A stretch of 64,000 nucleotides of DNA from an uncultured Bacteroidales bacterium (GTDB taxonomy: Bacteria > Bacteroidota > Bacteroidia > Bacteroidales > Paludibacteraceae). Both the position numbers and the translations under genes were made by a program. The stretch lies in NCBI GenBank assembly GCA_902785605.1, contig CACZZL010000009.1, positions 1 to 64,000 of the forward strand. Direction: 5' to 3'. Shown piece after piece: positions 1 to 64,000 of the stretch. Every line of letters begins with the position of its first letter. The first letter of the stretch is position 1. A model generated the notes under the pieces. The model made no database searches and was not told the DNA's origin. It was given only the letters and a program-made list of their open reading frames with translations.

Positions 1-306
1 TCTGCCGGAACATACCGAGAGTACCTCACAGAAGTAGCCCGCACCCTCGAGAACGCCGACTACCTCGTCCCGGCTCTCACCTACAAACTGCAAGTGACGA
101 ACTCTCCCCGGTTCAAGCGGCTCCTACCGGTCCTCTGTCAAGTCCCCAACAGATCCGGTATCCGCTTCCACCGCGGCACGAAACCGGAACACAGCAAAGG
201 CTGCATCCTCGTATCAGCCGAAAACGAACAAGTATTAACCGAGCTCTGGCTCAAAGAACAGCAAAATCATGAAGAAACACGTATTGACATTTGCGCTCAT
301 CCTTAG
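1..306 (+). CDS. DUF5675 family protein, 5' end cut by window
   Basis: The reading frame is open from base 1 and ends at TAG 304-306, so the start lies upstream of the window. The visible 101 residues show the pattern I associate with DUF5675: a P-x-L-TYKLQVTNSPRFKRLLP stretch, a VP-x-RSGI-x-FHRG core with His and Arg, then a S-x-GCILV motif. Family members are small proteins (about 130-150 aa) often found near phage lysis or structural genes and in small accessory gene sets of Bacteroidetes; their biochemical role is unknown to me. The last 38 nt overlap the next gene, which suggests translational coupling. A GTG at 94 is an internal codon rather than the likely start. Confidence 0.7.
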   Translation, partial: SAGTYREYLTEVARTLENADYLVPALTYKLQVTNSPRFKRLLPVLCQVPNRSGIRFHRGTKPEHSKGCILVSAENEQVLTELWLKEQQNHEETRIDICAHP

Positions 307-460
307 CGCAATCTGCATCGCTGCTACGAGTTGCAAAGCATGGAGAACCATCTCCACTACCGCTACTTACGTTCAGCAGAACGACTCCACCACGGGTAAA
401 GCGTCCGCGACCATTACCACCAAAACGGTAGAAGAGTACCAGGGGGTAAAGAAAAACTAA
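269..460 (+). CDS. small lipoprotein-like peptide (63 aa)
   Basis: It starts with MKKHVLTF, has a hydrophobic stretch (LTFALILSAICIAA) and then TSCK, so it could be a lipoprotein with Cys22 as the lipidated residue; the -3 residue is Ala, which Bacteroidetes lipoboxes tolerate. The mature part is short and rich in Thr, Ser and Lys, with no recognisable domain. The start overlaps the DUF5675 gene by 38 nt. The pairing of a small membrane or lipoprotein with a lysis-type gene and a 131-aa neighbour resembles small cargo sets seen in Bacteroidales genomes, but I cannot name a function. Confidence 0.6.
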   Translation: MKKHVLTFALILSAICIAATSCKAWRTISTTATYVQQNDSTTGKASATITTKTVEEYQGVKKN

Positions 461-465
461 GGCTT

Positions 466-695
466 TGTCCATTACGCCGGATACTATCCGGCAAACACCA
501 ACCACGAGGCTGCGCGTGGATAAAGACAGCAGCAGCGATCTTTGACATATTAAAACCCTCTCATCTGGCTTAGAGGAGCCTTCAAACCTCGGGAGGACTG
601 CTAGTGAAACGATAGTCCGACCGAAGAGCGAGGGCATCCGAGTACTTACTGTTAAAACAGAGTTTTAACACACGTACGAGGATAGCCAGCAGCGA
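466..695 (+). other. hairpin-rich non-coding gap, possible structured RNA or leader
   Basis: This 230-nt gap has no credible ORF but contains several strong inverted repeats: GCCGGATA/TATCCGGC at 476-492 (single C at the centre), CCACG/CGTGG at 502-519, a nested GGACT/AGTCC stem inside an outer CCTCG/CGAGG pair at about 587-633, and GTTAAAAC-AGA-GTTTTAAC at 651-669, only 26 nt before the next start codon. The first could terminate the upstream gene, although no T-run follows it. The last is a perfect 8-bp dyad in operator position. The density of GC-rich stems suggests an RNA leader or small RNA; this is inference. Confidence 0.4.
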
Positions 696-1091
696 ATGGC
701 AAAAGTAGAATGGGCTGACGCGATCAAGACCGTCAGCGGTGCCCTCACCAAAATCAACAAGAAGTCGCAACACGCCGGTGACCAGAAGATGATTCTCGCT
801 ACCCACCGTGTAGCCGAAACCACCAGCCCGGATTGCTCCCGCCTCTACATGCGCGGCCTGAGCTCCGTAACCCGCTCGACTCCGGTGACTACCAAGGAGA
901 TGCGTCTCCGCGTACGCTTCGCCGCTGTCGCAGCAGCAGTCGCTGCTCGTAAGGACAGCCTCGAGTTCGCATCGTCTGACCAAGCTGCGTTCCTCGCGCA
1001 GAAGGATGCTGCGGACGGCAAGAAGACCATGAAGGCGTACCTCTGGAAGGTCTGCGGCGACCAGTACGACGCCGAGCACCCGCAAGGCTAA
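696..1091 (+). CDS. conserved hypothetical protein, 131 aa
   Basis: It starts MAKVEWADAIKTVSGALTKI and has a central LYMRGLSSVTRS-x-PVT motif and a C-terminal GKKTMKAYLW motif. I recall near-identical small proteins in many Bacteroidales genomes, where they are annotated only as hypothetical. It is soluble, has no signal peptide or membrane segment and is moderately basic. It follows the hairpin-rich gap and is followed by a bidirectional hairpin terminator. Neighbours of phage or accessory type hint at a mobile or cargo gene, but nothing in the sequence gives the activity. The ATG at 696 is preceded by AGGATAGCCAGCAGCG, which offers a weak AGGA ribosome-binding match. Confidence 0.75.
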   Translation: MAKVEWADAIKTVSGALTKINKKSQHAGDQKMILATHRVAETTSPDCSRLYMRGLSSVTRSTPVTTKEMRLRVRFAAVAAAVAARKDSLEFASSDQAAFLAQKDAADGKKTMKAYLWKVCGDQYDAEHPQG

Positions 1092-1120
1092 TGGTCGAAA
1101 GGCTAACGGCTAAAGTAAGG

Positions 1121-1148
1121 AAAATCGCACCCGAGAGGATGCGATTTT
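1121..1148. terminator. bidirectional hairpin between convergent genes
   Basis: AAAATCGCA (1121-1129) and TGCGATTTT (1140-1148) form a perfect 9-bp stem with a 10-nt loop. The A/T flanks give a T-run on both strands. It lies between the 131-aa gene (plus) and the small secreted protein (minus), so it can serve both. Confidence 0.8.
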
Positions 1149-1151
1149 CTG

Positions 1152-1418
1152 CTATCTACGACCATGATGGCGATGATGTCGCGGCGGAGCTTTGCGTACT
1201 TCTACCCATTGCATTCTCCTCGCGTCCTCGAACCGCTTCATGCGCATAGCTTGTTCGAACCGGATCTCCCTCGGCATCGGACGACCCTGACGCAGGATGA
1301 TAACCCGCTGCTCTTTCTTAAATTGCTTACACTGGCCTTTGCCTTTCCTTACTTCTCGCGCGCTAACATTCAGCACGAGCATAGCACTTACGGCTACTAA
1401 AACTAATTTCTTGATCAT
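1152..1418 (-). CDS. small basic secreted protein, 88 aa
   Basis: MIKKLVLVAVSAMLVLNVSA is a clear signal peptide with a Sec-type cleavage site after SA. The mature part of about 68 residues is very basic, rich in Arg, Lys and Met, and ends in a His/Arg cluster (RHHRHHGRR). The His cluster could bind metal, but no family is recognised. The start is well supported: AGGAGG stands 8 nt before the ATG on the minus strand, an unusually strong Shine-Dalgarno sequence for this phylum. It is transcribed alone, towards the hairpin at 1121-1148. Confidence 0.7.
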   Translation of the reverse strand: MIKKLVLVAVSAMLVLNVSAREVRKGKGQCKQFKKEQRVIILRQGRPMPREIRFEQAMRMKRFEDARRMQWVEVRKAPPRHHRHHGRR

Positions 1419-1525
1419 CGTTTTGTCCTCCTGATTTAGCGTGTTAATACTTCATTTATAAACCGGTTCACTCACCAATAAACAAACACCGTGCCAAACT
1501 AATTTTATCTTTTTGCACAAAATTC

Positions 1526-1556
1526 TTGCATAATTCAAAAAAAAGCAGTAATTTTG
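1526..1556 (+). promoter_or_regulatory. promoter for the DUF4832 gene (TTG-N20-TAATTTTG)
   Basis: TTG at 1526-1528, 20 nt, then TAATTTTG at 1549-1556 matches the Bacteroidetes sigma-ABfr consensus (-33 TTTG, -7 TAnnTTTG). A short dyad CAATATTT-GGA-AAATATTG (1561-1579) fills most of the leader directly before the ATG at 1582. Confidence 0.7.
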
Positions 1557-1581
1557 CAGCCAATATTTGGAAAATATTGCT

Positions 1582-3522
1582 ATGAAACGATTTTTTCTCT
1601 CTTTCACAGCCCTGTGCTGTGCCGTTGTTTTGTCCGCAGCCACCGTCAACTACACCGCGGATAACACCACTATCTTCTCCAACCCGGAGCGCGGTTTCAT
1701 CACGATGCTCGAGGGTCATCTGACTACCTCCAAGCCGTACGCGGTCAAGGGCAAAGAGAGCACCTTGGATAACAAGATCTCCTCGGAATGTATGTCGATT
1801 ATCCTGGTGCATTACTACCTGGATAACTTCAAAACCACCGCTACCCTGCCCGGCACCGTGCTCAATGCGTTTGACGAGGATATGGCGGTACTGCGCAGCA
1901 AAGGAATGAAAGCCATTATCCGCTTCTCCTACACCAATTCGTCCGACGGCAACGATGCGGAATGGAACATCGCGAAGCAACATATCTCGCAGTACAAATC
2001 TCACTGGCAGGCCAATGCAGACGTCATCTTCTGCTTCCAGGCCGGTATCGTAGGTGCATGGGGCGAATGGTACTACACCCAGCACTACGGCAACCAGAGC
2101 TCGACGATGAACAGCAGTCGCCGCTTAGTCGTGGACTCGCTGTTGGCCGCTGTACCGGCTGACCGCTGCATCCAGTTACGTACACCGAAGTTCAAGACCG
2201 GATACGTAAATAGCACACAGCCGCTGACCGCCGCAGAAGCCTATTCCGGCACTGCCAAAGCCCGTCTGGGACACCACAACGATGCGTTCCTCTACGACTA
2301 CGACAACATGGGTACGTATGCCGATACGGCTACAGAGAAACCCTATCTGGCACAAGAGACACTCTATGTACCGCTGGGCGGCGAGACGGATATAACAGAC
2401 CTCAACCTGACCAAACTATGGGCCACGTACGAGAAGACGACTGCCGAAATGAGCCGACTCCACTGGACTTTTATCCAGAGCGGCTACGCCGAGACAACCA
2501 CTAATTACTGGCGCAACAACGGCACGTTCGACGAGCTGAACCGTAAGATGGGTTACCGCTACCAACTGGTTAAAGGAACCTACAGCGACCAAGTGGCAGC
2601 CGGTGCCAAACTGTCGGTAAACCTCCAACTCAAGAACGTCGGTTACGCTCCGCTCTATAATGAGCGCCACGCCTACATCGTGCTCAAGAGCGGCAATAAC
2701 ACCTTCCCCATCCAACTCGCTTCCGATCCGCGCACATGGCTGCCGAACGGCGTTGTCACCACCATCAACGAGCAACTGACCGTGCCGACCAACGTACCGG
2801 ACGGCACCTACCAGCTCTACCTCTACCTGCCGGACGCATACGCATCGATCGCTTCCGACCCGCGTTATGCCGTACGCTTCGCCAACACGAACGTGTGGGA
2901 AGCAGCCACCGGCATGAACAAACTGGACGCATCCGTCACCGTCACCGGTGGTGGTGTCACCCCGCCCGAACCGCCTGTTTCGGATGCCATCACTCTCCCG
3001 GCTACCCTCAACAAAGCCAACGTCACCGCCTACAGCGATAACATGAGCTGGTACAACACCGACTACTTCGATTTCGGACCGACGGACGCGCAGAACACCG
3101 ACCGCTGGGCAGAATGGAACGTCTATCTCCAGTACCCGGGCGAGTATATCGTAACAGTCAACGGTTCGTACCCGAACGGACACCAATGGGAACTCACACT
3201 CGCCGGTGCGAACAAGAGTTATACACTCCCTGCCAATTATGCAGCAGGCGAAGTGAGTGAGACCGGTGAGGCCGTATGGGACCTGAGCACCGTGGCCAAA
3301 GGCAAGTACACGCTCAAGGTGCAGAACATCATGGCCTGGGGACAACCCAAACTGAAAAACATCACGCTTCAGTACAACGGCGAACTGCCCCTTGATATCG
3401 AGCATACCGAATTCAACGCGCCTCACGACGGACAAGCATACGACCTGCTGGGCCGACCGGTAGATGACACGTACAAGGGTGTCGTGATTCAAGATGGAAA
3501 GAAGATTATACGAGTAGAATAA
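1582..3522 (+). CDS. secreted DUF4874/DUF4832 protein with C-terminal beta-sandwich and sorting-like tail
   Basis: Signal peptide [21 protein letters not shown] chose ATG 1582 over the upstream TTG at 1567 because the signal peptide begins there. Domains: DUF4874-like region (FSNPERGF near the N-terminus, then LRFSY-type and GAWGEWYYT motifs), DUF4832 (about residues 320-450; [18 protein letters not shown]), a Pro-rich linker, a CBM6-like or other beta-sandwich (about 460-600), and a tail with YDLLGRPV[11 protein letters not shown] that resembles a T9SS type A sorting signal. The conserved WGEWYY and HND residues shared with two paralogs in this window suggest a (beta/alpha)8 glycosidase-like fold; that is inference. 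It has its own promoter and no obvious partner gene. Confidence 0.8.
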
Positions 3523-3537
3523 AAAAACAAAATCAGA

Positions 3538-4644
3538 ATGTCATTACAATGCGGAATAGTGGGTCTGCCCAATGTGGGCAAGAGTACCCTCTTCAATTGT
3601 TTAAGTAACGCCAAAGCACAGAGTGCGAACTTCCCGTTCTGCACCATCGAACCGAACGTAGGAGTCATCACCGTTCCCGATGAGCGACTCATCAAACTCG
3701 GTGAACTGTGCAAACCCGAACGCGGTGTCATCCCGACCACCGTGGAGATAGTCGATATAGCCGGCCTCGTCAAAGGTGCCAGCAAGGGTGAAGGACTCGG
3801 TAACAAGTTCCTTGCTAACATCCGTGAGACGGATGCCATCATTCATGTGCTCCGATGCTTCGACGACGAGAACGTGGTGCATGTGGACGGTTCGGTCAAT
3901 CCGGTGCGCGACAAAGAGATCATCGATGCCGAACTGCAACTCAAGGACCTCGAGACCGTAGAGGCACGTATTCAGAAATGCGAGAAAGCCGCCAAAGCCG
4001 GTGGAGACAAGAACGCCAAACTGCAACTCGAGGTGCTCGTCAAGTACCGCGAGGCGCTGTCGCAAGGTAAGAACGCCCGTACCGTTGAACTGGATAACAA
4101 AGATCAGGAAGCCGCAGCACGCGACTTGTTCCTGCTCACCAACAAACCTGTCATGTACGTGTGCAACGTCGATGAATCCGCAGCCGTAATGGGCAACGCC
4201 TACGTCGAGCAAGTACGCGAAGCGGTCAAAGACGAGGACGCTCAAGTGCTCGTGCTCGCCGCTAAGATCGAGAGCGAGATCGCTGAACTGGAGACCTACG
4301 AGGAGCGACAGATGTTCCTTGAAGAGATCGGTCTGCAGGAGTCCGGTGTCAACCGTCTCATCAAAGCCGCTTATGCCCTGCTCAACCTCCGTACGTTCCT
4401 CACCGCAGGTAGTGACGAAGTACGCGCATGGACGTTCAAAGCCGGAGCCAAAGCACCGCAATGTGCCGGAGTCATTCACACCGATTTTGAGCGTGGTTTC
4501 ATTCGTGCCGAAGTGATCAAATACGCCGATTTCATCGAGCTTGGAGGCGAAGCTGCCTGCCGCGCTGCCGGTAAACTGGCCACCGAAGGAAAAGACTATG
4601 TCGTGCAGGACGGAGACATCATGCACTTCTTATTCAATGTGTAA
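3538..4644 (+). CDS. ychF: redox-regulated ATPase YchF/OLA1
   Basis: Complete 368-aa Obg-family P-loop protein. The Walker A motif is GLPNVGKST, the switch II region [10 protein letters not shown], and the specificity motif is NVDE rather than NKxD, which in this family gives ATP preference. A coiled-coil insertion follows at about residues 130-200, and the C-terminal TGS domain ends with the typical [18 protein letters not shown]. It binds ribosomes and is linked to stress and translation control in other bacteria. It lies 15 nt after the DUF4832 gene and is followed by the exchanger gene, separated by a tandem heptamer array. Confidence 0.97.
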
Positions 4645-4654
4645 CAAAAAGTGC

Positions 4655-4675
4655 AATTTGAAATTTGAAATTTGA
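4655..4675 (+). repeat. heptamer array, 3 x AATTTGA
   Basis: Three perfect head-to-tail copies of AATTTGA end 1 nt before the ATG at 4677, in the short gap between ychF and the exchanger gene. Confidence 0.85.
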
Positions 4676-4676
4676 A

Positions 4677-5672
4677 ATGATCGAATCATTATTAGCATAC
4701 GGTTGGTGGGTCTGCGCCATCCTGATCGTAGTCGGTTTCGTAGCCTTGGTCAAAGGCGCAGACTGGTTGGTAGACGGCGCTTCCGCTATCGCCAAACGCT
4801 TCGGTATCAGTGACCTGGTCATCGGTCTGACCGTTGTCGCGTTCGGCACCTCGATGCCGGAGTTTGTGGTCAACATGGTCTCCGTGGCAGAAGGCACCAC
4901 CGATCTGGCACTGACGAACATCCTCGGTTCCAACATCATCAACACCTTCGTCATCCTCGGCCTCACGGCCCTGGTTTACCCGATCGCATCGCAGAAACAT
5001 AGCCGTAACTACGATATCCCGCAATCGATCATCGCCGGTATGCTGGTGCTCAGTTTTGTGGCTATCCAACTGCCCTTTGGTGAGACCGATCGGGGCGTCG
5101 GACGAGTAGGCGGCGTGGTACTGCTGACCATGTTCGGATTCTTCCTCTACAACACCTACCGCTTCGCCAAAAAACATCCGGAGAAAACAGAAAGCGAAGA
5201 ATCCGGCACCAAGGATATACCGGTACGCCGTGCGATCGCGCTGATGTTAGGCGGTTTTATAGGACTGGTAGTAGGAGGCGAACTGATTGTAAAAAGTGCC
5301 GTTGAAATCGCACGATTATGCCATGTGGGCGAAGCCATCATCGGTCTGACCGTTGTAGCCCTGGGTACATCCCTACCCGAACTGGCGACTTCCGTCATTG
5401 CAGCGTTCAAGAAGAACAGCGATATCGCCCTCGGCAATGTGATCGGCAGTAATATCTTCAACGTCTTCTTTGTGCTGGGCACCAGCGCAGTCGTCCGTCC
5501 GCTGCCCTCGTACGAAGGCATTGAACTGGATGCGCTCATGGCCGCCCTGGGCAGTATCATCGTCTGGCTCGCTGTCAAAACGAACCGCGAACGCAAGATC
5601 CAACGCTGGGCAGGAGCGCTGCTGTTGCTCGTCTATGGCGGATACCTGACCTACCGGTTAATGATGATTTAA
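4677..5672 (+). CDS. calcium/sodium antiporter (CaCA family, YrbG type)
   Basis: Integral membrane exchanger of about 331 aa with two inverted alpha repeats. Alpha-1 contains GLTVVAFGTSMPEFVVN and alpha-2 GLTVVALGTSLPELATS, each followed by a GSNI-N motif; these carry the acidic ion-binding Glu residues. About ten membrane segments are visible, split by a hydrophilic loop (KKHPEKTESEESGTKD). The ATG at 4677 is chosen; a TTG at 4665 in the same frame lies inside the heptamer array. It probably exports Ca2+ across the inner membrane in exchange for Na+ or H+. Co-transcription with ychF is likely given the short gap. Confidence 0.93.
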   Translation: MIESLLAYGWWVCAILIVVGFVALVKGADWLVDGASAIAKRFGISDLVIGLTVVAFGTSMPEFVVNMVSVAEGTTDLALTNILGSNIINTFVILGLTALVYPIASQKHSRNYDIPQSIIAGMLVLSFVAIQLPFGETDRGVGRVGGVVLLTMFGFFLYNTYRFAKKHPEKTESEESGTKDIPVRRAIALMLGGFIGLVVGGELIVKSAVEIARLCHVGEAIIGLTVVALGTSLPELATSVIAAFKKNSDIALGNVIGSNIFNVFFVLGTSAVVRPLPSYEGIELDALMAALGSIIVWLAVKTNRERKIQRWAGALLLLVYGGYLTYRLMMI

Positions 5673-5691
5673 AGGCGAAAGGCTAAAGGTT
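5671..5691 (+). repeat. heptamer array AAAGGCG-AAAGGCT-AAAGGTT
   Basis: Three 7-nt units sharing AAAGG; the array spans the stop codons of the converging exchanger and glycosyltransferase genes. Confidence 0.7.
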
Positions 5692-6483
5692 GGCATTAAA
5701 GAGACGACGCTCTCTGTCGAAGAGCCAACCCCACTTATTGAAATAGCGACACATGTTTTGGATATGGATCCGAAGCATGTGTTTGTTTTTATACGATGCC
5801 TGCGCATGATCATGCACGATCGTCCATTCCGGATAATAGAGCGTGAGCCAGTTGCGGTGAATCGAGCGCGTGAGGTCAATATCCTCCGGGTACATAAAAT
5901 AGCGCTCGTCGAACAGTCCTGCCTCTACTGCCGCTTGGGTGCGTAGTAACATGAAACAGCCGCTCAGATAGGGCGCGTTGATCGGACGCTCCAGATCCTT
6001 GTCGCGCAACTCATACCGCTTATTACGCTTTGCCATGAGCCATGCCGGCAGGAAACGACGGCCGAACACATCCAACGGCGTCGGCAAACGCTTGGCCAGA
6101 TACTGCTGCGTGCCATCGGGATTCAGCACCTTAGGCATCAACTGTCCCACCTGAGGGTGGACCATCATCCAGTCGTGCATCGCGTCGATATCCTCCGCTT
6201 TCACGCGTATATCGCTGTTCAACACCAGATGCAGATCAATACGCCGATACGCACTCTCCCGTAACGCGACGTTATGCGCACGACCATACCCGAGATTAGA
6301 CGGCATATGCATATAACGCAACTTCGAATGCTTGATCACCGTCTTGGGATACACCTCCCGCGCTTCGCTGTTGTCCAGCAGGTACAGCTTATGCAGGCTC
6401 TTCACACGCAACAGCTCCTCCACAAGAGGCAACACCTCCTGCTCCCAATTCGGATGATATAAGACAATGGAAATATTTAACAT
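5683..6483 (-). CDS. glycosyltransferase family 2 (rhamnosyltransferase-like)
   Basis: GT-A fold enzyme of about 266 aa. The N-terminus MLNISIVLYHPN starts the nucleotide-binding fold; LVLNSDIRV supplies the D-x-D-like motif, and the AGLFDERYFMYPEDIDLTRSI stretch is the acceptor-side motif typical of WbbL-like rhamnosyltransferases. No membrane segment is seen, so it probably acts at the cytoplasmic face. An ATG at 6504, directly after the stop of the next gene, would add MTNDQSP, encoded by a heptamer array; family starts favour ATG 6483. It is the last gene of a six-gene glycan assembly operon. rmlC and rmlD elsewhere in the window could supply dTDP-rhamnose. Confidence 0.88.
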   Translation of the reverse strand: MLNISIVLYHPNWEQEVLPLVEELLRVKSLHKLYLLDNSEAREVYPKTVIKHSKLRYMHMPSNLGYGRAHNVALRESAYRRIDLHLVLNSDIRVKAEDIDAMHDWMMVHPQVGQLMPKVLNPDGTQQYLAKRLPTPLDVFGRRFLPAWLMAKRNKRYELRDKDLERPINAPYLSGCFMLLRTQAAVEAGLFDERYFMYPEDIDLTRSIHRNWLTLYYPEWTIVHDHAQASYKNKHMLRIHIQNMCRYFNKWGWLFDRERRLFNANL

Positions 6484-6502
6484 TGGTGATTGGTCATTGG
6501 TC
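6482..6502 (+). repeat. heptamer array ATTGGTG-ATTGGTC-ATTGGTC
   Basis: Three units between two glycosyltransferase genes. Read on the minus strand it can encode TNDQSP upstream of the likely start. The same unit family occurs inside the gene at 12497-12934. Confidence 0.8.
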
Positions 6503-6504
6503 AT

Positions 6505-7245
6505 TTATCGTAGAAACTGACGCACCTTGCGCAGTTGTTTACATGCCACCGTAAGGTATCCGGCACCGATATGGTTCTTCTTGAGCGCTATATAATCCTC
6601 TTGGGTCTTGGACAACCTGGCCTTGGTGTTCTTGTTGCTCGCTCCGCCGATCTCCATGGACACGATCACTTCCGGTATATAGTGCGTTTTGTACCCGGCA
6701 CTGAAGATGCGCAGCATCATGTCATAGTCCGCCGAGATACGGAACCACTCGTCGTACTCGCCCACTTGGTCATACACGCTCTTACGGACATACACCGTCG
6801 GGTGCGGAGGCATCCAACCGTACTTGAGACTACGCGGGTTAAACGCATTACTCTCCCAATGACGCACCACGCGGTTTCCCCGGCAATACTGCAAATCGCC
6901 ATACACCACATCCGCCCCGGTGGAGGCAAAAGCGGCTGCGATATGTTCGATGGAATCGGGCGCAAACAGCACATCGTCGGAGTGCAGGAACCCGATCACA
7001 TCGCCGGTCGCCATGCGGATGCCTTTATTGATGGCATTGTAAATGCCTTCATCTTTTTCCGACACCCACCGCACGTTCGGATGCAGCTTGGCATAACTCT
7101 CTATCACCTCTTTCGTACCATCCGTCGAAGCGCCATCCACGATGATGTGCTCTATCTCCGCATACGTCTGCCCCTGCACGCTCGCCAGTGCCCGCTGCAC
7201 CGTCTTGGTGCTGTTGTAGGTAATGGTTATAATCGATATTTTCAT
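6505..7245 (-). CDS. glycosyltransferase family 2
   Basis: 246-aa GT-A enzyme beginning MKISIITITYNSTKTV, followed by IEHIIVDGASTDGT (nucleotide binding) and GFLHSDDV, whose acidic residues bind the metal and sugar nucleotide. The HPTVYVRKSVYDQVGEYDE and SADYDMMLRI segments are the usual acceptor-side motifs of WcaA/colanic-acid-type GT2 enzymes. Its start overlaps the end of the upstream GT4 gene by 4 nt (ATGA), indicating translational coupling. The donor sugar cannot be predicted from sequence alone. Confidence 0.92.
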   Translation of the reverse strand: MKISIITITYNSTKTVQRALASVQGQTYAEIEHIIVDGASTDGTKEVIESYAKLHPNVRWVSEKDEGIYNAINKGIRMATGDVIGFLHSDDVLFAPDSIEHIAAAFASTGADVVYGDLQYCRGNRVVRHWESNAFNPRSLKYGWMPPHPTVYVRKSVYDQVGEYDEWFRISADYDMMLRIFSAGYKTHYIPEVIVSMEIGGASNKNTKARLSKTQEDYIALKKNHIGAGYLTVACKQLRKVRQFLR

Positions 7246-8189
7246 GGTATCAATTGCGTATATACATTTTTTACTTGTTCATAACTCTTGTCCCAAGAGA
7301 ATCGCTTGGCGTTCTCCAGTCCTTGTTCAACGATCGTTTGGGTGGACTGCGATTGGAGTTCGCGCACGATCGCTGCCATCTGCTCGGCCATCCGCTTCGG
7401 CGTGTCATGCGCCACCATCAGTCCGTCCGCTCCGATCACTTCCGGCACAGAAGATGCCCGCTGGGCAATCACCGGACACCCGGCTCGCTGTGCTTCCAGG
7501 ATAGGCAGTCCGAACCCCTCATAGTCCGACGGGTACAACAGACAGAGTGCTTCGTTGTACATCGTGTTCAGTTGCTCCCGGGTCACCCCGGCTGCTGTTC
7601 GCAACTCCAGTCCGGTCAACCGGCTCACTTCCTGCGCTACATCATAACGTTTGTACGCCACCTGACTGTTTCCGATAAAGAGCAGGTAGCCTTTCTTTTC
7701 TACCGATTTCATCGGATAAAATTCCTCCCCTACGCCGTTATAGACCACGTGGATCTTGTCCTCCGAAACCCACGGGTAGAAACGCAACACATCGCGTTTG
7801 GTGTTCTCGCTGATACAAATGACCGCATCACTATGCCGTAACGCCCGTTCCTCTTCCCACAGATGAACCGCTTTGGCCAACCCGCTGCGGTAAAAATGAT
7901 AGGTCAGATCGTGTACGGTGGTCACATTGTGTACTCCCTTCTGCGGTAAGATGCGGAAATAGGATGAATGAAAAACAGCCGGTGTCTGCGCCTTGTAGTC
8001 CGGCACCCGGTACCGCTCCAGCCAACGAGGCTGCATAGACTGACGGTAGTCCAGTTCGGTCAACTGCAGATCCTTATCCTTCCGCGCACGGGACAACAAC
8101 TCACTCCACACTACCGATATACCTCCGTAGCGCTGCAGCGAATAGATGATATGATCATAAACGACGTTCACTGTATGAGTTGTAGCCAT
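7242..8189 (-). CDS. glycosyltransferase family 4
   Basis: GT-B enzyme of 315 aa. The N-terminal half has YGGISVVWSELLSR and a TVHDL motif; the C-terminal half has VYNGVGEEFYP, LFIGNSQVAYKR and the E-x7-E donor-binding motif in YPSDYEGFGLPILEAQRAGCPV. This layout is typical of WcaL/RfaB-type retaining mannosyl- or glucosyltransferases. The 5' end overlaps the upstream GT4 gene by 22 nt and the 3' end overlaps the next GT2 by 4 nt, so the genes are tightly coupled in one operon. Confidence 0.92.
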   Translation of the reverse strand: MATTHTVNVVYDHIIYSLQRYGGISVVWSELLSRARKDKDLQLTELDYRQSMQPRWLERYRVPDYKAQTPAVFHSSYFRILPQKGVHNVTTVHDLTYHFYRSGLAKAVHLWEEERALRHSDAVICISENTKRDVLRFYPWVSEDKIHVVYNGVGEEFYPMKSVEKKGYLLFIGNSQVAYKRYDVAQEVSRLTGLELRTAAGVTREQLNTMYNEALCLLYPSDYEGFGLPILEAQRAGCPVIAQRASSVPEVIGADGLMVAHDTPKRMAEQMAAIVRELQSQSTQTIVEQGLENAKRFSWDKSYEQVKNVYTQLIP

Positions 8190-9319
8190 TGTGGCATGAT
8201 TTGTTCTTCACTATAGGTTGTTTGTACAAATGTTTGCGCTTTTTGTGCCCGTTGTGCGGCTTCGTCCGGATGGGTGATAGCGTATTCTATCTGCGCAACC
8301 AGCGCCGGGATATCTCCGTTCGGAACGAGCCATCCTCTGTTCTCGGCTAACAGTTCAGCCGGTCCTTGCGGACAATCGAACGCCACACATGGCAGCCCGC
8401 ACCACATCGCCTCAATCAGCGCCAAAGGCAGACCCTCATACCGGGAAGACATAACGAAAAGCGAAGCGGATGCGTACTCGTCCTCCACCTTATCCGTACA
8501 TCCCGGCAACTGCACATTACGCAACCCCATCTCTTGGATCTGCGCTTCCAATTCCGCCCGTTTATCTCCTTCACCCACTATCCGTAATGTCCACTCCTTT
8601 GTACCTTGTACATCGTCACTTTGTATATCCTTCCATGCTTGCAGCAGCATATCAAAACCCTTCTGTTCATGCAAGCGGCCTACTGCCAATACCTCTTTTT
8701 GCTTCGGTTTCATCGGCACTTTCTTGCCATCCATACTGCAACTGTTCGGAATGACGATCACGTTCGTGCACCCGGCTCTGTTCCAATCCTCCTGATCTTG
8801 TCGGGTCAGCACCACCAATCGCTCCAGCGGCTTCACGGCGCGCACCAACTGACGGGTACGAATCCGTCCCATGAGAGCCCAAATCGCTCCCTTATGGTTC
8901 GCCATCAGTAACTGCTGCCGCTGGTTCATCGCAAAATGCACTTCCGCGATCGTGCGACAAGGCATCTGACGCAAGAACGCAATCTCCTTACCGCAAAGCG
9001 AGATGCATAGGTCAATCTTATTCTCCATAATATACGTACGCAGCGCACGCTCGTAGGCACGCATACGACGCATATGGCCGACCCATTTGGACCAGAGCGG
9101 CTTCGTATAGTCGGCATCAAAATCCATGTTCAACTCCGTCACCCGTACCCGCTCGTCTAAGGCAAAGCAGCAGGTCGGCTTCCCTTCCGGAGTCCGCTCC
9201 GTGGTCACAATAGACACCTGATGATCCGTATGCGCCACCAGCCAGTTCACTTTCTGCGTCAGCACCCGCTCCATGCCTCCGGCATTATAGAGATGCGGAA
9301 TACAATAGAGGATGTTCAT
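8168..9319 (-). CDS. glycosyltransferase family 4, with in-frame repeat insertion
   Basis: 383-aa GT-B enzyme starting MNILYCIPHLYNAGGMERV; the open frame extends 76 codons upstream, but this start overlaps the polymerase stop by 4 nt and fits the family. Motifs: VIPNSC, AVGRLHEQKGFDMLLQAW, and the SSRYEGLPLALIEAMWCGLP E-x7-E element. Between the LLQAW helix and the WTLRIVGEG strand lies IQSDDVQGTK, encoded by an octamer array at 8598-8628; relatives usually have only a short loop there. Nearly the same peptide, from the same repeat family, is found in the unrelated DUF4832 protein at 54584-56107. Function in glycan assembly is likely kept because the insertion falls in a surface loop. Confidence 0.9.
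   Translation of the reverse strand: MNILYCIPHLYNAGGMERVLTQKVNWLVAHTDHQVSIVTTERTPEGKPTCCFALDERVRVTELNMDFDADYTKPLWSKWVGHMRRMRAYERALRTYIMENKIDLCISLCGKEIAFLRQMPCRTIAEVHFAMNQRQQLLMANHKGAIWALMGRIRTRQLVRAVKPLERLVVLTRQDQEDWNRAGCTNVIVIPNSCSMDGKKVPMKPKQKEVLAVGRLHEQKGFDMLLQAWKDIQSDDVQGTKEWTLRIVGEGDKRAELEAQIQEMGLRNVQLPGCTDKVEDEYASASLFVMSSRYEGLPLALIEAMWCGLPCVAFDCPQGPAELLAENRGWLVPNGDIPALVAQIEYAITHPDEAAQRAQKAQTFVQTTYSEEQIMPQWLQLIQ
8598..8628 (+). repeat. octamer-type array (TTTGTACC, TTGTACAT, CGTCACT, TTGTATAT) inside a gene
   Basis: Four units of 7-8 nt. On the coding (minus) strand they encode IQSDDVQGTK. A matching array in the same frame is at 54648-54678. Confidence 0.65.
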
Positions 9320-10713
9320 GACCGGCCCTCCTTCTTTGTGCCCAAGCGATTGAGCCATTGTACGATTTGATTCTGATGCGTGGTGATGGCCATGACGATT
9401 GCCAACAGCAGCAGGCTCCAAGTTACCAGACGCGGATCGAAGAGCAGCGGAGCACGCGGGTAGATCAGGGCGTGACCGACCAGCAGGAAATACATCAAGT
9501 ACCAATAGACACTCTGTCCGGCACGGTAATAACTCTCCTTCACCCATGCCCCGATCAAGAACATCGACAAGGCAGTACCCACTGCCCCGAACGAGCGATA
9601 GGCCTCACCGATCATGTTCGTACCGGTGCCCCATGTAGCGTTCGGTCCTAAGAAAAGGTAAGACGGCAGGTCACCGCCATGCAGCATCTGCGGGGGCAGT
9701 TCGGAGTGCGCGATGATGTATCCCGCCAAACCGGGTATCGGCGAACTGAGGTCCAGCGACATGCCGGTGAACCAGGTCAGATCATTCTCCTGCGCCCATC
9801 CGAAGAGACGGAAGAGGTTGACATCGTTGATGATGAGGTCCTCGTAGATATCCCAGAACTCCTCCAGTTTCAGATGCGCCAGTTTCTGATGCCATGCACC
9901 GGTATCCAATCCCTCCTCACGCAGCGTCATGACAAGGAACAGCACAATAGACCCACCGGCTACCATCGTCAACACCTGCCACCATTTGAAACGATAGACA
10001 TACAGACTGAATCCCGTAATGAGAATCAGTGCCAGACCGACCGCTAATTGACGACTGCCGGCAGAGAGCAGAATGAGCATGAACGCAGCAATCACCAGCA
10101 GATAGAACCACCATTTCTGCTTCGGCAAACGGAACAGGAAGATGGCCATCAGGTAACAACCGATGGTGAAGATATTGTTGAAATAGCTGTAAATACCTAC
10201 TGTGCGCAAGTTCTGTCCGTCCGCATAGACGCTCTGCAGCGCCGTCCAGCCGCCGGTTGCCACAAACAGCAACCACGCCACCATCGTGATTCCGAAGAAC
10301 CAGATATACTGCCGCATGGAGATGGTGAAAGTCGGCTCGGTCGGCTCTTCGCGCCGTAGTTGCAGAATACGGGTAGCACCCAGCATATACCACGCATAGC
10401 CGAAATAGGCCAGGGCCGTCGCACGTGTGACATAGTTGTCATTGAACGCGAAACTGAAGAACGACCAGTAGATACGCTCTGTCGGCGCATAGAAGACCGG
10501 ATAGACAAAGTTCACCAGGAAGAACGACAACGCAAAGAAGAACTCAAAGCCCAACCAGTGCTTGCGTTTGTTGGTCACAAAAAAGAGGACGTTCTGCACA
10601 ATAAACAGCACCATCAGCGTTACGCAATAGTCGTAACTGTAGGTCCACGGTGCCTGGATATAGAGCACCGTCGCTGCGATAGCGAATGCGATATTGAGCA
10701 GGTAGGTCAGCAT
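9316..10713 (-). CDS. O-antigen polymerase-like membrane protein
   Basis: 465 aa with about 11-12 hydrophobic segments and a large soluble loop (about residues 290-380) between later segments, the layout of Wzy-type oligosaccharide repeat-unit polymerases. Examples of membrane stretches are LLNIAFAIAATVLYI and YLLVIAAFMLILLSAGSRQLAVG; the loop contains an Arg-rich stretch before it (FLVMTLREEG). Wzy proteins join lipid-linked repeat units in the periplasm. Position among five glycosyltransferases supports this. Sequence identity in this family is low, so an O-antigen ligase or other glycan membrane protein remains possible. Confidence 0.8.
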   Translation of the reverse strand: MLTYLLNIAFAIAATVLYIQAPWTYSYDYCVTLMVLFIVQNVLFFVTNKRKHWLGFEFFFALSFFLVNFVYPVFYAPTERIYWSFFSFAFNDNYVTRATALAYFGYAWYMLGATRILQLRREEPTEPTFTISMRQYIWFFGITMVAWLLFVATGGWTALQSVYADGQNLRTVGIYSYFNNIFTIGCYLMAIFLFRLPKQKWWFYLLVIAAFMLILLSAGSRQLAVGLALILITGFSLYVYRFKWWQVLTMVAGGSIVLFLVMTLREEGLDTGAWHQKLAHLKLEEFWDIYEDLIINDVNLFRLFGWAQENDLTWFTGMSLDLSSPIPGLAGYIIAHSELPPQMLHGGDLPSYLFLGPNATWGTGTNMIGEAYRSFGAVGTALSMFLIGAWVKESYYRAGQSVYWYLMYFLLVGHALIYPRAPLLFDPRLVTWSLLLLAIVMAITTHQNQIVQWLNRLGTKKEGRS

Positions 10714-11615
10714 CTCTCTTTAGCTCGGTGAAGGAGATAAAACAAGAAGGACAACCGTCCGAATTCGGGTTCCTCACTCCATGCCGTCAGTGCGTTCTGC
10801 CGTCCTTGCTCCGAGACGGTCGGACGGTGCATGGCTTTCCAGTGATAGCCGCAAATCCAGCGTTTCTCCAGCTCGCTGAGTTCCATGTGCTCGGTCGCCA
10901 AACGGTAGATGGCATGGTCCTGCACGATGTTCAAGCCGTTATACTCGGCTCCGCCGGACACTTTGTGCGTATGCTGACGGAACTTGTTCAGGCTCTGTGA
11001 CACATACGCCACCCGTCCCTGCATCGCCATCTGAATCCAGAACAAGCGGTCTCCGCTGGCTGTGAACTGTGCCACCTGCTGCATATCGACCGTTTGGGCC
11101 GCCTCACGCCGGAAGACCACCGCCGAAGCATTGCAGATCGTGTTGTACCCCAGCAGATAGCGCCGAACGAAGGTATCACCTACCATCGAGAAATCCGCAT
11201 CCCACTGTGGGTCGCGGCTGCGTGCGATAACTGCACCGTCGCTGTCGATCCATTGGCTGTGACAGAACGCCACGGTCGCATGCTTCTGCTCCAGCGCTTC
11301 TACCAGCGTAGAGAGCAAGGTCGGAGCGGCTACATCATCACTCTCCGCAATCCACACATACTCACCCGTGGCCCACGCCAAGCCTTTCTCCCACTGCAGG
11401 AAGGTGTTGCCGGAATTACGGTCATTGACCATCAGTTGCTTCACCCGCGGGTCTTTGGTATAAGGCTCCAGGACCGCCACACTCTCATCGGTGGATGCAT
11501 CGTCCAACAGGATCACCTCAAAATCCGGATAGTCCTGCGCCAGGATGCTATCCATCCGCTCCTTCAGATAAGAGGAGTGGTTAAAATTGGGCATTATGAC
11601 ACTTACTTTCTTCAT
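10707..11615 (-). CDS. glycosyltransferase family 2, first gene of the glycan operon
   Basis: 302-aa GT-A enzyme: MKKVSVIMPNFNHSSYLKER, VILLDDASTDES, and WIAESDDV, which holds the catalytic metal-binding Asp residues. The open frame runs further upstream, through the promoter and into the rpsP coding region, and its sequence there is low-complexity shadow; ATG 11615 is clearly the start, preceded by a strong promoter. The C-terminal half (FTASGDRLFWIQMAMQG, FRQHTHKVSGG) resembles EpsJ/WaaE-type enzymes. Its last codons overlap the polymerase start by 7 nt. It heads six co-directional genes down to 5683. Confidence 0.92.
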   Translation of the reverse strand: MKKVSVIMPNFNHSSYLKERMDSILAQDYPDFEVILLDDASTDESVAVLEPYTKDPRVKQLMVNDRNSGNTFLQWEKGLAWATGEYVWIAESDDVAAPTLLSTLVEALEQKHATVAFCHSQWIDSDGAVIARSRDPQWDADFSMVGDTFVRRYLLGYNTICNASAVVFRREAAQTVDMQQVAQFTASGDRLFWIQMAMQGRVAYVSQSLNKFRQHTHKVSGGAEYNGLNIVQDHAIYRLATEHMELSELEKRWICGYHWKAMHRPTVSEQGRQNALTAWSEEPEFGRLSFLFYLLHRAKERC

Positions 11616-11637
11616 AGGTGTGGATGATAAAAGTGTG

Positions 11638-11670
11638 CAAAGGTACAATAATTTTTGCATATATGCAAAA
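11638..11670 (-). promoter_or_regulatory. promoter of the glycan operon with an 18-bp palindrome at -33
   Basis: On the minus strand TTG (11668-11666), 20 nt, TACCTTTG (11645-11638). The -33 box lies inside the perfect palindrome TTTTGCATATATGCAAAA (11653-11670). A 14-bp version of it covers the -33 box of the rmlC promoter at 56216. Confidence 0.8.
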
Positions 11671-11694
11671 CTTTTGTGCTTTTTGTACAAAAAA

Positions 11695-11718
11695 AGCCCG
11701 AAACTTACGTTCCGGACT
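11695..11718 (-). terminator. rpsP terminator
   Basis: Read on the minus strand: AGTCCGGAAC-GTAA-GTTTCGGGCT, a 10-bp stem including G-U pairs, followed by seven T. It lies downstream of rpsP and just before the glycan operon promoter. Confidence 0.85.
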
Positions 11719-11745
11719 TCATTTTTGCTAACGAGCAATGGTTTT

Positions 11746-12312
11746 TTAAGCCTCTGCTTCCTCTGCGGGAGCCTCTTCGCCCTTAGCCTCTGCCTCAGCG
11801 GCAGCAGCTTCCTGAGCAGCCTCTTGAGCTGCAGCAGCGAGCTCAGCGGCAGCAGCGGCACGCTTCTCAGCGATAGCAGCTGCTTTCGCCTTGTTGGTCT
11901 CTACCTCTTGAGCGAGGAGAGCCTTAGCGGCAGCACGCTTCTTGTCAGCCTCAGCAGCGCTGATCTTACCATTCTTAGCATCTTTTTCTGCTTTCCAAGC
12001 GTCAAAACGCTTCTGTGCCTCTTCTGCACTGAATGCGCCCTTAGCGACACCACCGTTGAGGTGCTTCATAAGCAGTACGCCCTCGTTCGAAAGGATGGTA
12101 CGTACGGTGTCAGTCGGCTGTGCACCTACGCCTACCCAGTACAGAGCGCGATCGAAGTTAAGGATCACAGCTGCAGGGTTAGTGTTGGGGTTGAACGAAC
12201 CGATACGCTCGATAATTCTGCCGTCACGCGGCGAGCGGCTGTCTGCTACTACGATGTGGTAGAAAGCGTAGTCTTTGTGACCATGACGAGCCAAACGAAT
12301 CTTTGTTGCCAT
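11746..12312 (-). CDS. rpsP: 30S ribosomal protein S16 with long Ala/Glu-rich C-terminal tail
   Basis: The first 85 or so residues are a normal bS16: [38 protein letters not shown], and a [15 protein letters not shown] segment. The protein then continues for about 100 residues rich in Ala, Lys and Glu ([19 protein letters not shown], ending in [10 protein letters not shown]), predicted to be helical or disordered. Such extensions are common in Bacteroidetes S16; standard bS16 has about 80-90 aa. It is a single-gene transcript with its own promoter and terminator. Confidence 0.97.
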
Positions 12313-12401
12313 TTGTTTTTGTTTGATTTTGTGGACCTTGGATTACGCGAATCCGTGTCCGGGTTAATATTAATGACGTGCTTTTTACACGAAAAAGCCT
12401 G

Positions 12402-12432
12402 CAAAGGTACGACTTTTTTACGATATGACCAA
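12402..12432 (-). promoter_or_regulatory. rpsP promoter
   Basis: On the minus strand TTG (12432-12430), 20 nt, TACCTTTG (12409-12402), the canonical Bacteroidetes housekeeping promoter. The leader is about 85 nt and AT-rich. Confidence 0.8.
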
Positions 12433-12496
12433 ATTTTTTTGCAAAATTCATTCAAAAAAAGACGATTTTTGATGCTAAACTTCGCAAAACGGCCGA

Positions 12497-12934
12497 TTAC
12501 TCCGTATAAGTAGGGATCGTAGCCGAGGTGGTTATCGCTTCGCCCGAAAGGTGCACCACGATGGTTTGCGGCCCGTTGTGCAAAATAAGCCAGGGCACAT
12601 TCAACCGACGGTTATACACAATCGCCTGATCGAGTGTTTTTTGCGTCAAGGGCACAGTCTCCGCCTTGCACTCAATGAGCATCATCGGCTGCATGGAGCG
12701 ATCATACACGATCGCATCGGCGCGATAACGCTTTGCGTTAGTTGGTGATTGGTGATTGGTGATTGGTAATTGAAGCGGCACTTCCACGGCAATGAGAGAG
12801 GCCGGATAATGCAGTTGCTCCACCAAACGATGAAGCAACTGTTGTCTTACCCACTCTTCCGGAGTGAGGCGTACCCATCGGTGACGCCACTCGCAAAAGA
12901 TCTGCTCTTTGCCGTTGAACACTCTCGTTCGCAT
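12497..12934 (-). CDS. HsdR N-terminal-like (PD-D/ExK) protein with in-frame heptamer insertion
   Basis: 145-aa protein of the short HSDR_N_2 type that is widespread in Bacteroidetes. LTPEEWVRQQLLHRL is the usual N-terminal motif; RADAIVYD gives the first catalytic Asp and MLIECKAE the ExK pair, followed by QAIVYNRRLNVPWLILHNG. It lacks the helicase part of true restriction subunits, and its role is unknown. Between the beta-strand VPLQL and KRYRAD lies PITNHQSPTN, encoded by four TTGGTGA-type heptamers (12742-12769); relatives as I recall them have only a two- to four-residue turn here. Confidence 0.82.
   Translation of the reverse strand: MRTRVFNGKEQIFCEWRHRWVRLTPEEWVRQQLLHRLVEQLHYPASLIAVEVPLQLPITNHQSPTNAKRYRADAIVYDRSMQPMMLIECKAETVPLTQKTLDQAIVYNRRLNVPWLILHNGPQTIVVHLSGEAITTSATIPTYTE
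12742..12769 (+). repeat. heptamer array, 3 x TTGGTGA + TTGGTAA, inside a gene
   Basis: Four head-to-tail 7-nt units lie within the HsdR_N-like gene and keep its frame. The same unit family separates two glycosyltransferase genes at 6482-6502. Confidence 0.85.
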
Positions 12935-12941
12935 AGGTAGT

Positions 12942-12965
12942 CCTAAGTCAACCTAGGTATTCCTA
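12942..12965 (+). repeat. short period-10 CCTA repeat between glnS and HsdR_N gene
   Basis: CCTA recurs at 12942, 12952 and 12962, filling the 28-nt gap. It is weak alone but fits the pattern of tandem repeats at operon junctions. Confidence 0.4.
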
Positions 12966-14684
12966 TTTCAGATAATTATCCTTCAGCGAGCAGGTACGGT
13001 TGAGAACAAGGTGTTCTGCCGTGGTATCCGGATCCACTACAAAGTAGCCCTGTTTGAGCAACTGATAGTGGTTCTCTTGTTCGATTCCATCGGCAAAAAT
13101 CGGTGCGTGCAACTCGCTGCGGAGCGCACCTTCCACTTTCGCTGTTACCACCTTCAGACTGTCCGGATTGAGCAGGTCACGGAAATCTCCCTCCTCGGCA
13201 CTCGGGTTCTCTACCGCGAACAAACGGTCGTAGAGACGCACCTCGGCATCGAGTGCCGAATTGCACTCTACCCAGTTGATGGTCGCTTTGGTCTTACGGT
13301 TACCGCCTTCAGTGCCCGACTTGCTGTTCGGGTCGTAGGTAGCATAGACGGTGGTGATATTTCCGTCTGCATCTTTCTCACAACCGGTTGCCTGGATGAT
13401 ATACGACGCTTTGAGACGTACCTCACGACCGCCCGGGCTGAGACGGTAGAACTTATTGTCCGCCTCTTCCAAGAAGTCGCCGCGCTCGATCCACAACTCG
13501 CGTCCGAATCGCATCTCACGGGTACCTAAACTCTCGATTCCATCGATGTTTTCTGCAACGATGGTCTCGCCTGCACCTTCGTAATTGGTGATGACCAGTT
13601 TGACCGGATCGAAGATGGCGCATACACGCGGAGCGGTCTCTTTGAGGTCCTCGCGAATGGTGTGCTCGAGCAGGCCTTGGTCAATCATACCTTCGACCTT
13701 GGTGTAACCGATCTTGTCCATGAACGTGCGGATAGCTTGCGGGGTATAACCACGACGGCGCAGACCGCACACGGTCGGCATACGCGGATCGTCCCAACCG
13801 GCTACCAGACCTTCCTTGACGAGCTGCAGCATCTTACGCTTCGACATGACCGTATAGGTGATGTTGAGGCGGTTGAACTCACGCTGTTTCGGACGATAGT
13901 CCGGACCGTACGGCGACAAACCGCAGAAGTTCGGACCGCTGAACTGGTCAATGAAATAGTCATAGAGCGGACGGTGTACCTCGAACTCGAGCGTACAGAT
14001 CGAGTGCGTCACACCCTCGAAATAGTCGGACTGACCATGTGCAAAATCGTACATCGGGTACACATTCCATTTGCGTCCCGTACGGTGGTGCGGGTGCGAA
14101 GTGATGATGCGGTACATGATCGGATCACGGAAGTGCATGTTCGGGTTCGCCATGTCAATCTTGGCGCGCAGTACCATCTTACCTTCCTCTATCTCGCCGC
14201 GCTGCATAGCCTCGAACAGACGCAGGTTCTCTTCGATCGGACGGTCGCGGTACGGCGAAGCCACACCGGGTTCGGTCGGCGTACCTTTCTGCTCGGCGAT
14301 CTGCTCGGCTGTCTGCTCATCTACGTAGGCCTTGCCGGCTTTGATGAAACGGATAGCGAGGTCGTAGAGCTGCTGGAAATAGTCGGAGGCATAGTAGATC
14401 TGTCCCCACTTGAAACCCAGCCAGCGGATATCGCGCTCGATGGTCTCTACGTATTCGGTATCCTCTTTGGCAGGGTTCGTGTCATCAAAACGGAGGTTGC
14501 ACACGCCGTTGTACTTCTCCGCGATACCGAAGTCCATGCAGATAGCCTTCACGTGACCGATGTGCAGGTAACCGTTCGGCTCCGGCGGGAAACGCGTCTG
14601 GATACGACCGTTATTCACTCCTTCTGCCAAGTCTTTTTCGACAATTTGCTCAATAAAATTGAGACTCCTTTCTTGCTCTTCCAT
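12963..14684 (-). CDS. glnS: glutamine--tRNA ligase
   Basis: 573-aa class I aminoacyl-tRNA synthetase. The HIGH motif is in RFPPEPNGYLHIGHVKAI and the KMSKS-type motif is VMSKRKML. The YETTD-like region, PYGPDY and the C-terminal anticodon-binding beta-barrel (LKASYIIQATGCEKDADG, TINWV) match GlnRS rather than GluRS. It charges tRNA-Gln directly. It lies 6 nt downstream of lpxA in the same direction, so it may share the lpx transcript. Confidence 0.97.
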   Translation of the reverse strand: MEEQERSLNFIEQIVEKDLAEGVNNGRIQTRFPPEPNGYLHIGHVKAICMDFGIAEKYNGVCNLRFDDTNPAKEDTEYVETIERDIRWLGFKWGQIYYASDYFQQLYDLAIRFIKAGKAYVDEQTAEQIAEQKGTPTEPGVASPYRDRPIEENLRLFEAMQRGEIEEGKMVLRAKIDMANPNMHFRDPIMYRIITSHPHHRTGRKWNVYPMYDFAHGQSDYFEGVTHSICTLEFEVHRPLYDYFIDQFSGPNFCGLSPYGPDYRPKQREFNRLNITYTVMSKRKMLQLVKEGLVAGWDDPRMPTVCGLRRRGYTPQAIRTFMDKIGYTKVEGMIDQGLLEHTIREDLKETAPRVCAIFDPVKLVITNYEGAGETIVAENIDGIESLGTREMRFGRELWIERGDFLEEADNKFYRLSPGGREVRLKASYIIQATGCEKDADGNITTVYATYDPNSKSGTEGGNRKTKATINWVECNSALDAEVRLYDRLFAVENPSAEEGDFRDLLNPDSLKVVTAKVEGALRSELHAPIFADGIEQENHYQLLKQGYFVVDPDTTAEHLVLNRTCSLKDNYLK

Positions 14685-14690
14685 ATATAA

Positions 14691-15407
14691 TTATGCTTTT
14701 ACTATTCCTCTTGTTGAATTTCGAATAAAGGACACGATCGTGTCTCGTTCGGCACTCTGCGGCATGGTTGCCAGAATATGATCGAGTGCCTGGGTAGTAT
14801 TCATACCTCCTTGATATATAAGGCGATACACCTCTTGGATGGTATGAATCTGCTCCGGTGTGAAGCCGCGGCGGTTCAGGCCGATCGAGTTGATGCCGCA
14901 GTACGCAATCGGTTCGCGTGCGGCGATGATATACGGCGGGATATCCTTGTTGATCTTCGAACCACCTTGAATCATCACATGGCTGCCGATATGACTGAAC
15001 TGGTGCACCAGTGTGCCGCCTCCGATGATGGCGAAATCGTCCACTTCCACCTCACCTGCCAGCTGCGTGCAGTTGGACATGATGATGTTGTCGTGCAAGA
15101 TACAGTCGTGCGCCACATGGCAATATGCCATGATGAGGTTGTTGTTTCCCACCACCGTCTTGCCTTTCGAAGCCGTGCCGCGGTGAATGGTCACAAACTC
15201 ACGGAGCACACAGTTGTCGCCGATAACGGTCCAGGTCTCCTCCCCTTTGAACTTGAGGTCCTGCGGAATACAGCCTATCACGGCATTGGGAAACACATGA
15301 CAATTGTCACCGAGAATGACATTATCATCGATATACGCAAACGCATCCACCGTGACATTCTTTCCCAGTTGTGCCTTCGGGCTCACATATGCTAACGGAC
15401 TAATCAT
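14691..15407 (-). CDS. lpxA: acyl-ACP--UDP-N-acetylglucosamine O-acyltransferase
   Basis: First enzyme of lipid A synthesis, 238 aa. The N-terminal part is a left-handed parallel beta-helix built from hexapeptide repeats (for example VDAFAYIDDNVILGDNCHVF). The catalytic His lies in YCHVAHDCILHDN, and the C-terminal helical domain contains GINSIGLNRRGFTPEQI. The start ATG overlaps the lpxC stop by one base (TAATG). Length is slightly below the 255-262 aa typical of this enzyme. Confidence 0.96.
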   Translation of the reverse strand: MISPLAYVSPKAQLGKNVTVDAFAYIDDNVILGDNCHVFPNAVIGCIPQDLKFKGEETWTVIGDNCVLREFVTIHRGTASKGKTVVGNNNLIMAYCHVAHDCILHDNIIMSNCTQLAGEVEVDDFAIIGGGTLVHQFSHIGSHVMIQGGSKINKDIPPYIIAAREPIAYCGINSIGLNRRGFTPEQIHTIQEVYRLIYQGGMNTTQALDHILATMPQSAERDTIVSFIRNSTRGIVKA

Positions 15408-16309
15408 TATTCACTCAGTATTTGGTTTCTAAATCTTCTTACACATTGGGTATTGAACGTATGACCGGGTTTGTAGGCGATGATACGTCCCTGCAGACGC
15501 AGGCCGAGCAGCGATAAATCTCCGATGACATCGAGCAATTTATGCCGTGCCGGTTCGTTCGGATAATTGAGCGGGGAGAGGTAACCGAGTTTCTTGGCAT
15601 CCAAATGCGGCTGCCCCAACTTATCACAGAAATAGTCCATACCGGACTGCGACAACTCCGTCTCGTAGATGACGAGCGCGTTCTTGAGGTCACCGCCTTT
15701 GATAAGGCCTACACGCAGCAGGGGTTCAATCTCGCGCACGAAACAGAACGTACGGGCCGCCGACACATCATTGGCATAATCATTCAGATCCTTCAACACC
15801 GCATGCTGCTCGCGCAGTAACTTGGAGTCAAAGGCAATGGTCACATTGACCTCATAATGGTCACAGGGCTCAATACGCATCGAATTACCGTGCTCGGAGA
15901 TATACTCTACCGGTTCGGTTACCACATAAACCTGTTGCTCCGCGTTCTGCTCCTCCAACCCGACGCGTTGAATCTCCTTGACAAACAAACGCGCGCTGCC
16001 GTCCAGAATAGGCATCTCGGGGGCATCTACATCAATGATGCAGTTATCCACACCCAGCGCATAGAGCGCACTCAGCGCATGCTCCACGGTAGAGATCTTC
16101 CATTTACCGCGCTCCAACACCGTACCGCGCTCCGTACCCGACACGTAGTCTGCCAAGGCCTGATGGCAGGGTTGTCCGGGCAGATCGACACGACGCAGAC
16201 GGATACCGGTGTTCTCCGGTGCCGGATGGAACGTAGCCGTCACATACAAGCCGGTATGCAGACCTACCGAACTGAGTGTAAAACTATCTTTTAATGTATG
16301 CTGTCTCAA
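15407..16309 (-). CDS. lpxC: UDP-3-O-acyl-GlcNAc deacetylase, not fused to FabZ
   Basis: 300-aa zinc deacetylase, the committed step of lipid A synthesis. Zinc ligands are seen in STVEHALSAL (His) and PARHKLLDVIGDL (His, Asp); MPILDGSARLFV is the conserved substrate-channel motif, and the catalytic His is in KPGHTFNT. In most Bacteroidetes LpxC is a bifunctional protein of about 460 aa with a FabZ dehydratase at the C-terminus. Here the stop codon overlaps the lpxA start, so no FabZ part follows and no frameshift could hide one. Confidence 0.95.
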   Translation of the reverse strand: MRQHTLKDSFTLSSVGLHTGLYVTATFHPAPENTGIRLRRVDLPGQPCHQALADYVSGTERGTVLERGKWKISTVEHALSALYALGVDNCIIDVDAPEMPILDGSARLFVKEIQRVGLEEQNAEQQVYVVTEPVEYISEHGNSMRIEPCDHYEVNVTIAFDSKLLREQHAVLKDLNDYANDVSAARTFCFVREIEPLLRVGLIKGGDLKNALVIYETELSQSGMDYFCDKLGQPHLDAKKLGYLSPLNYPNEPARHKLLDVIGDLSLLGLRLQGRIIAYKPGHTFNTQCVRRFRNQILSE

Positions 16310-16311
16310 AA

Positions 16312-16339
16312 TAATTAATAATTAACAATTTATAATGAA
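16312..16339 (+). repeat. heptamer array TAATTAA, TAATTAA, CAATTTA, TAATGAA
   Basis: Four AT-rich 7-nt units fill most of the 40-nt gap between lpxD and lpxC. Confidence 0.7.
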
Positions 16340-16349
16340 TATCAACATT

Positions 16350-17360
16350 TTAATGTTGACCTGATTGTTTGAAGCGAACGACGGCGCGTCTCCATGTAGC
16401 GGCATCGATGGCGGGGTAACCCATGTATGTACCGGATTTGCGGATAGAGTTGGGAACGCCTGTTTGGGCGCCGAAGACGCAGTTATCCGCGATCTCGATA
16501 TGTCCCGCCACGCCGACCTGTCCGGCTAAGATGCAATGTTTACCGACCTTGGAACTACCGGCGATACCCACTTGGGCACAGCAGAAAGTGGATTCGCCGA
16601 TCTCCACATTGTGGGCGATCTGGACGAGGTTGTCTATCTTGGCATTCTTGCGCACGATGGTGCTACCCATCATAGCGCGGTCGATAGTGGTATTAGCGCC
16701 GATCTCCACATCGTCCTCAATGATGACATTGCCGATCTGCGGAATCTTTTGGTTCACCCCTTGCGCATCGGGTTCGAAACCAAAGCCGTCGGAACCGATG
16801 ACCACACCGGCATGGAGGATACAGTCTTTCCCGATCACCGAATGGGCGTACACCTTGACACCGGCGTACAGCACCGTGTTGTCTCCGATGGTCACGTTGT
16901 CACCGATATAGACGTTGGGGTATATCTGCACACCGGCACCCAAGCGCACGTTCTGACCGATATACGCAAACGCACCGACATACGCATCGTCGGGCACGGC
17001 TACGCCTTGAGCAATGAACGACGGCTGTTCCACGCCCTGCTTGCGCGGGTTCATGGCTTTGGAGACCAGTTGCAACAACTGTCCCATAGCACCGCGTGCG
17101 TTCTCCACCAGAATGAACGCACCACCGGCTTTGCCTTCTCCGTCAGGAAAAGCGATCTTGCCTTCTACGAGGCTACGGGTGATAAGCACCACGCCCGCTT
17201 TGGTCGTAGCCAAATACGGCAGGTATTTCTCTTCGGTAACAAACGACAGGTGTTTGGCCTGCGCTTGCTCGATCGGTGCCACATCACTGACCAGGGCATT
17301 CGAATTACCATACAACGCCCCGCCCAATAAAGCAGCTATTTGTTGTGCACTAAATTCCAT
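16350..17360 (-). CDS. lpxD: UDP-3-O-(3-hydroxyacyl)glucosamine N-acyltransferase
   Basis: 336-aa third enzyme of lipid A synthesis. The N-terminal uridine-binding domain (MEFSAQQIAALLGGAL, HLSFVTEEKYLPYL) is followed by a hexapeptide-repeat beta-helix (VRLGAGVQIYPNVYIGDN) and the catalytic-His segment IAHNVEIGE. The end, GVPNSIRKSGTYMGYPAI, is typical. Order lpxD-lpxC-lpxA matches the Bacteroidetes lipid A cluster. Its ATG overlaps the upstream HD gene by 1 nt (TAATG). Confidence 0.96.
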   Translation of the reverse strand: MEFSAQQIAALLGGALYGNSNALVSDVAPIEQAQAKHLSFVTEEKYLPYLATTKAGVVLITRSLVEGKIAFPDGEGKAGGAFILVENARGAMGQLLQLVSKAMNPRKQGVEQPSFIAQGVAVPDDAYVGAFAYIGQNVRLGAGVQIYPNVYIGDNVTIGDNTVLYAGVKVYAHSVIGKDCILHAGVVIGSDGFGFEPDAQGVNQKIPQIGNVIIEDDVEIGANTTIDRAMMGSTIVRKNAKIDNLVQIAHNVEIGESTFCCAQVGIAGSSKVGKHCILAGQVGVAGHIEIADNCVFGAQTGVPNSIRKSGTYMGYPAIDAATWRRAVVRFKQSGQH

Positions 17361-18583
17361 TACAATCTGTATTTAAAAATATACCGTTTTGTCGGCTTGC
17401 GGGTAAGCGCGGCAAGATCCAATATCTCACTTGCCTGCGCAATGTCGCGCACCGTGCCGTCGGAGTATAAAATGTCGATCGAATCGGCCTTTTCTGAATA
17501 CGTATTACTGGTCGACACATGCTCCGACCAGAGGTACTCGCCGTCCTTTTCGTCTATTCCCAATGCCTGTGCATAGGTCTTGTTGAGCGCCTTTTTCTGC
17601 TCATCGGTCAACGGTGCGTCCAACAGTTCTCCGCGGAACAGCCGACGATTAATGAAACTGCGGCTCAGTGCACTCAGCACTTTGTCATCACTGCTGATCC
17701 ATGCTTTGATGGCGCACAGCACATCGTTATCGTCCAAGAGGGCGTATTGCTCCAAAGCCTCGCTGGTCGGCGAGAACATGGAGAAGTCCACGCGCTGGTA
17801 GAGGAAATAACGCAGGGCCGGTGAGCAGAACAGCTCTTTTCCGTCCTGCGCCAACTCTTTGGCACGGCTGAGAATCTTAATCAAATGCTGCTCGGCAGCG
17901 ACGGATGTCTTGTGCAAATAGACCTGCCAGTACATCAGACGACGCGCTACCAGGAACTTCTCCACCGAGTAGATACCCTTTACCTGTACCACCAGCCGGT
18001 CGTCGCGTACGTCGAGCATCTTAAGCAGACGCTCACTCGCCACACGACCTTCCTGCACGCCCGTAAAGAACGAATCGCGGCACAGATAATCCATGCGGTC
18101 CACGTCCAATTGACTGGAGATGAGTTGATGTAAGAAATGTTTGGGATACTCGTTCTTGAAGATAGCGATCGCTGTATCCAATTGACCGTTCAGATCAATG
18201 TTGATGCGCTCCATCATGAGAAGCGATATGTCCTCGTGCGTCACACCATCCACCAGCGTGTGCTCCAGCACATGCGAGAACGGTCCATGTCCGATATCGT
18301 GCAGCAGAATCGCGATCATTGCTGCCGTCTCTTCCTCTTCTGTGATCTCCACATCCTTCAGCCGCAGCGAACGAATCGCCTCTTGCATAAGGTGCATCGC
18401 GCCTAACGAATGACCGAAGCGGCTATGCAGCGCACCCGGGTAAACCAAGTACGACAAACCTAACTGACGGATACGGTTCAGACGCTGCACGTAGGGGTGC
18501 TGTAACACGTCGTACACCAGTTCATTCGGTATAGACAAGAACCCGAAAACAGGGTCGTTGATTATCTTTCTTTTGTTGGCCAT
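17360..18583 (-). CDS. HD superfamily phosphohydrolase (dGTPase-like)
   Basis: 407-aa HD-domain protein: INDPVFGFLSIPNEL at the start, the metal-binding His in LHSRFGHSLGAMHL, the HD pair in ILLHDIGHGPFSH, and the distal Asp in LDVDRMDYLCRDS. The family is related to dGTP triphosphohydrolases and SAMHD1; the substrate of this bacterial branch is not established. It is regularly the gene before lpxD in Bacteroidetes, and here it heads the lpx operon with its own promoter. Confidence 0.93.
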   Translation of the reverse strand: MANKRKIINDPVFGFLSIPNELVYDVLQHPYVQRLNRIRQLGLSYLVYPGALHSRFGHSLGAMHLMQEAIRSLRLKDVEITEEEETAAMIAILLHDIGHGPFSHVLEHTLVDGVTHEDISLLMMERINIDLNGQLDTAIAIFKNEYPKHFLHQLISSQLDVDRMDYLCRDSFFTGVQEGRVASERLLKMLDVRDDRLVVQVKGIYSVEKFLVARRLMYWQVYLHKTSVAAEQHLIKILSRAKELAQDGKELFCSPALRYFLYQRVDFSMFSPTSEALEQYALLDDNDVLCAIKAWISSDDKVLSALSRSFINRRLFRGELLDAPLTDEQKKALNKTYAQALGIDEKDGEYLWSEHVSTSNTYSEKADSIDILYSDGTVRDIAQASEILDLAALTRKPTKRYIFKYRL

Positions 18584-18599
18584 AATTCAAAAAAGCGTG

Positions 18600-18630
18600 C
18601 AAAGATACAAATAAAATATGAGATATGCAA
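18600..18630 (-). promoter_or_regulatory. promoter of the HD-lpx operon
   Basis: On the minus strand TTG (18630-18628) in the context TTGCATAT, 20 nt, then TATCTTTG (18607-18600). It starts right after the terminator of the downstream-oriented PUL. Confidence 0.78.
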
Positions 18631-18632
18631 GA

Positions 18633-18658
18633 AAAAAGCGCTTTTTGGGGCGCTTTTT
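18633..18658 (-). terminator. terminator at the end of the PUL operon
   Basis: AAAAAGCGC and GCGCTTTTT form a 9-bp stem with an 8-nt loop; T-runs flank both sides. It ends transcription of the beta-propeller-like gene before the HD-lpx promoter. Confidence 0.85.
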
Positions 18659-18681
18659 CCTTTTTTTTATCCATGCTTCAT

Positions 18682-19767
18682 TTATTGTGCACGTCGGCCG
18701 TCGAGCGTGTAAAGTCCATCTGTACTCTGCACGTACAGCACCTTGTCGATCATCACCAAACGGTTGTTTTTCTCCGTTGAAATCGACTCAATCTCTTCTC
18801 CCCACTTGCGGGTAAATTTATAGATTGGCGGGTTACCGTCATCGGCATCCGAGGTGGTATAGAACGTGTCGTCGTCCAACCAACAAATCGCCTCACCTTG
18901 CCACTCGTAGGTATTATACGCCTTGATGGGTTGCGGTTGACGTTTGATTGCATCCGCTACACTCTCTCCGTCCTGACGCACCCAATAGAGTACCCAGCAA
19001 TAAGTCGCCACGATGTTATTGTGGTTCTTGATGAGGATGTACTTACCGTCCGGAGAGATGTCCGCTGCGGTGACTAAGTGGAAACCCTTATACGGCTTAC
19101 TTCCTTCACCCAGGTCCGACTTCACACCCAGGTCGCAAACATACTCCAATGTCTGCGTCTCAGTGCCGTAGTCCAAGCGGAACGGAATACGGAACACCTG
19201 GCACACATCGTAATAGACCTTGGTGATGATGTAAATCATGTTCTCTACATTGTCGTACATCAGCGCCTCGTTGTTATGCTTCTTACCGTCCGGATAGACG
19301 TACTTGATCTGTTGCGGTGTCACCGTTATCTCGGGTGTGTTGGCTGAGTCAATTGCCGGCTCTTTGAAATAGACGATGCTGTAGTTACCGTCCGTTTCGT
19401 CGTTGTCGCCGAACGCTCCTATGAACAGGTAGTTGGTGTCGTTATACACACCGCCGCTCATATCTTCCCAGTCCCAGCGAATCGATTTGTCGAACTTCAC
19501 TTTGCAGGCCCGTTTCTCGCCTTTCTCGTCGGTTGCAATGATATACTTCACCGTCTCATCGCTCTGCATCCAGATGAAACCCGGCGTCACGCGTGAACAA
19601 GCAATACCGGATACCTCAATGATGTTCTCGTTGATATCCAGTGTGCCGCACTGTGTTTTCTTCCACGAATAGTTCCACTCCAGCACCTCCCCGTTATAAG
19701 TCAAAGGAGGAGCTGCAAAAGCCGAGATGCCCATCAGCATCATTCCGAATAATAGAATCTTTTTCAT
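18682..19767 (-). CDS. secreted beta-propeller-like protein, last gene of the PUL
   Basis: About 361 aa with signal peptide MKKILLFGMMLMGISAFA. The mature part shows repeated short beta motifs with Asp/Gly turns (ISPDGKYILIKNHNN, YVYPDGKKHNNEALMYDN, AICWLDDDTFYTTSDADDG) that suggest a propeller or integrin-like fold; no family is firmly recognised. The end VLYVQSTDGLYTLDGRRAQ resembles the short sorting-like tails of other secreted proteins in this window. Start ATG 19767 is chosen over 19776 because the signal peptide begins MKK. It may bind or process glycans at the surface, given its place at the end of the PUL. Confidence 0.75.
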   Translation of the reverse strand: MKKILLFGMMLMGISAFAAPPLTYNGEVLEWNYSWKKTQCGTLDINENIIEVSGIACSRVTPGFIWMQSDETVKYIIATDEKGEKRACKVKFDKSIRWDWEDMSGGVYNDTNYLFIGAFGDNDETDGNYSIVYFKEPAIDSANTPEITVTPQQIKYVYPDGKKHNNEALMYDNVENMIYIITKVYYDVCQVFRIPFRLDYGTETQTLEYVCDLGVKSDLGEGSKPYKGFHLVTAADISPDGKYILIKNHNNIVATYCWVLYWVRQDGESVADAIKRQPQPIKAYNTYEWQGEAICWLDDDTFYTTSDADDGNPPIYKFTRKWGEEIESISTEKNNRLVMIDKVLYVQSTDGLYTLDGRRAQ

Positions 19768-19769
19768 AA

Positions 19770-19804
19770 CTATCACCTTTCACCAATAAGCTATAACCTT
19801 TACT
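19770..19804 (+). repeat. heptamer array CTATCAC, CTTTCAC, CAATAAG, CTATAAC, CTTTACT
   Basis: Five degenerate 7-nt units fill the gap between the transporter and the propeller gene. The unit family also occurs at 43657-43691. Confidence 0.65.
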
Positions 19805-20687
19805 TTGACAACGCATACATAGCGAACGCTGCACAGCCGATACCGGAGATCTGGAACCAGGTCGGCTCAACCGGTTCGTTGAATATATACGCGATGATGA
19901 ACGACAGCAGCACGGTTACCATCGGTGACAGACCCTCCATCGGTGATACGATCACTGCCTTGCCGTGACGATACGCATACACGAGCGTCAGGGCACCAAT
20001 TGAGTTCAGGATCTGAATACCGAAGCACATCGCGCTTTTGCTCCATACTTCTTCTCCGGCGAAGAACGCTGCGGCATCTCCATTCATGAAATACGCTACC
20101 GGAATGAGTACCAAACCCGACAATGCCATCCAGCAGAAGATGGACTCGGCATCCATATGGTTGTTGGCAAACTTCATGAAGAAGCCCTGGATACCCCAAG
20201 CCAGCAACACCAGGCAAGCCAGTACGATCATCAGCACCATGTTAGAAACCGAACCGCTCTGGTCGGACTCCAACGACAGCAACAGAATAGCTGCCAAAGC
20301 GACGATGATACCGGCAATCTGCCATTTGGTAGCACGCTCTTTGAGGAAAATAGCAGCGAGTGTGATCACGATCACCGGTGACATGGAAATGAACGGATAA
20401 ACGATATAAGTCGGACCAAAGGTCAGGGCCTTGAACAATGCCAATTGTCCACCGGCACCGAGCAAACCGACTGTACAACCGAGCAACGCCGATTTCCAAT
20501 CGTGCAGGAACTTACCTTTGTTGATGATAAGCGCTGTGATCGCGCACGGAATCATCGTCAGTGCCCAAATAATATACGTCACTGTATCAGGTATACCGTG
20601 CTGAATCTGATACCCGGAGAATGCGCCCCATACACCCCACGTGATGACGGTGATGAGGATAAATACTAACCACAATTTGTTTTTCAT
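19800..20687 (-). CDS. EamA/DMT-family transporter
   Basis: 295 aa with ten predicted membrane helices in two homologous halves, the fold of the drug/metabolite transporter superfamily. The first half has PFISMSPVIVITLAAIFLKERATKWQ and the second SPMEGLSPMVTVLLSFIIAYIFNEP, the paired EamA motifs. The C-terminus is short and lacks soluble domains. Place between GH31 and the propeller gene suggests it carries the monosaccharide released in the periplasm across the inner membrane; the substrate itself is inference. Confidence 0.88.
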   Translation of the reverse strand: MKNKLWLVFILITVITWGVWGAFSGYQIQHGIPDTVTYIIWALTMIPCAITALIINKGKFLHDWKSALLGCTVGLLGAGGQLALFKALTFGPTYIVYPFISMSPVIVITLAAIFLKERATKWQIAGIIVALAAILLLSLESDQSGSVSNMVLMIVLACLVLLAWGIQGFFMKFANNHMDAESIFCWMALSGLVLIPVAYFMNGDAAAFFAGEEVWSKSAMCFGIQILNSIGALTLVYAYRHGKAVIVSPMEGLSPMVTVLLSFIIAYIFNEPVEPTWFQISGIGCAAFAMYALSK

Positions 20688-20689
20688 AA

Positions 20690-22231
20690 CTATTTCAATT
20701 TTTCAAAATAAGGCAATCTGTCCAGCGGAACCTGTATATGATAGGTTTTCCCGCCTTTGTATTTACGTCCTTGTTCGTCACGCCAAGTGCCTTTTGGTAA
20801 GCGGACATCGCGCTCTAAACGGTTATCCACTACCGGCGCCACAAGATACTTATCTCCTAACATAAACTGATCTTTGCACTCCTCAAATCCCTGATGCGGG
20901 AATTGATATTCCATGCACCGAACGATGGGTTCTCCTGTTTGCGCCGCTTTACGCGCATAGGTCATTATATAGGGACCGAAAGCGGCATGTAACTTCGCCA
21001 TCTTCTGCACAATAGCGAGGTTTTCCTTACTAAGTATGCGCCACGGAGCTACGGAGAACTGCATCATCGGCATCAAGGCATGCACCTGTGCCGAACGGAC
21101 GATGAGCGCTTGGTCAAACTCATCATCCTTGATATTGAGGAATGCCGCCCATTGACCACCTCCGATCATATCGGGGCATGCGTAGGCATAACCCATCAGA
21201 CCTGCCACACACATCTGCGGAATAAGCTGGCGCACGGCATCCCAACTATAGTCTTTATCTCCTAAGCGCTGTACTAAAGGTTGGCCACCCATCTTCCAGC
21301 ATGCACGGTACTCATTGAAGGGGAAAGACAAACCGATCTTCGCCCATGAGGAGGTATGATCCACATTGGTTGCCATCTTATCATAGGCGCTGATGGCAGT
21401 CGAAGCATAGCAATTGTTATCTCCCGCATCGAACTTGAATCCGTCAATTCCATAATTCTCCTGCGCCTGCTTGAGCACTTGCACAAAATAATCTGCGGCC
21501 TCCGGATTGGTCAAGTCATAACAAGCACTATAGCCGTTCCACCAGTTGAGTATCGCCGTACCCCCGTCCGGGTTGCGCAATAAGTATCCTTTCGCTTCCA
21601 ACGCACGGAACTCCGGCGAGTCAGGACTGACAAACGGACAAATCCACACCATCACTTTAAAGCCCAACGCGTGGAGTTCGTCTATCATCCCTTTAGGATC
21701 CGGGAAACGTTCTGCCTTAAAATCGAAATTGCCGTAATAGCGTTGCCAGTTATCATCGATCATCAGCACGCCTACCGGAAAACCGTTATCAATCACCGCA
21801 TGCGCATAGTGGAGGATATCTTCCTGGTTCTGGTTGTACATTAACTCAATCCAGGTGTTGTACTGCGGCATAGTGAAGAAAAGCGTATCCGGTAACATCC
21901 CGTTCGCCGGGAAATACTTTAACTGCGCAGCCAAATACGCATCACGGAGCGTCTCACCTGCCTTCACACGCGTAAGGGGCCTAGAAGCCTTAATGTCACC
22001 ATTTACAGCCTCAAAAGCAAACGCTCCTTCACTCCACATATACTCGCCTTCCGAAGAGAGGAAAAGCGGCACCAATTGGTTATTGGCATCTTGTGTAGCC
22101 AAATCGAATACCGATAGGTTTGTGTAAGGTTGTTCATGACCCAAACCTACCGATGCGCCCCACCATTGCGCAGCGTGCATGGTGTAGGACACCGCAAGCA
22201 ACAATACTATGTATTTAATCCGGCAGGCCAT
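20690..22231 (-). CDS. glycoside hydrolase family 31
   Basis: About 513 aa with an N-terminal signal peptide (MACRIKYIVLLLAVSYTMHA). After a beta-sandwich comes the (beta/alpha)8 barrel: VGVLMIDDNWQRYYGNFDF, then GIDGFKFDAGDN with the likely catalytic nucleophile Asp near residue 268, and YACPDMIGGG with the acid/base Asp near 355. The LVQRLGDKDYSWDA segment resembles the MYORG-type subgroup, in which alpha-galactosidase activity is known; alpha-glucosidase or another alpha-glycosidase is possible. It overlaps the upstream DUF4832 gene by 17 nt (23 nt if the ATG at 22237 is used), indicating coupled expression in the PUL. Confidence 0.9.
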   Translation of the reverse strand: MACRIKYIVLLLAVSYTMHAAQWWGASVGLGHEQPYTNLSVFDLATQDANNQLVPLFLSSEGEYMWSEGAFAFEAVNGDIKASRPLTRVKAGETLRDAYLAAQLKYFPANGMLPDTLFFTMPQYNTWIELMYNQNQEDILHYAHAVIDNGFPVGVLMIDDNWQRYYGNFDFKAERFPDPKGMIDELHALGFKVMVWICPFVSPDSPEFRALEAKGYLLRNPDGGTAILNWWNGYSACYDLTNPEAADYFVQVLKQAQENYGIDGFKFDAGDNNCYASTAISAYDKMATNVDHTSSWAKIGLSFPFNEYRACWKMGGQPLVQRLGDKDYSWDAVRQLIPQMCVAGLMGYAYACPDMIGGGQWAAFLNIKDDEFDQALIVRSAQVHALMPMMQFSVAPWRILSKENLAIVQKMAKLHAAFGPYIMTYARKAAQTGEPIVRCMEYQFPHQGFEECKDQFMLGDKYLVAPVVDNRLERDVRLPKGTWRDEQGRKYKGGKTYHIQVPLDRLPYFEKLK

Positions 22232-23624
22232 TAACATTGATAGTTGTTATGTAGTTATAACCCGTCTCTGCCTCCCACATGTCGTTGTTGGCCAGACGAA
22301 TGGAGTACCGCGGGTCGTCGTGCAAGGACGGATAGGGGTCCGGCAGGTTGAGGTAGAGTTTGTACTCGCCTGCCGACAGATCCTTCAGCACGCAAGAGAG
22401 TGTGAACTTACTGGTCTCACCCGGCATCCAGAAACGCGGATCCACATCTTGTTTGAAGATATGTTTCTCGCTTGGGTTGCCGGCATTGACGAACACCAAC
22501 TCCACATCGCGCGCGTTCATCGGCGCCGCAAAACCACGGTTGTTCATGACGCAGTGCGCCTCAAAGGTACCTCCCACTTTCGGTTGGGAGGTCAAAGTCA
22601 CTTTCTCCAACGCCAAGCGATATCCGAGGCGCGTAAGGATCGAATCCATCGTGCCGTCCTGACGCCACATACTGGTGACGGACTCACGGTAGTCGCGGTT
22701 GAGGTAAGTCCAGTGGTACTTCTCCATTTCTTTGAGAGCGTTGACGCCGTTCGAATACGAACATTTTTCACAAGTCTCACCGCCCATCAAGGTATATTTG
22801 GTATCCTCTGCCCAGAAATTACGATCTATGTCTCCGTTCATGTAGGTTCCGACATCATTGGAGGACGAAACAAAACAGTCGTTGTGTCCGCAGATACGTG
22901 CCTTGTAGGACCCGTTATGTGCCTCTTCTGCCGTCAGCGGAGAGGATGTTGAATCACCGCGCATCTTGAGATAACGGCGCTTATAACCCGGTATACGCAG
23001 GGCCACCTGACGGTCTGCCGGCAGTGCTTCAAGCACATGCTCCAGCACTTCCCAGCGCATCTCGTAATCCGAGTCTTTGGTGGGGTTCTGTTTGTAGCCG
23101 TTATCCGTGTAATACCATTCCCCCCATGAACCGAGGAAACCGCATTGCATACACAGAATCACATCCGAATGCTTCTGCAGGTACGGCGTCAACTGGTCTA
23201 TATGACGGTGAACATATTCCGGCGTAGCGTTCCACGGCCTTGCCGACTGATCCATACTGCTTTTATAGGAGAAACGAAGCACGACTTTTGCACCGCCTTC
23301 GCGCAGGGCATTCATATTGGTTTCCAAGCGATCGAGGAACTCTTGGGGAATATCCGACTCCATGTAATCAGTCAGATAGTAGGAGTGCAGATACAATGTA
23401 AGTTTGGCGGACGACTCGCGGTTTCGGTCGATAACAGTCGCGTTCGCATGCGAATTGAGGTCCGCTGAAGTATAATAAATCTGCACAAACAAACCACGCT
23501 CGGGATTCGGGAAGATCTCATCCGTCTCGGTGAACTGGATTGTAGTGCCTTTCGGTTCAGGTTCGGGAGTATTACATGCTGCAAATAGCAGAGTTGCAAA
23601 TACTATGGGGAAAAACTTTCTCAT
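22215..23624 (-). CDS. DUF4832-family lipoprotein
   Basis: 469 aa with lipoprotein signal MRKFFPIVFATLLFAAC (lipidated Cys17) and a Pro/Glu linker. FPNPERGLFVQ opens the DUF4874-like region; LRFSYKSSM, CGFLGSWGEWYYT, KARICGHNDCF and the DUF4832 segment (GYRLALEKV, DPRFWMPGETS) follow. It lacks the extra beta-sandwich and tail of the paralog at 1582-3522. Placement between the surface glycan-binding lipoprotein and GH31 suggests a role in glycan degradation on the outer membrane; catalytic activity is inferred only from the conserved acidic and His residues. Confidence 0.82.
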   Translation of the reverse strand: MRKFFPIVFATLLFAACNTPEPEPKGTTIQFTETDEIFPNPERGLFVQIYYTSADLNSHANATVIDRNRESSAKLTLYLHSYYLTDYMESDIPQEFLDRLETNMNALREGGAKVVLRFSYKSSMDQSARPWNATPEYVHRHIDQLTPYLQKHSDVILCMQCGFLGSWGEWYYTDNGYKQNPTKDSDYEMRWEVLEHVLEALPADRQVALRIPGYKRRYLKMRGDSTSSPLTAEEAHNGSYKARICGHNDCFVSSSNDVGTYMNGDIDRNFWAEDTKYTLMGGETCEKCSYSNGVNALKEMEKYHWTYLNRDYRESVTSMWRQDGTMDSILTRLGYRLALEKVTLTSQPKVGGTFEAHCVMNNRGFAAPMNARDVELVFVNAGNPSEKHIFKQDVDPRFWMPGETSKFTLSCVLKDLSAGEYKLYLNLPDPYPSLHDDPRYSIRLANNDMWEAETGYNYITTINVNGLPD

Positions 23625-23642
23625 AACGTAAGGATAAAAAAC

Positions 23643-23680
23643 GGTACCGGTGTGGAGCGGTGTGCCACCACACCGGCACC
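23643..23680 (-). terminator. intercistronic terminator or attenuator in the PUL
   Basis: On the minus strand GGTGCCGGTGTGG, a 12-nt loop, then CCACACCGGTACC: a 13-bp stem with one G-U pair, followed by GTTTTTT. It lies after the surface lipoprotein gene and before the DUF4832/GH31 genes and would reduce enzyme-gene transcripts relative to susCD. Confidence 0.85.
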
Positions 23681-23741
23681 TTCAATCAACATTGATTAAG
23701 CTTAATTTGTGTTGTTTGTTAAGATTAACTAATTCCGGAAA

Positions 23742-24737
23742 TTATTTGTTAATTTTAACTTTCAGTTTAGCTACGTGGCCGCCAGGATTAGCCTCAGTAT
23801 CTTCGCCAATCGGCAGAATACCTACAGATTCCCAGTTTTGCTGGATGTCGAAGCCGATACCGAACTCTTCATTGCTAAGAGTAACGCCTTCCCAGCATGC
23901 CGTAGCGAGCAACTCACGGAGGAGTTGGATCTCGAACTTACCGTCTACGTACTGGCTGTTACCAACAGGAAGCTGACCTTCACCAATCATAGCGCCCCAG
24001 AAGTTGGAAGCATCACCTTCACCAATTGCAGGGTCTTTCCATGACCAACCAGAACCACCTACTTCACCCCACCATTTGAAGACAGCAGGATTGTAGATGT
24101 TCGGTTCGCCCGAAGCGAAGATAGCTGTCTCGCAAAGGAGGTCACAGTTAGCGTCTGTGAACTCGTCGCCATAACCACCGGTCAGGTCGCTATTGTCGAC
24201 GTCGAGGTACACATGGAACGGAACCCACTCGAGGTCAACGATGTCGTCCATGTTCGGCTCAACGAGGATGTTGATGTACATCTCGGTAGCGTAAACTGCA
24301 ACGCCCTTCAGGCCAAGCAGTGCTGCATTCTCAGGGCACTCGTAAGAAACGACTTTGTCTGCAGGAAGAGCTTTCCAGTCCTCAAGGCTGTTGTCAGTAA
24401 CGTCGATTTCCGGGATGTCAGCAGGCGGAGGAGTAACACCACCATCGGTTACCGTAATTTTGCATACTGCCGTTTGGTCACCAGCCTTAGCGGTGATGTT
24501 TGCTTCACCAGCTGCAATACCCTTAACCAGACCTGCGTCAACAGTTGCTACTGCCTCATTACTGGATGCCCATGTAACGTCCAGGTTGGCAGTCAACTGA
24601 GCAGTTTCACCAACAGCGATGGTAACTTCTGTCTTATTCAGACTCAGTTTGTCGGCTTGTGGCTCTTTATCTTTACATGCCACGAAACCTAATGTCAGCG
24701 CTGCAAGCGCTACAGCAAAAAATTTGTTTGCTTTCAT
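23742..24737 (-). CDS. Ig-like surface lipoprotein, putative glycan-binding (SusE/F position)
   Basis: 331 aa with lipoprotein signal MKANKFFAVALAALTLGFVAC (Cys21). A bacterial Ig-like group 2 domain (LSLNKTEVTIAVGETAQL, WASSNEAVATVDAG) covers about residues 30-95. After a Pro-rich linker a longer beta-rich domain follows (about 105-331) with many Trp residues (EWVPFHVYLDVDNSD, KWWGEVGGSGWSWKD) that suits carbohydrate binding, reminiscent of CBM9 or DOMON folds. It is the third gene after susC and susD, the usual place for a surface glycan-binding protein. The ligand is unknown. Confidence 0.85.
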   Translation of the reverse strand: MKANKFFAVALAALTLGFVACKDKEPQADKLSLNKTEVTIAVGETAQLTANLDVTWASSNEAVATVDAGLVKGIAAGEANITAKAGDQTAVCKITVTDGGVTPPPADIPEIDVTDNSLEDWKALPADKVVSYECPENAALLGLKGVAVYATEMYINILVEPNMDDIVDLEWVPFHVYLDVDNSDLTGGYGDEFTDANCDLLCETAIFASGEPNIYNPAVFKWWGEVGGSGWSWKDPAIGEGDASNFWGAMIGEGQLPVGNSQYVDGKFEIQLLRELLATACWEGVTLSNEEFGIGFDIQQNWESVGILPIGEDTEANPGGHVAKLKVKINK

Positions 24738-24790
24738 AATGTTTTGTGTTTTAATGGGTTAATAAATAATGTTGATTGGATTCTTTTTAT

Positions 24791-24901
24791 AGTTTATAGT
24801 TGAAAGTTTAAAGTTTATAGAAGTCGTCTGGTTTGAAGTTTATAGTATAAAACTTTCGTCTTTAAACTTTATTACTTCTTTCAACTCTCAACTTTCAACT
24901 T
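24791..24901 (+). repeat. two opposed heptamer arrays between susD and the lipoprotein gene
   Basis: 24791-24818 has four units (AGTTTAT, AGTTGAA, AGTTTAA, AGTTTAT); 24881-24901 has three units of the reverse-complement family (TCAACTC, TCAACTT, TCAACTT). Together with the AAACTTT stretches between them they can fold into an extended hairpin over most of the gap. Confidence 0.75.
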
Positions 24902-24912
24902 TTAACACTCAT

Positions 24913-26616
24913 TTAGTATCCCGGGTTCTGTTGGATACCGCTAACGGTCCACTCATTGTTCGGGATAGGATAGATAATATGCGGCTCAGTGGTCGGATCA
25001 ACGATCTTGTACGGCTGTGCGCCGGCATAACGGCGATCCATTTTGAGTTTGTTACGGCACATGTCAAAGTGACGGTGACCTTCCCATGCCAACTCCATAC
25101 GACGCTCGTCCATCACGATGTCAATCACGTTGTCGTAGCCCAGGAGGTTACCTACTGCGAAAGTAGGAATACCGGCACGGGTACGAATGACATTCACGTC
25201 ATCCAATGCCTCCGCATCCTTACCCGTACGGGCATAAGCCTCTGCACGGTTCAGGATCACTTCACCCCAGCGGCACAGAACCGGCGAACTCAACATCGGG
25301 TTGCCGTCCTGATAGCTGAACTTGCTGATGAAGATCATCGGAATCGTATATCCGGTACGAAGCGTCACATCGTTGTTGATACGTACCATACAGTCCTCAC
25401 CCATGTAGTTAGCGTGATACTCGTAGTACGGACCTGCCGGATCGGCTACGCCCTCACCGTTCACCATACGTTTCTCGATCGGATAGGTGTTGCCGTCCGA
25501 ACCCTTGAACGAGTAGTCGCCTGCATTATCAATCAAGTTGGTTTTGTACTTGATATGCGGAGCCTCGGGATCGCTGTCGCTGGCCGGAATAGTAACATAC
25601 ACTTTCTTGCCTGCTGCGCCGGAGAACTGCGGCAGGATGTAAGCCGTGTAGCGTACATCCATCGGATAACGCTCGTACAGGTACATCAGCGGGTCAGACG
25701 GATAAATCTCGCCCCAGCCGATACCGTCTTTGAGGTACATCGAACCGATTGAAGACTGACCACGGTCATCGGTTGTCTCGTGTGCGATGCAGAACAAGGT
25801 CTCTTGACGATCCTTTGCATTGGCAAAATAGGTAGCGAAATCGCCATCCAACTTGGAAGCCGGAGCAGCACCGTTGAGCGCCTCATCCACGGTGGCAATA
25901 CACTTGTCATACTCCTCCATATAGAGGTACACGCGGCTCAGGATGCCCAATGCAGCCTCTTTGCAAGGATAACCCGCATTGCCACGCGGCTTGCTGCTCA
26001 TCAGATCTGCACCCTTACGCAGGTCCAGTACGATCTGGTCATACACCTCACCGACCGTATTACGCTTGATACCTTCCGAAGAGGTAGTAACGCGCAAAGG
26101 TACACCGAGGTTATCACGGCCGAACGAATAGGGCTGTGCATACAGCGTTACCATATGCAGGTGCATCAAACCACGCATGAAATAAGCCTCGCCGAGCAAC
26201 TGGTTGTTCTCCGGTTTGCTCTCATCCAAGGTCTCGATGACCGTGTTGCACATATAAATAGCCTTGTATCCCACCATCCAAAGCGTACCTACGTTCTTCA
26301 GACCATCGGTCATCATATAAGCGGTCGCTTCATACAACGGGTCCGTTGTGTGTGCCGACAAGCAGATGTTATCTGCCGGGAACTCTGCCAACTGGAAGTA
26401 GTGACGAACATAGCAGTTACCGGAAGCGTAGCCGAGGAAATCCACCTCGTCCTTCAGTACTGCATAGCATCCATCCATGATATACTCCGCACCTTTGGCA
26501 TCCTGCAGCAACAGGTCACTGTTCAACTCATCGGAAGGGAAAGTGTCCAGATTGCAGCTGCTAAAACCGAGCATTGCTCCGAGTGCTACGGTTAAGTATA
26601 ATGCTTTTGTTTTCAT
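24913..26616 (-). CDS. SusD/RagB-family nutrient-binding lipoprotein
   Basis: 567 aa with lipoprotein signal MKTKALYLTVALGAMLGFSSC. The N-terminal SusD-like domain (SDLLLQDAKGAEYIMDGCYAVL) and TPR region (LLGEAYFMRGLMHLHMVTLY, AALGILSRVYLYMEEYDKC) are typical, as is the C-terminal RagB region (RWGEVILNRAEAYARTGKD, IVMDERRMELAWEGHRHFDMCR). SusD proteins sit on the outer face of the outer membrane as the lid of the SusC transporter and help bind glycans. It follows susC directly, separated by a heptamer array. Confidence 0.96.
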   Translation of the reverse strand: MKTKALYLTVALGAMLGFSSCNLDTFPSDELNSDLLLQDAKGAEYIMDGCYAVLKDEVDFLGYASGNCYVRHYFQLAEFPADNICLSAHTTDPLYEATAYMMTDGLKNVGTLWMVGYKAIYMCNTVIETLDESKPENNQLLGEAYFMRGLMHLHMVTLYAQPYSFGRDNLGVPLRVTTSSEGIKRNTVGEVYDQIVLDLRKGADLMSSKPRGNAGYPCKEAALGILSRVYLYMEEYDKCIATVDEALNGAAPASKLDGDFATYFANAKDRQETLFCIAHETTDDRGQSSIGSMYLKDGIGWGEIYPSDPLMYLYERYPMDVRYTAYILPQFSGAAGKKVYVTIPASDSDPEAPHIKYKTNLIDNAGDYSFKGSDGNTYPIEKRMVNGEGVADPAGPYYEYHANYMGEDCMVRINNDVTLRTGYTIPMIFISKFSYQDGNPMLSSPVLCRWGEVILNRAEAYARTGKDAEALDDVNVIRTRAGIPTFAVGNLLGYDNVIDIVMDERRMELAWEGHRHFDMCRNKLKMDRRYAGAQPYKIVDPTTEPHIIYPIPNNEWTVSGIQQNPGY

Positions 26617-26622
26617 AATTCT

Positions 26623-26650
26623 TTCAACTTTAAACTTTAAACATTCAACT
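26623..26650 (+). repeat. heptamer array TTCAACT, TTAAACT, TTAAACA, TTCAACT
   Basis: Four 7-nt units in the 33-nt gap between susC and susD. The family is the same as in the next gap downstream (24881-24901). Confidence 0.75.
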
Positions 26651-29600
26651 TAGAAAGAGATCTCAACCCCACCTTGGAACGTACGTCCGACAGGATAGTT
26701 TTCCGAATAGAAGCCAGCGAGACTGTACGTTGATTTCTCCATTGTGATTTCCGGGTCCATACCGGAGAACTTGGAGGCGGTGAAGAGGTTGTCAGCCGAG
26801 AAATAGATGCGGCACTTGGTCATGTGCGCCTTGCTGATGAGCGTCAGCGGGAAGTCATAACCAACGGTCAGGTTCTTAAGACGGAAGTAGGAACCGTCCT
26901 CGAGATAACGAGACGAGATCTGGTTGGCGTTCTTGTTTCCGTTCAAGGTTGCTTTCGGGTGTGTTGCGTTGTCACCCGGGTTCTGCCAACGGCTCCAACC
27001 GAGATTATTGTTCTCGATCGAGAGCTGGTTGTACCCCAGATAAGCACCATCGGCATCCGAGGAGTGACGGGTGTAGTTGTAAATCGTATTACCGTACTGG
27101 TAGTTGCTGTTCATATGAATGAAGATACCCTTCCAGCTCAGTTGTGTGCTCAAACCGCCGGAGAACAACGGAGTCGCTTTGCCCACTGCATGTGCGTACG
27201 TATTGTTGTAGTCATTGGTAGTGGTCTTGTTGCCGGCTGCATCCAGGATGTAGTTACCGTCTGCATCTACGCAGTACCACAGCGGGTCACCATTCGTCGG
27301 ATCCACACCTGCCCACTCTTTGAGCCACCATGTGTAGATATCCTCACCCTCAGCAATACGCTGGTTAACAGAAGATGCCTGTTGGAAGATCGGAGTATGA
27401 TCCGGCAGGCTGGTTACACGGTTCTGGTTGAAACCGATGTTGAAACCGATATCCCAACGCCAACCATTCAGATTGATGACATTCGCGTTGATATTGAACT
27501 CAACACCACGGTTACGAACCGCACCCGAGTTCTTCATTACCTCGTAGAAACCGGATGATGGCGGTAGTGGAACGTAGAGCAATAGCTCCGTATTATCCGT
27601 CTGATAGAGGTCGATATTCATCTCAATACGTTTGATGAACGTCAGGTCGATACCGAGGGCTGCCATCTTCGCGGTCTCCCAGTGCAAATCCGGGTTAGAC
27701 ATACGGCTCGGGCTCGCTGCTACATTGCCTTGATAGAGCGCGCTCAACGAATAAGTGGACAGGTACTGGTAAGCCGGGATATCACTGTTACCCGTGATAC
27801 CGTACGAAGCACGGAGTTTGAAGAAACTTACGACATCCTGGTTCTTCATGAAGTCCTCGTTACTGATTAACCAGCTGGCTGCTACTGAGGGGAAATGACC
27901 CCAACGGTGGAAATTACCGAAGTTGGAGTTAGCCTCCGTACGGTACGAAGCCGTAATGAAATAACGCTTGCCATAATCGTAGCTGGCCTGTACGAAGAAC
28001 GACAATGCCTTACCCGGCATGATGTAACCGCCATTGGTAAACGGAGAAGAAGAGTTCAAGGCTTGTACACCGTTCGGCATACCTACACCCGAAGCATTCA
28101 GATACTCCGACTGCCAGATACTGAACTCATGACCGATCATAGCGTTGAAGCTGTGCTTATCCCACTGATAACCACCTTTCAGGAGGTTCGTCGTGCCGAA
28201 CGATTTGCTCTGTCCGACACTCTTCTCCAGATATCCGTTCTGATACGACGTATCATAGGTACGCGGGTCAATATAGGTTGAACTCAACCAGTGTCCGGCA
28301 CCGAACGTGTTCGTTGTCGAGAAGTGCAACCAATCCGTGAAATGTACGTTCAACTGCAGCACACCTGCGAAATCGAAGCTCTCCGACTTAGCGTAGTTGT
28401 ACTCCGTGCCGTGCAACGAGTTCCAGGTCTCCTGGCTCCACCATTTCTGGCCGTTGTCCGGACGCTTACCGTTGGTGATCATCACATATTGGTTGGTCAG
28501 GTTACCTGCCTCATCATATGCGTACGGGCAGTCCCACGGCATCTTGAAGAAGGCATCACCCAACATCGTCCAACTGGATGCATAATCTACGCTCGACTTC
28601 GAGAAGTCAACCTTGATATTCATATCCAACCATTTGGTAATGTCTGCTTTCAACGAAGCGTGACCTGTCACCTTCTGCATACCGGTCGATTTGAGCGTTC
28701 CCTGCTCACCGAAGTAGTCGAGCGATACATAGTATCCTACGTGCTCCGAACCGCCGTGAACAGCTACGTTGTAGTTCTGTACCACACCGGTATGGAAGAA
28801 CTCGTTCTGCCAGTTCCAGTCTTGATCCAGCAAACTCTCCGGATAGGTCAATTTGAATACGGTCGGCGAGAAGAGTTGGCTGTGGAAATTGTACAACTCA
28901 GCCGAACGCATCATGCGGTAGTTACCGAACAATGCCTGCTTGGCACCGGCTGTTGCCTTGAGGTCCACATGCACTTTGTCACCTTTCTTACCACTCTTGG
29001 TCGTTACTACGATAACACCACCTGCACCCTGTGCACCGTAGATACCGGTCGAACCGGCGTCTTTCAATACGGAGATGGTCTCTACGTCGTTCGGGTTGAA
29101 CGCACCGCCCATCACACCATCTACTACGTAGATAGGAGCGGAACCGGCGTTGATAGAACCTGTACCACGAATACGGATCTGAGCCGCATCACCCGGCTGA
29201 CCACCGGCGTTAGAAACGGTCAATCCGGCTACTTTACCTTGCAGCATATTACCGAGGTCACTGGTCGTCACATCGGTCAACTCGTCTGCAGTCACTGTTA
29301 CTACGGCAGAACTCAACTCTGCACGCTTCACTGCCGAATAACCCAAAGATACCACTTCTTGCAACATTTGAGCATCCGACTCCATGATAATGTTCATGTC
29401 GGCTACGGCACGAACTTCAATCGTTTTGTAGCCGATGTACGACAATTGCAATGTTGCTTTGTCAGGCACCGTGAGTTGGAAATTACCGTCAAAATCAGTA
29501 ACCGTACCGGTTGACGATCCTTTCACCAGAACACTCACACCGATCATCGGCTCTGCACCATCGGCGTCGATCACCTTACCTTTGACGTGGATATCAGCAA

Positions 29601-29652
29601 ATGCTGCTACCGCCAACGTCAGGCAGAGAAAGATTGCTTGGATTCGTTTCAT
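26650..29652 (-). CDS. SusC/RagA-family TonB-dependent outer membrane transporter
   Basis: 1000 aa. Signal peptide MKRIQAIFLCLTLAVAAFA; a carboxypeptidase-regulatory-like domain (VKGKVIDADGAEPMIGVSVL, residues about 22-105); the plug domain with the SusC hallmark (IRIRGTGSINAGSAPIYVVDG, about 115-225); then a 22-strand barrel ending in GGVEISF with a terminal Phe, the signal for BAM assembly. It imports oligosaccharides in a TonB-dependent way together with the SusD lid. There is no N-terminal STN domain, so control by an anti-sigma factor is not expected; the neighbouring DeoR-type regulator is the likely control. Confidence 0.97.
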   Translation of the reverse strand: MKRIQAIFLCLTLAVAAFADIHVKGKVIDADGAEPMIGVSVLVKGSSTGTVTDFDGNFQLTVPDKATLQLSYIGYKTIEVRAVADMNIIMESDAQMLQEVVSLGYSAVKRAELSSAVVTVTADELTDVTTSDLGNMLQGKVAGLTVSNAGGQPGDAAQIRIRGTGSINAGSAPIYVVDGVMGGAFNPNDVETISVLKDAGSTGIYGAQGAGGVIVVTTKSGKKGDKVHVDLKATAGAKQALFGNYRMMRSAELYNFHSQLFSPTVFKLTYPESLLDQDWNWQNEFFHTGVVQNYNVAVHGGSEHVGYYVSLDYFGEQGTLKSTGMQKVTGHASLKADITKWLDMNIKVDFSKSSVDYASSWTMLGDAFFKMPWDCPYAYDEAGNLTNQYVMITNGKRPDNGQKWWSQETWNSLHGTEYNYAKSESFDFAGVLQLNVHFTDWLHFSTTNTFGAGHWLSSTYIDPRTYDTSYQNGYLEKSVGQSKSFGTTNLLKGGYQWDKHSFNAMIGHEFSIWQSEYLNASGVGMPNGVQALNSSSPFTNGGYIMPGKALSFFVQASYDYGKRYFITASYRTEANSNFGNFHRWGHFPSVAASWLISNEDFMKNQDVVSFFKLRASYGITGNSDIPAYQYLSTYSLSALYQGNVAASPSRMSNPDLHWETAKMAALGIDLTFIKRIEMNIDLYQTDNTELLLYVPLPPSSGFYEVMKNSGAVRNRGVEFNINANVINLNGWRWDIGFNIGFNQNRVTSLPDHTPIFQQASSVNQRIAEGEDIYTWWLKEWAGVDPTNGDPLWYCVDADGNYILDAAGNKTTTNDYNNTYAHAVGKATPLFSGGLSTQLSWKGIFIHMNSNYQYGNTIYNYTRHSSDADGAYLGYNQLSIENNNLGWSRWQNPGDNATHPKATLNGNKNANQISSRYLEDGSYFRLKNLTVGYDFPLTLISKAHMTKCRIYFSADNLFTASKFSGMDPEITMEKSTYSLAGFYSENYPVGRTFQGGVEISF

Positions 29653-29656
29653 GATA

Positions 29657-29677
29657 ATGAATAATGATTAATGAATA
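29657..29677 (+). repeat. heptamer array ATGAATA, ATGATTA, ATGAATA
   Basis: Three 7-nt units in the 29-nt gap between the GH36-like gene and susC. Confidence 0.65.
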
Positions 29678-29681
29678 AAGA

Positions 29682-31556
29682 TTATTTGTTTTCTGACAGT
29701 TTCAGCAGATAGTTGCGCGTGAACTCCACCTCAATCTTCGGATTCGCGCCGCTGACCTCAAACTCACGCGGTTCATCCGCCGTGTACTCAATAGCCGTAT
29801 AGGTCTTCGCGGGATCCAGACCCTTCAACTCTATCTCTCCCTCAAAAGCCGGATCATCATCGATATAGAAAGCATAATAGAGCGCATCGTTCTGACGGAT
29901 CACGTGTGCCTCCGGATAGTCATAACCCCAAGTGTAGAGGTTCAGGTACTCACCACGAGCCAGGTTGTTCTCCTTATAGATCTTCATCCATTTGCGGATG
30001 AGCGCCTCTTTCTCCGGCGTCAACTTGAACGGACCTTCCGTCCAATCCGGGTTGTCCTCCGGATAGGTGAACTTGGTACCAATCACCGAACCGGTACCGA
30101 TCTGCGAAGCAAAATCATCACCGCCGTCCGTCAATTCGATATGGTCACCGTAGTAAGCCAGCCCGGGTGCCATCGCCGCATAGGCTTTGCGTTTCATACG
30201 TACCTGACGAGAAGACATCGGGTCGGACGCCACCGCCTGATTGATCTGCGGAACAATCCAGTAGTTCACTGCGCAACCGCACGGACAGATCTGAATAACC
30301 GCATTCGGCTTGTACTGACGTGCCTCGTTATACACCTTCTCGTAATAGGTGTACATCTTCTCCGGCGCTTCCCATGCATTGTCCAAACCTGTATGCTCGT
30401 TATAATCCGGCAGACAGCAGTTGAGGTGCTGACCGTCAATCTTCAAACCGTCGAAGTTCCATGTCTGCAGGAACATCTTCAGCAGGTCCTTCGTATACGC
30501 ATCCGTCGCAGGATTGATTGGCGACAGATACCAACTGTCCCACCATGTGATATACTCGTGTGCCCACTCGTCGGTCAACAGCAACATCTCCGGGTGCTCT
30601 TTGACGAGCTTCGTATCCGGGTCAGCCGCCAACGGAGCCCACCACAGTTTGGCCTTCATGCCGCGTTTGTGAATCTCATCCGTGATGTGACGCATGTCTT
30701 TGTCGCCACCGGGGAAAAGTTCATTGGTGTTCCAATCACCTTCCGCAATCTGGTATCCGTCATCTACGTCCACCCAGGTAAAACCGAGTTCCGCTACTTT
30801 GTCCAGCGTACCCAATACCATGTTCATCTTGAACGGACGTCCGTATCCCCATGCGCACCAAACCGGCTCGAATGCCTCCGGCTCGGACGGTTTCATCTCC
30901 ACGCCTTCATTCGCCTGCATGTACTCCGAGAACGTACGAAGTGCCGTGAAATAGTCTCCTTTGTGCGTATAGCGGAATGCTTTGAAGCAACGCAGCGTAT
31001 CGCCTGTTGCCAACTCTTTCGGCTCCGGCAGGTTATAGTGCAGCGCCATCGACACCTTGTTGTCATACCGCTTCCACGCTACCGGCATCGAGATCATGCG
31101 GAGCACCGGCTCAAACAGACCGATCGCCACACCGCCATCACGCTGCCATAAGTCCACTACCGGGATACCGCCTCCGTAGTCGGAGTTGTTCATGCCCAGG
31201 TAGTTCTCTTTCTCAAATCCCTCTGTCACCGGAAGTACCCAATCCAAACGGGCGTTGGTGCTGCTCGGCTGGAGCGACCATACGACCGAGTCCTGTGCCT
31301 CCACCTCTGTGCGGCACAACTCATACCCCTTCACCGTCACCGGCTTGCCTTCGTTCACGAAATACGTCTCTACAATCTCCAGACCTTCCACTCCTTTTAC
31401 CGGAGTCACCGTCTGGTGTTTACTCACGCGCAAGCCGTTCTCGCTGTACGGGAACGACTGCATATCCGCTTCGGCGCAAATCAAACGCGCTGTGTCCGCT
31501 TTCGGCGCACAGGCTGCTAAAAGGACAGCGGCAATAATGTAAAGTGACTTTTTCAT
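29682..31556 (-). CDS. GH36-like alpha-galactosidase family lipoprotein
   Basis: 624 aa with lipoprotein signal MKKSLYIIAAVLLAAC (Cys16). An N-terminal beta-supersandwich precedes the (beta/alpha)8 barrel: FTWVDVDDGYQIAEGDW, KRGMKAKLWWAPLAADPDT, then FDGLKIDGQHLNCC with the likely nucleophile Asp near residue 374 and QAVASDPMSSRQVR with the acid/base Asp near 445. This is the clan GH-D arrangement of alpha-galactosidases and alpha-N-acetylgalactosaminidases; the exact aglycone is not predictable. It shares one base with the upstream amidohydrolase gene (TAATG). Confidence 0.85.
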   Translation of the reverse strand: MKKSLYIIAAVLLAACAPKADTARLICAEADMQSFPYSENGLRVSKHQTVTPVKGVEGLEIVETYFVNEGKPVTVKGYELCRTEVEAQDSVVWSLQPSSTNARLDWVLPVTEGFEKENYLGMNNSDYGGGIPVVDLWQRDGGVAIGLFEPVLRMISMPVAWKRYDNKVSMALHYNLPEPKELATGDTLRCFKAFRYTHKGDYFTALRTFSEYMQANEGVEMKPSEPEAFEPVWCAWGYGRPFKMNMVLGTLDKVAELGFTWVDVDDGYQIAEGDWNTNELFPGGDKDMRHITDEIHKRGMKAKLWWAPLAADPDTKLVKEHPEMLLLTDEWAHEYITWWDSWYLSPINPATDAYTKDLLKMFLQTWNFDGLKIDGQHLNCCLPDYNEHTGLDNAWEAPEKMYTYYEKVYNEARQYKPNAVIQICPCGCAVNYWIVPQINQAVASDPMSSRQVRMKRKAYAAMAPGLAYYGDHIELTDGGDDFASQIGTGSVIGTKFTYPEDNPDWTEGPFKLTPEKEALIRKWMKIYKENNLARGEYLNLYTWGYDYPEAHVIRQNDALYYAFYIDDDPAFEGEIELKGLDPAKTYTAIEYTADEPREFEVSGANPKIEVEFTRNYLLKLSENK

Positions 31557-32659
31557 TACTTATATTGCGTTAAGATTCGTTCTGCGTTATCGTGGTACAT
31601 CTTCTTGAGCACCTCATCCGGCAGATTGAAACCCGACAGTGCCCAATGATATCCGTACTCCGGTACATAGAAGTGCTCATCGTTCGTCTCCAGCACGCGG
31701 AAGATGTTACGATACATCTCTGCATCCATGCCGTTATCCGTACCGAACAACACGCGGTCCTGATATTTAATAAGGAACTCACGCGTAGCGCGCGGCGTGT
31801 GCGCGGACTCGGCTACACGTGCCGAGATATCGAAATACATATTCGGATACTTATCCAGCAGCGCACCCAGACGCGGCAGATCGTGCGTCATGTTCAGGTA
31901 ATGGCACGCAATGAAAATCGCCTCCGGATTCTCACGTACGGCATTCTCAAACGTCTCCATCAACTTGTCATAACCGTAGCAGTTCGTCGTATCCACATGC
32001 CACGTAACCGCATTGACCAATCCGTCATTCTTCTCATCCATAGGCAGATACATCCAATACGGCTCTGCGATATGAATACTGATCGGCATCTTGAGCTCAG
32101 CTGCTTTCTGAATCAGCGGTTTGATACGCGGATCGTCAATATGAATATCCTTACCGTCTGCCGGACGAGCATACGTATCACCTTCGCCTTTGTCGCCCAA
32201 CTCACCTACACCTACAGCGCCCAACTCGTTATGATAACGCTCCAGCAACTTACATGCCGCCTCAATTCCTTCCGGTGTATCAATATCCGTATAATCGAAG
32301 CAGCACCAGAAGCGGAAATGGTCTTTGTACGGAGCGTACAATTCCACATACTCCTCAAACGGGCGACCGATCCATGAGCAGTGCATAACCGCCGTATTCA
32401 GCACACCGACCTTATCCATCGTCTCGCACCACTGCGCTACCTCTTCTGCATTCGCAGCATAGTCATGTGCATGCATATCGATAATGTCGAACTTGGCACG
32501 CTCCACATAGGTAACGGGGATATTGTTGATTACTTGCGGATTAAACTCCGTCAGTAGAATCTTGTCCGCCGGATTAGCAGACGATTCGGTACTTGCCTCA
32601 GGGGCGCTACATGCCGCCAATACCAGTGCGGCGCTAACGAAGAAGAATAACTTTTTCAT
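31556..32659 (-). CDS. amidohydrolase-family lipoprotein, first gene of the PUL
   Basis: 367 aa with lipoprotein signal MKKLFFFVSAALVLAAC. A TIM-barrel amidohydrolase (amidohydrolase_2 type) follows: the HxH pair in FDIIDMHAHDYAAN, VGVGELGDKGEG, a His in MPISIHIAEPYW, a His in IFIACHYLNMTH, and the terminal Asp in VLFGTDNGMDAE. All metal ligands expected for the superfamily are present. Related enzymes act on lactones, uronates or amides; it could open or deacetylate a modified sugar, but the substrate is open. Its promoter faces the deoR gene. Confidence 0.85.
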   Translation of the reverse strand: MKKLFFFVSAALVLAACSAPEASTESSANPADKILLTEFNPQVINNIPVTYVERAKFDIIDMHAHDYAANAEEVAQWCETMDKVGVLNTAVMHCSWIGRPFEEYVELYAPYKDHFRFWCCFDYTDIDTPEGIEAACKLLERYHNELGAVGVGELGDKGEGDTYARPADGKDIHIDDPRIKPLIQKAAELKMPISIHIAEPYWMYLPMDEKNDGLVNAVTWHVDTTNCYGYDKLMETFENAVRENPEAIFIACHYLNMTHDLPRLGALLDKYPNMYFDISARVAESAHTPRATREFLIKYQDRVLFGTDNGMDAEMYRNIFRVLETNDEHFYVPEYGYHWALSGFNLPDEVLKKMYHDNAERILTQYK

Positions 32660-32679
32660 AGTATTTCTAATTTCGGGTG

Positions 32680-32687
32680 CAAAGTTA
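32680..32687 (-). promoter_or_regulatory. PUL promoter, -7 box TAACTTTG
   Basis: TAACTTTG on the minus strand, 20 nt before the ATG at 32659. No TTG is found at the expected -33 distance, as often seen at regulated promoters. The very AT-rich stretch behind it (32691-32735) may help melting. Confidence 0.65.
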
Positions 32688-32780
32688 CAACTTTTTTTTC
32701 ATATATATACTATATATTTATATGTTTTACAGCATATTTTACGTAATTTTAACAACTAAGGCACATATATTCAATATATT

Positions 32781-32818
32781 ACGAAACATAAAATGTTATT
32801 TCGTAACATTTCGAAAAA
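32781..32818. promoter_or_regulatory. candidate DeoR operator (24-bp motif also found at 46800)
   Basis: The 24 bp at 32795-32818, with core TTATTTCGTAACATTTCGAA, recur identically in reverse orientation at 46800-46823. They contain TTTCG direct repeats 10 bp apart (32799, 32809). Together with ACGAAA at 32781 the region also forms a dyad around ACATAAAATGT. It lies between the PUL and deoR promoters. Confidence 0.75.
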
Positions 32819-32838
32819 CACGAACGAAACTTTTTTAT

Positions 32839-32869
32839 TTGCATATTTCGAAAATATTTCGTACCTTTG
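32839..32869 (+). promoter_or_regulatory. deoR promoter with operator in the spacer
   Basis: TTG (32839-32841) in the context TTTGCATAT, 20 nt, TACCTTTG (32862-32869). The spacer holds ATATTTCGAAAATAT (32843-32857) followed by a second TTTCG; this 15-mer recurs in front of agaS at 46527-46541. A repressor bound here would block the promoter, which suggests autoregulation. Confidence 0.8.
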
Positions 32870-32894
32870 CACTCGATTTTGAAACTACATAGCC

Positions 32895-33671
32895 ATGAAC
32901 TCATCTTCCGCAAAAGAACGTAGAGCGCTGATTCTGCGCTTATTGGAGCAAAAAGACGAAGTGCTGGTTACCGAATTGAGTCGGGATACCGGTATTTCGG
33001 AAGTGACGATTCGAAAGGATCTGACCATCCTTCAAAACCGTCACCTGCTGCTGCGCACCCGCGGCGGTGCCATGCGCAAGCCGGTGGAGAACCAGAACGA
33101 AGACACCGCCATCTCCAAAAAACAGATGTTTAACTTCAAGGAGAAAGAGCGTATCGGAATCGAAGCCACCCAAATGATCAAGGAAGGTGATTTCATTGTG
33201 CTGGACTCCGGTACTACGACCCTCGAGATCGCCAAACATCTGGACAAGTTCCAGCACTTGCGCATCTTGACCAACGCCATGAACATAGCGACCGAACTGG
33301 TCAAGTACAACCGCTTCGATGTCGTGCTGCTTGGCGGTAACGTACGCGCCAAGAGTCTCTCCATGGTCGGCCCGCTGGCCCTGTCCGTTCTCCGTAATTT
33401 CAGCCGATACAAACTGTTCCTGGGCGTGGACTCGTTCTCCATTGAAAACGGAGTCTCCACACCGAGTATGGAGGAAGCGCTGCTCAACCAGATCATGATT
33501 CAGCAAGCCGACCAGGTCATCGCGGTCTTTGACTCGTCCAAATTCAACAAACGCAGTTTCGTACATATCGCTGACACCAAAGAGATAGATACCATCATCA
33601 CAGATCGCGCAATCCCGACCGGCATGACCTCCAAACTGAAAGCCGCAGGAGTGGACGTGCGCATCGTATAA
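32895..33671 (+). CDS. DeoR/AgaR-family transcriptional regulator
   Basis: 258 aa. The N-terminal winged helix-turn-helix (ERRALILRLLEQKDEVLVTELSRDTGISEVTIRKDL) carries the DeoR signature, and the C-terminal sugar-phosphate sensor domain has DSGTTTLEIAKHL, LTNAMNIATELV and VLLGGNVR, typical of ISOCOT-fold ligand binding. Family members usually act as repressors released by a phosphorylated sugar. Divergence from the PUL, the operator in its own promoter and the same motifs in front of the aga-type operon indicate that it controls both sets, probably sensing a tagatose- or galactosamine-phosphate (inference). Confidence 0.93.
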   Translation: MNSSSAKERRALILRLLEQKDEVLVTELSRDTGISEVTIRKDLTILQNRHLLLRTRGGAMRKPVENQNEDTAISKKQMFNFKEKERIGIEATQMIKEGDFIVLDSGTTTLEIAKHLDKFQHLRILTNAMNIATELVKYNRFDVVLLGGNVRAKSLSMVGPLALSVLRNFSRYKLFLGVDSFSIENGVSTPSMEEALLNQIMIQQADQVIAVFDSSKFNKRSFVHIADTKEIDTIITDRAIPTGMTSKLKAAGVDVRIV

Positions 33672-33688
33672 CCCTCCTTATCCCAAAA

Positions 33689-33718
33689 AGAATCAGCCCG
33701 CCAACGCGAGCTGATTCT
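33689..33718. terminator. hairpin terminator between deoR and the metallophosphoesterase operon
   Basis: AGAATCAGC (33689-33697) and GCTGATTCT (33710-33718) pair over 9 bp. On the minus strand TTCTTTTT follows, making it a good terminator for the long minus-strand operon; on the plus strand the T-run is weak. Confidence 0.8.
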
Positions 33719-33759
33719 CTTATACGGTCAAGCCTTCAGGGTTTGCCGCCGATAAGTCC

Positions 33760-36700
33760 TTACTGAACCTGTACCCCCATGATGTTGTAAACCTTGCCGT
33801 CTCGGAGGATGAACAGCTGTCCGTCACGAATGAACTTCTCACCGTCCTTCACATTCTCCACTACGGTATTCTCAATACCGGTCGGCGGTGTGTGCGGCGT
33901 GGTACGTTTCACTCTCATCGTATTGATGAGGTCGACATTACCGTTTTTGTCCGCTGTATAGGAATTCATCTCGATACAGTCCGCTTTCACCGTGAATTTC
34001 GTGAACGACGGAGCACCCGGTTGCCCGAAGAAACCGGTGAACAGATCGAAATAGTTCTGTACCAAGTGCTTGTTGTAGTACTCCTCCATCTTGGCACGGC
34101 TGTACGGATCATACCGTTTGCGACCGCAGGTAGCACCGATGAAATAGAGCGTACCATCGTCCGTTACATACTCACCGTTTTTGTAACCGGTCATGTTGGC
34201 ACTGTGACCACCGGCTGTAACCGTATCCACATTGCTTACCGCGCCCTCAACAACCGTACGGGTCCACGGGTCAACCGGACCAATCACCTCGTAGCAGTGG
34301 TCATGACCTTGGATAGCGAGGTCAATCTGGCAGTCTGCGAAGATCGGCAGCATGATGTCACGGAACATCGGAGTCTCCTCATCTACCGAGTGCCCCGAAC
34401 CCGAGAAGATATTCTTGTGGGCCAATGTCACACGGTATTTGACATTCGGATGCGCCTCAACCTGATCGTAGAACCAGTTCTTAAGATCGGTGGACAGATA
34501 GGTCGAACGACGCGCCGAAGCACTACTACCGCTGGCACGCCACCAGTCTTGGAGCGAATAAACCATGAACAGCACGTCACCGTAAACGAAGCTGTACGTG
34601 ATACCCTCGAACTGCGGTTTGGTCTTGGCCGTCTGGTTGAATGCGTTGTCGGTATTGAAGTGGTACGTATAGTTGAAGTTATCGCTGTCATCGTGGTTAC
34701 CGTCCGTCGGTACAATCGGCATCTTCATGATCACCGGTTTGATACTCTCTTCGAACCAACGCTCCCACTCCCACTCGGAGTTGGCGTTCGTACCGGTCTC
34801 TACGAAGTCACCCGGGAACAGGCAGAAACGTGCGTCACCGGCATGAGCCGCAGCCGCGGTGGCACACCAACGCGCATTATCCACATACTCCTGATCCATA
34901 ATGTGGCTATCCGTCATGTAGATGAACGAGTATTCACCTTGCTCGGCGTCCTTGGTACGGAACTGAGCAATCTCACTCCAGTGACCTGCGAAACCGACAC
35001 GCCAGCTGTATACTTGCCCCGGTTGCAGGTTCTCCGCAATCGCCTTATGGCTGACATAGGTGAACTTGGTCTTGGGATCAATCTTAGCCGCCTTAATGAT
35101 ACCGGATGTCGAAACAGCATAGTTCAGCGGTTTCGTAGTTGTCGGCGTAGCATGGATGGTGATGACCCCATTACCCTGCTCAAAATCAGCAGCAACTGCA
35201 TCCGCTTTCGCTACCAACTGTACCAAACCTTGTTCGATACCTCCGTTGGTGAACCATGCAAACGCCATACGCGTCGACGGGTCACCGTTGATATTGGCGA
35301 TCATGTTATACGGCTCCTCTTTCGGCACCAACTTACCGGCAGCCGCATTCATCTCAGCGATCTTGCCTGCGATACTCGGCAGGTCGCTCTCCGGGTTGAG
35401 AGAGTCAATACGCGCAGCCTCTTTCGCAATCAGGAACGGCATCCAGGACGGAACCGTATAGTCCTCCTGCTTGTACATCGTATCGGCAGCCAGCACCTCA
35501 TCCGGATACTTGGTCGGCGGAATAGGAAGCACTACCACTACAGCGAAGTCGGTAAAATTACCGTCCACGGTCGTCACACGTACAATGGTCGTGTCTTCGG
35601 TCAGACCGGTGATACCGCCGTTGTCATCTACCGAAGCGATCGTCGGATCGTCAATCGCCCACAGGAGGCGTTTGTTGGTAGCGTTCGCCGGTGCGATGAT
35701 AGCGGTGGCACCCACTACCTGCTCCTTGATCACAAACAGCGTGTCTTCGTAGATCTCCACACCCGTTACGGCAACAACTTGCGCATTCGGGTTGTACTCA
35801 TACGCACCTACATCTACCCCGTTACCTACCGGACGTGCTACGCCTAAGATATCGGTAGCCGGTGCTTTGTCAGCGCGACCTTTGTCAATCAGCGGAGACG
35901 TGGTCAGCAGCGACCAATCGGCTGCGCGCATAGCAGCGATCTCACCTGCGTTCTGCGGAACACCGACAAACGTAGTCGGGTTGTTGAACTGCGGACCGTC
36001 TGCGTCCATGTTGTTACGCGACATGCTATACGAGGTGAACGATTCACCGTCGAATCCTTCATCCGCCCAGTTATTACTCGAGCCGTTGCTCTCGCCGCTG
36101 ATGAAGTTAGCCGGATCGGCATCACCTTCTTCGTCACGGTTGCCCCAGAATACGGAGTTATACACCTGATCTACCGAGTGAATACCGGCATATTGCTTGC
36201 CTTGGTTGTTAACCACCGTACAGTTCTCTACCAAACCTCCGGCTTCATTATAAATACCGGCAGAACCGGGCCAACCGTCGACTGAACAAGTGTTGTTGTA
36301 CAACACGGTGTTACGGATGATACAACCGGCATTGTGCAGACGAACAGCACCGTACTTACCACTGTTACCACGTACAATACAATTCTCCATCACGGCGTTC
36401 TTGTACAGATATGCACCACCACCGCTACTTGTCGCTTCGCACAACTCAATAGTGGTGTTACGGATAATAGCCGGAGTAGCTGCATTGCTTGCATTCGCAT
36501 ATACACCGCCACCGCCGGAACCTTTACAGTTACGGACAATACAATGGTCCATAATTACATTACCACGGATGAACGCGCCACCGCCTTCACCTGAATATTC
36601 TGTATTCTGGAGTATTAATCCTTCAATTAGAGTCGGGTTTGTACAATCGTTGTCATATTTGACGATAAGGAACTTACCTAGACCAGTACCATCGAGGATG

Positions 36701-36981
36701 GACTTATAATTCTCGATGTCCCGTGTACCAGTTGTAGCATTATAACCACCGCGGATGCTCACACCGTCCTTCAAAGATATGGTCTCGTTATACGTACCGG
36801 CAGCAACATACACTTCATCACCGGATGAGGAAGCATTAACTGCCGTTTTTACACTGGCTTTCGCGGTCGCCCAACTCAAACCATCGTTCGCATTGTCGCC
36901 CGTAGGAGCAACATACCGAACCGTTGCTGACGCGCACAACGCTGCTGTGCAGGCCGTCAATAGGAAGAATAGTTTTTTCAT
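33760..36981 (-). CDS. secreted beta-helix/Ig/metallophosphoesterase fusion (1073 aa)
   Basis: Signal peptide MKKLFFLLTACTAALCASA. Residues about 20-395 form a parallel beta-helix (VRYVAPTGDNANDGLSWATA, many NCxV repeats such as MDHCIVRNCKGSGGGGVY). An Ig-like domain follows (about 405-490), then a fibronectin-like domain of the purple-acid-phosphatase type (NMIANINGDPSTRMAFAWFT) and a calcineurin-like phosphoesterase: TDSH (about 690), FPGDFVE, PTDGNHDD, LAHKN and IQGHDHCYE (about 892), a complete dinuclear metal set. The tail FIRDGQLFILRDGKVYNIMG is a sorting-like C-terminus. It could remove phosphate from glycans or other polymers outside the cell; substrate unknown. Last gene of the aga-type operon. 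Confidence 0.87.
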   Translation of the reverse strand: MKKLFFLLTACTAALCASATVRYVAPTGDNANDGLSWATAKASVKTAVNASSSGDEVYVAAGTYNETISLKDGVSIRGGYNATTGTRDIENYKSILDGTGLGKFLIVKYDNDCTNPTLIEGLILQNTEYSGEGGGAFIRGNVIMDHCIVRNCKGSGGGGVYANASNAATPAIIRNTTIELCEATSSGGGAYLYKNAVMENCIVRGNSGKYGAVRLHNAGCIIRNTVLYNNTCSVDGWPGSAGIYNEAGGLVENCTVVNNQGKQYAGIHSVDQVYNSVFWGNRDEEGDADPANFISGESNGSSNNWADEGFDGESFTSYSMSRNNMDADGPQFNNPTTFVGVPQNAGEIAAMRAADWSLLTTSPLIDKGRADKAPATDILGVARPVGNGVDVGAYEYNPNAQVVAVTGVEIYEDTLFVIKEQVVGATAIIAPANATNKRLLWAIDDPTIASVDDNGGITGLTEDTTIVRVTTVDGNFTDFAVVVVLPIPPTKYPDEVLAADTMYKQEDYTVPSWMPFLIAKEAARIDSLNPESDLPSIAGKIAEMNAAAGKLVPKEEPYNMIANINGDPSTRMAFAWFTNGGIEQGLVQLVAKADAVAADFEQGNGVITIHATPTTTKPLNYAVSTSGIIKAAKIDPKTKFTYVSHKAIAENLQPGQVYSWRVGFAGHWSEIAQFRTKDAEQGEYSFIYMTDSHIMDQEYVDNARWCATAAAAHAGDARFCLFPGDFVETGTNANSEWEWERWFEESIKPVIMKMPIVPTDGNHDDSDNFNYTYHFNTDNAFNQTAKTKPQFEGITYSFVYGDVLFMVYSLQDWWRASGSSASARRSTYLSTDLKNWFYDQVEAHPNVKYRVTLAHKNIFSGSGHSVDEETPMFRDIMLPIFADCQIDLAIQGHDHCYEVIGPVDPWTRTVVEGAVSNVDTVTAGGHSANMTGYKNGEYVTDDGTLYFIGATCGRKRYDPYSRAKMEEYYNKHLVQNYFDLFTGFFGQPGAPSFTKFTVKADCIEMNSYTADKNGNVDLINTMRVKRTTPHTPPTGIENTVVENVKDGEKFIRDGQLFILRDGKVYNIMGVQVQ

Positions 36982-36990
36982 GCTGGTTAA

Positions 36991-38817
36991 TTATTTGGTT
37001 GTTTCTTGTCCTAAGCTGTTGAAGATACGACCGTCGCGCAAGATATAGAGCTGACCGTCACGCAGGAACTTCTCTCCCTCTTTCACCGCCTTCGGTGTTA
37101 CCACACCCTCGTGCAGATCGGTCACCGTGTGCTCACGGTTGCGTACGATACGCATCGTATTGATCAGCGTCACATTACCTTCGTCGTCATCGGCCGTGTA
37201 CGAGTTGAACTCCAGACAGTCTTCTTTCACCGTAATCTTGGTGAACGTCGGAGCTTCCGGCTGACCGAACATACCCGTGAACAAGTCAAAGTAATTCGGC
37301 ACATTGTGGTGCTTATCGTCGAACAGTTTCGACAAATCATCCGTGTACTCGTTCTCCATACGCTGACGAGTATGCGGATAATAGCGCTTGTGACCACAGG
37401 TTGCACCGATGAAATAGAACGTACCGTCATCGGTACAATACGTACCGTTCTTATAACCCGTCATGTTCTTGTTCGTACCGCCTTCCACGATTTCACGATC
37501 CGAAATAGCCTCCATGATCGGCGTCAGGTTATCCGGATCAACCGGACCGATTACCTCATACGTATGGTCGTGACCCTGCAGCGCCACATCGATCTCACAC
37601 TCCTTGAAGATCGGAAGCATACAGGTACGGAACAAAGGAGGATCCTCATCCGTCGAGTGGTCCGAACCCGAGAACAGGTTGAAGTGTGCTAACGATACAC
37701 GGAAATGCGTATCCGGGTTGTCATGACACTGCTGACGGAACCAGGTACCTACGTGATCCGACAAATAAACAGACCAACTGCGATACAACTGGTCGTAACT
37801 CTCACGCCAGAAATCCTGCATCGAGAACACCAGGAACAGCACATCACCATACACAAAACTGTACGTGATACCCTCAAACTGCGGCTTGTCCGTCACATTC
37901 ATATTAAAGAAATTATCCGTATTGAAGTGATACGTGTAGTTGATGTTCGGGCTGTCATCGTGGTTACCGTCCGTCGGTACGATCGGCATCTTCAAAATGA
38001 CCGGCTTGAACGACTCCTCAAACCAACGCTCCCACTCCCATTCGCAGTTATTGGCATCTCCGTCCTCAACGAAATCACCCGGGAAGCAGCAGAACTTGGC
38101 ATCCGGCACCGTGTTCACAGCCGCCAATGCACAACGACGTGCTTCGTCCACATAGGTCTTGTTCATGATATGACTATCACTCATGATGAGGAACGAGAAC
38201 TCGCCTTGCTCCTCATCCTCGGTGCGGAACTGAGCGATATCGCTCCAATAGCCCGGGTATCCGACACGCCAACTGTATGCCGTACCCGGCAGCAGGCCCT
38301 CTGCCAACGCTTTGTGGCTCACGTATTTATAACGCACGCCTGCACCCAGACCGGAAGCATTCCGGATATAAGTGCACTTACCGGCATATCGCAACAACTT
38401 GGTCGTCTCGGTGTTCGCCTGCAGAACGATCATATCCTGTGCCGCATCAAAATCCGCTTCCGTCGCATTCGCCATCGGCAGAATCTGTACCACACCGTCC
38501 GTAATGCCCTCGTTCGTGAACCAGCAGAAACCCATACGACTCTTCGGGTCGCCGTTAATGGTGGCTACCATGTTATACGGCATCTGCTTCACCTGCAAGC
38601 CGGCCACCGCGTCTACCAAGGCCTGTAAGTTAGCCTGCGTAGCACTCGCCACAGCTGCTTTCTTGGCGACCAAGAACTGCGTGTACGTCGGCACCGTATA
38701 GTCGGCTTGCGCATACAGCGTGTCCGCCAACACCTCCGCCGGATCCAGTTCTTGCACTCCTGCATACATACCGAACGGCATGCAGCAGATCATCAATAAG
38801 TAAAAAAGTTTTCTCAT
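36991..38817 (-). CDS. secreted metallophosphoesterase without beta-helix (608 aa)
   Basis: Signal peptide MRKLFYLLMICCMPFGMYA. It begins directly with the linker region that precedes the phosphatase in its neighbour (EVLADTLYAQADYTVPTYTQ against a near-match in the 1073-aa protein), then the fibronectin-like domain (NMVATINGDPKSRMGFCWFT) and the phosphoesterase: SDSH (about 212), FPGDFVE, PTDGNHDD, LAHFN, LQGHDHTYE (about 415). The tail KFLRDGQLYILRDGRIFNSLG matches the neighbours. All metal ligands are present. It overlaps the upstream paralog by 4 nt (ATGA). The three adjacent genes look like duplications with gain or loss of the beta-helix. Confidence 0.87.
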   Translation of the reverse strand: MRKLFYLLMICCMPFGMYAGVQELDPAEVLADTLYAQADYTVPTYTQFLVAKKAAVASATQANLQALVDAVAGLQVKQMPYNMVATINGDPKSRMGFCWFTNEGITDGVVQILPMANATEADFDAAQDMIVLQANTETTKLLRYAGKCTYIRNASGLGAGVRYKYVSHKALAEGLLPGTAYSWRVGYPGYWSDIAQFRTEDEEQGEFSFLIMSDSHIMNKTYVDEARRCALAAVNTVPDAKFCCFPGDFVEDGDANNCEWEWERWFEESFKPVILKMPIVPTDGNHDDSPNINYTYHFNTDNFFNMNVTDKPQFEGITYSFVYGDVLFLVFSMQDFWRESYDQLYRSWSVYLSDHVGTWFRQQCHDNPDTHFRVSLAHFNLFSGSDHSTDEDPPLFRTCMLPIFKECEIDVALQGHDHTYEVIGPVDPDNLTPIMEAISDREIVEGGTNKNMTGYKNGTYCTDDGTFYFIGATCGHKRYYPHTRQRMENEYTDDLSKLFDDKHHNVPNYFDLFTGMFGQPEAPTFTKITVKEDCLEFNSYTADDDEGNVTLINTMRIVRNREHTVTDLHEGVVTPKAVKEGEKFLRDGQLYILRDGRIFNSLGQETTK

Positions 38818-41258
38818 TTGTGTATTATTTTAAGTTCATTGAATTTCTCCGTTCGGCCGTTCTCATACACCTTGAACGACTCAATCAACAAATGGTCTTT
38901 TTTCACCGTCACACGGGTGTAACTCGGCGCACCCGGCTGCGTGAACAGACCGGTAAACAGGTCGTAATAATTCTCGACCTGATGGATATGCTTGCTTGCA
39001 TCCATCTCCTCACGAGTCAACGGGGTGTAACGTTTCGCACCGCAAGTAGCACCGATGAAATAGAGCGTACCGTTTTTTACATTATAGGTATTCCCGTCTA
39101 TATCCTCCGTCAACGGCTTGCAGTTATCCGGATCAACCGGACCGATCACTTCATACGTATGGTCATGACCCTGCAGCACCAGATCCATCCGACATGCTTT
39201 CATCACCGGCAACATCGTCTTCCGCATCAGCGGCGTCTCTTTGTCCCGCTGGTGATCCGAACCCGAGAACAGGTTCTTGTGCACCAATCCTACATGCCAT
39301 TCCGCCTCGGGATGCGCCGCTACCTGCTCCTTGAACCAACCGCCCAAATCGCGGGTGAAATACTCCGAACTCAACTCCCGCATATCGTACTCGCCGCGCC
39401 AGAAATCCTGCATCGAGAACGCAATCAGCAACAGATCGCCATACGCGAAACTATAATTGATACCCGCAAACTGCGGACGCACCTTCGTCACTTGATTAAA
39501 ACTCGTATCCGTATTGAAATGATACGTGTAGTTCAGCAGCGGACTGTCATCATGGTTGCCGTCTGTCGGTACAATCGGCATCCGCAGGATCACCGGCCGC
39601 AGCACTTCCTCGAACCAACGCTCCCACTCCCATTCGCTGTTGTTCTCTGTGCCTGTATCCACGAAATCACCGGGGAAAACACAGAAACGTGCGTTCTTCT
39701 CATTGCGCGCAACCGCCTCCGCACACAGGCGCGCTGCGTCTATATATTCCTTATTCTGTATATGACTGTCCGTCATATAAATGAACGAGAACTCACCCTG
39801 CTCCTCATCGGCCGTGCGGAAAGAGGCCCACTCACTCCAGTGTCCTTCATACCCTACACGCCAACGGTACTCCGTTCCCGGCTTCAGGTTCTCGGCCAGC
39901 GCCTTATGACTCACATACCGAAACGCGGTGTTCTTATCAATATGCGCGGCTTTCAACAAACCCGAACTCGAAATCGCATAATGGAGCGGCACAGTCGTCG
40001 TTGCTGTAGCCGGAATGCTGAACTTCGGTTTCTGATGCAGGTCTGACCCTGCTGAAGGCTGAAGGCTTCCTTCATAAATCTCCACCACACCCTTCTCCAC
40101 GCCTTCGTTCGTGAACCAGCAGAATCCCATCCGGGTCTTCGGGTCTCCGTTAATAGTCGCCACCATGCAATACGGCTCTTCCTTGTCCTGCAGCACAGAC
40201 GGATCGTTCGTCTGCAGATACGTCATAAACGAAGGCACCGTATAGTCAACGGTCGTGTACAACTTATAGTCCTCCGCCTGTTCCCGTTTGGCCGCAGGAG
40301 CCATCTTCGCAATGCGATGCGTCGGCTTGCCCACACTATAATCGGCTGCCAGCATAATAGCCTGCTCCGCCTCATTGAGCGGCACACCGTAGAACGTAGC
40401 CGGGTCACGGAAATGCGGACCGTCTGCCGTCTCATTGTCCCCGCTCAACCACGGCTGCTCGAAGAAATGTGCCTCGAAGCCCTCATCGGCACGACTCATG
40501 CCCGACTCGCTCTCATCCGACACATAATTGCTCGGATCCACAAACCCGTACTCATTGCGGTTACCCCACATCGTGCAGTCATACACCGAACTCTCCGAGT
40601 GAATACCGCCGTACCGGTCACCGTAGTTATGAGCTATGACACAGTGCTCCAACGTACCGTCGAAATTCGCCACACCTCCGGCATCCGGCCACATATGTCC
40701 TGTAGCCGTGCAGTTATGAATCACACAATTCTCCAATCGTGCCCCTAATGCCGACGCCTCCGGCAAATCGCCTTTAATCAACACACCGCCGCATTGCAGA
40801 CCACTGCAACCGCGCACGACACAATGCCGCATCGTCACCTTACCACGCAACCATGCCGCACCACCGCGTTCGTTATGACGCGCGTTCTGCAGCACGAAAT
40901 TCGCGATCAGTGTCGGACGCACCATATCCTGCTCGCACGTCACCAGACGCGCACCCAGGTTCTTACCGTCCAGCACGGTATACCCGTACGGACGACGAGT
41001 CATGTCGCCTTGTTCCGTCCAGCCGCCAATGATCGTGAGGCCGTCTTTGAGTTCAATACTCTCGTAGTAAACGCCCTCCGCCACATACAACGTATCACCC
41101 GGCTTGCAGTTGTCGATACCCAACCCGATTGTCGCTTGCGCTGTCTCCCACGAACGACCGTCATTGCCGTCCAAGCCGTCTTTCGACACATACCACGTAG
41201 CCGCTGACGCATTCAACGCCAGCGCTACGCAGCATAATATGAAAAATCCCTTTTTCAT
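38814..41258 (-). CDS. secreted beta-helix/metallophosphoesterase fusion (814 aa)
   Basis: Signal peptide MKKGFFILCCVALALNASA. Beta-helix at about residues 20-310 (WYVSKDGLDGNDGRSWETAQ, MRHCVVRGCSGLQCGGVL), no Ig-like domain, then fibronectin-like domain (MVATINGDPKTRMGFCWFTN) and phosphoesterase: TDSH (about 498), FPGDFVD, PTDGNHDD, LVHKN, LQGHDHTYE (about 698). Unlike its neighbours it ends in NELKIIHK with no sorting-like tail. A two-unit heptamer repeat (40051-40064) encodes part of a linker (SLQPSAGS). First of the three tandem paralogs after the PfkB gene. Confidence 0.87.
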   Translation of the reverse strand: MKKGFFILCCVALALNASAATWYVSKDGLDGNDGRSWETAQATIGLGIDNCKPGDTLYVAEGVYYESIELKDGLTIIGGWTEQGDMTRRPYGYTVLDGKNLGARLVTCEQDMVRPTLIANFVLQNARHNERGGAAWLRGKVTMRHCVVRGCSGLQCGGVLIKGDLPEASALGARLENCVIHNCTATGHMWPDAGGVANFDGTLEHCVIAHNYGDRYGGIHSESSVYDCTMWGNRNEYGFVDPSNYVSDESESGMSRADEGFEAHFFEQPWLSGDNETADGPHFRDPATFYGVPLNEAEQAIMLAADYSVGKPTHRIAKMAPAAKREQAEDYKLYTTVDYTVPSFMTYLQTNDPSVLQDKEEPYCMVATINGDPKTRMGFCWFTNEGVEKGVVEIYEGSLQPSAGSDLHQKPKFSIPATATTTVPLHYAISSSGLLKAAHIDKNTAFRYVSHKALAENLKPGTEYRWRVGYEGHWSEWASFRTADEEQGEFSFIYMTDSHIQNKEYIDAARLCAEAVARNEKNARFCVFPGDFVDTGTENNSEWEWERWFEEVLRPVILRMPIVPTDGNHDDSPLLNYTYHFNTDTSFNQVTKVRPQFAGINYSFAYGDLLLIAFSMQDFWRGEYDMRELSSEYFTRDLGGWFKEQVAAHPEAEWHVGLVHKNLFSGSDHQRDKETPLMRKTMLPVMKACRMDLVLQGHDHTYEVIGPVDPDNCKPLTEDIDGNTYNVKNGTLYFIGATCGAKRYTPLTREEMDASKHIHQVENYYDLFTGLFTQPGAPSYTRVTVKKDHLLIESFKVYENGRTEKFNELKIIHK
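40051..40064 (+). repeat. two heptamer units GCTGAAG inside a gene
   Basis: Two adjacent copies in a linker region of the 814-aa protein, encoding LQPSA on the minus strand. Short, so weak alone. Confidence 0.4.
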
Positions 41259-41260
41259 TA

Positions 41261-41300
41261 CTAGTTGTCTAGTTGCCTAGCCGTCTAGTAGACTAGTCTA
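41261..41300 (+). repeat. octamer array, five units starting CTAG
   Basis: CTAGTTGT, CTAGTTGC, CTAGCCGT, CTAGTAGA, CTAGTCTA, exactly 8 nt each, fill the gap between the PfkB gene and the 814-aa gene. CTAG is fixed while the second half varies. Confidence 0.85.
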
Positions 41301-42245
41301 TCAACTCCAACCGAATCGCTCTCTACCGATCTTCTCCACATCCTCACGGCATGTGAAAGCGGTCGTACCACCGGCTGCCGTCGTATTCACAGCACCCGTC
41401 ATGTTACCGTACTCCTGGCACTTATCCAACGGATCACCGGCTGCCAAACGGGTAATGAAACCGCTATTGAAACTGTCACCGGCACCTATACAATCGACTA
41501 CGTTCTTGTTCAGCAACGCTTTCTGCATGCGATCCGGCTCACCCTTACGCATCAGCAGACTGCCCTTACTGCCGCACTTGATGACAGCCGCATTGGCGTA
41601 CGGACGAATCTTCTCTACCGCCTCTTCCAGCGTCTCGCTGCGCGTCAAGAACTTCAACTCCGTCTCGTTCGGCATGAACACCGTCAACAGCGGCAGTACT
41701 GCCTTATAATCCAAATCCCAAGTCTCTGTCGGATCCCACTGGCTGTCCAGCGAAGTAGTCACACCGTTCGCCTTGCACAACTCCAAGATCTTCATCAAGT
41801 CGCGCTTCACGCCGCTTTGCATGAAAATAGACGAGATATGAATGTGCTTCGCCTCTTTGAACACCTCCGGGTTAATATCCTTGAGTTCCATATAGTCCAT
41901 CGAACCCTGATACGTCAGGTTCGCACGGTCCTCGTCGTAACTCATACAGATCGTAGCACCCGTCGCATACTTGTCCTGACGAATCAGATAGCGCGTATCC
42001 ACGCCTTTCTTCTGCAGACTCGTCTCAACCAAGTCACCGAAACTGTCATTGCCGATCATGCCGCAGAATGCCACCTTGGCACCCAGCGCCGCAGCGTTCG
42101 CAGCAAAAATAGCCGTCGAGCTACCCAGCGTCAGCGTCATTTGTTTGGCAAACTTCTCTTTGCCGATCTCCGGTTCGCTCTCGATCTGATTCAAGATCAA
42201 ATCCACATTCAATTCGCCTAATGCGATGATATCAAACTGTTTCAT
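41301..42245 (-). CDS. PfkB-family carbohydrate kinase
   Basis: 314-aa ribokinase-fold enzyme: IALGELNVDLIL at the N-terminus, LGSSTAIFAANAAALGAKV for sugar binding, and the C-terminal signature NKNVVDCIGAGDSFNSGFI with the catalytic Asp in GAGD. In this operon, beside an AgaS-like isomerase and a GatZ/KbaZ-like aldolase subunit, it probably phosphorylates tagatose 6-phosphate to the 1,6-bisphosphate; fructokinase or another sugar kinase cannot be excluded. It ends just before the CTAG octamer array. Confidence 0.9.
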   Translation of the reverse strand: MKQFDIIALGELNVDLILNQIESEPEIGKEKFAKQMTLTLGSSTAIFAANAAALGAKVAFCGMIGNDSFGDLVETSLQKKGVDTRYLIRQDKYATGATICMSYDEDRANLTYQGSMDYMELKDINPEVFKEAKHIHISSIFMQSGVKRDLMKILELCKANGVTTSLDSQWDPTETWDLDYKAVLPLLTVFMPNETELKFLTRSETLEEAVEKIRPYANAAVIKCGSKGSLLMRKGEPDRMQKALLNKNVVDCIGAGDSFNSGFITRLAAGDPLDKCQEYGNMTGAVNTTAAGGTTAFTCREDVEKIGRERFGWS

Positions 42246-42249
42246 AGTA

Positions 42250-43647
42250 TTACATTCTTGCTTTAAAGAAATTCATAATTTTGGTCGTCCATCCTTGCGG
42301 ATAGTCGTGTTGCATCTCCGGCGCAAACACATACTCCTTATCGCTCTCCGGCGTCAACAAGTTATTAAACGGCGCGATATTCGTGTGTGGAGGACAGGTT
42401 CCGTCCTGCAAGCCGCTCGAGGCCAACACCGCTGCGGAAATCTTCGTCGCCAGATTCTTCGTATCGAAGTAACTCAAAAACGCGTACATCTCCTCATCCG
42501 TCATACTTCCCTTGTTCGCCTTGGCCGTCTCTGCCGGCCAACTGACGATCTTGAAGTAGTCGGGGAAATCGCCCAAGAACGCTACGTTCGGAGCGATCGC
42601 CGTGAACGGATACAGGTCGCTGCACAACGATGCGCACGCATAACTCAGCGCACCGCCTTGACTCGAACCTTCCGCAAACAGCTTGTTCATGTTGCTCGTC
42701 GGCCGCGTAGCCATGAAACGCACGGCTTGCACGCAATCCAGGAACGCACCGCGGTAGTAATAACTGTTCTTGTCACCGAAATGGTAAGCGAACCAATCGC
42801 CGTAGATGTTCTCCGTCGCCTCGTCCACACCGGGATTAGTGCCGGCCGGGCGGTTGTTCAAATACTGGCCGCGATGCGACAAATAGAACTCCGCATACGT
42901 GCTGTTGCCTCCGTACGGACACTCGACCTTGCTCTTCGTGCCTTGCGTGTCGTACCCGTAGAAATGCATGATCACCGGGTGTGCTTGGCCGTCCTGCGGT
43001 TCGCAGTAATACCCGCGAATCTTCACCGGCTCACCTTCCAAACCGTCGGGCACCGAGTACAGTTCCACCAGGTACACCTTGCGCGTCGCACTGCTGTGGT
43101 TCTCGATCTCCGTCAGCGTCGCGTTCATCTCTACTGCCGCCAACTGCGCTTTCGCCGTCTGCCAGAATTCGTCAAAATCCGGTTGCATATCCGGCGCAGA
43201 AACAATGTCGAACGGATCGATACCGAAAATGAACGAACGGACATTCTTGTTGTTCACGAAACATACCGCACGGTAGAATCCCGGCTCCAGGTTCTCCGGT
43301 GTGGTCACGATATAATCGATCGTCCCCTTTCCGGCAACCGCTACGCTGTCCTTGATCTCCGTCACGAACTGCTTCGTATCCGTACTGATTCGTACCACGA
43401 TCGGCATCACCGCCTTGCCCTCATTCGGGTTCTCCATATGCAGGACGATCTGCGGCTTGCCGCTCCAGATCCAGTTGTCCGTAACCGGCACAGACGATTT
43501 CACCAACGACAAATCGGCCGGCTCCACCACTTCCGTTGTATCTGTCGGTTGTGTTTGCGGATCGTCAACAGGTGTCGGGCGCTCGCATCCGCAAGCACCC
43601 AACATCACTGTCAATGAAATAAAGAATATCAACGAATATCGAACCAT
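42250..43647 (-). CDS. CE7-type acetyl esterase lipoprotein
   Basis: 465 aa with lipoprotein signal MVRYSLIFFISLTVMLGAC. After an N-terminal beta-rich region (about 40-150) comes an alpha/beta hydrolase of the acetylxylan esterase (AXE1) type: SHRGQYLNNRP with the family RGQ motif, the nucleophile Ser in FAEGSSQGGALSYA, the Asp in GLQDGTCPPHTN and the His in EMQHDYPQG. CE7 enzymes remove O-acetyl groups from sugars. It sits 4 nt before the kinase gene and could deacetylate imported or surface-bound glycans. Confidence 0.88.
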   Translation of the reverse strand: MVRYSLIFFISLTVMLGACGCERPTPVDDPQTQPTDTTEVVEPADLSLVKSSVPVTDNWIWSGKPQIVLHMENPNEGKAVMPIVVRISTDTKQFVTEIKDSVAVAGKGTIDYIVTTPENLEPGFYRAVCFVNNKNVRSFIFGIDPFDIVSAPDMQPDFDEFWQTAKAQLAAVEMNATLTEIENHSSATRKVYLVELYSVPDGLEGEPVKIRGYYCEPQDGQAHPVIMHFYGYDTQGTKSKVECPYGGNSTYAEFYLSHRGQYLNNRPAGTNPGVDEATENIYGDWFAYHFGDKNSYYYRGAFLDCVQAVRFMATRPTSNMNKLFAEGSSQGGALSYACASLCSDLYPFTAIAPNVAFLGDFPDYFKIVSWPAETAKANKGSMTDEEMYAFLSYFDTKNLATKISAAVLASSGLQDGTCPPHTNIAPFNNLLTPESDKEYVFAPEMQHDYPQGWTTKIMNFFKARM

Positions 43648-43656
43648 AACCTAAAA

Positions 43657-43691
43657 CTTTAGCCTATAACCTTTAGCCTTTAGCCTTTATT
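43657..43691 (+). repeat. heptamer array CTTTAGC, CTATAAC, 2 x CTTTAGC, CTTTATT
   Basis: Five 7-nt units between the esterase gene and the stop of the GatZ/KbaZ-like gene; the last unit runs through that stop codon. Confidence 0.8.
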
Positions 43692-44916
43692 TCAGATAAT
43701 CGTTCAAATTAACGATATTAAAGGCGTTATAATATTTGTCCATATTGTGCTCAATACGCATCAGCACTACCTCTTCTGCCTGAATACCCAGACGCTCCAG
43801 GTTATCATACAGCGTCTGACGAGCTACCAATGCCTCCGGCTTCTGCCAGATGTAACGGCAACCGGTCTTCACGAGCCACAACTGACGATCCGGCGTGCAG
43901 TCCTTCAGGTCCTTGCCTACCTCTTCGCCGTGCAACCATTTCTTCCAACGGTTGGACTCATATACGCATTGCCACAGCACTTGGGTCATGTTACTCAACT
44001 GAGCAATCTTGCCCTCTGCGTACAGTTTCTTCTCCTCCTCTTCGAGCTCTGCCAACGCGTCGTACTCGTTCATCGTGAACTCCGGTCCTACGTTAGCCGC
44101 ACCCATGCCTGCCTTCGGATAATCCTCCGGGTTCTCTACATCGTCGCTGTAGTGACCCTTGATATAGCTGCCGTACGGACGAACCTTAGCCGTCAGTTTA
44201 CGGGCAACCTCCGGATCAAAGAACGTCGTGTGCAGGTCGGTACCTACCTTACCTACGATGAAGCAAGGCCATACATCATCCAGACCAACCTCATGCAGAC
44301 CGGCTTTCAGACCCTCCAGGAACGTGTCGAACGTCTTCTCGTCTGCCAAACCGCCGTGTACCTCTTCCGTACCTACTTCGTAGGAGATCGGCGCGATGTT
44401 ATGTGCCTTACGGAAGTCCTCAGCATGCTTAATGAGCTCAACCGTACGTTTAACAACCACGTGGATATCGATGATCTCGCCCTTCGGCAGGAAAATATCT
44501 ACCGTCGGATCGACGTGAATGAGGTCATAACCGGCCAGAATAGCCGCCTCATAACTCTTCTTCACACCGTTCATAGCACGCTCGGTGTCCCAGCGCTCAA
44601 TCGACTGTTTGTCCTTCAACCACGGACCTCCGTGATCGATCGCTACTACGTACGGACCCGTGTAATGAACAGCCGCAGCCTCACGTGCCAAGATCTTCGT
44701 GAACGCTTCCTGCGTCATACCCGTGTAACCACCGTCGCAGTCCACCTGGTTCAGCGTGGTTGCGAAATAGATCGGCGCGTTGTTACGTTTCGCTGCGCGG
44801 AATGATGCTTTGATTACCGACAAGGAGTTCGGACAAGCCGCAAACAACGTCATAGGAACTCCGGTTGCTTTCTTTCTCTCCTCCATTACTTGGAGAATAT
44901 GCTCAGTCTTTTTCAT
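43687..44916 (-). CDS. GatZ/KbaZ-like D-tagatose-bisphosphate aldolase subunit family protein
   Basis: 409 aa. The sequence matches the class II tagatose-bisphosphate aldolase non-catalytic subunit family: TGVPMTLFAACPNSLSVI, FATTLNQVDCDGGYTGMT, VVAIDHGGPW, DPTVDIF, ISYEVGTEEVHGG and FIVGKVGTDLHTTFFD. In enterobacteria GatZ or KbaZ stabilises the catalytic GatY or KbaY subunit; some related proteins may have their own activity. No GatY/KbaY gene is present in this window. The gene follows agaS after a heptamer array and belongs to the same operon. Confidence 0.92.
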   Translation of the reverse strand: MKKTEHILQVMEERKKATGVPMTLFAACPNSLSVIKASFRAAKRNNAPIYFATTLNQVDCDGGYTGMTQEAFTKILAREAAAVHYTGPYVVAIDHGGPWLKDKQSIERWDTERAMNGVKKSYEAAILAGYDLIHVDPTVDIFLPKGEIIDIHVVVKRTVELIKHAEDFRKAHNIAPISYEVGTEEVHGGLADEKTFDTFLEGLKAGLHEVGLDDVWPCFIVGKVGTDLHTTFFDPEVARKLTAKVRPYGSYIKGHYSDDVENPEDYPKAGMGAANVGPEFTMNEYDALAELEEEEKKLYAEGKIAQLSNMTQVLWQCVYESNRWKKWLHGEEVGKDLKDCTPDRQLWLVKTGCRYIWQKPEALVARQTLYDNLERLGIQAEEVVLMRIEHNMDKYYNAFNIVNLNDYLK

Positions 44917-44924
44917 ATATTGTA

Positions 44925-44959
44925 AATTTTTAATTCTTAATTTTTAATTTTTAATTATT
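44925..44959 (+). repeat. heptamer array, AATTTTT family, five units
   Basis: AATTTTT, AATTCTT, AATTTTT, AATTTTT, AATTATT in the 38-nt gap between agaS and the GatZ/KbaZ-like gene. Confidence 0.8.
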
Positions 44960-46097
44960 CATAAATCGTCACTCCCTCTACCACGCGGTGGATATTTCCG
45001 CTTACGCTCGGTGCATCCGGATTCAGACCGTGTGCCAACGAAGCATAGTAGCCCAGCAACTGACCAACAACCACGAACGGCACAATGCCATAGTGCTCAT
45101 TCTCTGCATAACCGTACGGCATCTTAACCACGAGGTCAGCCTTCACGCCCGGTAACTCCGGTGCCTTGCCACCAATCACAATGATCTGTGCAACCGGCGT
45201 GTTGTTCGCATCTACCTGCTTAACCAGGTCGCGCTCATAGCGCTGTACACTCTCCTGATCGGTCATCAGATAAACAACGATCGACTTGCTGTTTACCACA
45301 GCTTTCGGGCCATGACGGAAGCCCAGGAAGCTATCGAACTTACATACTACCGCACCATCAGTCAACTCCTGCAACTTCAGATGGCACTCTTCAGCTATTC
45401 CCTTCAGTGCACCCGATCCCAGGAACACACCGCGCTCGAACGGACGGCTCGCAATCTCTTTCAGTTTATCCTCGTACTCGGCAATAACAGCCTCAGCATT
45501 CTTCGCTGTCTTCTCGATCATCTCCTGATCCTTATCCAGCGTATCAATATGACCGAGCATCAAGCAGGTCAGCAACATCGTCGAGAACGAACTGGTCATA
45601 GCCAACGACTTGTCATCGGTCTCTTCCGGCAACAGCAGCAACAGGATATTACTTTCGCCATTCGCCATTCGCCTTTCGCCTGCTTGCTTGGCAAGCTCAC
45701 CGTTCTTATTACAAGTGATATACACGTGAGCTACGTTCTTACAAACCTTGTTCGCCAGATTCACGGCTGCCACACTCTCCGGGCTGTTTCCAGAACGGGC
45801 AAAACTAATCAGCAACAACGGACGCTCTTTGTCCAGCAGGTACTCTGCATGCGTTACGATATCGGTCGTAGCTACCGAACGTACATTACGCCACATACCG
45901 CGCATTACCGGACACAACGCATCACCGATAAATGCCGATGTTCCCGCACCCGTCAACACGACATCCGTGTCCGGAGTCAAATACTTGTGCATAAACGCAC
46001 TAACCTCAGCCTTCTTCTCTAACAGCATTCCCATCTCTTTCCGCCACATCGCAGGCTGCTGATGAATCTCATTGAATGTAAACATTGTGTTTGCCAT
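44955..46097 (-). CDS. agaS: AgaS-like SIS-domain sugar-phosphate isomerase/deaminase
   Basis: 380 aa with two SIS domains: VVLTGAGTSAFIGDAL, LLISFARSGNSPESVAAV, and FLGSGALKGIAEECHLKLQELT, then SFLGFRHGPKAVVN and the C-terminal DAPSVSGNIHRVVEGVTIY, typical of AgaS (galactosamine-6-phosphate deaminase/isomerase). It should convert galactosamine 6-phosphate to tagatose 6-phosphate and ammonia. Between KNGELAKQA and LLLLPEETDD lies GERRMANGES, encoded by a four-unit heptamer array (45653-45680); compared with enterobacterial AgaS this is about six residues longer. First gene of the operon, preceded by the hairpin-array leader. Confidence 0.88.
   Translation of the reverse strand: MANTMFTFNEIHQQPAMWRKEMGMLLEKKAEVSAFMHKYLTPDTDVVLTGAGTSAFIGDALCPVMRGMWRNVRSVATTDIVTHAEYLLDKERPLLLISFARSGNSPESVAAVNLANKVCKNVAHVYITCNKNGELAKQAGERRMANGESNILLLLLPEETDDKSLAMTSSFSTMLLTCLMLGHIDTLDKDQEMIEKTAKNAEAVIAEYEDKLKEIASRPFERGVFLGSGALKGIAEECHLKLQELTDGAVVCKFDSFLGFRHGPKAVVNSKSIVVYLMTDQESVQRYERDLVKQVDANNTPVAQIIVIGGKAPELPGVKADLVVKMPYGYAENEHYGIVPFVVVGQLLGYYASLAHGLNPDAPSVSGNIHRVVEGVTIYE
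45653..45680 (+). repeat. heptamer array TTTCGCC, 2 x ATTCGCC, TTTCGCC inside agaS
   Basis: Four exact 7-nt units inside the coding region, read on the minus strand as GERRMANGES. The frame is kept. Confidence 0.85.
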
Positions 46098-46138
46098 AAT
46101 TATATAGAGTTTTTAAAATTTTTAGTCTTTCTTTTTAC

Positions 46139-46418
46139 GCCCATCGGACCTTTCTTCGTTCGCCTTCTTCGTGCCCATCGGACCTTCTTCGGTTCTTCGT
46201 GCCCATCGGGCCTTTCTTCGGTTCTTCGTGCACTTTGGCGACATTTTTGTCGCCATTAGCAGCTTGGCTTTTCTTCGTTCATTAGCCCGGCATCGTATGC
46301 CGGCCGTCTACTTTGCTTTCCTGCGCCTATAGGAGCCTGCTTCGTTTCTCGTGCCCATCGGGCCTTTCTTCGTTCATTAGCCCGGCATCGTATGCCGGCT
46401 TTCTCGCGCCCATCGGGC
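46139..46418 (-). ncRNA. multi-hairpin leader array before agaS
   Basis: Five copies of an 11-nt hairpin, GCCCATCGG[GA]C on the plus strand, stand at 46139, 46173, 46201, 46353 and 46408. Two identical 20-nt hairpins (46285-46304, 46380-46399; CCCGGCAT-CGT-ATGCCGG) and one GGCGACA/TGTCGCC hairpin (46237-46254) lie among them, plus a weaker CCTATAGG element (46324-46336). On the minus strand each small hairpin follows a purine-rich CGAAGAA(A) linker. The two variant copies change C-G to U-G on the minus strand, which still pairs, but to C-A on the plus strand; so the RNA is read from the minus strand, as leader of agaS. Function unknown: stability, attenuation or protein binding are options. 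Confidence 0.65.
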
Positions 46419-46472
46419 CTTTCTTCGTTCTTTTCCAGCTTGTCCCGCGCTGGGCATCCCCATTTTTCGCTG

Positions 46473-46480
46473 CAAAATTA
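46473..46480 (-). promoter_or_regulatory. likely agaS operon promoter, -7 box TAATTTTG
   Basis: TAATTTTG on the minus strand followed by CAG, behind a TATA-rich stretch (46481-46500). No TTG is found at the standard distance. Transcription from here would carry the hairpin array as a leader of about 370 nt. Confidence 0.6.
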
Positions 46481-46526
46481 CTATATATTTTTTATATACA
46501 CACACGCGCAAATTATGTTTTGAAAC

Positions 46527-46604
46527 ATATTTTCGAAATATTAGAACATAATCCTCTGATAATAAATCGTTTGTAACTTTCGTTTCTTCTTTCGGAACGT
46601 TTCG
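46527..46604. promoter_or_regulatory. candidate DeoR operators upstream of the agaS promoter
   Basis: 46527-46541 is the reverse complement of the 15-mer in the deoR promoter spacer (32843-32857). Further up, TTTCG occurs at 46578, 46590 and 46600, spaced 12 and 10 bp on one strand, similar to direct-repeat operators of AgaR-type proteins. Confidence 0.6.
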
Positions 46605-46677
46605 TAAAAGTCAAAAACACCCATCTCCATTTCATCTCACACCCGTTCACTCCTCGTTTTCGGTCCAATAGTACGAG

Positions 46678-46732
46678 ATTAGTAGGATATTAGTAGGTGA
46701 TTAGTAGGTGATTAGTAGGTGATTAGTAGGTG
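46678..46732 (+). repeat. 11-bp tandem repeat, five copies of ATTAGTAGGTG type
   Basis: One ATTAGTAGGAT and four ATTAGTAGGTG units, followed by a degenerate ATAATCGG. The period is close to one DNA helical turn, and the array lies between two blocks of candidate DeoR operators. Confidence 0.9.
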
Positions 46733-46799
46733 ATAATCGGTCCGTTCAACGATCGTCTTGTTGTCAAGAACACTTCTCCCTATTACTATTCTGCCTCAA

Positions 46800-46823
46800 T
46801 TTTTCGAAATGTTACGAAATAAC
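46800..46823. promoter_or_regulatory. candidate DeoR operator, identical to the site at 32795
   Basis: All 24 bp match 32795-32818 in inverse orientation; the core on the minus strand is TTATTTCGTAACATTTCGAA. It lies about 200 bp upstream of the plus-strand beta-helix gene and 320 bp upstream of the agaS promoter. Confidence 0.75.
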
Positions 46824-46950
46824 CAATACAATCTTCACAGAAACACAAAACAGACACATTTTCAATACTATACAGAAAATCGCGCACCTTCCTTTTGAAA
46901 ATATGTTTTATAACACATACGCGTGTACCTTTTATCACGCGCGAAAGTAG

Positions 46951-46958
46951 TATCTTTG
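46951..46958 (+). promoter_or_regulatory. promoter of the beta-helix gene, -7 box TATCTTTG
   Basis: TATCTTTGCAG matches the Bacteroidetes -7 element; TTT at 46930-46932 is only a weak -33 match. The leader is about 60 nt and T/A-rich before ATG 47026. The rest of 46098-47025 holds no credible gene. Confidence 0.65.
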
Positions 46959-47025
46959 CAGCGGTTTTTATGGGCCTACCCCACCAACCACCTCAAATAG
47001 CTTGTAATTTTAAAATTAAAATATC

Positions 47026-49884
47026 ATGAGAAAATTTTTCTTCTTAATTCCGGCATTGATCATCTCAATGATGGTGAATGCTACACGAACGGAAATCAGC
47101 ACTTCCACCTATGGTAGTGACAACGTACGAAAAGCATTGTATTATGCTAGCCCTAACGACACTATCGTTTTAGCAGATGGTACGTACGAAGAATCGACAT
47201 CCAACTATCTTGCTTTCGACAAGAACATCGTTCTTATGGCAGCAGGAAATGGTGCCATTATTCGGACTCAAGTTCCGGTGACTATCACCAATGGTGCCAG
47301 AGCAGAGATTATTGGTGTGAAATTTGATGCCACGAACATGACAGGCTACTCACATTTAATTTATGCTGCAGATGCCAGTGAAAATAATCGTCTTATCATG
47401 GATGGTTGTGATATATACAACTATACTGTTGGTAAAGCTATTATTGCTGCCCGTTCTTCTAATAAGTTAGATTCTCTTATCATCAACAATTGCAAATTCT
47501 ACAACCACACGACAAGAAGTTGTGTCTTTTTGGAGAACACCGAAAACAAAGGTTTGATTGTTACCAACTCTACTTTCTATAATATTGCAACCGGTACCGT
47601 TGATTTTAGCGCTGGTATTCTTGATAACAGAGGCACAACAGCAGAAGTTCGCGTTGATCACTGTACATTCTATAACGTGCAAGTTAAGAATACGGATTAC
47701 GCTACCGTTGGTCAAATCAAATCGTCCAATTCTATCGTTTCCAACTGTATCTTTGCGATGCCGGAAAGCACTGCTAACCTTCGAGCCATCCGTGACGTGC
47801 CTACAGCTAACAACTGTCTGACATACAATTACACCAAAGATGATAACTGGGGTATTCATAGTAGCGTTGTCAAAAATAATTGTATCCAATTAAAAGATCC
47901 TGCTTTCGTCAATGCTGCAAGCGGTGATTTCCATATTACGGATGCTTCCCCTGCACATTTGGTAGGTTCAGACAACAAGAGCCTTGGTGCAAAATGCTGG
48001 TGGCCGGCAGCACCGGAAACAGACTTTGCTACTGCATACAACTTGGTAGGAAGCAAGGCCGGTTTGGTTGGAAACATTCGTCTCAACGCCAACAATAATA
48101 TTGAGTATTACGACAACTCCGTTGCCGGTACAGCAGTTTGGGAAGTCAAAGCAACACGCGCTTGCGCTATCCAAGCGGTTATTGATATGGAAACCGGTTC
48201 GGCAAGTGGTAGCATCTTCCAAATCAAAGTGTACAAAGAGAATGGCGAAGAAGTAGGTACCTTTGATGCTTCTTACAAAGATGACGATGAAGACATCAAT
48301 ATGTCGGGCACCGTATATTTGCCGAAAGCCGGTGTTTATACCTTCAAACTCTTCAATAACCAAAGTTGGTCTTCTGCTAAAATGGAGAAAATCATTCTCT
48401 CTTATGCAGGCGGTGCCGTTCAAAACATCTCTACTACAGTTAATACCACACTGCCGATCGCCGAGGCATGGTATAAAGGTTGCACTCGTACCGACGACTA
48501 CATCCAATATCCGTCTTCCGGAACTGCAGACGCTTGGATGAAATGGAATATTGCAACTTCCGAAACCAAATACTACGACTTGACCGTTAATGTTAATACG
48601 GAATATGCGCATGGTTTCACAGTCGCTGTTTACGAAGATGAAGATGCTGAACCGGTCGCTTCTGTAACGGAAGGTTCGCATGTGAATACGACAGGAACCT
48701 TGGCTCTTGAAATAGGTCGCATCAATCTCGCCGGTGGCAAGAACTATGTTGTGAAGGTTACGAATGCGCCTTCCGGCTCACAAGCCAAAGTGCTTGACGT
48801 AGTATTCGCCCCGGTAGCGGCTAGCGCTACTTCTCTGCCGGGTACATTGGAATTCAATGACGCGGTGCTGAGCCCCAATGCACATGTCACGAATAGCATG
48901 TTGTATTTCAATGAAATCGGCGACACCAATCCGCAGGGAGAATGGGCACAATGGGCTGTAACAACCGACCACGATGGTGCTTTCCTCTTTACGATGGATG
49001 TAGAAAGTGCCAATGGTCAGAGTTACAAAATCACAATCCTGGATAGCGAGAACCACACTATCGCCGTCAATGAGCAAGATCTGGGTACGGGTACAATGAC
49101 CATGAAGCATTACTTTGAGTTGACTGCAGGTAACTATTTCGTGAAAGTGGAAAATACCAAATCTTACTCGAAAGGTCACCTCACCAGCCTCGTGGTTACA
49201 GAACCTTCGCTCCTCACAATTGACGAAACAGCAACCACGAATACTGTCATTCACGACAATTATAGAAATGGAAATCATGACATCCAGATCAACCGTACCG
49301 TTTTGGGAGGTATGTACAATGTGATCTGCCTGCCGTTTGATGTAAACAGTACTCAATTGAAAACTGTCTTCGGTAGCAGTGTAGAATTGTACCAGATGGC
49401 AAGCGCAACTATGGAGGGTTCTGTGCTCGACTTGCAGTTCAGTGCAGTAACTTCCATCTATCGCGGCACACCGTACCTCATCAAGACCGCTGCTAATGTG
49501 GAGAATCCTATCTTCATCGATGTAGAGATAAAAGAGGAAGCAGGCCAGCAAACAGATGGTACTGCAGCCGATTTCATCGGAACATTTGTTCAGAAATCAG
49601 TAGAAGCTGACGGACAAAATCTGATTCTTCTCTCAGATGACAGATTAGCATTCCCGAACAGCGACAAGACACTCAAGGGCTTCCGCGGATATTTCCGTGT
49701 CAAGACACCGGGCGCTGCACATATTATTCAACATGCACGTATCATTGCCGGAGAACAAGTAGTAACGGCTATCGACCTCGTAGAGACGCAGAGCGAAACC
49801 GTTCAGAAAGTGATCGAGAACGGACAACTCATCATCATCAAAGATGGTGTCCGCTATAATGTAATGGGTATTATGATGAAGTAA
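47026..49884 (+). CDS. secreted beta-helix protein with beta-sandwich modules and sorting-like tail (952 aa)
   Basis: Signal peptide MRKFFFLIPALIISMMVNA. A right-handed beta-helix covers about residues 20-330 (NDTIVLADGTYEESTSNYLA, VDHCTFYNV, IVSNCIFAMPES), similar to DUF4957/chondroitinase-B-like proteins of Bacteroidales. Three CBM6-like beta-sandwich modules follow (about 345-470, 475-605, 610-735), then a domain with YNVICLPFDVNSTQL (about 750-910) common in secreted Bacteroidales proteins, and the tail VIENGQLIIIKDGVRYNVMG. Lyase activity is possible but no catalytic residues could be assigned. Base composition looks more AT-rich than the neighbours. Probably controlled by the same DeoR sites as agaS. 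Confidence 0.8.
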   Translation: MRKFFFLIPALIISMMVNATRTEISTSTYGSDNVRKALYYASPNDTIVLADGTYEESTSNYLAFDKNIVLMAAGNGAIIRTQVPVTITNGARAEIIGVKFDATNMTGYSHLIYAADASENNRLIMDGCDIYNYTVGKAIIAARSSNKLDSLIINNCKFYNHTTRSCVFLENTENKGLIVTNSTFYNIATGTVDFSAGILDNRGTTAEVRVDHCTFYNVQVKNTDYATVGQIKSSNSIVSNCIFAMPESTANLRAIRDVPTANNCLTYNYTKDDNWGIHSSVVKNNCIQLKDPAFVNAASGDFHITDASPAHLVGSDNKSLGAKCWWPAAPETDFATAYNLVGSKAGLVGNIRLNANNNIEYYDNSVAGTAVWEVKATRACAIQAVIDMETGSASGSIFQIKVYKENGEEVGTFDASYKDDDEDINMSGTVYLPKAGVYTFKLFNNQSWSSAKMEKIILSYAGGAVQNISTTVNTTLPIAEAWYKGCTRTDDYIQYPSSGTADAWMKWNIATSETKYYDLTVNVNTEYAHGFTVAVYEDEDAEPVASVTEGSHVNTTGTLALEIGRINLAGGKNYVVKVTNAPSGSQAKVLDVVFAPVAASATSLPGTLEFNDAVLSPNAHVTNSMLYFNEIGDTNPQGEWAQWAVTTDHDGAFLFTMDVESANGQSYKITILDSENHTIAVNEQDLGTGTMTMKHYFELTAGNYFVKVENTKSYSKGHLTSLVVTEPSLLTIDETATTNTVIHDNYRNGNHDIQINRTVLGGMYNVICLPFDVNSTQLKTVFGSSVELYQMASATMEGSVLDLQFSAVTSIYRGTPYLIKTAANVENPIFIDVEIKEEAGQQTDGTAADFIGTFVQKSVEADGQNLILLSDDRLAFPNSDKTLKGFRGYFRVKTPGAAHIIQHARIIAGEQVVTAIDLVETQSETVQKVIENGQLIIIKDGVRYNVMGIMMK

Positions 49885-49927
49885 TTACAGGAATACCGAA
49901 AAACAAACACACTAAAATTTTAGCATT

Positions 49928-50065
49928 ATGAGAAAACATTATATTATACCTAGCACAACATCTGTTGCTCTTCGTACAGATCATGTATGCCAAGCCCTCG
50001 TGAACTCTGTTCATGGTAACCTGAATTTACATTTCATCCCCGGAACAGACGAGGACCCGATTTAA
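49928..50065 (+). CDS. 45-aa peptide of the MxKxYIIPxT type
   Basis: The ORF begins MRKHYIIPSTTSVALRTD and ends TDEDPI. Short peptides starting M-K/R-K-x-Y-I-x-P and continuing with a Val/Leu-rich strand are frequent in Bacteroidales next to genes for secreted proteins; I know no function. It lies 43 nt after the beta-helix gene, and its stop overlaps an ATG (TAATG at 50063-50067) in frame with the next gene, so it is probably co-translated. It has no signal peptide. Confidence 0.6.
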   Translation: MRKHYIIPSTTSVALRTDHVCQALVNSVHGNLNLHFIPGTDEDPI

Positions 50066-50082
50066 TGCCCATACACATCCTT

Positions 50083-52347
50083 ATGAACAAAACTATCACT
50101 ATATTTTGTGTGTTGTTATGTGCCGCAGCGGTGCATGCCGCGACCGTCAACGTCTCCCCGGGATCGGGAACAATCAACACAGCTGTAAAAAATGCGGCGG
50201 ATGGTGATATACTTGTTTTAACGGACGGCACCTATTCCGAGTCTTCGGTCAAACCCACCGTCGCCATCACGATCCAAGCAGCCGACGGGACACAACCCGT
50301 TGTGAAACTCTCCGGCCGCTTTGAGGTAAAAGCGAACTTTACCTTGCAAGGCATCAATGTGATCAGTTCAGGAGAAGTGATTCGTATGGTCGATGCCACC
50401 ACACCGTACGACGTCACGGTCAGCGATTGTAACATGAGCGGATGTCAGAACTATTTCATCCGTGCCTACAGCTCCGCTGAAGCGCCGTACATCAATTCGC
50501 TTACGGTCACCAACTGCATCTTCTCCATGGAGCAAGATGGCGACACCGGTTCTCCCCGTGCGATTGCCTCCTCACGCATGCTGACGCAGATGAAGAGCCT
50601 CAGCGTCTCCAACTGTACATTCGACGGGAAGACCAACGGTTCCGGACGAATGATTTATCTCCATCCGGGAGATGGAATTGAGGAACCTCGTGCTCCCGAA
50701 GGAACGGTCACCATTGACCATTGTACCTTCTATAACAGCAAGGACACGCGCGGTGTATATATGGCGAATATAGATGGCGCCCATATATCCAACTGTATCT
50801 TCATGAACCCCGTGCAACGTGACAACACGGTCAGTTATGCGATGTACGGTACACATTCGCTTATCGAGAATAGTTTGGCTTGCAACGCGCCGATCAAGTA
50901 CTCCACCGGCGCGGTTGTATCACATTGCATCAACCGGAACCCCTATTTTGTAGATGCAGCGAACGGCAATTTCCAACTCTATTCCAACAGTCCGGCTATC
51001 CATGCCGCTACCGACGGTTCGAACCTTGGTGACCCGCGGTGGGGTGTATCTCCGGAGACCTACGACAACTCCAACGATCCGTACGAACCGTACAAAATGC
51101 CGTACTCGATGTCACCGACGACGAACTCCGTGAAGGTGCTTTGGCAGATGTCCGATGAGTTTGAACCCACCGAAGCATTGGTCATGTATGGAACGGACTC
51201 CACGAACCTCGACCAGCAGATCCTCACTTCCGACGGCTGGAACGTAGCCGACGAAGGATACGTGCATGTCGTCACACTCACCGGGCTCCAGCCGAACACC
51301 CGCTACTACTTCACCGTAGGTGCTTCCGCTACCCGCCGCTGCTCTAAGATCAGTTGGACCAAAACAGCTCCTGAAGCCGGCACCGCTTTCCGCTTCTTCT
51401 CCATCAGCGATATCCATGGTAATGCGTGCAACAACTGGTCAAACATGCAGGATTTCATCTGCAACCTCGACTGCGATATCGCACTCATGAACGGAGACTT
51501 CGTTTCCTCCAAAGGCGATGACCGCAACTGGAACAACTATTACTTCAAACCCGGAGAACCATTCCTCGGACAAGTGCCCTGCATGTCCTCGCCCGGAAAC
51601 CATGAGACCGGAGACCCGTTCACATTCCGCTGGTCTTCCTTCTACGACTATTTCCATCAGTTTAGCCATGAAGGCCCATCCGAAGGAGACACCATTGACC
51701 CGCGTGGAGAATCCTATTTCCACTTTGTTTATGGTAACATGGACGTAGTCGTTCTCAATATCAACGGCGATCCCTCATCCCCGAAATTCGATAAAAACAG
51801 CCGCCAATACGCGTGGGCAGATTCCATCCTTGGAGCGTGCACACAACCTTGGATCATCATCTGCCACCATGTGGGTGTACACACTACCGGCTATCACGGG
51901 CAGTGGGCAGACGAACCGCGGCGCATGGGTACCCTCTTTGAGAAACATGCCGCTCTCGGCAAACACATCATCTCCCTATCCGGTGACGACCACTCGTTCG
52001 AACACCTCTACAAAGATGGTGTCCACTACGTACGCCCCGGCTGCGGACGAGATGCGAACTACGACCAGCAGAAACAACTCAAAGACTGCCAATACTCGCT
52101 GTTCTATCGTCGTGTTTCCTGCTTCTCGACATTCGATATGGCTGCTGATGCCTCCGCTATCTATCTCACCGCCTATGACTCCGTCGGAACCGTCTTCTAT
52201 ACATACGAGTTCAAACAGGACACATGGGATCTGCCTTTCGTTCCCGAACAGGCACAAGTAACGCCGTACAAGTTCTTCCACGACGGAACAATCTATATAC
52301 GGCGTTCAAAAAACCTTTATACGACGGTAGGGCTCAAAGTAGAGTAA
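50083..52347 (+). CDS. secreted beta-helix/metallophosphoesterase with altered GHxH motif (754 aa)
   Basis: Signal peptide MNKTITIFCVLLCAAAVHA; ATG 50083 is chosen, although ATG 50065 overlaps the previous stop and is possible. Beta-helix about residues 20-330 (ADGDILVLTDGTYSE, TIDHCTFYNS), fibronectin-like domain (about 340-430), then a phosphoesterase: SISDIHGN (about 444), MNGDFVS, SPGNHETG, ICHHVG and LSGDDHSFEH (about 634). The last motif reads GDDH where the family has GHxH, so one metal-binding His is replaced by Asp. The tail YKFFHDGTIYIRRSKNLYT is a diverged sorting-like end. The 3' end overlaps the convergent CBM9-like gene by 14 nt. Confidence 0.85.
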   Translation: MNKTITIFCVLLCAAAVHAATVNVSPGSGTINTAVKNAADGDILVLTDGTYSESSVKPTVAITIQAADGTQPVVKLSGRFEVKANFTLQGINVISSGEVIRMVDATTPYDVTVSDCNMSGCQNYFIRAYSSAEAPYINSLTVTNCIFSMEQDGDTGSPRAIASSRMLTQMKSLSVSNCTFDGKTNGSGRMIYLHPGDGIEEPRAPEGTVTIDHCTFYNSKDTRGVYMANIDGAHISNCIFMNPVQRDNTVSYAMYGTHSLIENSLACNAPIKYSTGAVVSHCINRNPYFVDAANGNFQLYSNSPAIHAATDGSNLGDPRWGVSPETYDNSNDPYEPYKMPYSMSPTTNSVKVLWQMSDEFEPTEALVMYGTDSTNLDQQILTSDGWNVADEGYVHVVTLTGLQPNTRYYFTVGASATRRCSKISWTKTAPEAGTAFRFFSISDIHGNACNNWSNMQDFICNLDCDIALMNGDFVSSKGDDRNWNNYYFKPGEPFLGQVPCMSSPGNHETGDPFTFRWSSFYDYFHQFSHEGPSEGDTIDPRGESYFHFVYGNMDVVVLNINGDPSSPKFDKNSRQYAWADSILGACTQPWIIICHHVGVHTTGYHGQWADEPRRMGTLFEKHAALGKHIISLSGDDHSFEHLYKDGVHYVRPGCGRDANYDQQKQLKDCQYSLFYRRVSCFSTFDMAADASAIYLTAYDSVGTVFYTYEFKQDTWDLPFVPEQAQVTPYKFFHDGTIYIRRSKNLYTTVGLKVE

Positions 52348-52903
52348 TCTCTCCGAAGAACTGCGGACAATGGAAGTCCGGCTTCGGCAAATCAATCGGC
52401 TGCCAACTGACAAAATGAGGCTTTTTCGTCTTGTCAGCACAATTATAGAAGTTCGCTTTCAACGTTTGTGGGAAAGCGGGCTTCTTTTCCCGAAAGATCA
52501 GCCTCAGCGGAATGCGCAATTCCACCTCCCACGCAAACAGTCCGTCTTTCTCTTCAAATGCCTCTCTCGGGAACGTGCACTTGCGCTCAATTGTGCCCAT
52601 TTCATCGGAAGAAAACGGCACAACCTCTTCGGCTCGGCCTAACCGTCTTGAACCCACCATCGATCCAATACAATTACACTCGAAATTGCAATAGTGCTTA
52701 TCCCCCGGCACTTGACAGAAGAACTCCACACACGAGTCTTCCCACACCGGTCCCTGGTCCTCGGTCGTCACAGCACGTAACTGTTCTCCCCTCACCCGAT
52801 AGTGCAGATACAATGCCTCATGGTCATTGCTCACTTCCACACTCACTTCCGGCTTCTCCGGAAAAGATTCCGGCCAATTGACATTATTGATTGCACAAGT
52901 CAT
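52334..52903 (-). CDS. CBM9-like carbohydrate-binding protein, no signal peptide
   Basis: 189-aa beta-sandwich protein: VSVEVSNDHEALYLHYRV, GPVWEDSCVEFFCQV, NFECNCIGSMVGSRR, and CADKTKKPHFVSWQPID with the aromatic and acidic pattern of CBM9/DOMON-like domains. No signal peptide is seen, so it is probably cytoplasmic. It overlaps the NahK-like gene by 20 nt and is the last gene of that operon. It may bind a sugar or sugar phosphate; enzymatic activity is not indicated. Confidence 0.78.
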   Translation of the reverse strand: MTCAINNVNWPESFPEKPEVSVEVSNDHEALYLHYRVRGEQLRAVTTEDQGPVWEDSCVEFFCQVPGDKHYCNFECNCIGSMVGSRRLGRAEEVVPFSSDEMGTIERKCTFPREAFEEKDGLFAWEVELRIPLRLIFREKKPAFPQTLKANFYNCADKTKKPHFVSWQPIDLPKPDFHCPQFFGEITLL

Positions 52904-53966
52904 GGATAATTTGCTTCATTTGAGGTTCTACTTTCTCTTGCTCTTCCACCAAACGCAGCTGCGCTTTCGTTCGTACCAAATTGTGTTCCGGATACGCAAT
53001 CTTGTAATACGTATCTCCGTTCAACCAATCCGTGAAGAAACGCACTGTCTGCATATAACTCAGCAACCGACATCCGTACGGCAACAACTCTTTCTCCAAT
53101 TCCGTCAGGAACGTCGCCTCCTTTAGATATCCGCGCGCGTAGGCCTCAAAGATCTCCAGATCCACATGGATATTATCCACATTCGGATCATCCTCCAGAC
53201 CCGTGTTGGCCGCCGTACGCATGAAATCACCGAAGTCGCTGAACACGAATCCCGGCATCACCGTATCCAGATCCACAATACAGATCGGCCGGCCTTTCTC
53301 GTCAAACAGCACATTGTTCACCTTCGTGTCACAGTGGTTGATGTGTTTTTTCAATTTACCATCTCTGAACAACACCTCTGCCAGACACATCATCTCTCGG
53401 CGTTTATTGATCCAATCAATGATATCCTGGCTGGCTGCTTTTCGGCCTGCCTTATCCGCTGCCAACGCTTCGTCAAACTCCTGCAGACGGAACTCCATGT
53501 TATGGAAGTTCGGGATCGACTCACACAGCGCATTGAACGGCAGATCCGCCAACTGACGTTGGAAACAACCGAACGCCTGACCGGTCAACTCGGCCGACAT
53601 CGGGGTCACTTTCTCTTGCGAAGTAGCCGGCTCAACCAGCACATACAAACGCCAATAGTCTCCCTCCGGACTCTTGTAAAACAGTTTCCCCTCTTTGGTC
53701 GGAATCAGATGTAACACTTTGCGCTCAATATTCTCCTCACGGGCAATGAGCAGTTTCTCACGGATATGCGAGGTCACAATTTCAATGTTCCGCATCAGTC
53801 CTTCCACATCTTTGAAGATATGATGGTTGATGCGCTGCAAACAATACGAAGTCTCGCCGATTCGCTTCGCCGGAACAACAAACGAATCATTGATAAAACC
53901 GATACGCAGCGGTTGCGGTTCTTCCAATTCGTTCCAAATAGCAAAATGCTTTAATATATCTTTCAT
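52884..53966 (-). CDS. NahK-like N-acetylhexosamine 1-kinase / APH-fold kinase
   Basis: 360 aa of the aminoglycoside-phosphotransferase fold: YCLQRINHHIFKDVEGLMRN, the catalytic loop HCDTKVNNVLFDEKGRP with the Asp base, and the metal-binding IVDLDTVMPGFVFSDFGDFMR. These resemble N-acetylhexosamine 1-kinase of bifidobacteria, which phosphorylates GlcNAc or GalNAc at C1. ATG 53966 is chosen; the open frame continues 8 codons into a heptamer array through a TTG. It fits hexosamine salvage with the HAD phosphatase and the aga-type genes of the window. Confidence 0.87.
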   Translation of the reverse strand: MKDILKHFAIWNELEEPQPLRIGFINDSFVVPAKRIGETSYCLQRINHHIFKDVEGLMRNIEIVTSHIREKLLIAREENIERKVLHLIPTKEGKLFYKSPEGDYWRLYVLVEPATSQEKVTPMSAELTGQAFGCFQRQLADLPFNALCESIPNFHNMEFRLQEFDEALAADKAGRKAASQDIIDWINKRREMMCLAEVLFRDGKLKKHINHCDTKVNNVLFDEKGRPICIVDLDTVMPGFVFSDFGDFMRTAANTGLEDDPNVDNIHVDLEIFEAYARGYLKEATFLTELEKELLPYGCRLLSYMQTVRFFTDWLNGDTYYKIAYPEHNLVRTKAQLRLVEEQEKVEPQMKQIIHDLCNQ

Positions 53967-53979
53967 AATACTAAATTTT

Positions 53980-54609
53980 TCAATCTTCAATCTTCAATTT
54001 CAACTCCTCTATACTCTCGCACGTTTTCCAGCCTGCAAACTGCTCTCCCGCCTTGCGGTTTTTCTCGAGATCATCGACATAAATCGTGTGTGCACTGTCT
54101 ATCTTCGCCTCACGCACCACATGCTCAAAAATCTCCTGATTCGGCTTGGCCATATGCAGATGATGCGACGCAAAAACAGCATCGAAATACGAGCCTAATT
54201 GATATTGTTCCCAGATCGGATCCCAATGCAGCGCATTCGAATTGGACAACAGCACGGTCCGATACCCTTTCTTACGCAGCGCCGCAATATAATCCAATCG
54301 CTCTTGCGGTAACTCATCCAACATACTCAACCACGCAGCACGGATCTCCTCAATCGTCGTCCCTGCGTAGCAGTATTCCTGCAGACTCTTTAAAAAATCA
54401 TCGGTACTGATATTCCCGTACTCATAGTCATGCATCAACTGCTTCGTAGCCGCACTCACAGCGACCACTCCTTCCCCTTCATCATCGATACCCAACACAT
54501 TCCGCACATTCGCTTCACCCATCATGCGTTTGAAGTTCCCCACACAACGAGGCACATTCAGATTGATGATCACACCTCCTAAATCAAAGACAATAGTATT
54601 TACGTCCAT
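53980..54609 (-). CDS. HAD-superfamily sugar-phosphate phosphatase
   Basis: 209-aa HAD hydrolase, YihX-like. Motif I is VFDLGGVIINLN (nucleophile Asp, though the second position is Gly-Gly), motif II LLSNSNALHW, motif III with Lys in HMAKPNQEIF, and motif IV IYVDDLEKN. A helical cap lies between motifs I and II. Such enzymes dephosphorylate sugar phosphates, for example alpha-glucose 1-phosphate. The last codons (ELKLKIED) are encoded by the heptamer array at 53981-54001, and the gene overlaps the upstream DUF4832 gene by 26 nt. Confidence 0.88.
   Translation of the reverse strand: MDVNTIVFDLGGVIINLNVPRCVGNFKRMMGEANVRNVLGIDDEGEGVVAVSAATKQLMHDYEYGNISTDDFLKSLQEYCYAGTTIEEIRAAWLSMLDELPQERLDYIAALRKKGYRTVLLSNSNALHWDPIWEQYQLGSYFDAVFASHHLHMAKPNQEIFEHVVREAKIDSAHTIYVDDLEKNRKAGEQFAGWKTCESIEELKLKIED
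53981..54001 (+). repeat. heptamer array CAATCTT, CAATCTT, CAATTTC
   Basis: Three units at the HAD/NahK junction; they encode the C-terminus of the HAD protein and lie directly upstream of the kinase start. Confidence 0.75.
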
Positions 54610-56107
54610 CCGACATTAAAATATAAAAGATTCCATTCTCAATCACCTTGGTACATTGGACCTTGTCACTTTGTACATTTTCCACTCCTTCAGACGGCAA
54701 TTCTCCCGGATTCATCGGAGCATTTTGGCTAACGATCACAGTACAATTCAGTCGGTTATAGCCCGAACTTGCATCCCATACATTCACATTCGCACAACGT
54801 ACGGCATAACGCGGATCATTCTGAATCGACTCGTACTTGTCCGGCATCCACAGATATAACTGATAGGCACCTTCCTGCGCATTCTCCGGTATATCCACCT
54901 GTTCGTTGATCCAACTGATCTCCCCGTTCGGCAACCATCTTCTCGGATCGGCTTTCAGCTTCATTGTATACGAAGCCGATACCGCGCCAACTCCTTGCAT
55001 CACCAGATAAACCGGTCGCTCATTGTAGATCGGTGCATACCCGTCATTACGAACCCGTATCGTCACATTCATCTTACCACCGGGCGCTACTTCATCGGTA
55101 TACCGTCCGTCCAACAAATTATACCGATACCCCATATGCACATTCAACGTGTCATAAATACCGCTACTCTTCCATCTGCTCGTTACTTGCGTAGCATAAC
55201 TCTTGCCGCAGAACGACCAGTGGTACTTACTCATCTCCGACGGAGCTTTCGCATAGACCTGCTCTGCCAACGAATTGCTCTCCACATTCGTCTCGCCTCC
55301 ATTCGGCACATACAAAGTCTCTGTGGCTACATATTGACGCACCCTCGGATCATCGTCATTCGTGTTGCTGGCATACGTACCATCATTGCCCCAGTTGTTC
55401 AAGAACGCATCGTTGTGGCACCCCATCCTTGCTTTCTGCGTATTCTGAAACGCCTCTTCTGCCGTCAACGGATTGGAGTCATTCAGATACTCGGTCTTGA
55501 TCATCGGATAGCGGAACAAGACAAAACGGTCGGTCGGTACATTCTCAAACAAATACTGAATCACCAAGCGCCGATTCGCATTCATGTGCTGGCTCTCATT
55601 GCCGTAATTAGTCGTGTAGTACCACTCGCCCCAAGATCCGATGAAACCGGCCTCAATCACATAAATCACATCCGCATTAGCTGCCAGATGCGGCTTCAAC
55701 TGCTCCAAGTGACGTTGAACCCATTCCGGTGTCGCATCTACCTTGTCACTCTGACTCTCCGTATACGCAAAACGCAACACACACTTAATGCCGCAGTCGC
55801 GCAGTATCTGCATGTCTTCGTCAAAACCCGCAAGCACTTCGGACGGGATATCTTCAGCTTTGAACTTATTAAAATTATACAACACCATTACCAGCGTCAT
55901 CTGGTTGCTGCCGCCCCAGTTGTGGTCCAGATTGTTCTTAACCACGGTCGGGTGAGCAACCGACACTTTGTAACTCAACTCTTCAGTATAACCCCTTTCC
56001 GGATTTTTGAAGATCGTTGTATTGTCCGGTGTGTACATCACCACAACGGCTTGCATCGTCATGAACGCACCAAGCAGCATTCCTGCCAAACAAAGAACCT
56101 TTTTCAT
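54584..56107 (-). CDS. secreted DUF4832 protein with repeat-encoded linker (507 aa)
   Basis: Signal peptide MKKVLCLAGMLLGAFMTMQA. DUF4874-like region (IFKNPERGYTEELS, LRFAYTESQ, AGFIGSWGEWYYT, KARMGCHNDAF) and DUF4832 (GYRYNLLDGRYTDE, DPRRWLPNGEIS) follow the same plan as the protein at 1582-3522. Near the C-terminus the sequence VQSDKVQCTK is encoded by an octamer array (54648-54678), before a shortened tail VIENGIFYILMSDGRKYYCL. It heads an operon with HAD, NahK-like and CBM9-like genes, under a strong promoter. Confidence 0.83.
   Translation of the reverse strand: MKKVLCLAGMLLGAFMTMQAVVVMYTPDNTTIFKNPERGYTEELSYKVSVAHPTVVKNNLDHNWGGSNQMTLVMVLYNFNKFKAEDIPSEVLAGFDEDMQILRDCGIKCVLRFAYTESQSDKVDATPEWVQRHLEQLKPHLAANADVIYVIEAGFIGSWGEWYYTTNYGNESQHMNANRRLVIQYLFENVPTDRFVLFRYPMIKTEYLNDSNPLTAEEAFQNTQKARMGCHNDAFLNNWGNDGTYASNTNDDDPRVRQYVATETLYVPNGGETNVESNSLAEQVYAKAPSEMSKYHWSFCGKSYATQVTSRWKSSGIYDTLNVHMGYRYNLLDGRYTDEVAPGGKMNVTIRVRNDGYAPIYNERPVYLVMQGVGAVSASYTMKLKADPRRWLPNGEISWINEQVDIPENAQEGAYQLYLWMPDKYESIQNDPRYAVRCANVNVWDASSGYNRLNCTVIVSQNAPMNPGELPSEGVENVQSDKVQCTKVIENGIFYILMSDGRKYYCL
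54648..54678 (+). repeat. octamer-type array (TTGGTACA, TTGGACC, TTGTCACT, TTGTACAT) inside a gene
   Basis: Four units encode VQSDKVQCTK on the minus strand. The unit family and frame match the array at 8598-8628 in a glycosyltransferase gene. Confidence 0.65.
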
Positions 56108-56136
56108 ATAGATGGTATTTTTTTATGATTAGACCG

Positions 56137-56167
56137 CAAAGGTAGTGCTTTTTTTTTATATACGCAA
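56137..56167 (-). promoter_or_regulatory. promoter of the DUF4832-HAD-NahK operon
   Basis: On the minus strand TTG (56167-56165), 20 nt, TACCTTTG (56144-56137): a canonical promoter, with TTGCGTATATA as extended -33 region. Confidence 0.8.
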
Positions 56168-56215
56168 GATTTTTGTGCATTTTTACAACAATAGGACGAA
56201 AAAATGTTTTAAAAT

Positions 56216-56246
56216 TTGCATATATGCAATTTTTGTTGTAACTTTG
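56216..56246 (+). promoter_or_regulatory. rmlC promoter with palindromic -33 region
   Basis: TTG (56216-56218), 20 nt, TAACTTTG (56239-56246). The -33 box begins the palindrome TTGCATATATGCAA (56216-56229), as at the glycan operon promoter at 11653-11670. Confidence 0.8.
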
Positions 56247-56267
56247 CACGCTTTTTTGGAAACGAGT

Positions 56268-56816
56268 ATGAATATTATCAAAACTCCGATTGAGGGCCTG
56301 TTGGTCATTGAGCCCCAAGTGTTTAAAGATGCACGCGGATATTTCGTGGAGACCTACAACGAGCAACGCTACCGCGAAGCCGGTATTGATGCACAGTTTG
56401 TTCAAGATAACCAATCCTGTTCTTCCTACGGCGTGGTGCGCGGTTTACACTTCCAACGCCCCCCTTACACCCAAGCCAAACTGGTGTGCTGCACCGTCGG
56501 CCGCGTGTTGGACGTAGCTGTCGATCTGCGCAAGAACAGCCCCACTTACGGACAGTTGTACGGGGTCGAATTGAGTGAAGAGAACAAACGGCAATTTTTT
56601 ATTCCGAAAGGTTTCGCACACGGCTTCTCGGTCCTCAGCAACCAGGCTATCTTCACCTACAAGTGTGACAACCTCTACCACCCCGAAGCCGATGGAGGTA
56701 TCCTGCTCAACGATCCGGATCTCGCCATCAACTGGCAGATACCCGAAGAGCTGCGTATCATCAGCGACAAGGATACCAAACATCCCTTATTGAAGGACTT
56801 CGACAACCCTTTCTAA
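56268..56816 (+). CDS. rfbC: dTDP-4-dehydrorhamnose 3,5-epimerase
   Basis: 182-aa cupin-fold epimerase: PQVFKDARGYFVETYNE, QDNQSCSSYGVVRGLHFQRPP with the catalytic His, VLDVAVDLRKNSPTYG, and FIPKGFAHGFSVLS, then YKCDNLYHPEADGGI with the catalytic Tyr. All family motifs are intact. The start is ATG 56268; the open frame runs further upstream through the promoter. It supplies dTDP-L-rhamnose together with the next gene; rfbA and rfbB are not in the window. Confidence 0.97.
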   Translation: MNIIKTPIEGLLVIEPQVFKDARGYFVETYNEQRYREAGIDAQFVQDNQSCSSYGVVRGLHFQRPPYTQAKLVCCTVGRVLDVAVDLRKNSPTYGQLYGVELSEENKRQFFIPKGFAHGFSVLSNQAIFTYKCDNLYHPEADGGILLNDPDLAINWQIPEELRIISDKDTKHPLLKDFDNPF

Positions 56817-56831
56817 ATAGTACCTGTCTTT

Positions 56832-57671
56832 ATGAATATACTCATCACCGGCTGTAACGGACAATTAGGGAACGAGATGCGCGTACTCAGTGCACAGCAT
56901 CCCCGCCACAACTACTTCTTCACCGACGTAGCCGAATTGGATATCACCGACCGCCAAGCCGTCTCATCGTTTGTGACCGAGAACGCAATTGACCTCATCG
57001 TCAACTGCGCCGCTTACACCAACGTGGACAAAGCGGAAGAGGATGAAGCCACCGCGCTCAAGATCAACGCAGACGCGCTAGCTGTCTTGGGCAGTCAAGG
57101 TATACGGGTCATTCATATCTCTACCGACTACGTCTTCTCCGGGGACGAACATGTACCCTGCCGCGAGGCCGATCCGGTTGCTCCCCGTACTGCCTACGGG
57201 CGCACGAAGTTGGAAGGAGAGAAACGTCTTCTCGCCGTTTGTCCGGAAGCGGTCATTCTCCGCACTGCCTGGTTGTACTCGTCCTTCGGAAATAACTTCG
57301 TCAAGACCATGATACGGCTCGGTCAGGAGAAAGAGAGTCTCGGTGTCGTCTTTGACCAAATAGGTACCCCGACCTATGCAGCCGACCTCGCACAAGCGAT
57401 CTTCACCGTCATCGAGTCACCTGTTTGGCGTCCGGGCATCTACCATTTCACCAACGAAGGTGTGTGCTCATGGTACGACTTCACGCTCGCCATTCACGAG
57501 TTGGCAGGCATCACAAACTGTCGTGTTCGCCCGATTTTATCGGAAGAATATCAATACCGCACCCCGCGTCCGCACTATAGTGTGCTCGACAAATCGAAGT
57601 TCAAAAAGACTTTCGGAGCCGAGATCCCGCATTGGATGGACGGATTAAAAAGATGCATGGAAAAACTATGA
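56832..57671 (+). CDS. rfbD: dTDP-4-dehydrorhamnose reductase
   Basis: 279-aa short-chain dehydrogenase: NILITGCNGQLGNEMR binds NAD(P)H, VNCAAYTNVDKAEED and STDYVFSGDE follow, and the catalytic Tyr-x3-Lys is in TAYGRTKLEGE. The PTYAADLAQAI motif is typical of RmlD. It makes dTDP-L-rhamnose, likely for the glycan cluster. It lies 15 nt after rfbC and overlaps the next gene by 4 nt. Confidence 0.96.
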   Translation: MNILITGCNGQLGNEMRVLSAQHPRHNYFFTDVAELDITDRQAVSSFVTENAIDLIVNCAAYTNVDKAEEDEATALKINADALAVLGSQGIRVIHISTDYVFSGDEHVPCREADPVAPRTAYGRTKLEGEKRLLAVCPEAVILRTAWLYSSFGNNFVKTMIRLGQEKESLGVVFDQIGTPTYAADLAQAIFTVIESPVWRPGIYHFTNEGVCSWYDFTLAIHELAGITNCRVRPILSEEYQYRTPRPHYSVLDKSKFKKTFGAEIPHWMDGLKRCMEKL

Positions 57672-58381
57672 GAGACGTATTGCACTTTTTAGAGGAGTTA
57701 TCGCTCCATAACGACCGAGAGTGGTTTAATGAGCACAAGGATTGGTACTTGCGCAGTCATGAGACGTTCATGACGTTTGCACAAGAGTATGTGCGTCGCT
57801 TGTCCGAGATAGATACCACGCTGGTGGGATTGGAGGCCAAACAATGCGTATGGCGCATCTATAGAGACATCCGGTTCTCGCACGATAAACGACCCTACAA
57901 AGAGTACTTCGGGGTCTTTCCCGCAACCGGTGTACCGGGACAGCCGAAGACCTGGGGCAGAAAATCCATGCGAGGCGGATACTACGTACACCTTCAACCC
58001 GGACAATGTATGTTCGCAGGCGGTATATGGGATCCGAGTAAAGAACTGCTGAAAGCTCTCCGAACAGAGATTGAGGCAAACTACGAGGAAGTGGAAGATA
58101 TCATGGGTAACAAGAAATGGACACGTTACTTTGATCAGGATTTTGATTCGTATTGGAATTCAGGGCTAAAGAAAGTGCCGGCAGGTTTTGACCCGGAGTT
58201 CAAACACGCCGAATGGTTAAAGCATAAAATGTACACGTTTAGCACACCGCTTACCGACGACGAGGTCTGCGCGCCCGATTTCATCGAACATATCCTGGAC
58301 ATCGCAGCCACCGCCAAGCCGATGAACGACTTCCTCAACTACACCTTCGAGGAGTACGGTGAATTCCCGAGTAGGTGCTAA
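57668..58381 (+). CDS. DUF2461 domain-containing protein
   Basis: 237 aa: MRDVLHFLEELSLHNDREWFNEHKDWY, then RIYRDIRFSHDKRPYKEYFG and a GGYYVHLQPGQCMFAGGIW core, the DUF2461 pattern. Function is unknown, though it is widely conserved in Bacteroidetes. The ATG at 57668 overlaps the rfbD stop (ATGA), preferred over the in-frame ATG at 57632 inside rfbD. No signal peptide. Confidence 0.92.
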   Translation: MRDVLHFLEELSLHNDREWFNEHKDWYLRSHETFMTFAQEYVRRLSEIDTTLVGLEAKQCVWRIYRDIRFSHDKRPYKEYFGVFPATGVPGQPKTWGRKSMRGGYYVHLQPGQCMFAGGIWDPSKELLKALRTEIEANYEEVEDIMGNKKWTRYFDQDFDSYWNSGLKKVPAGFDPEFKHAEWLKHKMYTFSTPLTDDEVCAPDFIEHILDIAATAKPMNDFLNYTFEEYGEFPSRC

Positions 58382-58415
58382 AACCGGGTCTGCTAGTTCT
58401 TAGCCACAAGGGCAC

Positions 58416-58487
58416 GATCTGCTAGTTCAATGGATAGAACGGGGCTCTCCTAAAGCTCAAATCCGAGTTCGATTCTCGGGCGGATCA
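58416..58487 (+). tRNA. tRNA-Arg (anticodon CCU)
   Basis: All four arms fold: acceptor GATCTGC/GCGGATC, D stem GTTC/GAAC, anticodon stem GGGCT/AGCTC with loop CTCCTAA (anticodon CCT in DNA), variable AAAT, T stem CCGAG/CTCGG with loop TTCGATT, discriminator A at 58487. CCA is not encoded. It reads AGG codons. Confidence 0.93.
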
Positions 58488-58511
58488 CAAAACACAACAA
58501 ACAACACAACC

Positions 58512-59957
58512 ATGAAAAATAGATGGCTTCTTGTATTGGCGATATGCATTCCTCTGATGGGATATGCATATAACGACACCACTTTCCGCCACACCACCGA
58601 CACGTTCATGACCGTCACACAGGTTCTGGACAGCACACTCAAGCAGTGTGAGATCGTCATTCACACCGATTCAACGGACCGTACAGGACATTATGTCGAA
58701 GCACATGTTGGTCTCGGCTTCGGCTCGCTGGGCTATAACCTGGTTGACCCGTACAGCAACACACACGGTTCGTTCAGCGGCCTGCTGCAAGCCCAGTACG
58801 CGTACTTCTTCACGCCCAACTGGGGTATCGGAGCTGGACTATGGTTCACTAACTACACCACCTTTGCACATTGGGGAGGCACGTTCATTTGGAAAGGGCA
58901 GACCGATACGGACCTTGAGCAGAACTACGACCACGATGCGCATGTAAAAAGGTGGAAAGAGCGGGAGACCACACACAACATCGGTATCCCTATCTCCGTT
59001 CAGTTCCAATACCAGAAAGAGGATTGGAAAGCACGGCTCTTTGCCGATCTCGGCTTCGCACCCTCTTTTGACGTCTCCAAGAAATACCGCGTACTGGACG
59101 GAGAAATACAGCATTCGGGCTACTATCCGAACTGGAACTTGTTACTTACCGACGTACACGAGTTTGGTCCCAAACAGTACGACTACACAGGTGAGATGAG
59201 CGTACGCCCGCAGATAGCGATCTTCGCAGACCTGGGTGCACTCCTTCCCCTCACCAAACAGATTGACCTCTACCTCGGAGGATACTTCAACTGCGCACTC
59301 AACGATGCCAACAGTTCCACCAAGAAACCCTTGGGATGGAAAGATGACACCTTCACCTTCATGGATTCGTACGAAGGCGCCTACGCAACCTACTACAGTG
59401 GAGCGTCCCATCCTTGGGAAATAGGTTTCAAGGTCGGTATCCATTGGCACTACATTGCCCCGGACAAGCACGAGACGGAGGACTACTTCGACTACTTCCT
59501 GCGCAATGACACAACCATCCGTTTCATCGAAAACACAGATACCATCATCACCGAGTATCCGGACACCATCGTGGAGCAGCCGATCATCGAGGTGGCTAAA
59601 GAGGTGGAGAAATTCAACAAGATCTACTTCGCCTTCGACAGCTATCAGTTGACGAACAAGGCGAAGAACTACCTCAAATCCATCATTGAAGCACTCAACA
59701 AAGTGCCGGAAGCCAAGATCTCGATCGATGGTCACGCATCGTCGGAAGGACAGTCCGACTACAACGACATCCTCTCGGCAAATCGTGCAAAAACGGTAGC
59801 TGACTACCTCATCAACCACGGTGTGGATAAGAACCGTATCGTCACCGCCGGTCATGGATCGCGTGTGCCGAACGAAGACACCGAATACGAAGAGATGAAC
59901 CGCGACAGACGTGTTGAGGTCTACGTGGTTTTAAACGAAAACGACAGCAACAAATAA
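58512..59957 (+). CDS. OmpA-family outer membrane protein
   Basis: 481 aa with signal peptide MKNRWLLVLAICIPLMGYA. Residues about 50-310 contain alternating amphipathic strands and GLGFGSLGYNL-like turns suggesting an outer membrane barrel. The C-terminal OmpA domain (about 365-475) has KIYFAFDSYQLTNKAKNYL, ISIDGHASSEG, LSANRAKTVADYL and NRIVTAGHGSR, the peptidoglycan-binding motifs, ending in NRDRRVEVYV. It probably anchors the outer membrane to the wall. It starts 24 nt after the tRNA and precedes the large secreted protein by 13 nt. Confidence 0.9.
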   Translation: MKNRWLLVLAICIPLMGYAYNDTTFRHTTDTFMTVTQVLDSTLKQCEIVIHTDSTDRTGHYVEAHVGLGFGSLGYNLVDPYSNTHGSFSGLLQAQYAYFFTPNWGIGAGLWFTNYTTFAHWGGTFIWKGQTDTDLEQNYDHDAHVKRWKERETTHNIGIPISVQFQYQKEDWKARLFADLGFAPSFDVSKKYRVLDGEIQHSGYYPNWNLLLTDVHEFGPKQYDYTGEMSVRPQIAIFADLGALLPLTKQIDLYLGGYFNCALNDANSSTKKPLGWKDDTFTFMDSYEGAYATYYSGASHPWEIGFKVGIHWHYIAPDKHETEDYFDYFLRNDTTIRFIENTDTIITEYPDTIVEQPIIEVAKEVEKFNKIYFAFDSYQLTNKAKNYLKSIIEALNKVPEAKISIDGHASSEGQSDYNDILSANRAKTVADYLINHGVDKNRIVTAGHGSRVPNEDTEYEEMNRDRRVEVYVVLNENDSNK

Positions 59958-59970
59958 GGAGGGCCGACAG

Positions 59971-62900
59971 ATGAAAAAATCACTTTATATAGTTTTAGGC
60001 TTATTAGTAAGCATCACGCTGCATATGCAAGCGCGTACGTTCGTTGCAGGAGAAGACATCTATGTCAATGCGCAACAGGACTTCGATTGGTCACAGGACG
60101 GTGCCAAACTGTACCTCTACCTGTTCAACTCTACCGGTAACATGTGGTTGGACCTCACGCAGGAGAACGGTAAACTTTACAGAGGTACTTTCACTTCCAA
60201 CTGCTCCTACAACCAAGCCATCGTCGTTCGTAAGAACCCCGCCAACGCAAGCCATGATTGGACCGGTGTTTGGACGCAGACCGGCGACCTGGATGTCGTG
60301 GACGATTGGAACTGTATCGATAACTTCAACGATGCAGGCAACCGATGGAAGATGTATTCACCTTCGCTGGACAAGATTTCCTCTTACACCGCTTCGCTGA
60401 CGGCTGAGGTGATTGCTGTATGCCCCAGCACCGACAACATCCCGCTGTCGCTCAAAGCCAAACTGAACAGCACCAAGACCGCCTATGCTTACGGCGATGT
60501 ACACGGTCACGCATGGTATACCTCAACGGACTCGAACCCGTGGACTTCCTTGGATGGCTACAGAGGTTTAGTACGAAGCGGAGAGGAACTGATCGATACC
60601 ATCATCACGCTTCCGAACCCGATCCCTGCTAACGGCATCTATTACTACCTGCACTCCAGCAACCCTGCCGGCCGTCGATTGATTCATGTTGTACCGCAAA
60701 CGACCGGTTGCGATCTGGACTGCGAGATCACCTCGTTCGAGACCGCTATCTCGGCCGTTAATGCCGATGACAACACCTATACGCTCGATGGAATGGTAGC
60801 TTTTGGCGTAGCAAACGGCTCACTCGTCATTACGTGTGACGGAGTATCCGTTTCGATTGACGACGCGCACAGCCCGCAGTCTTTCTCGCTCCACGGTGTA
60901 CCGGCTGCTACCATCAGCGGTCAGAAAACCAAAGCATACGCCTACTTCACCGGAAACGGTGCCTGCCGCGATTCCATCGAAGTGGATGTTCCCAATGCCA
61001 CCGAGGCGGTAGACGTTCAGACGCGCGACTCGCTCACGGAGCGGACGATCACCCTGACACCCAAGGACTACGATCCCGCCAACAACTACGTATGGCTGGC
61101 CGACGGGGATACCATCAAAGGCGCACCGCAAGTGCTGACGCTCAGTGCGTTCCACTCCGATACCACTATTACATATACCTATAAGGAGTACTACCCTGCT
61201 GCCGGTGACATGGATGACATGATGAACAACGGCGGATACGAAGACCCGTCCATGGACTACGGTTTGTACGGACAAGTCAGCACCATCAGCAACTACAATT
61301 TCTGGGGGCGCTTCCCGCAAACAGCCGGCACCCAAATCAATTTCTACACGGACACTTTGCCTAGTGGTGTGAACCCGGACAAACTGAACCGAAACGGTTT
61401 TGCAGTCGTACAGAACGCCAATAACTTCTGGCATTCGTATGCGCCCGTCAAACCCAAAGAGGGTGCTAACTTCGCCCTGTTTGATGCCGAGACAGGTGCT
61501 GCAGGAGGTAACAAGAAAGCCTGGTATGCCACCTCGGCCAACAACCCCAAACTGAAGTTGCAGAAAGGTACGACTTATGTGCTCTCTTTCTGGGCCGCGA
61601 ACATCAACAACTACGGTGAAATGGACAATGCCGCACGTTTCGTTTTCCGTATTGAGTACAACGGTCATGTATGGAACTCCGACACACTGGACCTCAGCAA
61701 GCCCGAGTTCCGTAACAACCGCTGGCACCAGCACTCCGAAACGTTCTACGCCGATGAGGACTGTAACAACGTCACCATCTCCGTGGTCAACCTCAACACC
61801 AACACCCTCAATATCGGTAACGACTTTGCGCTGGACGACATCCAGTTCCACCCCATCAGTTCGGTCTCCAAAGTGGTCAAATCGCAACAGCAGTTTGTAG
61901 TCACCGCGCATGAACCGAAAATAACAGCCTTCACCGCCACACCGCAACCCATAAGCTGCGGCGGAAACTCGTTCGTAGTCAAGATGCATGTTGAGTACGA
62001 GAACCCGGACGGTCAACTCATCATCCGAGATGCAACGGACAACACCGACTATCCGTACATCGTATCGGCGCCGTTTGATACCCCCAAGACTCTGGATGAA
62101 GACCTAACCATCAACATGCCGACAGCTGCTCTGCACAACTGGGAAGTGTTCTTTGAGAATGCACCCACCGTCAGCCAAACGACCACAACGAATAGCCCTG
62201 TCGTGCCTCTTATCGACACGGCCCACATCGCGTTCAGCGAACTCAGTTGTACCGACCTGACCACTACTCTCACGTTCGATCTGGACTACACCTACCAACG
62301 CGGTACACTGACCTATTGGGTAGATGCACTGCCCAAACAGACCGCCACCTATAGTGTGGACGACCCGACCAAGCAGACCTTAACCGGCCTGACCGTGCCC
62401 AATATCCCGGCTGACGGCAGAGCGCACAAGTTGTATGTGTCCTTTAGCGGTGCCAACAGCTGCGTCAAGAGTTATACCTTACCGTACGCTCCGATGACAT
62501 CAGTCATCTCTTCGTTCGAGGTAACCAAAGACAATGAGACCGTGCTCTGTGATGCGGACTCCTTCACCGTTACCATCACCGCAACAATCCCCTATGCACT
62601 ATCTCGACCGGCCTTCTTCACTCTACCTATTCCGGGCGGACCGACCATTACTTCCAGTATCGCCGGAGAAGGCAAAAAGAGTTTCACCTGGAAGAACATC
62701 CCGGTGCCCATGTGCGATACTTCAATGGTATTCACCATCCGAATAATGGAGATTTCCGGCATGCATGCTTGTCCGGTAAGTGACACCATAGATATGCCTA
62801 CGCGCATGAGTTGCAACAAACTGGATACCGCTATCTGCCAAGGCGAGACCGTCACTTGGATGGGGAATACCTACACAGGACATGTCGGTCAGACCGATAC

Positions 62901-63600
62901 GTTCACGGTCGGCTACGACTCGCTCATCCTGACCGTACACGCACTGCCGGCCATCACTACCAACCCGATCGCCATGACCTGTGACGATGAGGCCAATATC
63001 CTCATTCCGTTCACCGTAGTCAGCGGAAATCCGGATATCTTTGATATCGCCGTCGGCAGCAACCACTACACGGGCTCCATCGTCGGCACCGACATCTCGT
63101 TCGTTCGAGCCGCTGAACTGGTAGCAGGAGACTACTCTGCAACCGTAACCGTCGGCCAAACGGGTATCGATTGTACCACGCAGGTGGATGTCAACTTCAC
63201 CGTCGCATTGGGCGGCAGCCTGCTCAGCAAATGGACCGATGTCCTGTTCGTGGACAACTCGTCCAGACGCTTCATCAGTTACCAGTGGTACAAGAACGGC
63301 ACAGAGATGAGCGGCGAGACCATGCAACGGCTCTACGACCCGAACGGCCTGAGCGGTACAACCGATGAGTACATATGCCGTCTGACCACCGGTGACGGTC
63401 AGACCCTCTATACCTGCCCGATCACGTTCGATGAAGTGACGCCGAGCCGCACACAGAGTACAAGTAGCGAAGCGCAAATAATAGGCATCTACGACACCAT
63501 GGGTCGACCCGTTTCCGGACAACTCAACAAAGGTATCTACGTCATCGTCACCGAGCAAGACGGTGAGCGAACCAGTAACAAACTGTTTATTTATGAGTAA
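59971..63600 (+). CDS. large multidomain secreted protein with T9SS type A sorting domain (1209 aa)
   Basis: Signal peptide MKKSLYIVLGLLVSITLHMQA. A strong AGGAGG stands 8 nt before the ATG. The protein is built of beta-sandwich modules: an N-terminal region with SWF/Trp-rich strands and VYGDVHGHAWY (about 25-235), several Ig-like repeats with paired Cys, and a carbohydrate-binding-like module at about 400-640 (FWGRFPQTAGTQINFYTD, ALDDIQFHPI). The end, IIGIYDTMGRPVSGQLNKGIYVI-type with GERTSNKLFIYE, is a standard T9SS type A sorting signal. Adhesin or glycan-binding surface protein is likely; no catalytic motif was seen. Confidence 0.85.
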   Translation: MKKSLYIVLGLLVSITLHMQARTFVAGEDIYVNAQQDFDWSQDGAKLYLYLFNSTGNMWLDLTQENGKLYRGTFTSNCSYNQAIVVRKNPANASHDWTGVWTQTGDLDVVDDWNCIDNFNDAGNRWKMYSPSLDKISSYTASLTAEVIAVCPSTDNIPLSLKAKLNSTKTAYAYGDVHGHAWYTSTDSNPWTSLDGYRGLVRSGEELIDTIITLPNPIPANGIYYYLHSSNPAGRRLIHVVPQTTGCDLDCEITSFETAISAVNADDNTYTLDGMVAFGVANGSLVITCDGVSVSIDDAHSPQSFSLHGVPAATISGQKTKAYAYFTGNGACRDSIEVDVPNATEAVDVQTRDSLTERTITLTPKDYDPANNYVWLADGDTIKGAPQVLTLSAFHSDTTITYTYKEYYPAAGDMDDMMNNGGYEDPSMDYGLYGQVSTISNYNFWGRFPQTAGTQINFYTDTLPSGVNPDKLNRNGFAVVQNANNFWHSYAPVKPKEGANFALFDAETGAAGGNKKAWYATSANNPKLKLQKGTTYVLSFWAANINNYGEMDNAARFVFRIEYNGHVWNSDTLDLSKPEFRNNRWHQHSETFYADEDCNNVTISVVNLNTNTLNIGNDFALDDIQFHPISSVSKVVKSQQQFVVTAHEPKITAFTATPQPISCGGNSFVVKMHVEYENPDGQLIIRDATDNTDYPYIVSAPFDTPKTLDEDLTINMPTAALHNWEVFFENAPTVSQTTTTNSPVVPLIDTAHIAFSELSCTDLTTTLTFDLDYTYQRGTLTYWVDALPKQTATYSVDDPTKQTLTGLTVPNIPADGRAHKLYVSFSGANSCVKSYTLPYAPMTSVISSFEVTKDNETVLCDADSFTVTITATIPYALSRPAFFTLPIPGGPTITSSIAGEGKKSFTWKNIPVPMCDTSMVFTIRIMEISGMHACPVSDTIDMPTRMSCNKLDTAICQGETVTWMGNTYTGHVGQTDTFTVGYDSLILTVHALPAITTNPIAMTCDDEANILIPFTVVSGNPDIFDIAVGSNHYTGSIVGTDISFVRAAELVAGDYSATVTVGQTGIDCTTQVDVNFTVALGGSLLSKWTDVLFVDNSSRRFISYQWYKNGTEMSGETMQRLYDPNGLSGTTDEYICRLTTGDGQTLYTCPITFDEVTPSRTQSTSSEAQIIGIYDTMGRPVSGQLNKGIYVIVTEQDGERTSNKLFIYE

Positions 63601-64000
63601 ACCTATCTTACCCGCCTTGGCGGTGGACGCAGCCTGCAGTGGTAACCCCGGAGTGATGGAATTCCGGGGTGTCATTGCCGACACAGGCACCGAGGTGTTC
63701 CACCGCGGGCCGTTTCAACAAGGGACCAATAACATCGGCGAGTTCCTCGCATTGGTGCTCGGTTTGGCGTATATCAAGAAGTACAACCTCAATTGGGTTA
63801 TCTATACCGACAGCGTCACCGCACTCGCCTGGGTGCGACAGAAACGATGCAAGTCCAAAATCGAATGGAACGCATCCAACCAGGACCTGTTCCACATGGT
63901 GCGCAAGGCCGAAATGTGGTTGCATGATAACACCTGGACCACCCCCATCTACAAGTGGGACACCAAGGCTTGGGGAGAGATTCCGGCAGATTTTGGTCGC
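63593..64000 (+). CDS. rnhA: ribonuclease H family protein, 3' end cut by window
   Basis: The frame is open from ATG 63593 to the window end (136 codons). It matches the Bacteroidetes RNase HI type: ALAVDAACSGNPGVMEFRGV with the first catalytic Asp, GTNNIGEFLALVLGL with the catalytic Glu, and WVIYTDSVTALAWV with the next Asp; the fourth is probably the Asp in YKWDTKAWGEIPADFGR, which is also the usual C-terminal stretch, so only a few residues are missing. It removes RNA from RNA/DNA hybrids. The start overlaps the previous gene by 8 nt. Confidence 0.93.
   Translation, partial: MSKPILPALAVDAACSGNPGVMEFRGVIADTGTEVFHRGPFQQGTNNIGEFLALVLGLAYIKKYNLNWVIYTDSVTALAWVRQKRCKSKIEWNASNQDLFHMVRKAEMWLHDNTWTTPIYKWDTKAWGEIPADFGR

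What the first reader, a model, noticed from the sequence alone, without database searches (positions are those of the whole stretch)
4655..54678. Genome-wide habit of short tandem arrays with period 7 (also 8, 10, 11) at operon junctions
At least fifteen arrays were found, each with its own unit: AATTTGA (4655), AAAGGCT (5671), ATTGGTC (6482), TTGGTGA (12742), TAATTAA (16312), CTATAAC (19770), AGTTTAT/TCAACTT (24791, 24881), TTCAACT (26623), ATGAATA (29657), CTAGnnnn (41261), CTTTAGC (43657), AATTTTT (44925), ATTCGCC (45653), CAATCTT (53981), TTGTACAT (8598, 54648). Unit length is conserved but sequence is not, and most fill the gaps between co-directional genes. They recall the heptanucleotide short tandem repeats of heterocystous cyanobacteria, but I know no description for Bacteroidales. 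Slippage, a templated polymerase process or an unknown element could create them; they may set intercistronic spacing or translation coupling.
Basis: partly seen in the sequence, partly recalled or inferred. Interest (0 to 1): 0.88.

Follow-up and report, generated by a model that had tools for sequence, protein, structure and literature searches.

The report
Copied seven-base repeats between bacterial genes
In an uncultured gut bacterium, many gaps between genes are filled with short seven-base repeats that seem to be copied from place to place within the genome, each species using largely its own set, rather than arising separately at each spot.

Summary
The window has 11 period-7 segments against 0.2 in shuffles; lag 14 gives 4, all other lags 0-2. 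A 464 kb sample of the genome has 101, 63 of them in the 10% called non-coding. They sit in 40 of 113 co-directional gaps of 15-100 nt but 1 of 30 divergent gaps. They are common in congeners; two other genera of the family and 20 other families gave none, though 12 more distant loci gave 8. Of 16 p7 sites compared in close relatives, 4 differ by exactly 7 nt.

"Each with its own unit" fails. Unlinked loci in one genome share units far beyond chance (214 coincident pairs against 6), and repertoires are largely genome-specific. A 32-mer with one variant unit in second place occurs at 91 places in 27 of 121 genomes; the mirror control hits twice, the perfect repeat 8 places. I read these as dispersed, copied heptad elements, trimmed by slippage, surviving where no ORF or promoter breaks. 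The copying route is inferred.

Dispersed heptad repeats are known from Xanthomonas, Nostoc, Geobacter and Beggiatoaceae; many families per genome and conserved variant order look new.

The parts
4655..4678 (+). p7 array AATTTGA x3.4 at a co-directional junction, ending in an ATG that is the likely start of the next gene
   Evidence: of 10 relatives shown 4 have no gap there and 6 have 9 to 57 nt
5671..5689 (.). p7 array AAAGGCK x2.7 in a convergent gap
6482..6505 (-). p7 array ATTGGTC/ATTGGTG at a co-directional junction; L253 has TTTAACC heptads there
12742..12772 (-). p7 array ATTGGTG x4.4 inside ORF 12497-12934 (145 aa); L099 keeps it, L103 has AATTGAG/AATTGAC heptads there, 12 of 14 relatives shown have no array
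16310..16352 (-). heptad array between lpxD and lpxC (lpxC starts TTG); arrays at this site in 6 of 30 genomes, own included
24786..24820 (-). p7 array AGTTTAT/AGTTGAA/AGTTTAA in the gap 24738-24912
24881..24911 (-). p7 array AGTTGAA type, same gap
26621..26651 (-). p7 array AAAGTTK filling the junction of a SusD-like and a TonB-receptor gene; the 501-bp query holding it hits 25 other places of the genome, each through this part; L100 has other heptads in the same 36 nt
29651..29684 (-). p7 array containing TATTCATTAATCATTATTCATTAT, an ordered dispersed element (2 exact copies in G000; the same string at lpxD-lpxC of L190 and L202)
41261..41297 (-). period-8 array CTAGnnnn filling the gap 41259-41300; two of four relatives shown have no gap
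43657..43689 (-). p7 array TAAAGGC/TAAAGGT/TATAGGC at a junction
44925..44956 (+). the 32-mer AATTTTTAATTCTTAATTTTTAATTTTTAATT, the commonest dispersed heptad element seen
   Evidence: 91 exact places (C followed by A, G or T; 57 of them CTT) in 27 of 121 congeneric genomes, mirror control 2; unrelated flanks in 35 copies
45654..45680 (-). p7 array GGCGAAT x3.9 inside the SIS-domain gene; the stretch is 18 nt longer than in three and 21 nt longer than in one of four relatives; encodes GERRMANGES
46669..46734 (+). period-11 array TAGTAGGTGAT x6 in a divergent gap; similar stretches of about 50-75 bp at other places in other species
53979..54003 (-). p7 array ATTGAAG x3.7 at a co-directional junction

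Best explanation
The arrays are members of a population of short (about 20-70 bp) heptad-built dispersed repeats. Within one genome the members are copied from locus to locus as blocks, so unlinked arrays share units and even the order of variant units, and each species ends up with a largely own repertoire. After arrival, an array gains or loses whole 7-nt units by replication slippage. Arrays are tolerated mainly where they break no ORF or promoter: between co-directional or convergent genes, and occasionally in frame inside genes. SHOWN: period-7 excess, junction location, sharing of units, conserved order for the commonest element, mostly genome-specific repertoires, single-unit changes, gain/loss and unit change at orthologous sites. 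INFERRED: that the sharing is due to block copying, that this goes by microhomology-mediated template switching or ectopic gene conversion between arrays, and that the net effect on the host is near neutral.
For: Non-random p7: 11 against 0.2; 101 in 464 kb, 63 in the 10.4% non-coding. Placement: 40/113 co gaps of 15-100 nt, 1/30 divergent, 0/63 co overlaps. Shared repertoire: 48 distinct units in 101 arrays, 214 coincident pairs against 6.1 expected, maximum 19 in 2000 simulations; 72 against 2.1 for the 61 arrays with two or more G/C in the unit. Mostly genome-specific: coincidence within G000 4.2% and G007 5.7%, between them 0.55%; G014 against these two 0.07% and 0.18%. Order: the variant-at-unit-2 32-mer at 91 places in 27/121 genomes against 2 for the mirror control (only the CTT form, 57 of the 91, has an exact mirror) and 8 places for the perfect array; in 3.48 Mb of held DNA not fetched with the pattern, variant at unit 1, 2, 3, 4: 1, 6, 0, 0, perfect 0. 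Unit-order test above all 300 permutations in G000 and G035. Flanks of 35 copies unrelated. Exact -7 changes at 4 of 16 p7 sites. Same site, other unit: lpxD-lpxC, 26623, 44925, 6482. L107 has 27 nt before an ATG that L110 lacks, with no evident target duplication.
Against: No copying event was caught between strains of one species; the closest held pairs are about 97% identical. In G007 the order test stayed just under the null maximum (0.9134 against 0.9139), and the count of perfect pairs exceeded the null only in G000 (23, null maximum 21), not in G007 (1, maximum 3) or G035 (23, maximum 30). Order conservation at scale was tested for one element only. Sharing AAAAATT between G000 and G035 (4.8%; G035 stretches were chosen for the element) blurs 'genome-specific' for that family. 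A different array at the same site is about what the base rate predicts: of 36 intervals with a gap of 15 nt or more and no near-identical unit, 10 hold another array, against 40/113 in gaps. Seven of 20 congeneric stretches had no p7 array. No pathway gene tested separates p7-rich from p7-free genomes: recG and mutS1 matches in all 18 genomes tested (G007's recG is split over two contig ends). Part of the unit sharing could come from AT-rich sequence preference.
Confidence: 0.62

Rival explanations
1. Local polymerase slippage alone: a 7-nt step preferred by the replisome (the idea that MacGregor 2015 and Rehm 2015 attribute to Mrazek 2007) makes each array de novo at its own site; junctions are simply where frameshifting duplications are tolerated.
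For: Strict period 7 with harmonics; exact single-unit changes at 4 of 16 sites between close relatives; many arrays stop near ORF boundaries.
Against: Unlinked arrays share units about 35 times more than expected; the ordered imperfect 32-mer is at 91 places (57 in the CTT form) against 2 for the mirror control and 8 for the perfect repeat; 0 arrays in samples of two other genera of the family and of 20 other families.
Confidence: 0.17
2. Functional intercistronic element: the heptads are binding sites or leader sequences selected for translation coupling, mRNA processing or insulation, and similar units arise by convergent selection.
For: Position between stop and start codons; purine bias on the sense strand 37:14; stops in all three frames on the sense strand 71 of 121 against 54 of 121 antisense; precedent proposal for TAACTGA repeats (PMC4679880).
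Against: The commonest element shows no clear orientation preference (9:13) and occurs between convergent genes; units differ between species at the same junction and 24 of 30 lpxD-lpxC junctions have no p7 array; arrays also occur inside ORFs; the stop-codon excess is close to the unit-permutation null of 0.44-0.77.
Confidence: 0.13
3. A dedicated mobile-element machinery (transposase, reverse transcriptase or other templated polymerase) inserts the elements.
For: Copies with unrelated flanks in many species; lpxD-lpxC of G002 shows TTGAAA at both ends of the extra stretch (by eye), which could be a target duplication.
Against: No RVT_1 hit in G000, G007, G014, G035 or G068 (G126 has one); no Y1_Tnp (RAYT-type) hit in G000 or G014, weak or partial hits in G007, G035 and G126, one full-length hit in G068; of 7 arrays none folds significantly; no target duplication evident in L107/L110. 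Other transposases were not searched for.
Confidence: 0.08

Closest known systems
GGGAATC / GGGGA(C/T)T heptamer repeats of Xanthomonas and Nostoc (Rehm et al. 2015, PMC4692102; passages and the Discussion section read)
   Same: Hundreds of short heptad arrays in Xanthomonas, mostly non-coding, close to ORFs, under-represented between divergent ORFs, with length and sequence variation between related species; slippage hypothesis discussed.
   Different: The study is about one G-quadruplex-forming unit type per organism; here tens of unit families per genome, the commonest AT-rich, seven tested arrays without significant structure, with conserved order of variant units and mostly genome-specific repertoires.
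TAACTGA direct repeats of marine Beggiatoaceae (MacGregor 2015, PMC4679880; abstract, passages and two sections read)
   Same: Heptamer arrays, mostly of 2-6 units next to start codons in one genome; a few sets in Bacteroidetes, two of them in Paludibacter propionicigenes.
   Different: A single unit, with related heptamers rarely repeated; in Flexibacter litoralis 12 of 14 sets face the start codon in one orientation. Here the units are many and both orientations occur.
Multicopy heptad elements of Geobacter metallireducens (PMC2700814; passages read)
   Same: A family of 49 dispersed elements of four tandem heptanucleotides, between and within genes, and a second family of 16 sites, 15 of them five tandem heptanucleotides: the nearest match to a 32-bp heptad element.
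   Different: Two families interpreted as regulatory elements; the passages seen give no account of repertoire turnover or slippage.
Heptanucleotide long simple sequence repeats (Mrazek et al. 2007; not read, seen only as cited in PMC4679880 and PMC4692102) and cyanobacterial STRRs (recalled)
   Same: Period 7 is the favoured unit length of long prokaryotic SSRs.
   Different: Explained there by local slippage; the order conservation here points to copying between loci.
REP/REPIN miniature elements (PMC3116915; search listing only)
   Same: Short dispersed repeats evolving within genomes.
   Different: No significant hairpins in 7 arrays; no RAYT-type transposase hit in G000. Palindromes as a mark of REPs are recalled.

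Membership tests
Slippage-type heptanucleotide SSR | unit length 7 in excess over chance | tested here: met
Slippage-type heptanucleotide SSR | copy number changes by whole units between close relatives | tested here: met
   exactly -7 at 4 of 16 p7 sites, in pairs 91.6-97.0% identical
Slippage-type heptanucleotide SSR | independent origin at each locus (no shared units or variant order) | tested here: not met
   with the reservations given in the Against line
Xanthomonas/Nostoc G4 heptads | G-rich unit able to form a quadruplex | tested here: not met
   the commonest units are AAAAATT, AAAAATG, AAAGTTG, AAAGATG; GGGTTAC (7 arrays with its GGGTTAT variant) is the main G-rich type; quadruplex formation itself not tested
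Xanthomonas/Nostoc G4 heptads | avoidance of divergent gaps | tested here: met
   1 of 30 divergent gaps
TAACTGA repeats | TAACTGA as the single repeated unit | tested here: not met
   the unit table of the G000 sample has 48 units, none a rotation or complement of TAACTGA
REP/REPIN/MITE | palindrome or terminal inverted repeats | tested here: not met
   3 of 7 arrays fold with energy below zero, the strongest (the period-8 array) at z -1.8; the 32-mer does not fold
REP/REPIN/MITE | RAYT or other cognate transposase in the genome | tested here: inconclusive
   no Y1_Tnp in G000 (83.5% complete) or G014; weak or partial hits in G007, G035, G126, one full-length hit in G068; other transposases not tested
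REP/REPIN/MITE | target-site duplication | tested here: inconclusive
   TTGAAA at both ends in G002 lpxD-lpxC (by eye); none evident in L107/L110; L106/L127 differ at an AATAA microhomology (by eye)

The most novel reading that the evidence does not exclude
The heptad arrays of a genome behave as one recombining population: an unlinked, genome-wide set of mini-satellites homogenised in trans, a bacterial counterpart of satellite concerted evolution, driven by a lineage-specific copying activity that keeps a 7-nt register and gives each species its own repertoire at gene junctions.
Probability: 0.4. Interest if true: 0.82.

Novelty: new variant of a known kind. Interest (0 to 1): 0.6.

Why it matters
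Heptanucleotide repeats have been noted in several bacteria, with polymerase slippage as the explanation on offer. This genus has more than a hundred species with a held genome, in which arrays with different unit repertoires can be compared at the same junctions, so 'slippage or copying?' and 'why seven?' become testable. It would also mean that gene-junction length and 5' leaders in these gut bacteria are shaped by a restless dispersed repeat, and that annotators and regulator-hunters should expect such filler in both orientations.

Tried and rejected
All-frame stop-codon 'firewall': sense arrays with stops in all three frames 71 of 121, antisense 54 of 121, permutation null 0.44-0.77: too weak. 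Reverse-transcriptase templating: RVT_1 found in none of G000, G007, G014, G035, G068, but in G126. Loss of mismatch repair or RecG: mutS1 over cut-off in 18 of 18; recG over cut-off in 17 of 18, with G007's split over two contig ends. REPIN-like hairpins and Rfam families (only the tRNA). Directed 'hot junction' replacement: of 112 arrays 62 had an orthologous interval; the closest relative has the same unit in 7, one mismatch 4, two 2, another unit 10, no array with a gap of 15 nt or more 26, short or none 13 (reciprocal pairs count twice). The 10 of 36 are about what the base rate of 40/113 gives, so this was not claimed. The dispersed non-heptad repeats look mostly like Bacteroidetes-type promoters (recalled motif). 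The pattern counts in held DNA are biased, because loci had been fetched with the same pattern; searches are the fair ones. The mirror control is exact only for the CTT form of the variant (57 of 91 places), so the order ratio is at least 57 to 2, not 91 to 2.
Full report
WHAT WAS CHECKED. The window is contig C9 of an assembly of 2.08 Mb in 28 contigs, 83.5% complete. By lpxC its nearest named relatives (92% identical proteins) are titled Paludibacteraceae bacterium; many of the 80 named loci are MAGs from ruminants. TRF lists 14 period-7 rows. Lag-7 segments scoring 12 or more number 11 against 0.2 in shuffles; lag 14 gives 4, all other lags 0 to 2. In 464 kb of the genome (window plus 20 stretches, L009-L028), 101 such segments were found, 63 in the 10.4% called non-coding by a home-made gene caller and 38 in called genes; 8 at lag 8, 8 at lag 9, none at lag 10, 9 at lag 11. 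They cover 1954 of 48312 non-coding bases (4%).

WHERE THEY SIT. Of co-directional gaps of 15-100 nt, 40 of 113 carry an array scoring 12 or more (54 of all 286 co-directional pairs); convergent gaps 7 of 37; divergent gaps 1 of 30; overlapping co-directional pairs 0 of 63. Arrays commonly begin at the stop codon of the upstream gene (31 of 54 overlap the end of the upstream ORF), and 24 of 54 end within 5 nt of the next called start or overlap it by up to 8. Some lie inside ORFs: 12742 in a 145-aa ORF (QLPITNHQSPTN) and 45653 in the SIS-domain gene (GERRMANGES). Starts were chosen by the caller, so distances to starts are approximate.

TAXONOMIC SPREAD. Around lpxC, 20 congeners gave 32 arrays in about 376 kb (13 of 20 stretches had at least one); one stretch from each of 20 other Bacteroidales families gave 0 in 324 kb. 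Named loci: 9.9 per 100 kb at lpxC identity 83-92% and at 64-73%, 5.8 at 57-61%, and 3.6 (8 arrays, 12 loci) at 53-56%, titled Bacteroidaceae, Bacteroidales, Prevotellaceae and others, so the trait is not confined to the genus. Larger samples: G000 21.8, G007 13.6, G014 5.8 per 100 kb; G035 32 (stretches chosen for holding the 32-mer, so biased); other genera of the family 0 in 80 kb (G161) and 0 in 48 kb (G271). Period 11 is a second, weaker peak in the family.

SHARED UNITS. If each array arose on its own, consensus units (up to rotation and complement) should rarely coincide. In G000, 101 arrays use 48 units with 214 coincident pairs; a Markov model of the non-array intergenic DNA predicts 6.1, and 2000 simulations never exceeded 19. 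AAAAATT is used 14 times, AAAAATG 10, AAAGTTG 8, AAAGATG 7. G007 (38 arrays) instead uses AAAGTCG 8 times and AACTCTC 4 times. The chance that two arrays share a unit is 4.2% within G000, 5.7% within G007, 0.55% between them; G000 and G035 share AAAAATT (4.8%).

CONSERVED ORDER. Oriented arrays suggest a polarity, AATTC(T/G)T then AATTTTT then CATTTTT (by eye). The 32-mer AATTTTTAATTCDTAATTTTTAATTTTTAATT, with the variant in the second unit, occurs at 91 places in 27 of 121 congeneric genomes (9 in G000); the mirror control hits twice, both in G098. The mirror is exact only for the CTT form, which makes up 57 of the 91. The perfect repeat occurs at 8 places (12 registers) in 5 of 121, none in G000. 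In 3.48 Mb of held DNA not fetched with the pattern, the variant stands at unit 1, 2, 3, 4 in 1, 6, 0, 0 places, and the perfect repeat at none; for TATTCAT arrays with one TAATCAT the counts are 0, 3, 0, and 2 for the perfect one. Thirty-five copies of the 32-mer have unrelated flanks. Shuffling unit order within arrays lowers the best pairwise identity: G000 0.9406 against 0.9215 (maximum of 300: 0.9321), G035 0.9537 against 0.9426 (maximum 0.9499), G007 0.9134 against 0.8846 (maximum 0.9139, so not beyond all permutations); perfect pairs exceed the null maximum in G000 only. The window array at 29654 contains TATTCATTAATCATTATTCATTAT; it has 2 exact copies in G000 and none in 294 other Bacteroidales genomes, of which only one is a congener, but the same string fills the lpxD-lpxC gap of congeners L190 and L202.

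CHANGE OVER TIME. In 11 pairs of loci 88-97% identical, 16 p7 sites could be compared: 1 identical, 4 shorter by exactly 7 nt (L114/L117, L120/L121, L062/L128, L101/L103), 2 of equal length but different, 9 otherwise changed or absent. Of 9 arrays of period 8, 9 or 11, 7 kept their length (3 identical) and 2 changed. Whole arrays also change: at lpxD-lpxC L101 has AATTCGT/AATTTTT and L103 TATTCATTAATCATT, both families seen elsewhere; L069/L113 swap CTGAATC for TTGAAAT units at equal length. At 26623 both species have 36 nt but different heptads; at 44925 three species have 41, 43 and 45 nt of AATTTTT, AAATTTG/AAATCTT and ATTTACA, two more have 79 and 99 nt without such arrays. Over 62 arrays with an orthologous interval the closest relative keeps the unit in 7, has one mismatch in 4, two in 2, another unit in 10, no array in 39. 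Since about a third of such gaps carry some array anyway, I read this as fast independent turnover, not as proof of directed replacement. L107 has 27 nt before an ATG that L110 lacks, with no evident target duplication.

MECHANISM. Slippage explains the single-unit changes but not shared units or conserved order. A reverse transcriptase is unlikely (RVT_1 in none of G000, G007, G014, G035, G068); RAYT-type transposases, hairpins and Rfam families gave no support; recG and mutS1 were found in all 18 genomes tested. I therefore infer block copying between arrays by template switching or ectopic gene conversion, eased by the common heptad register, with survival where no ORF or promoter is broken. 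The step from 'shared and ordered' to 'copied', and from 'copied' to 'how', is inference. An RNA-level function is not excluded (purine bias 37:14) but the common element lies in both orientations (9 '++', 13 '--', 5 convergent, 1 divergent, 7 at locus edges).

LITERATURE. Searches of the open library listed no paper on such arrays in Paludibacteraceae by title or abstract start (no paper holds that name and 'tandem repeat'). The nearest are Rehm 2015 (PMC4692102), MacGregor 2015 (PMC4679880) and the Geobacter metallireducens genome paper (PMC2700814), read in part; passages of PMC6749651 and PMC12699852 were also seen. Mrazek 2007 was not read, only seen as cited. Most subscription papers are not held, so 'not in print' is limited to these searches.

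Numbers were recounted against the calls; the order ratio was lowered to its fair form (57 to at most 2) and results against the reading were added.

Noticed in passing
window 16309 (lpxC start) and orthologues: In all six genomes with a heptad array between lpxD and lpxC the lpxC start is TTG, whereas the other 24 start with ATG; L101 and L103 (arrays) also have TTG, but L123 and L153 have weaker heptad arrays with ATG.
   Followed up: partly
window 46669-46734; L105, L106, L109, L112, L125, L128 near 11.7 kb: Period-11 arrays seem to form dispersed families too: the window array has similar stretches at other places in other species, and the junction downstream of lpxA carries p11 arrays with different units in different species.
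   Followed up: partly
L013 19146-19221 and L010 15239-15291: Two unlinked stretches called as coding share an irregular heptad string (GGCGAAAGGGTAGAGGCKAA), so elements also seem to land inside genes.
   Followed up: no
L117 about 14760-14860: An array site differs by a 54-nt longer stretch holding a C-rich/G-rich inverted repeat (CCCCCTCTCAGAGGGGG) next to heptads; a C/G-rich stretch of similar look appears in L103 opposite the L101 array at 14.3 kb.
   Followed up: no
own genome sample L009-L028: The other abundant dispersed intergenic motif (GTACCTTTGCA preceded by TTGCATATGTCAAAAA) looks like the Bacteroidetes-type promoter (recalled).
   Followed up: no
window 46139-46231: A 28-bp tandem repeat (GCCCATCGGACCTTTCTTCG...) lies in the divergent gap before the gene at 47026; parts of this gap match other places in relatives.
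   Followed up: no
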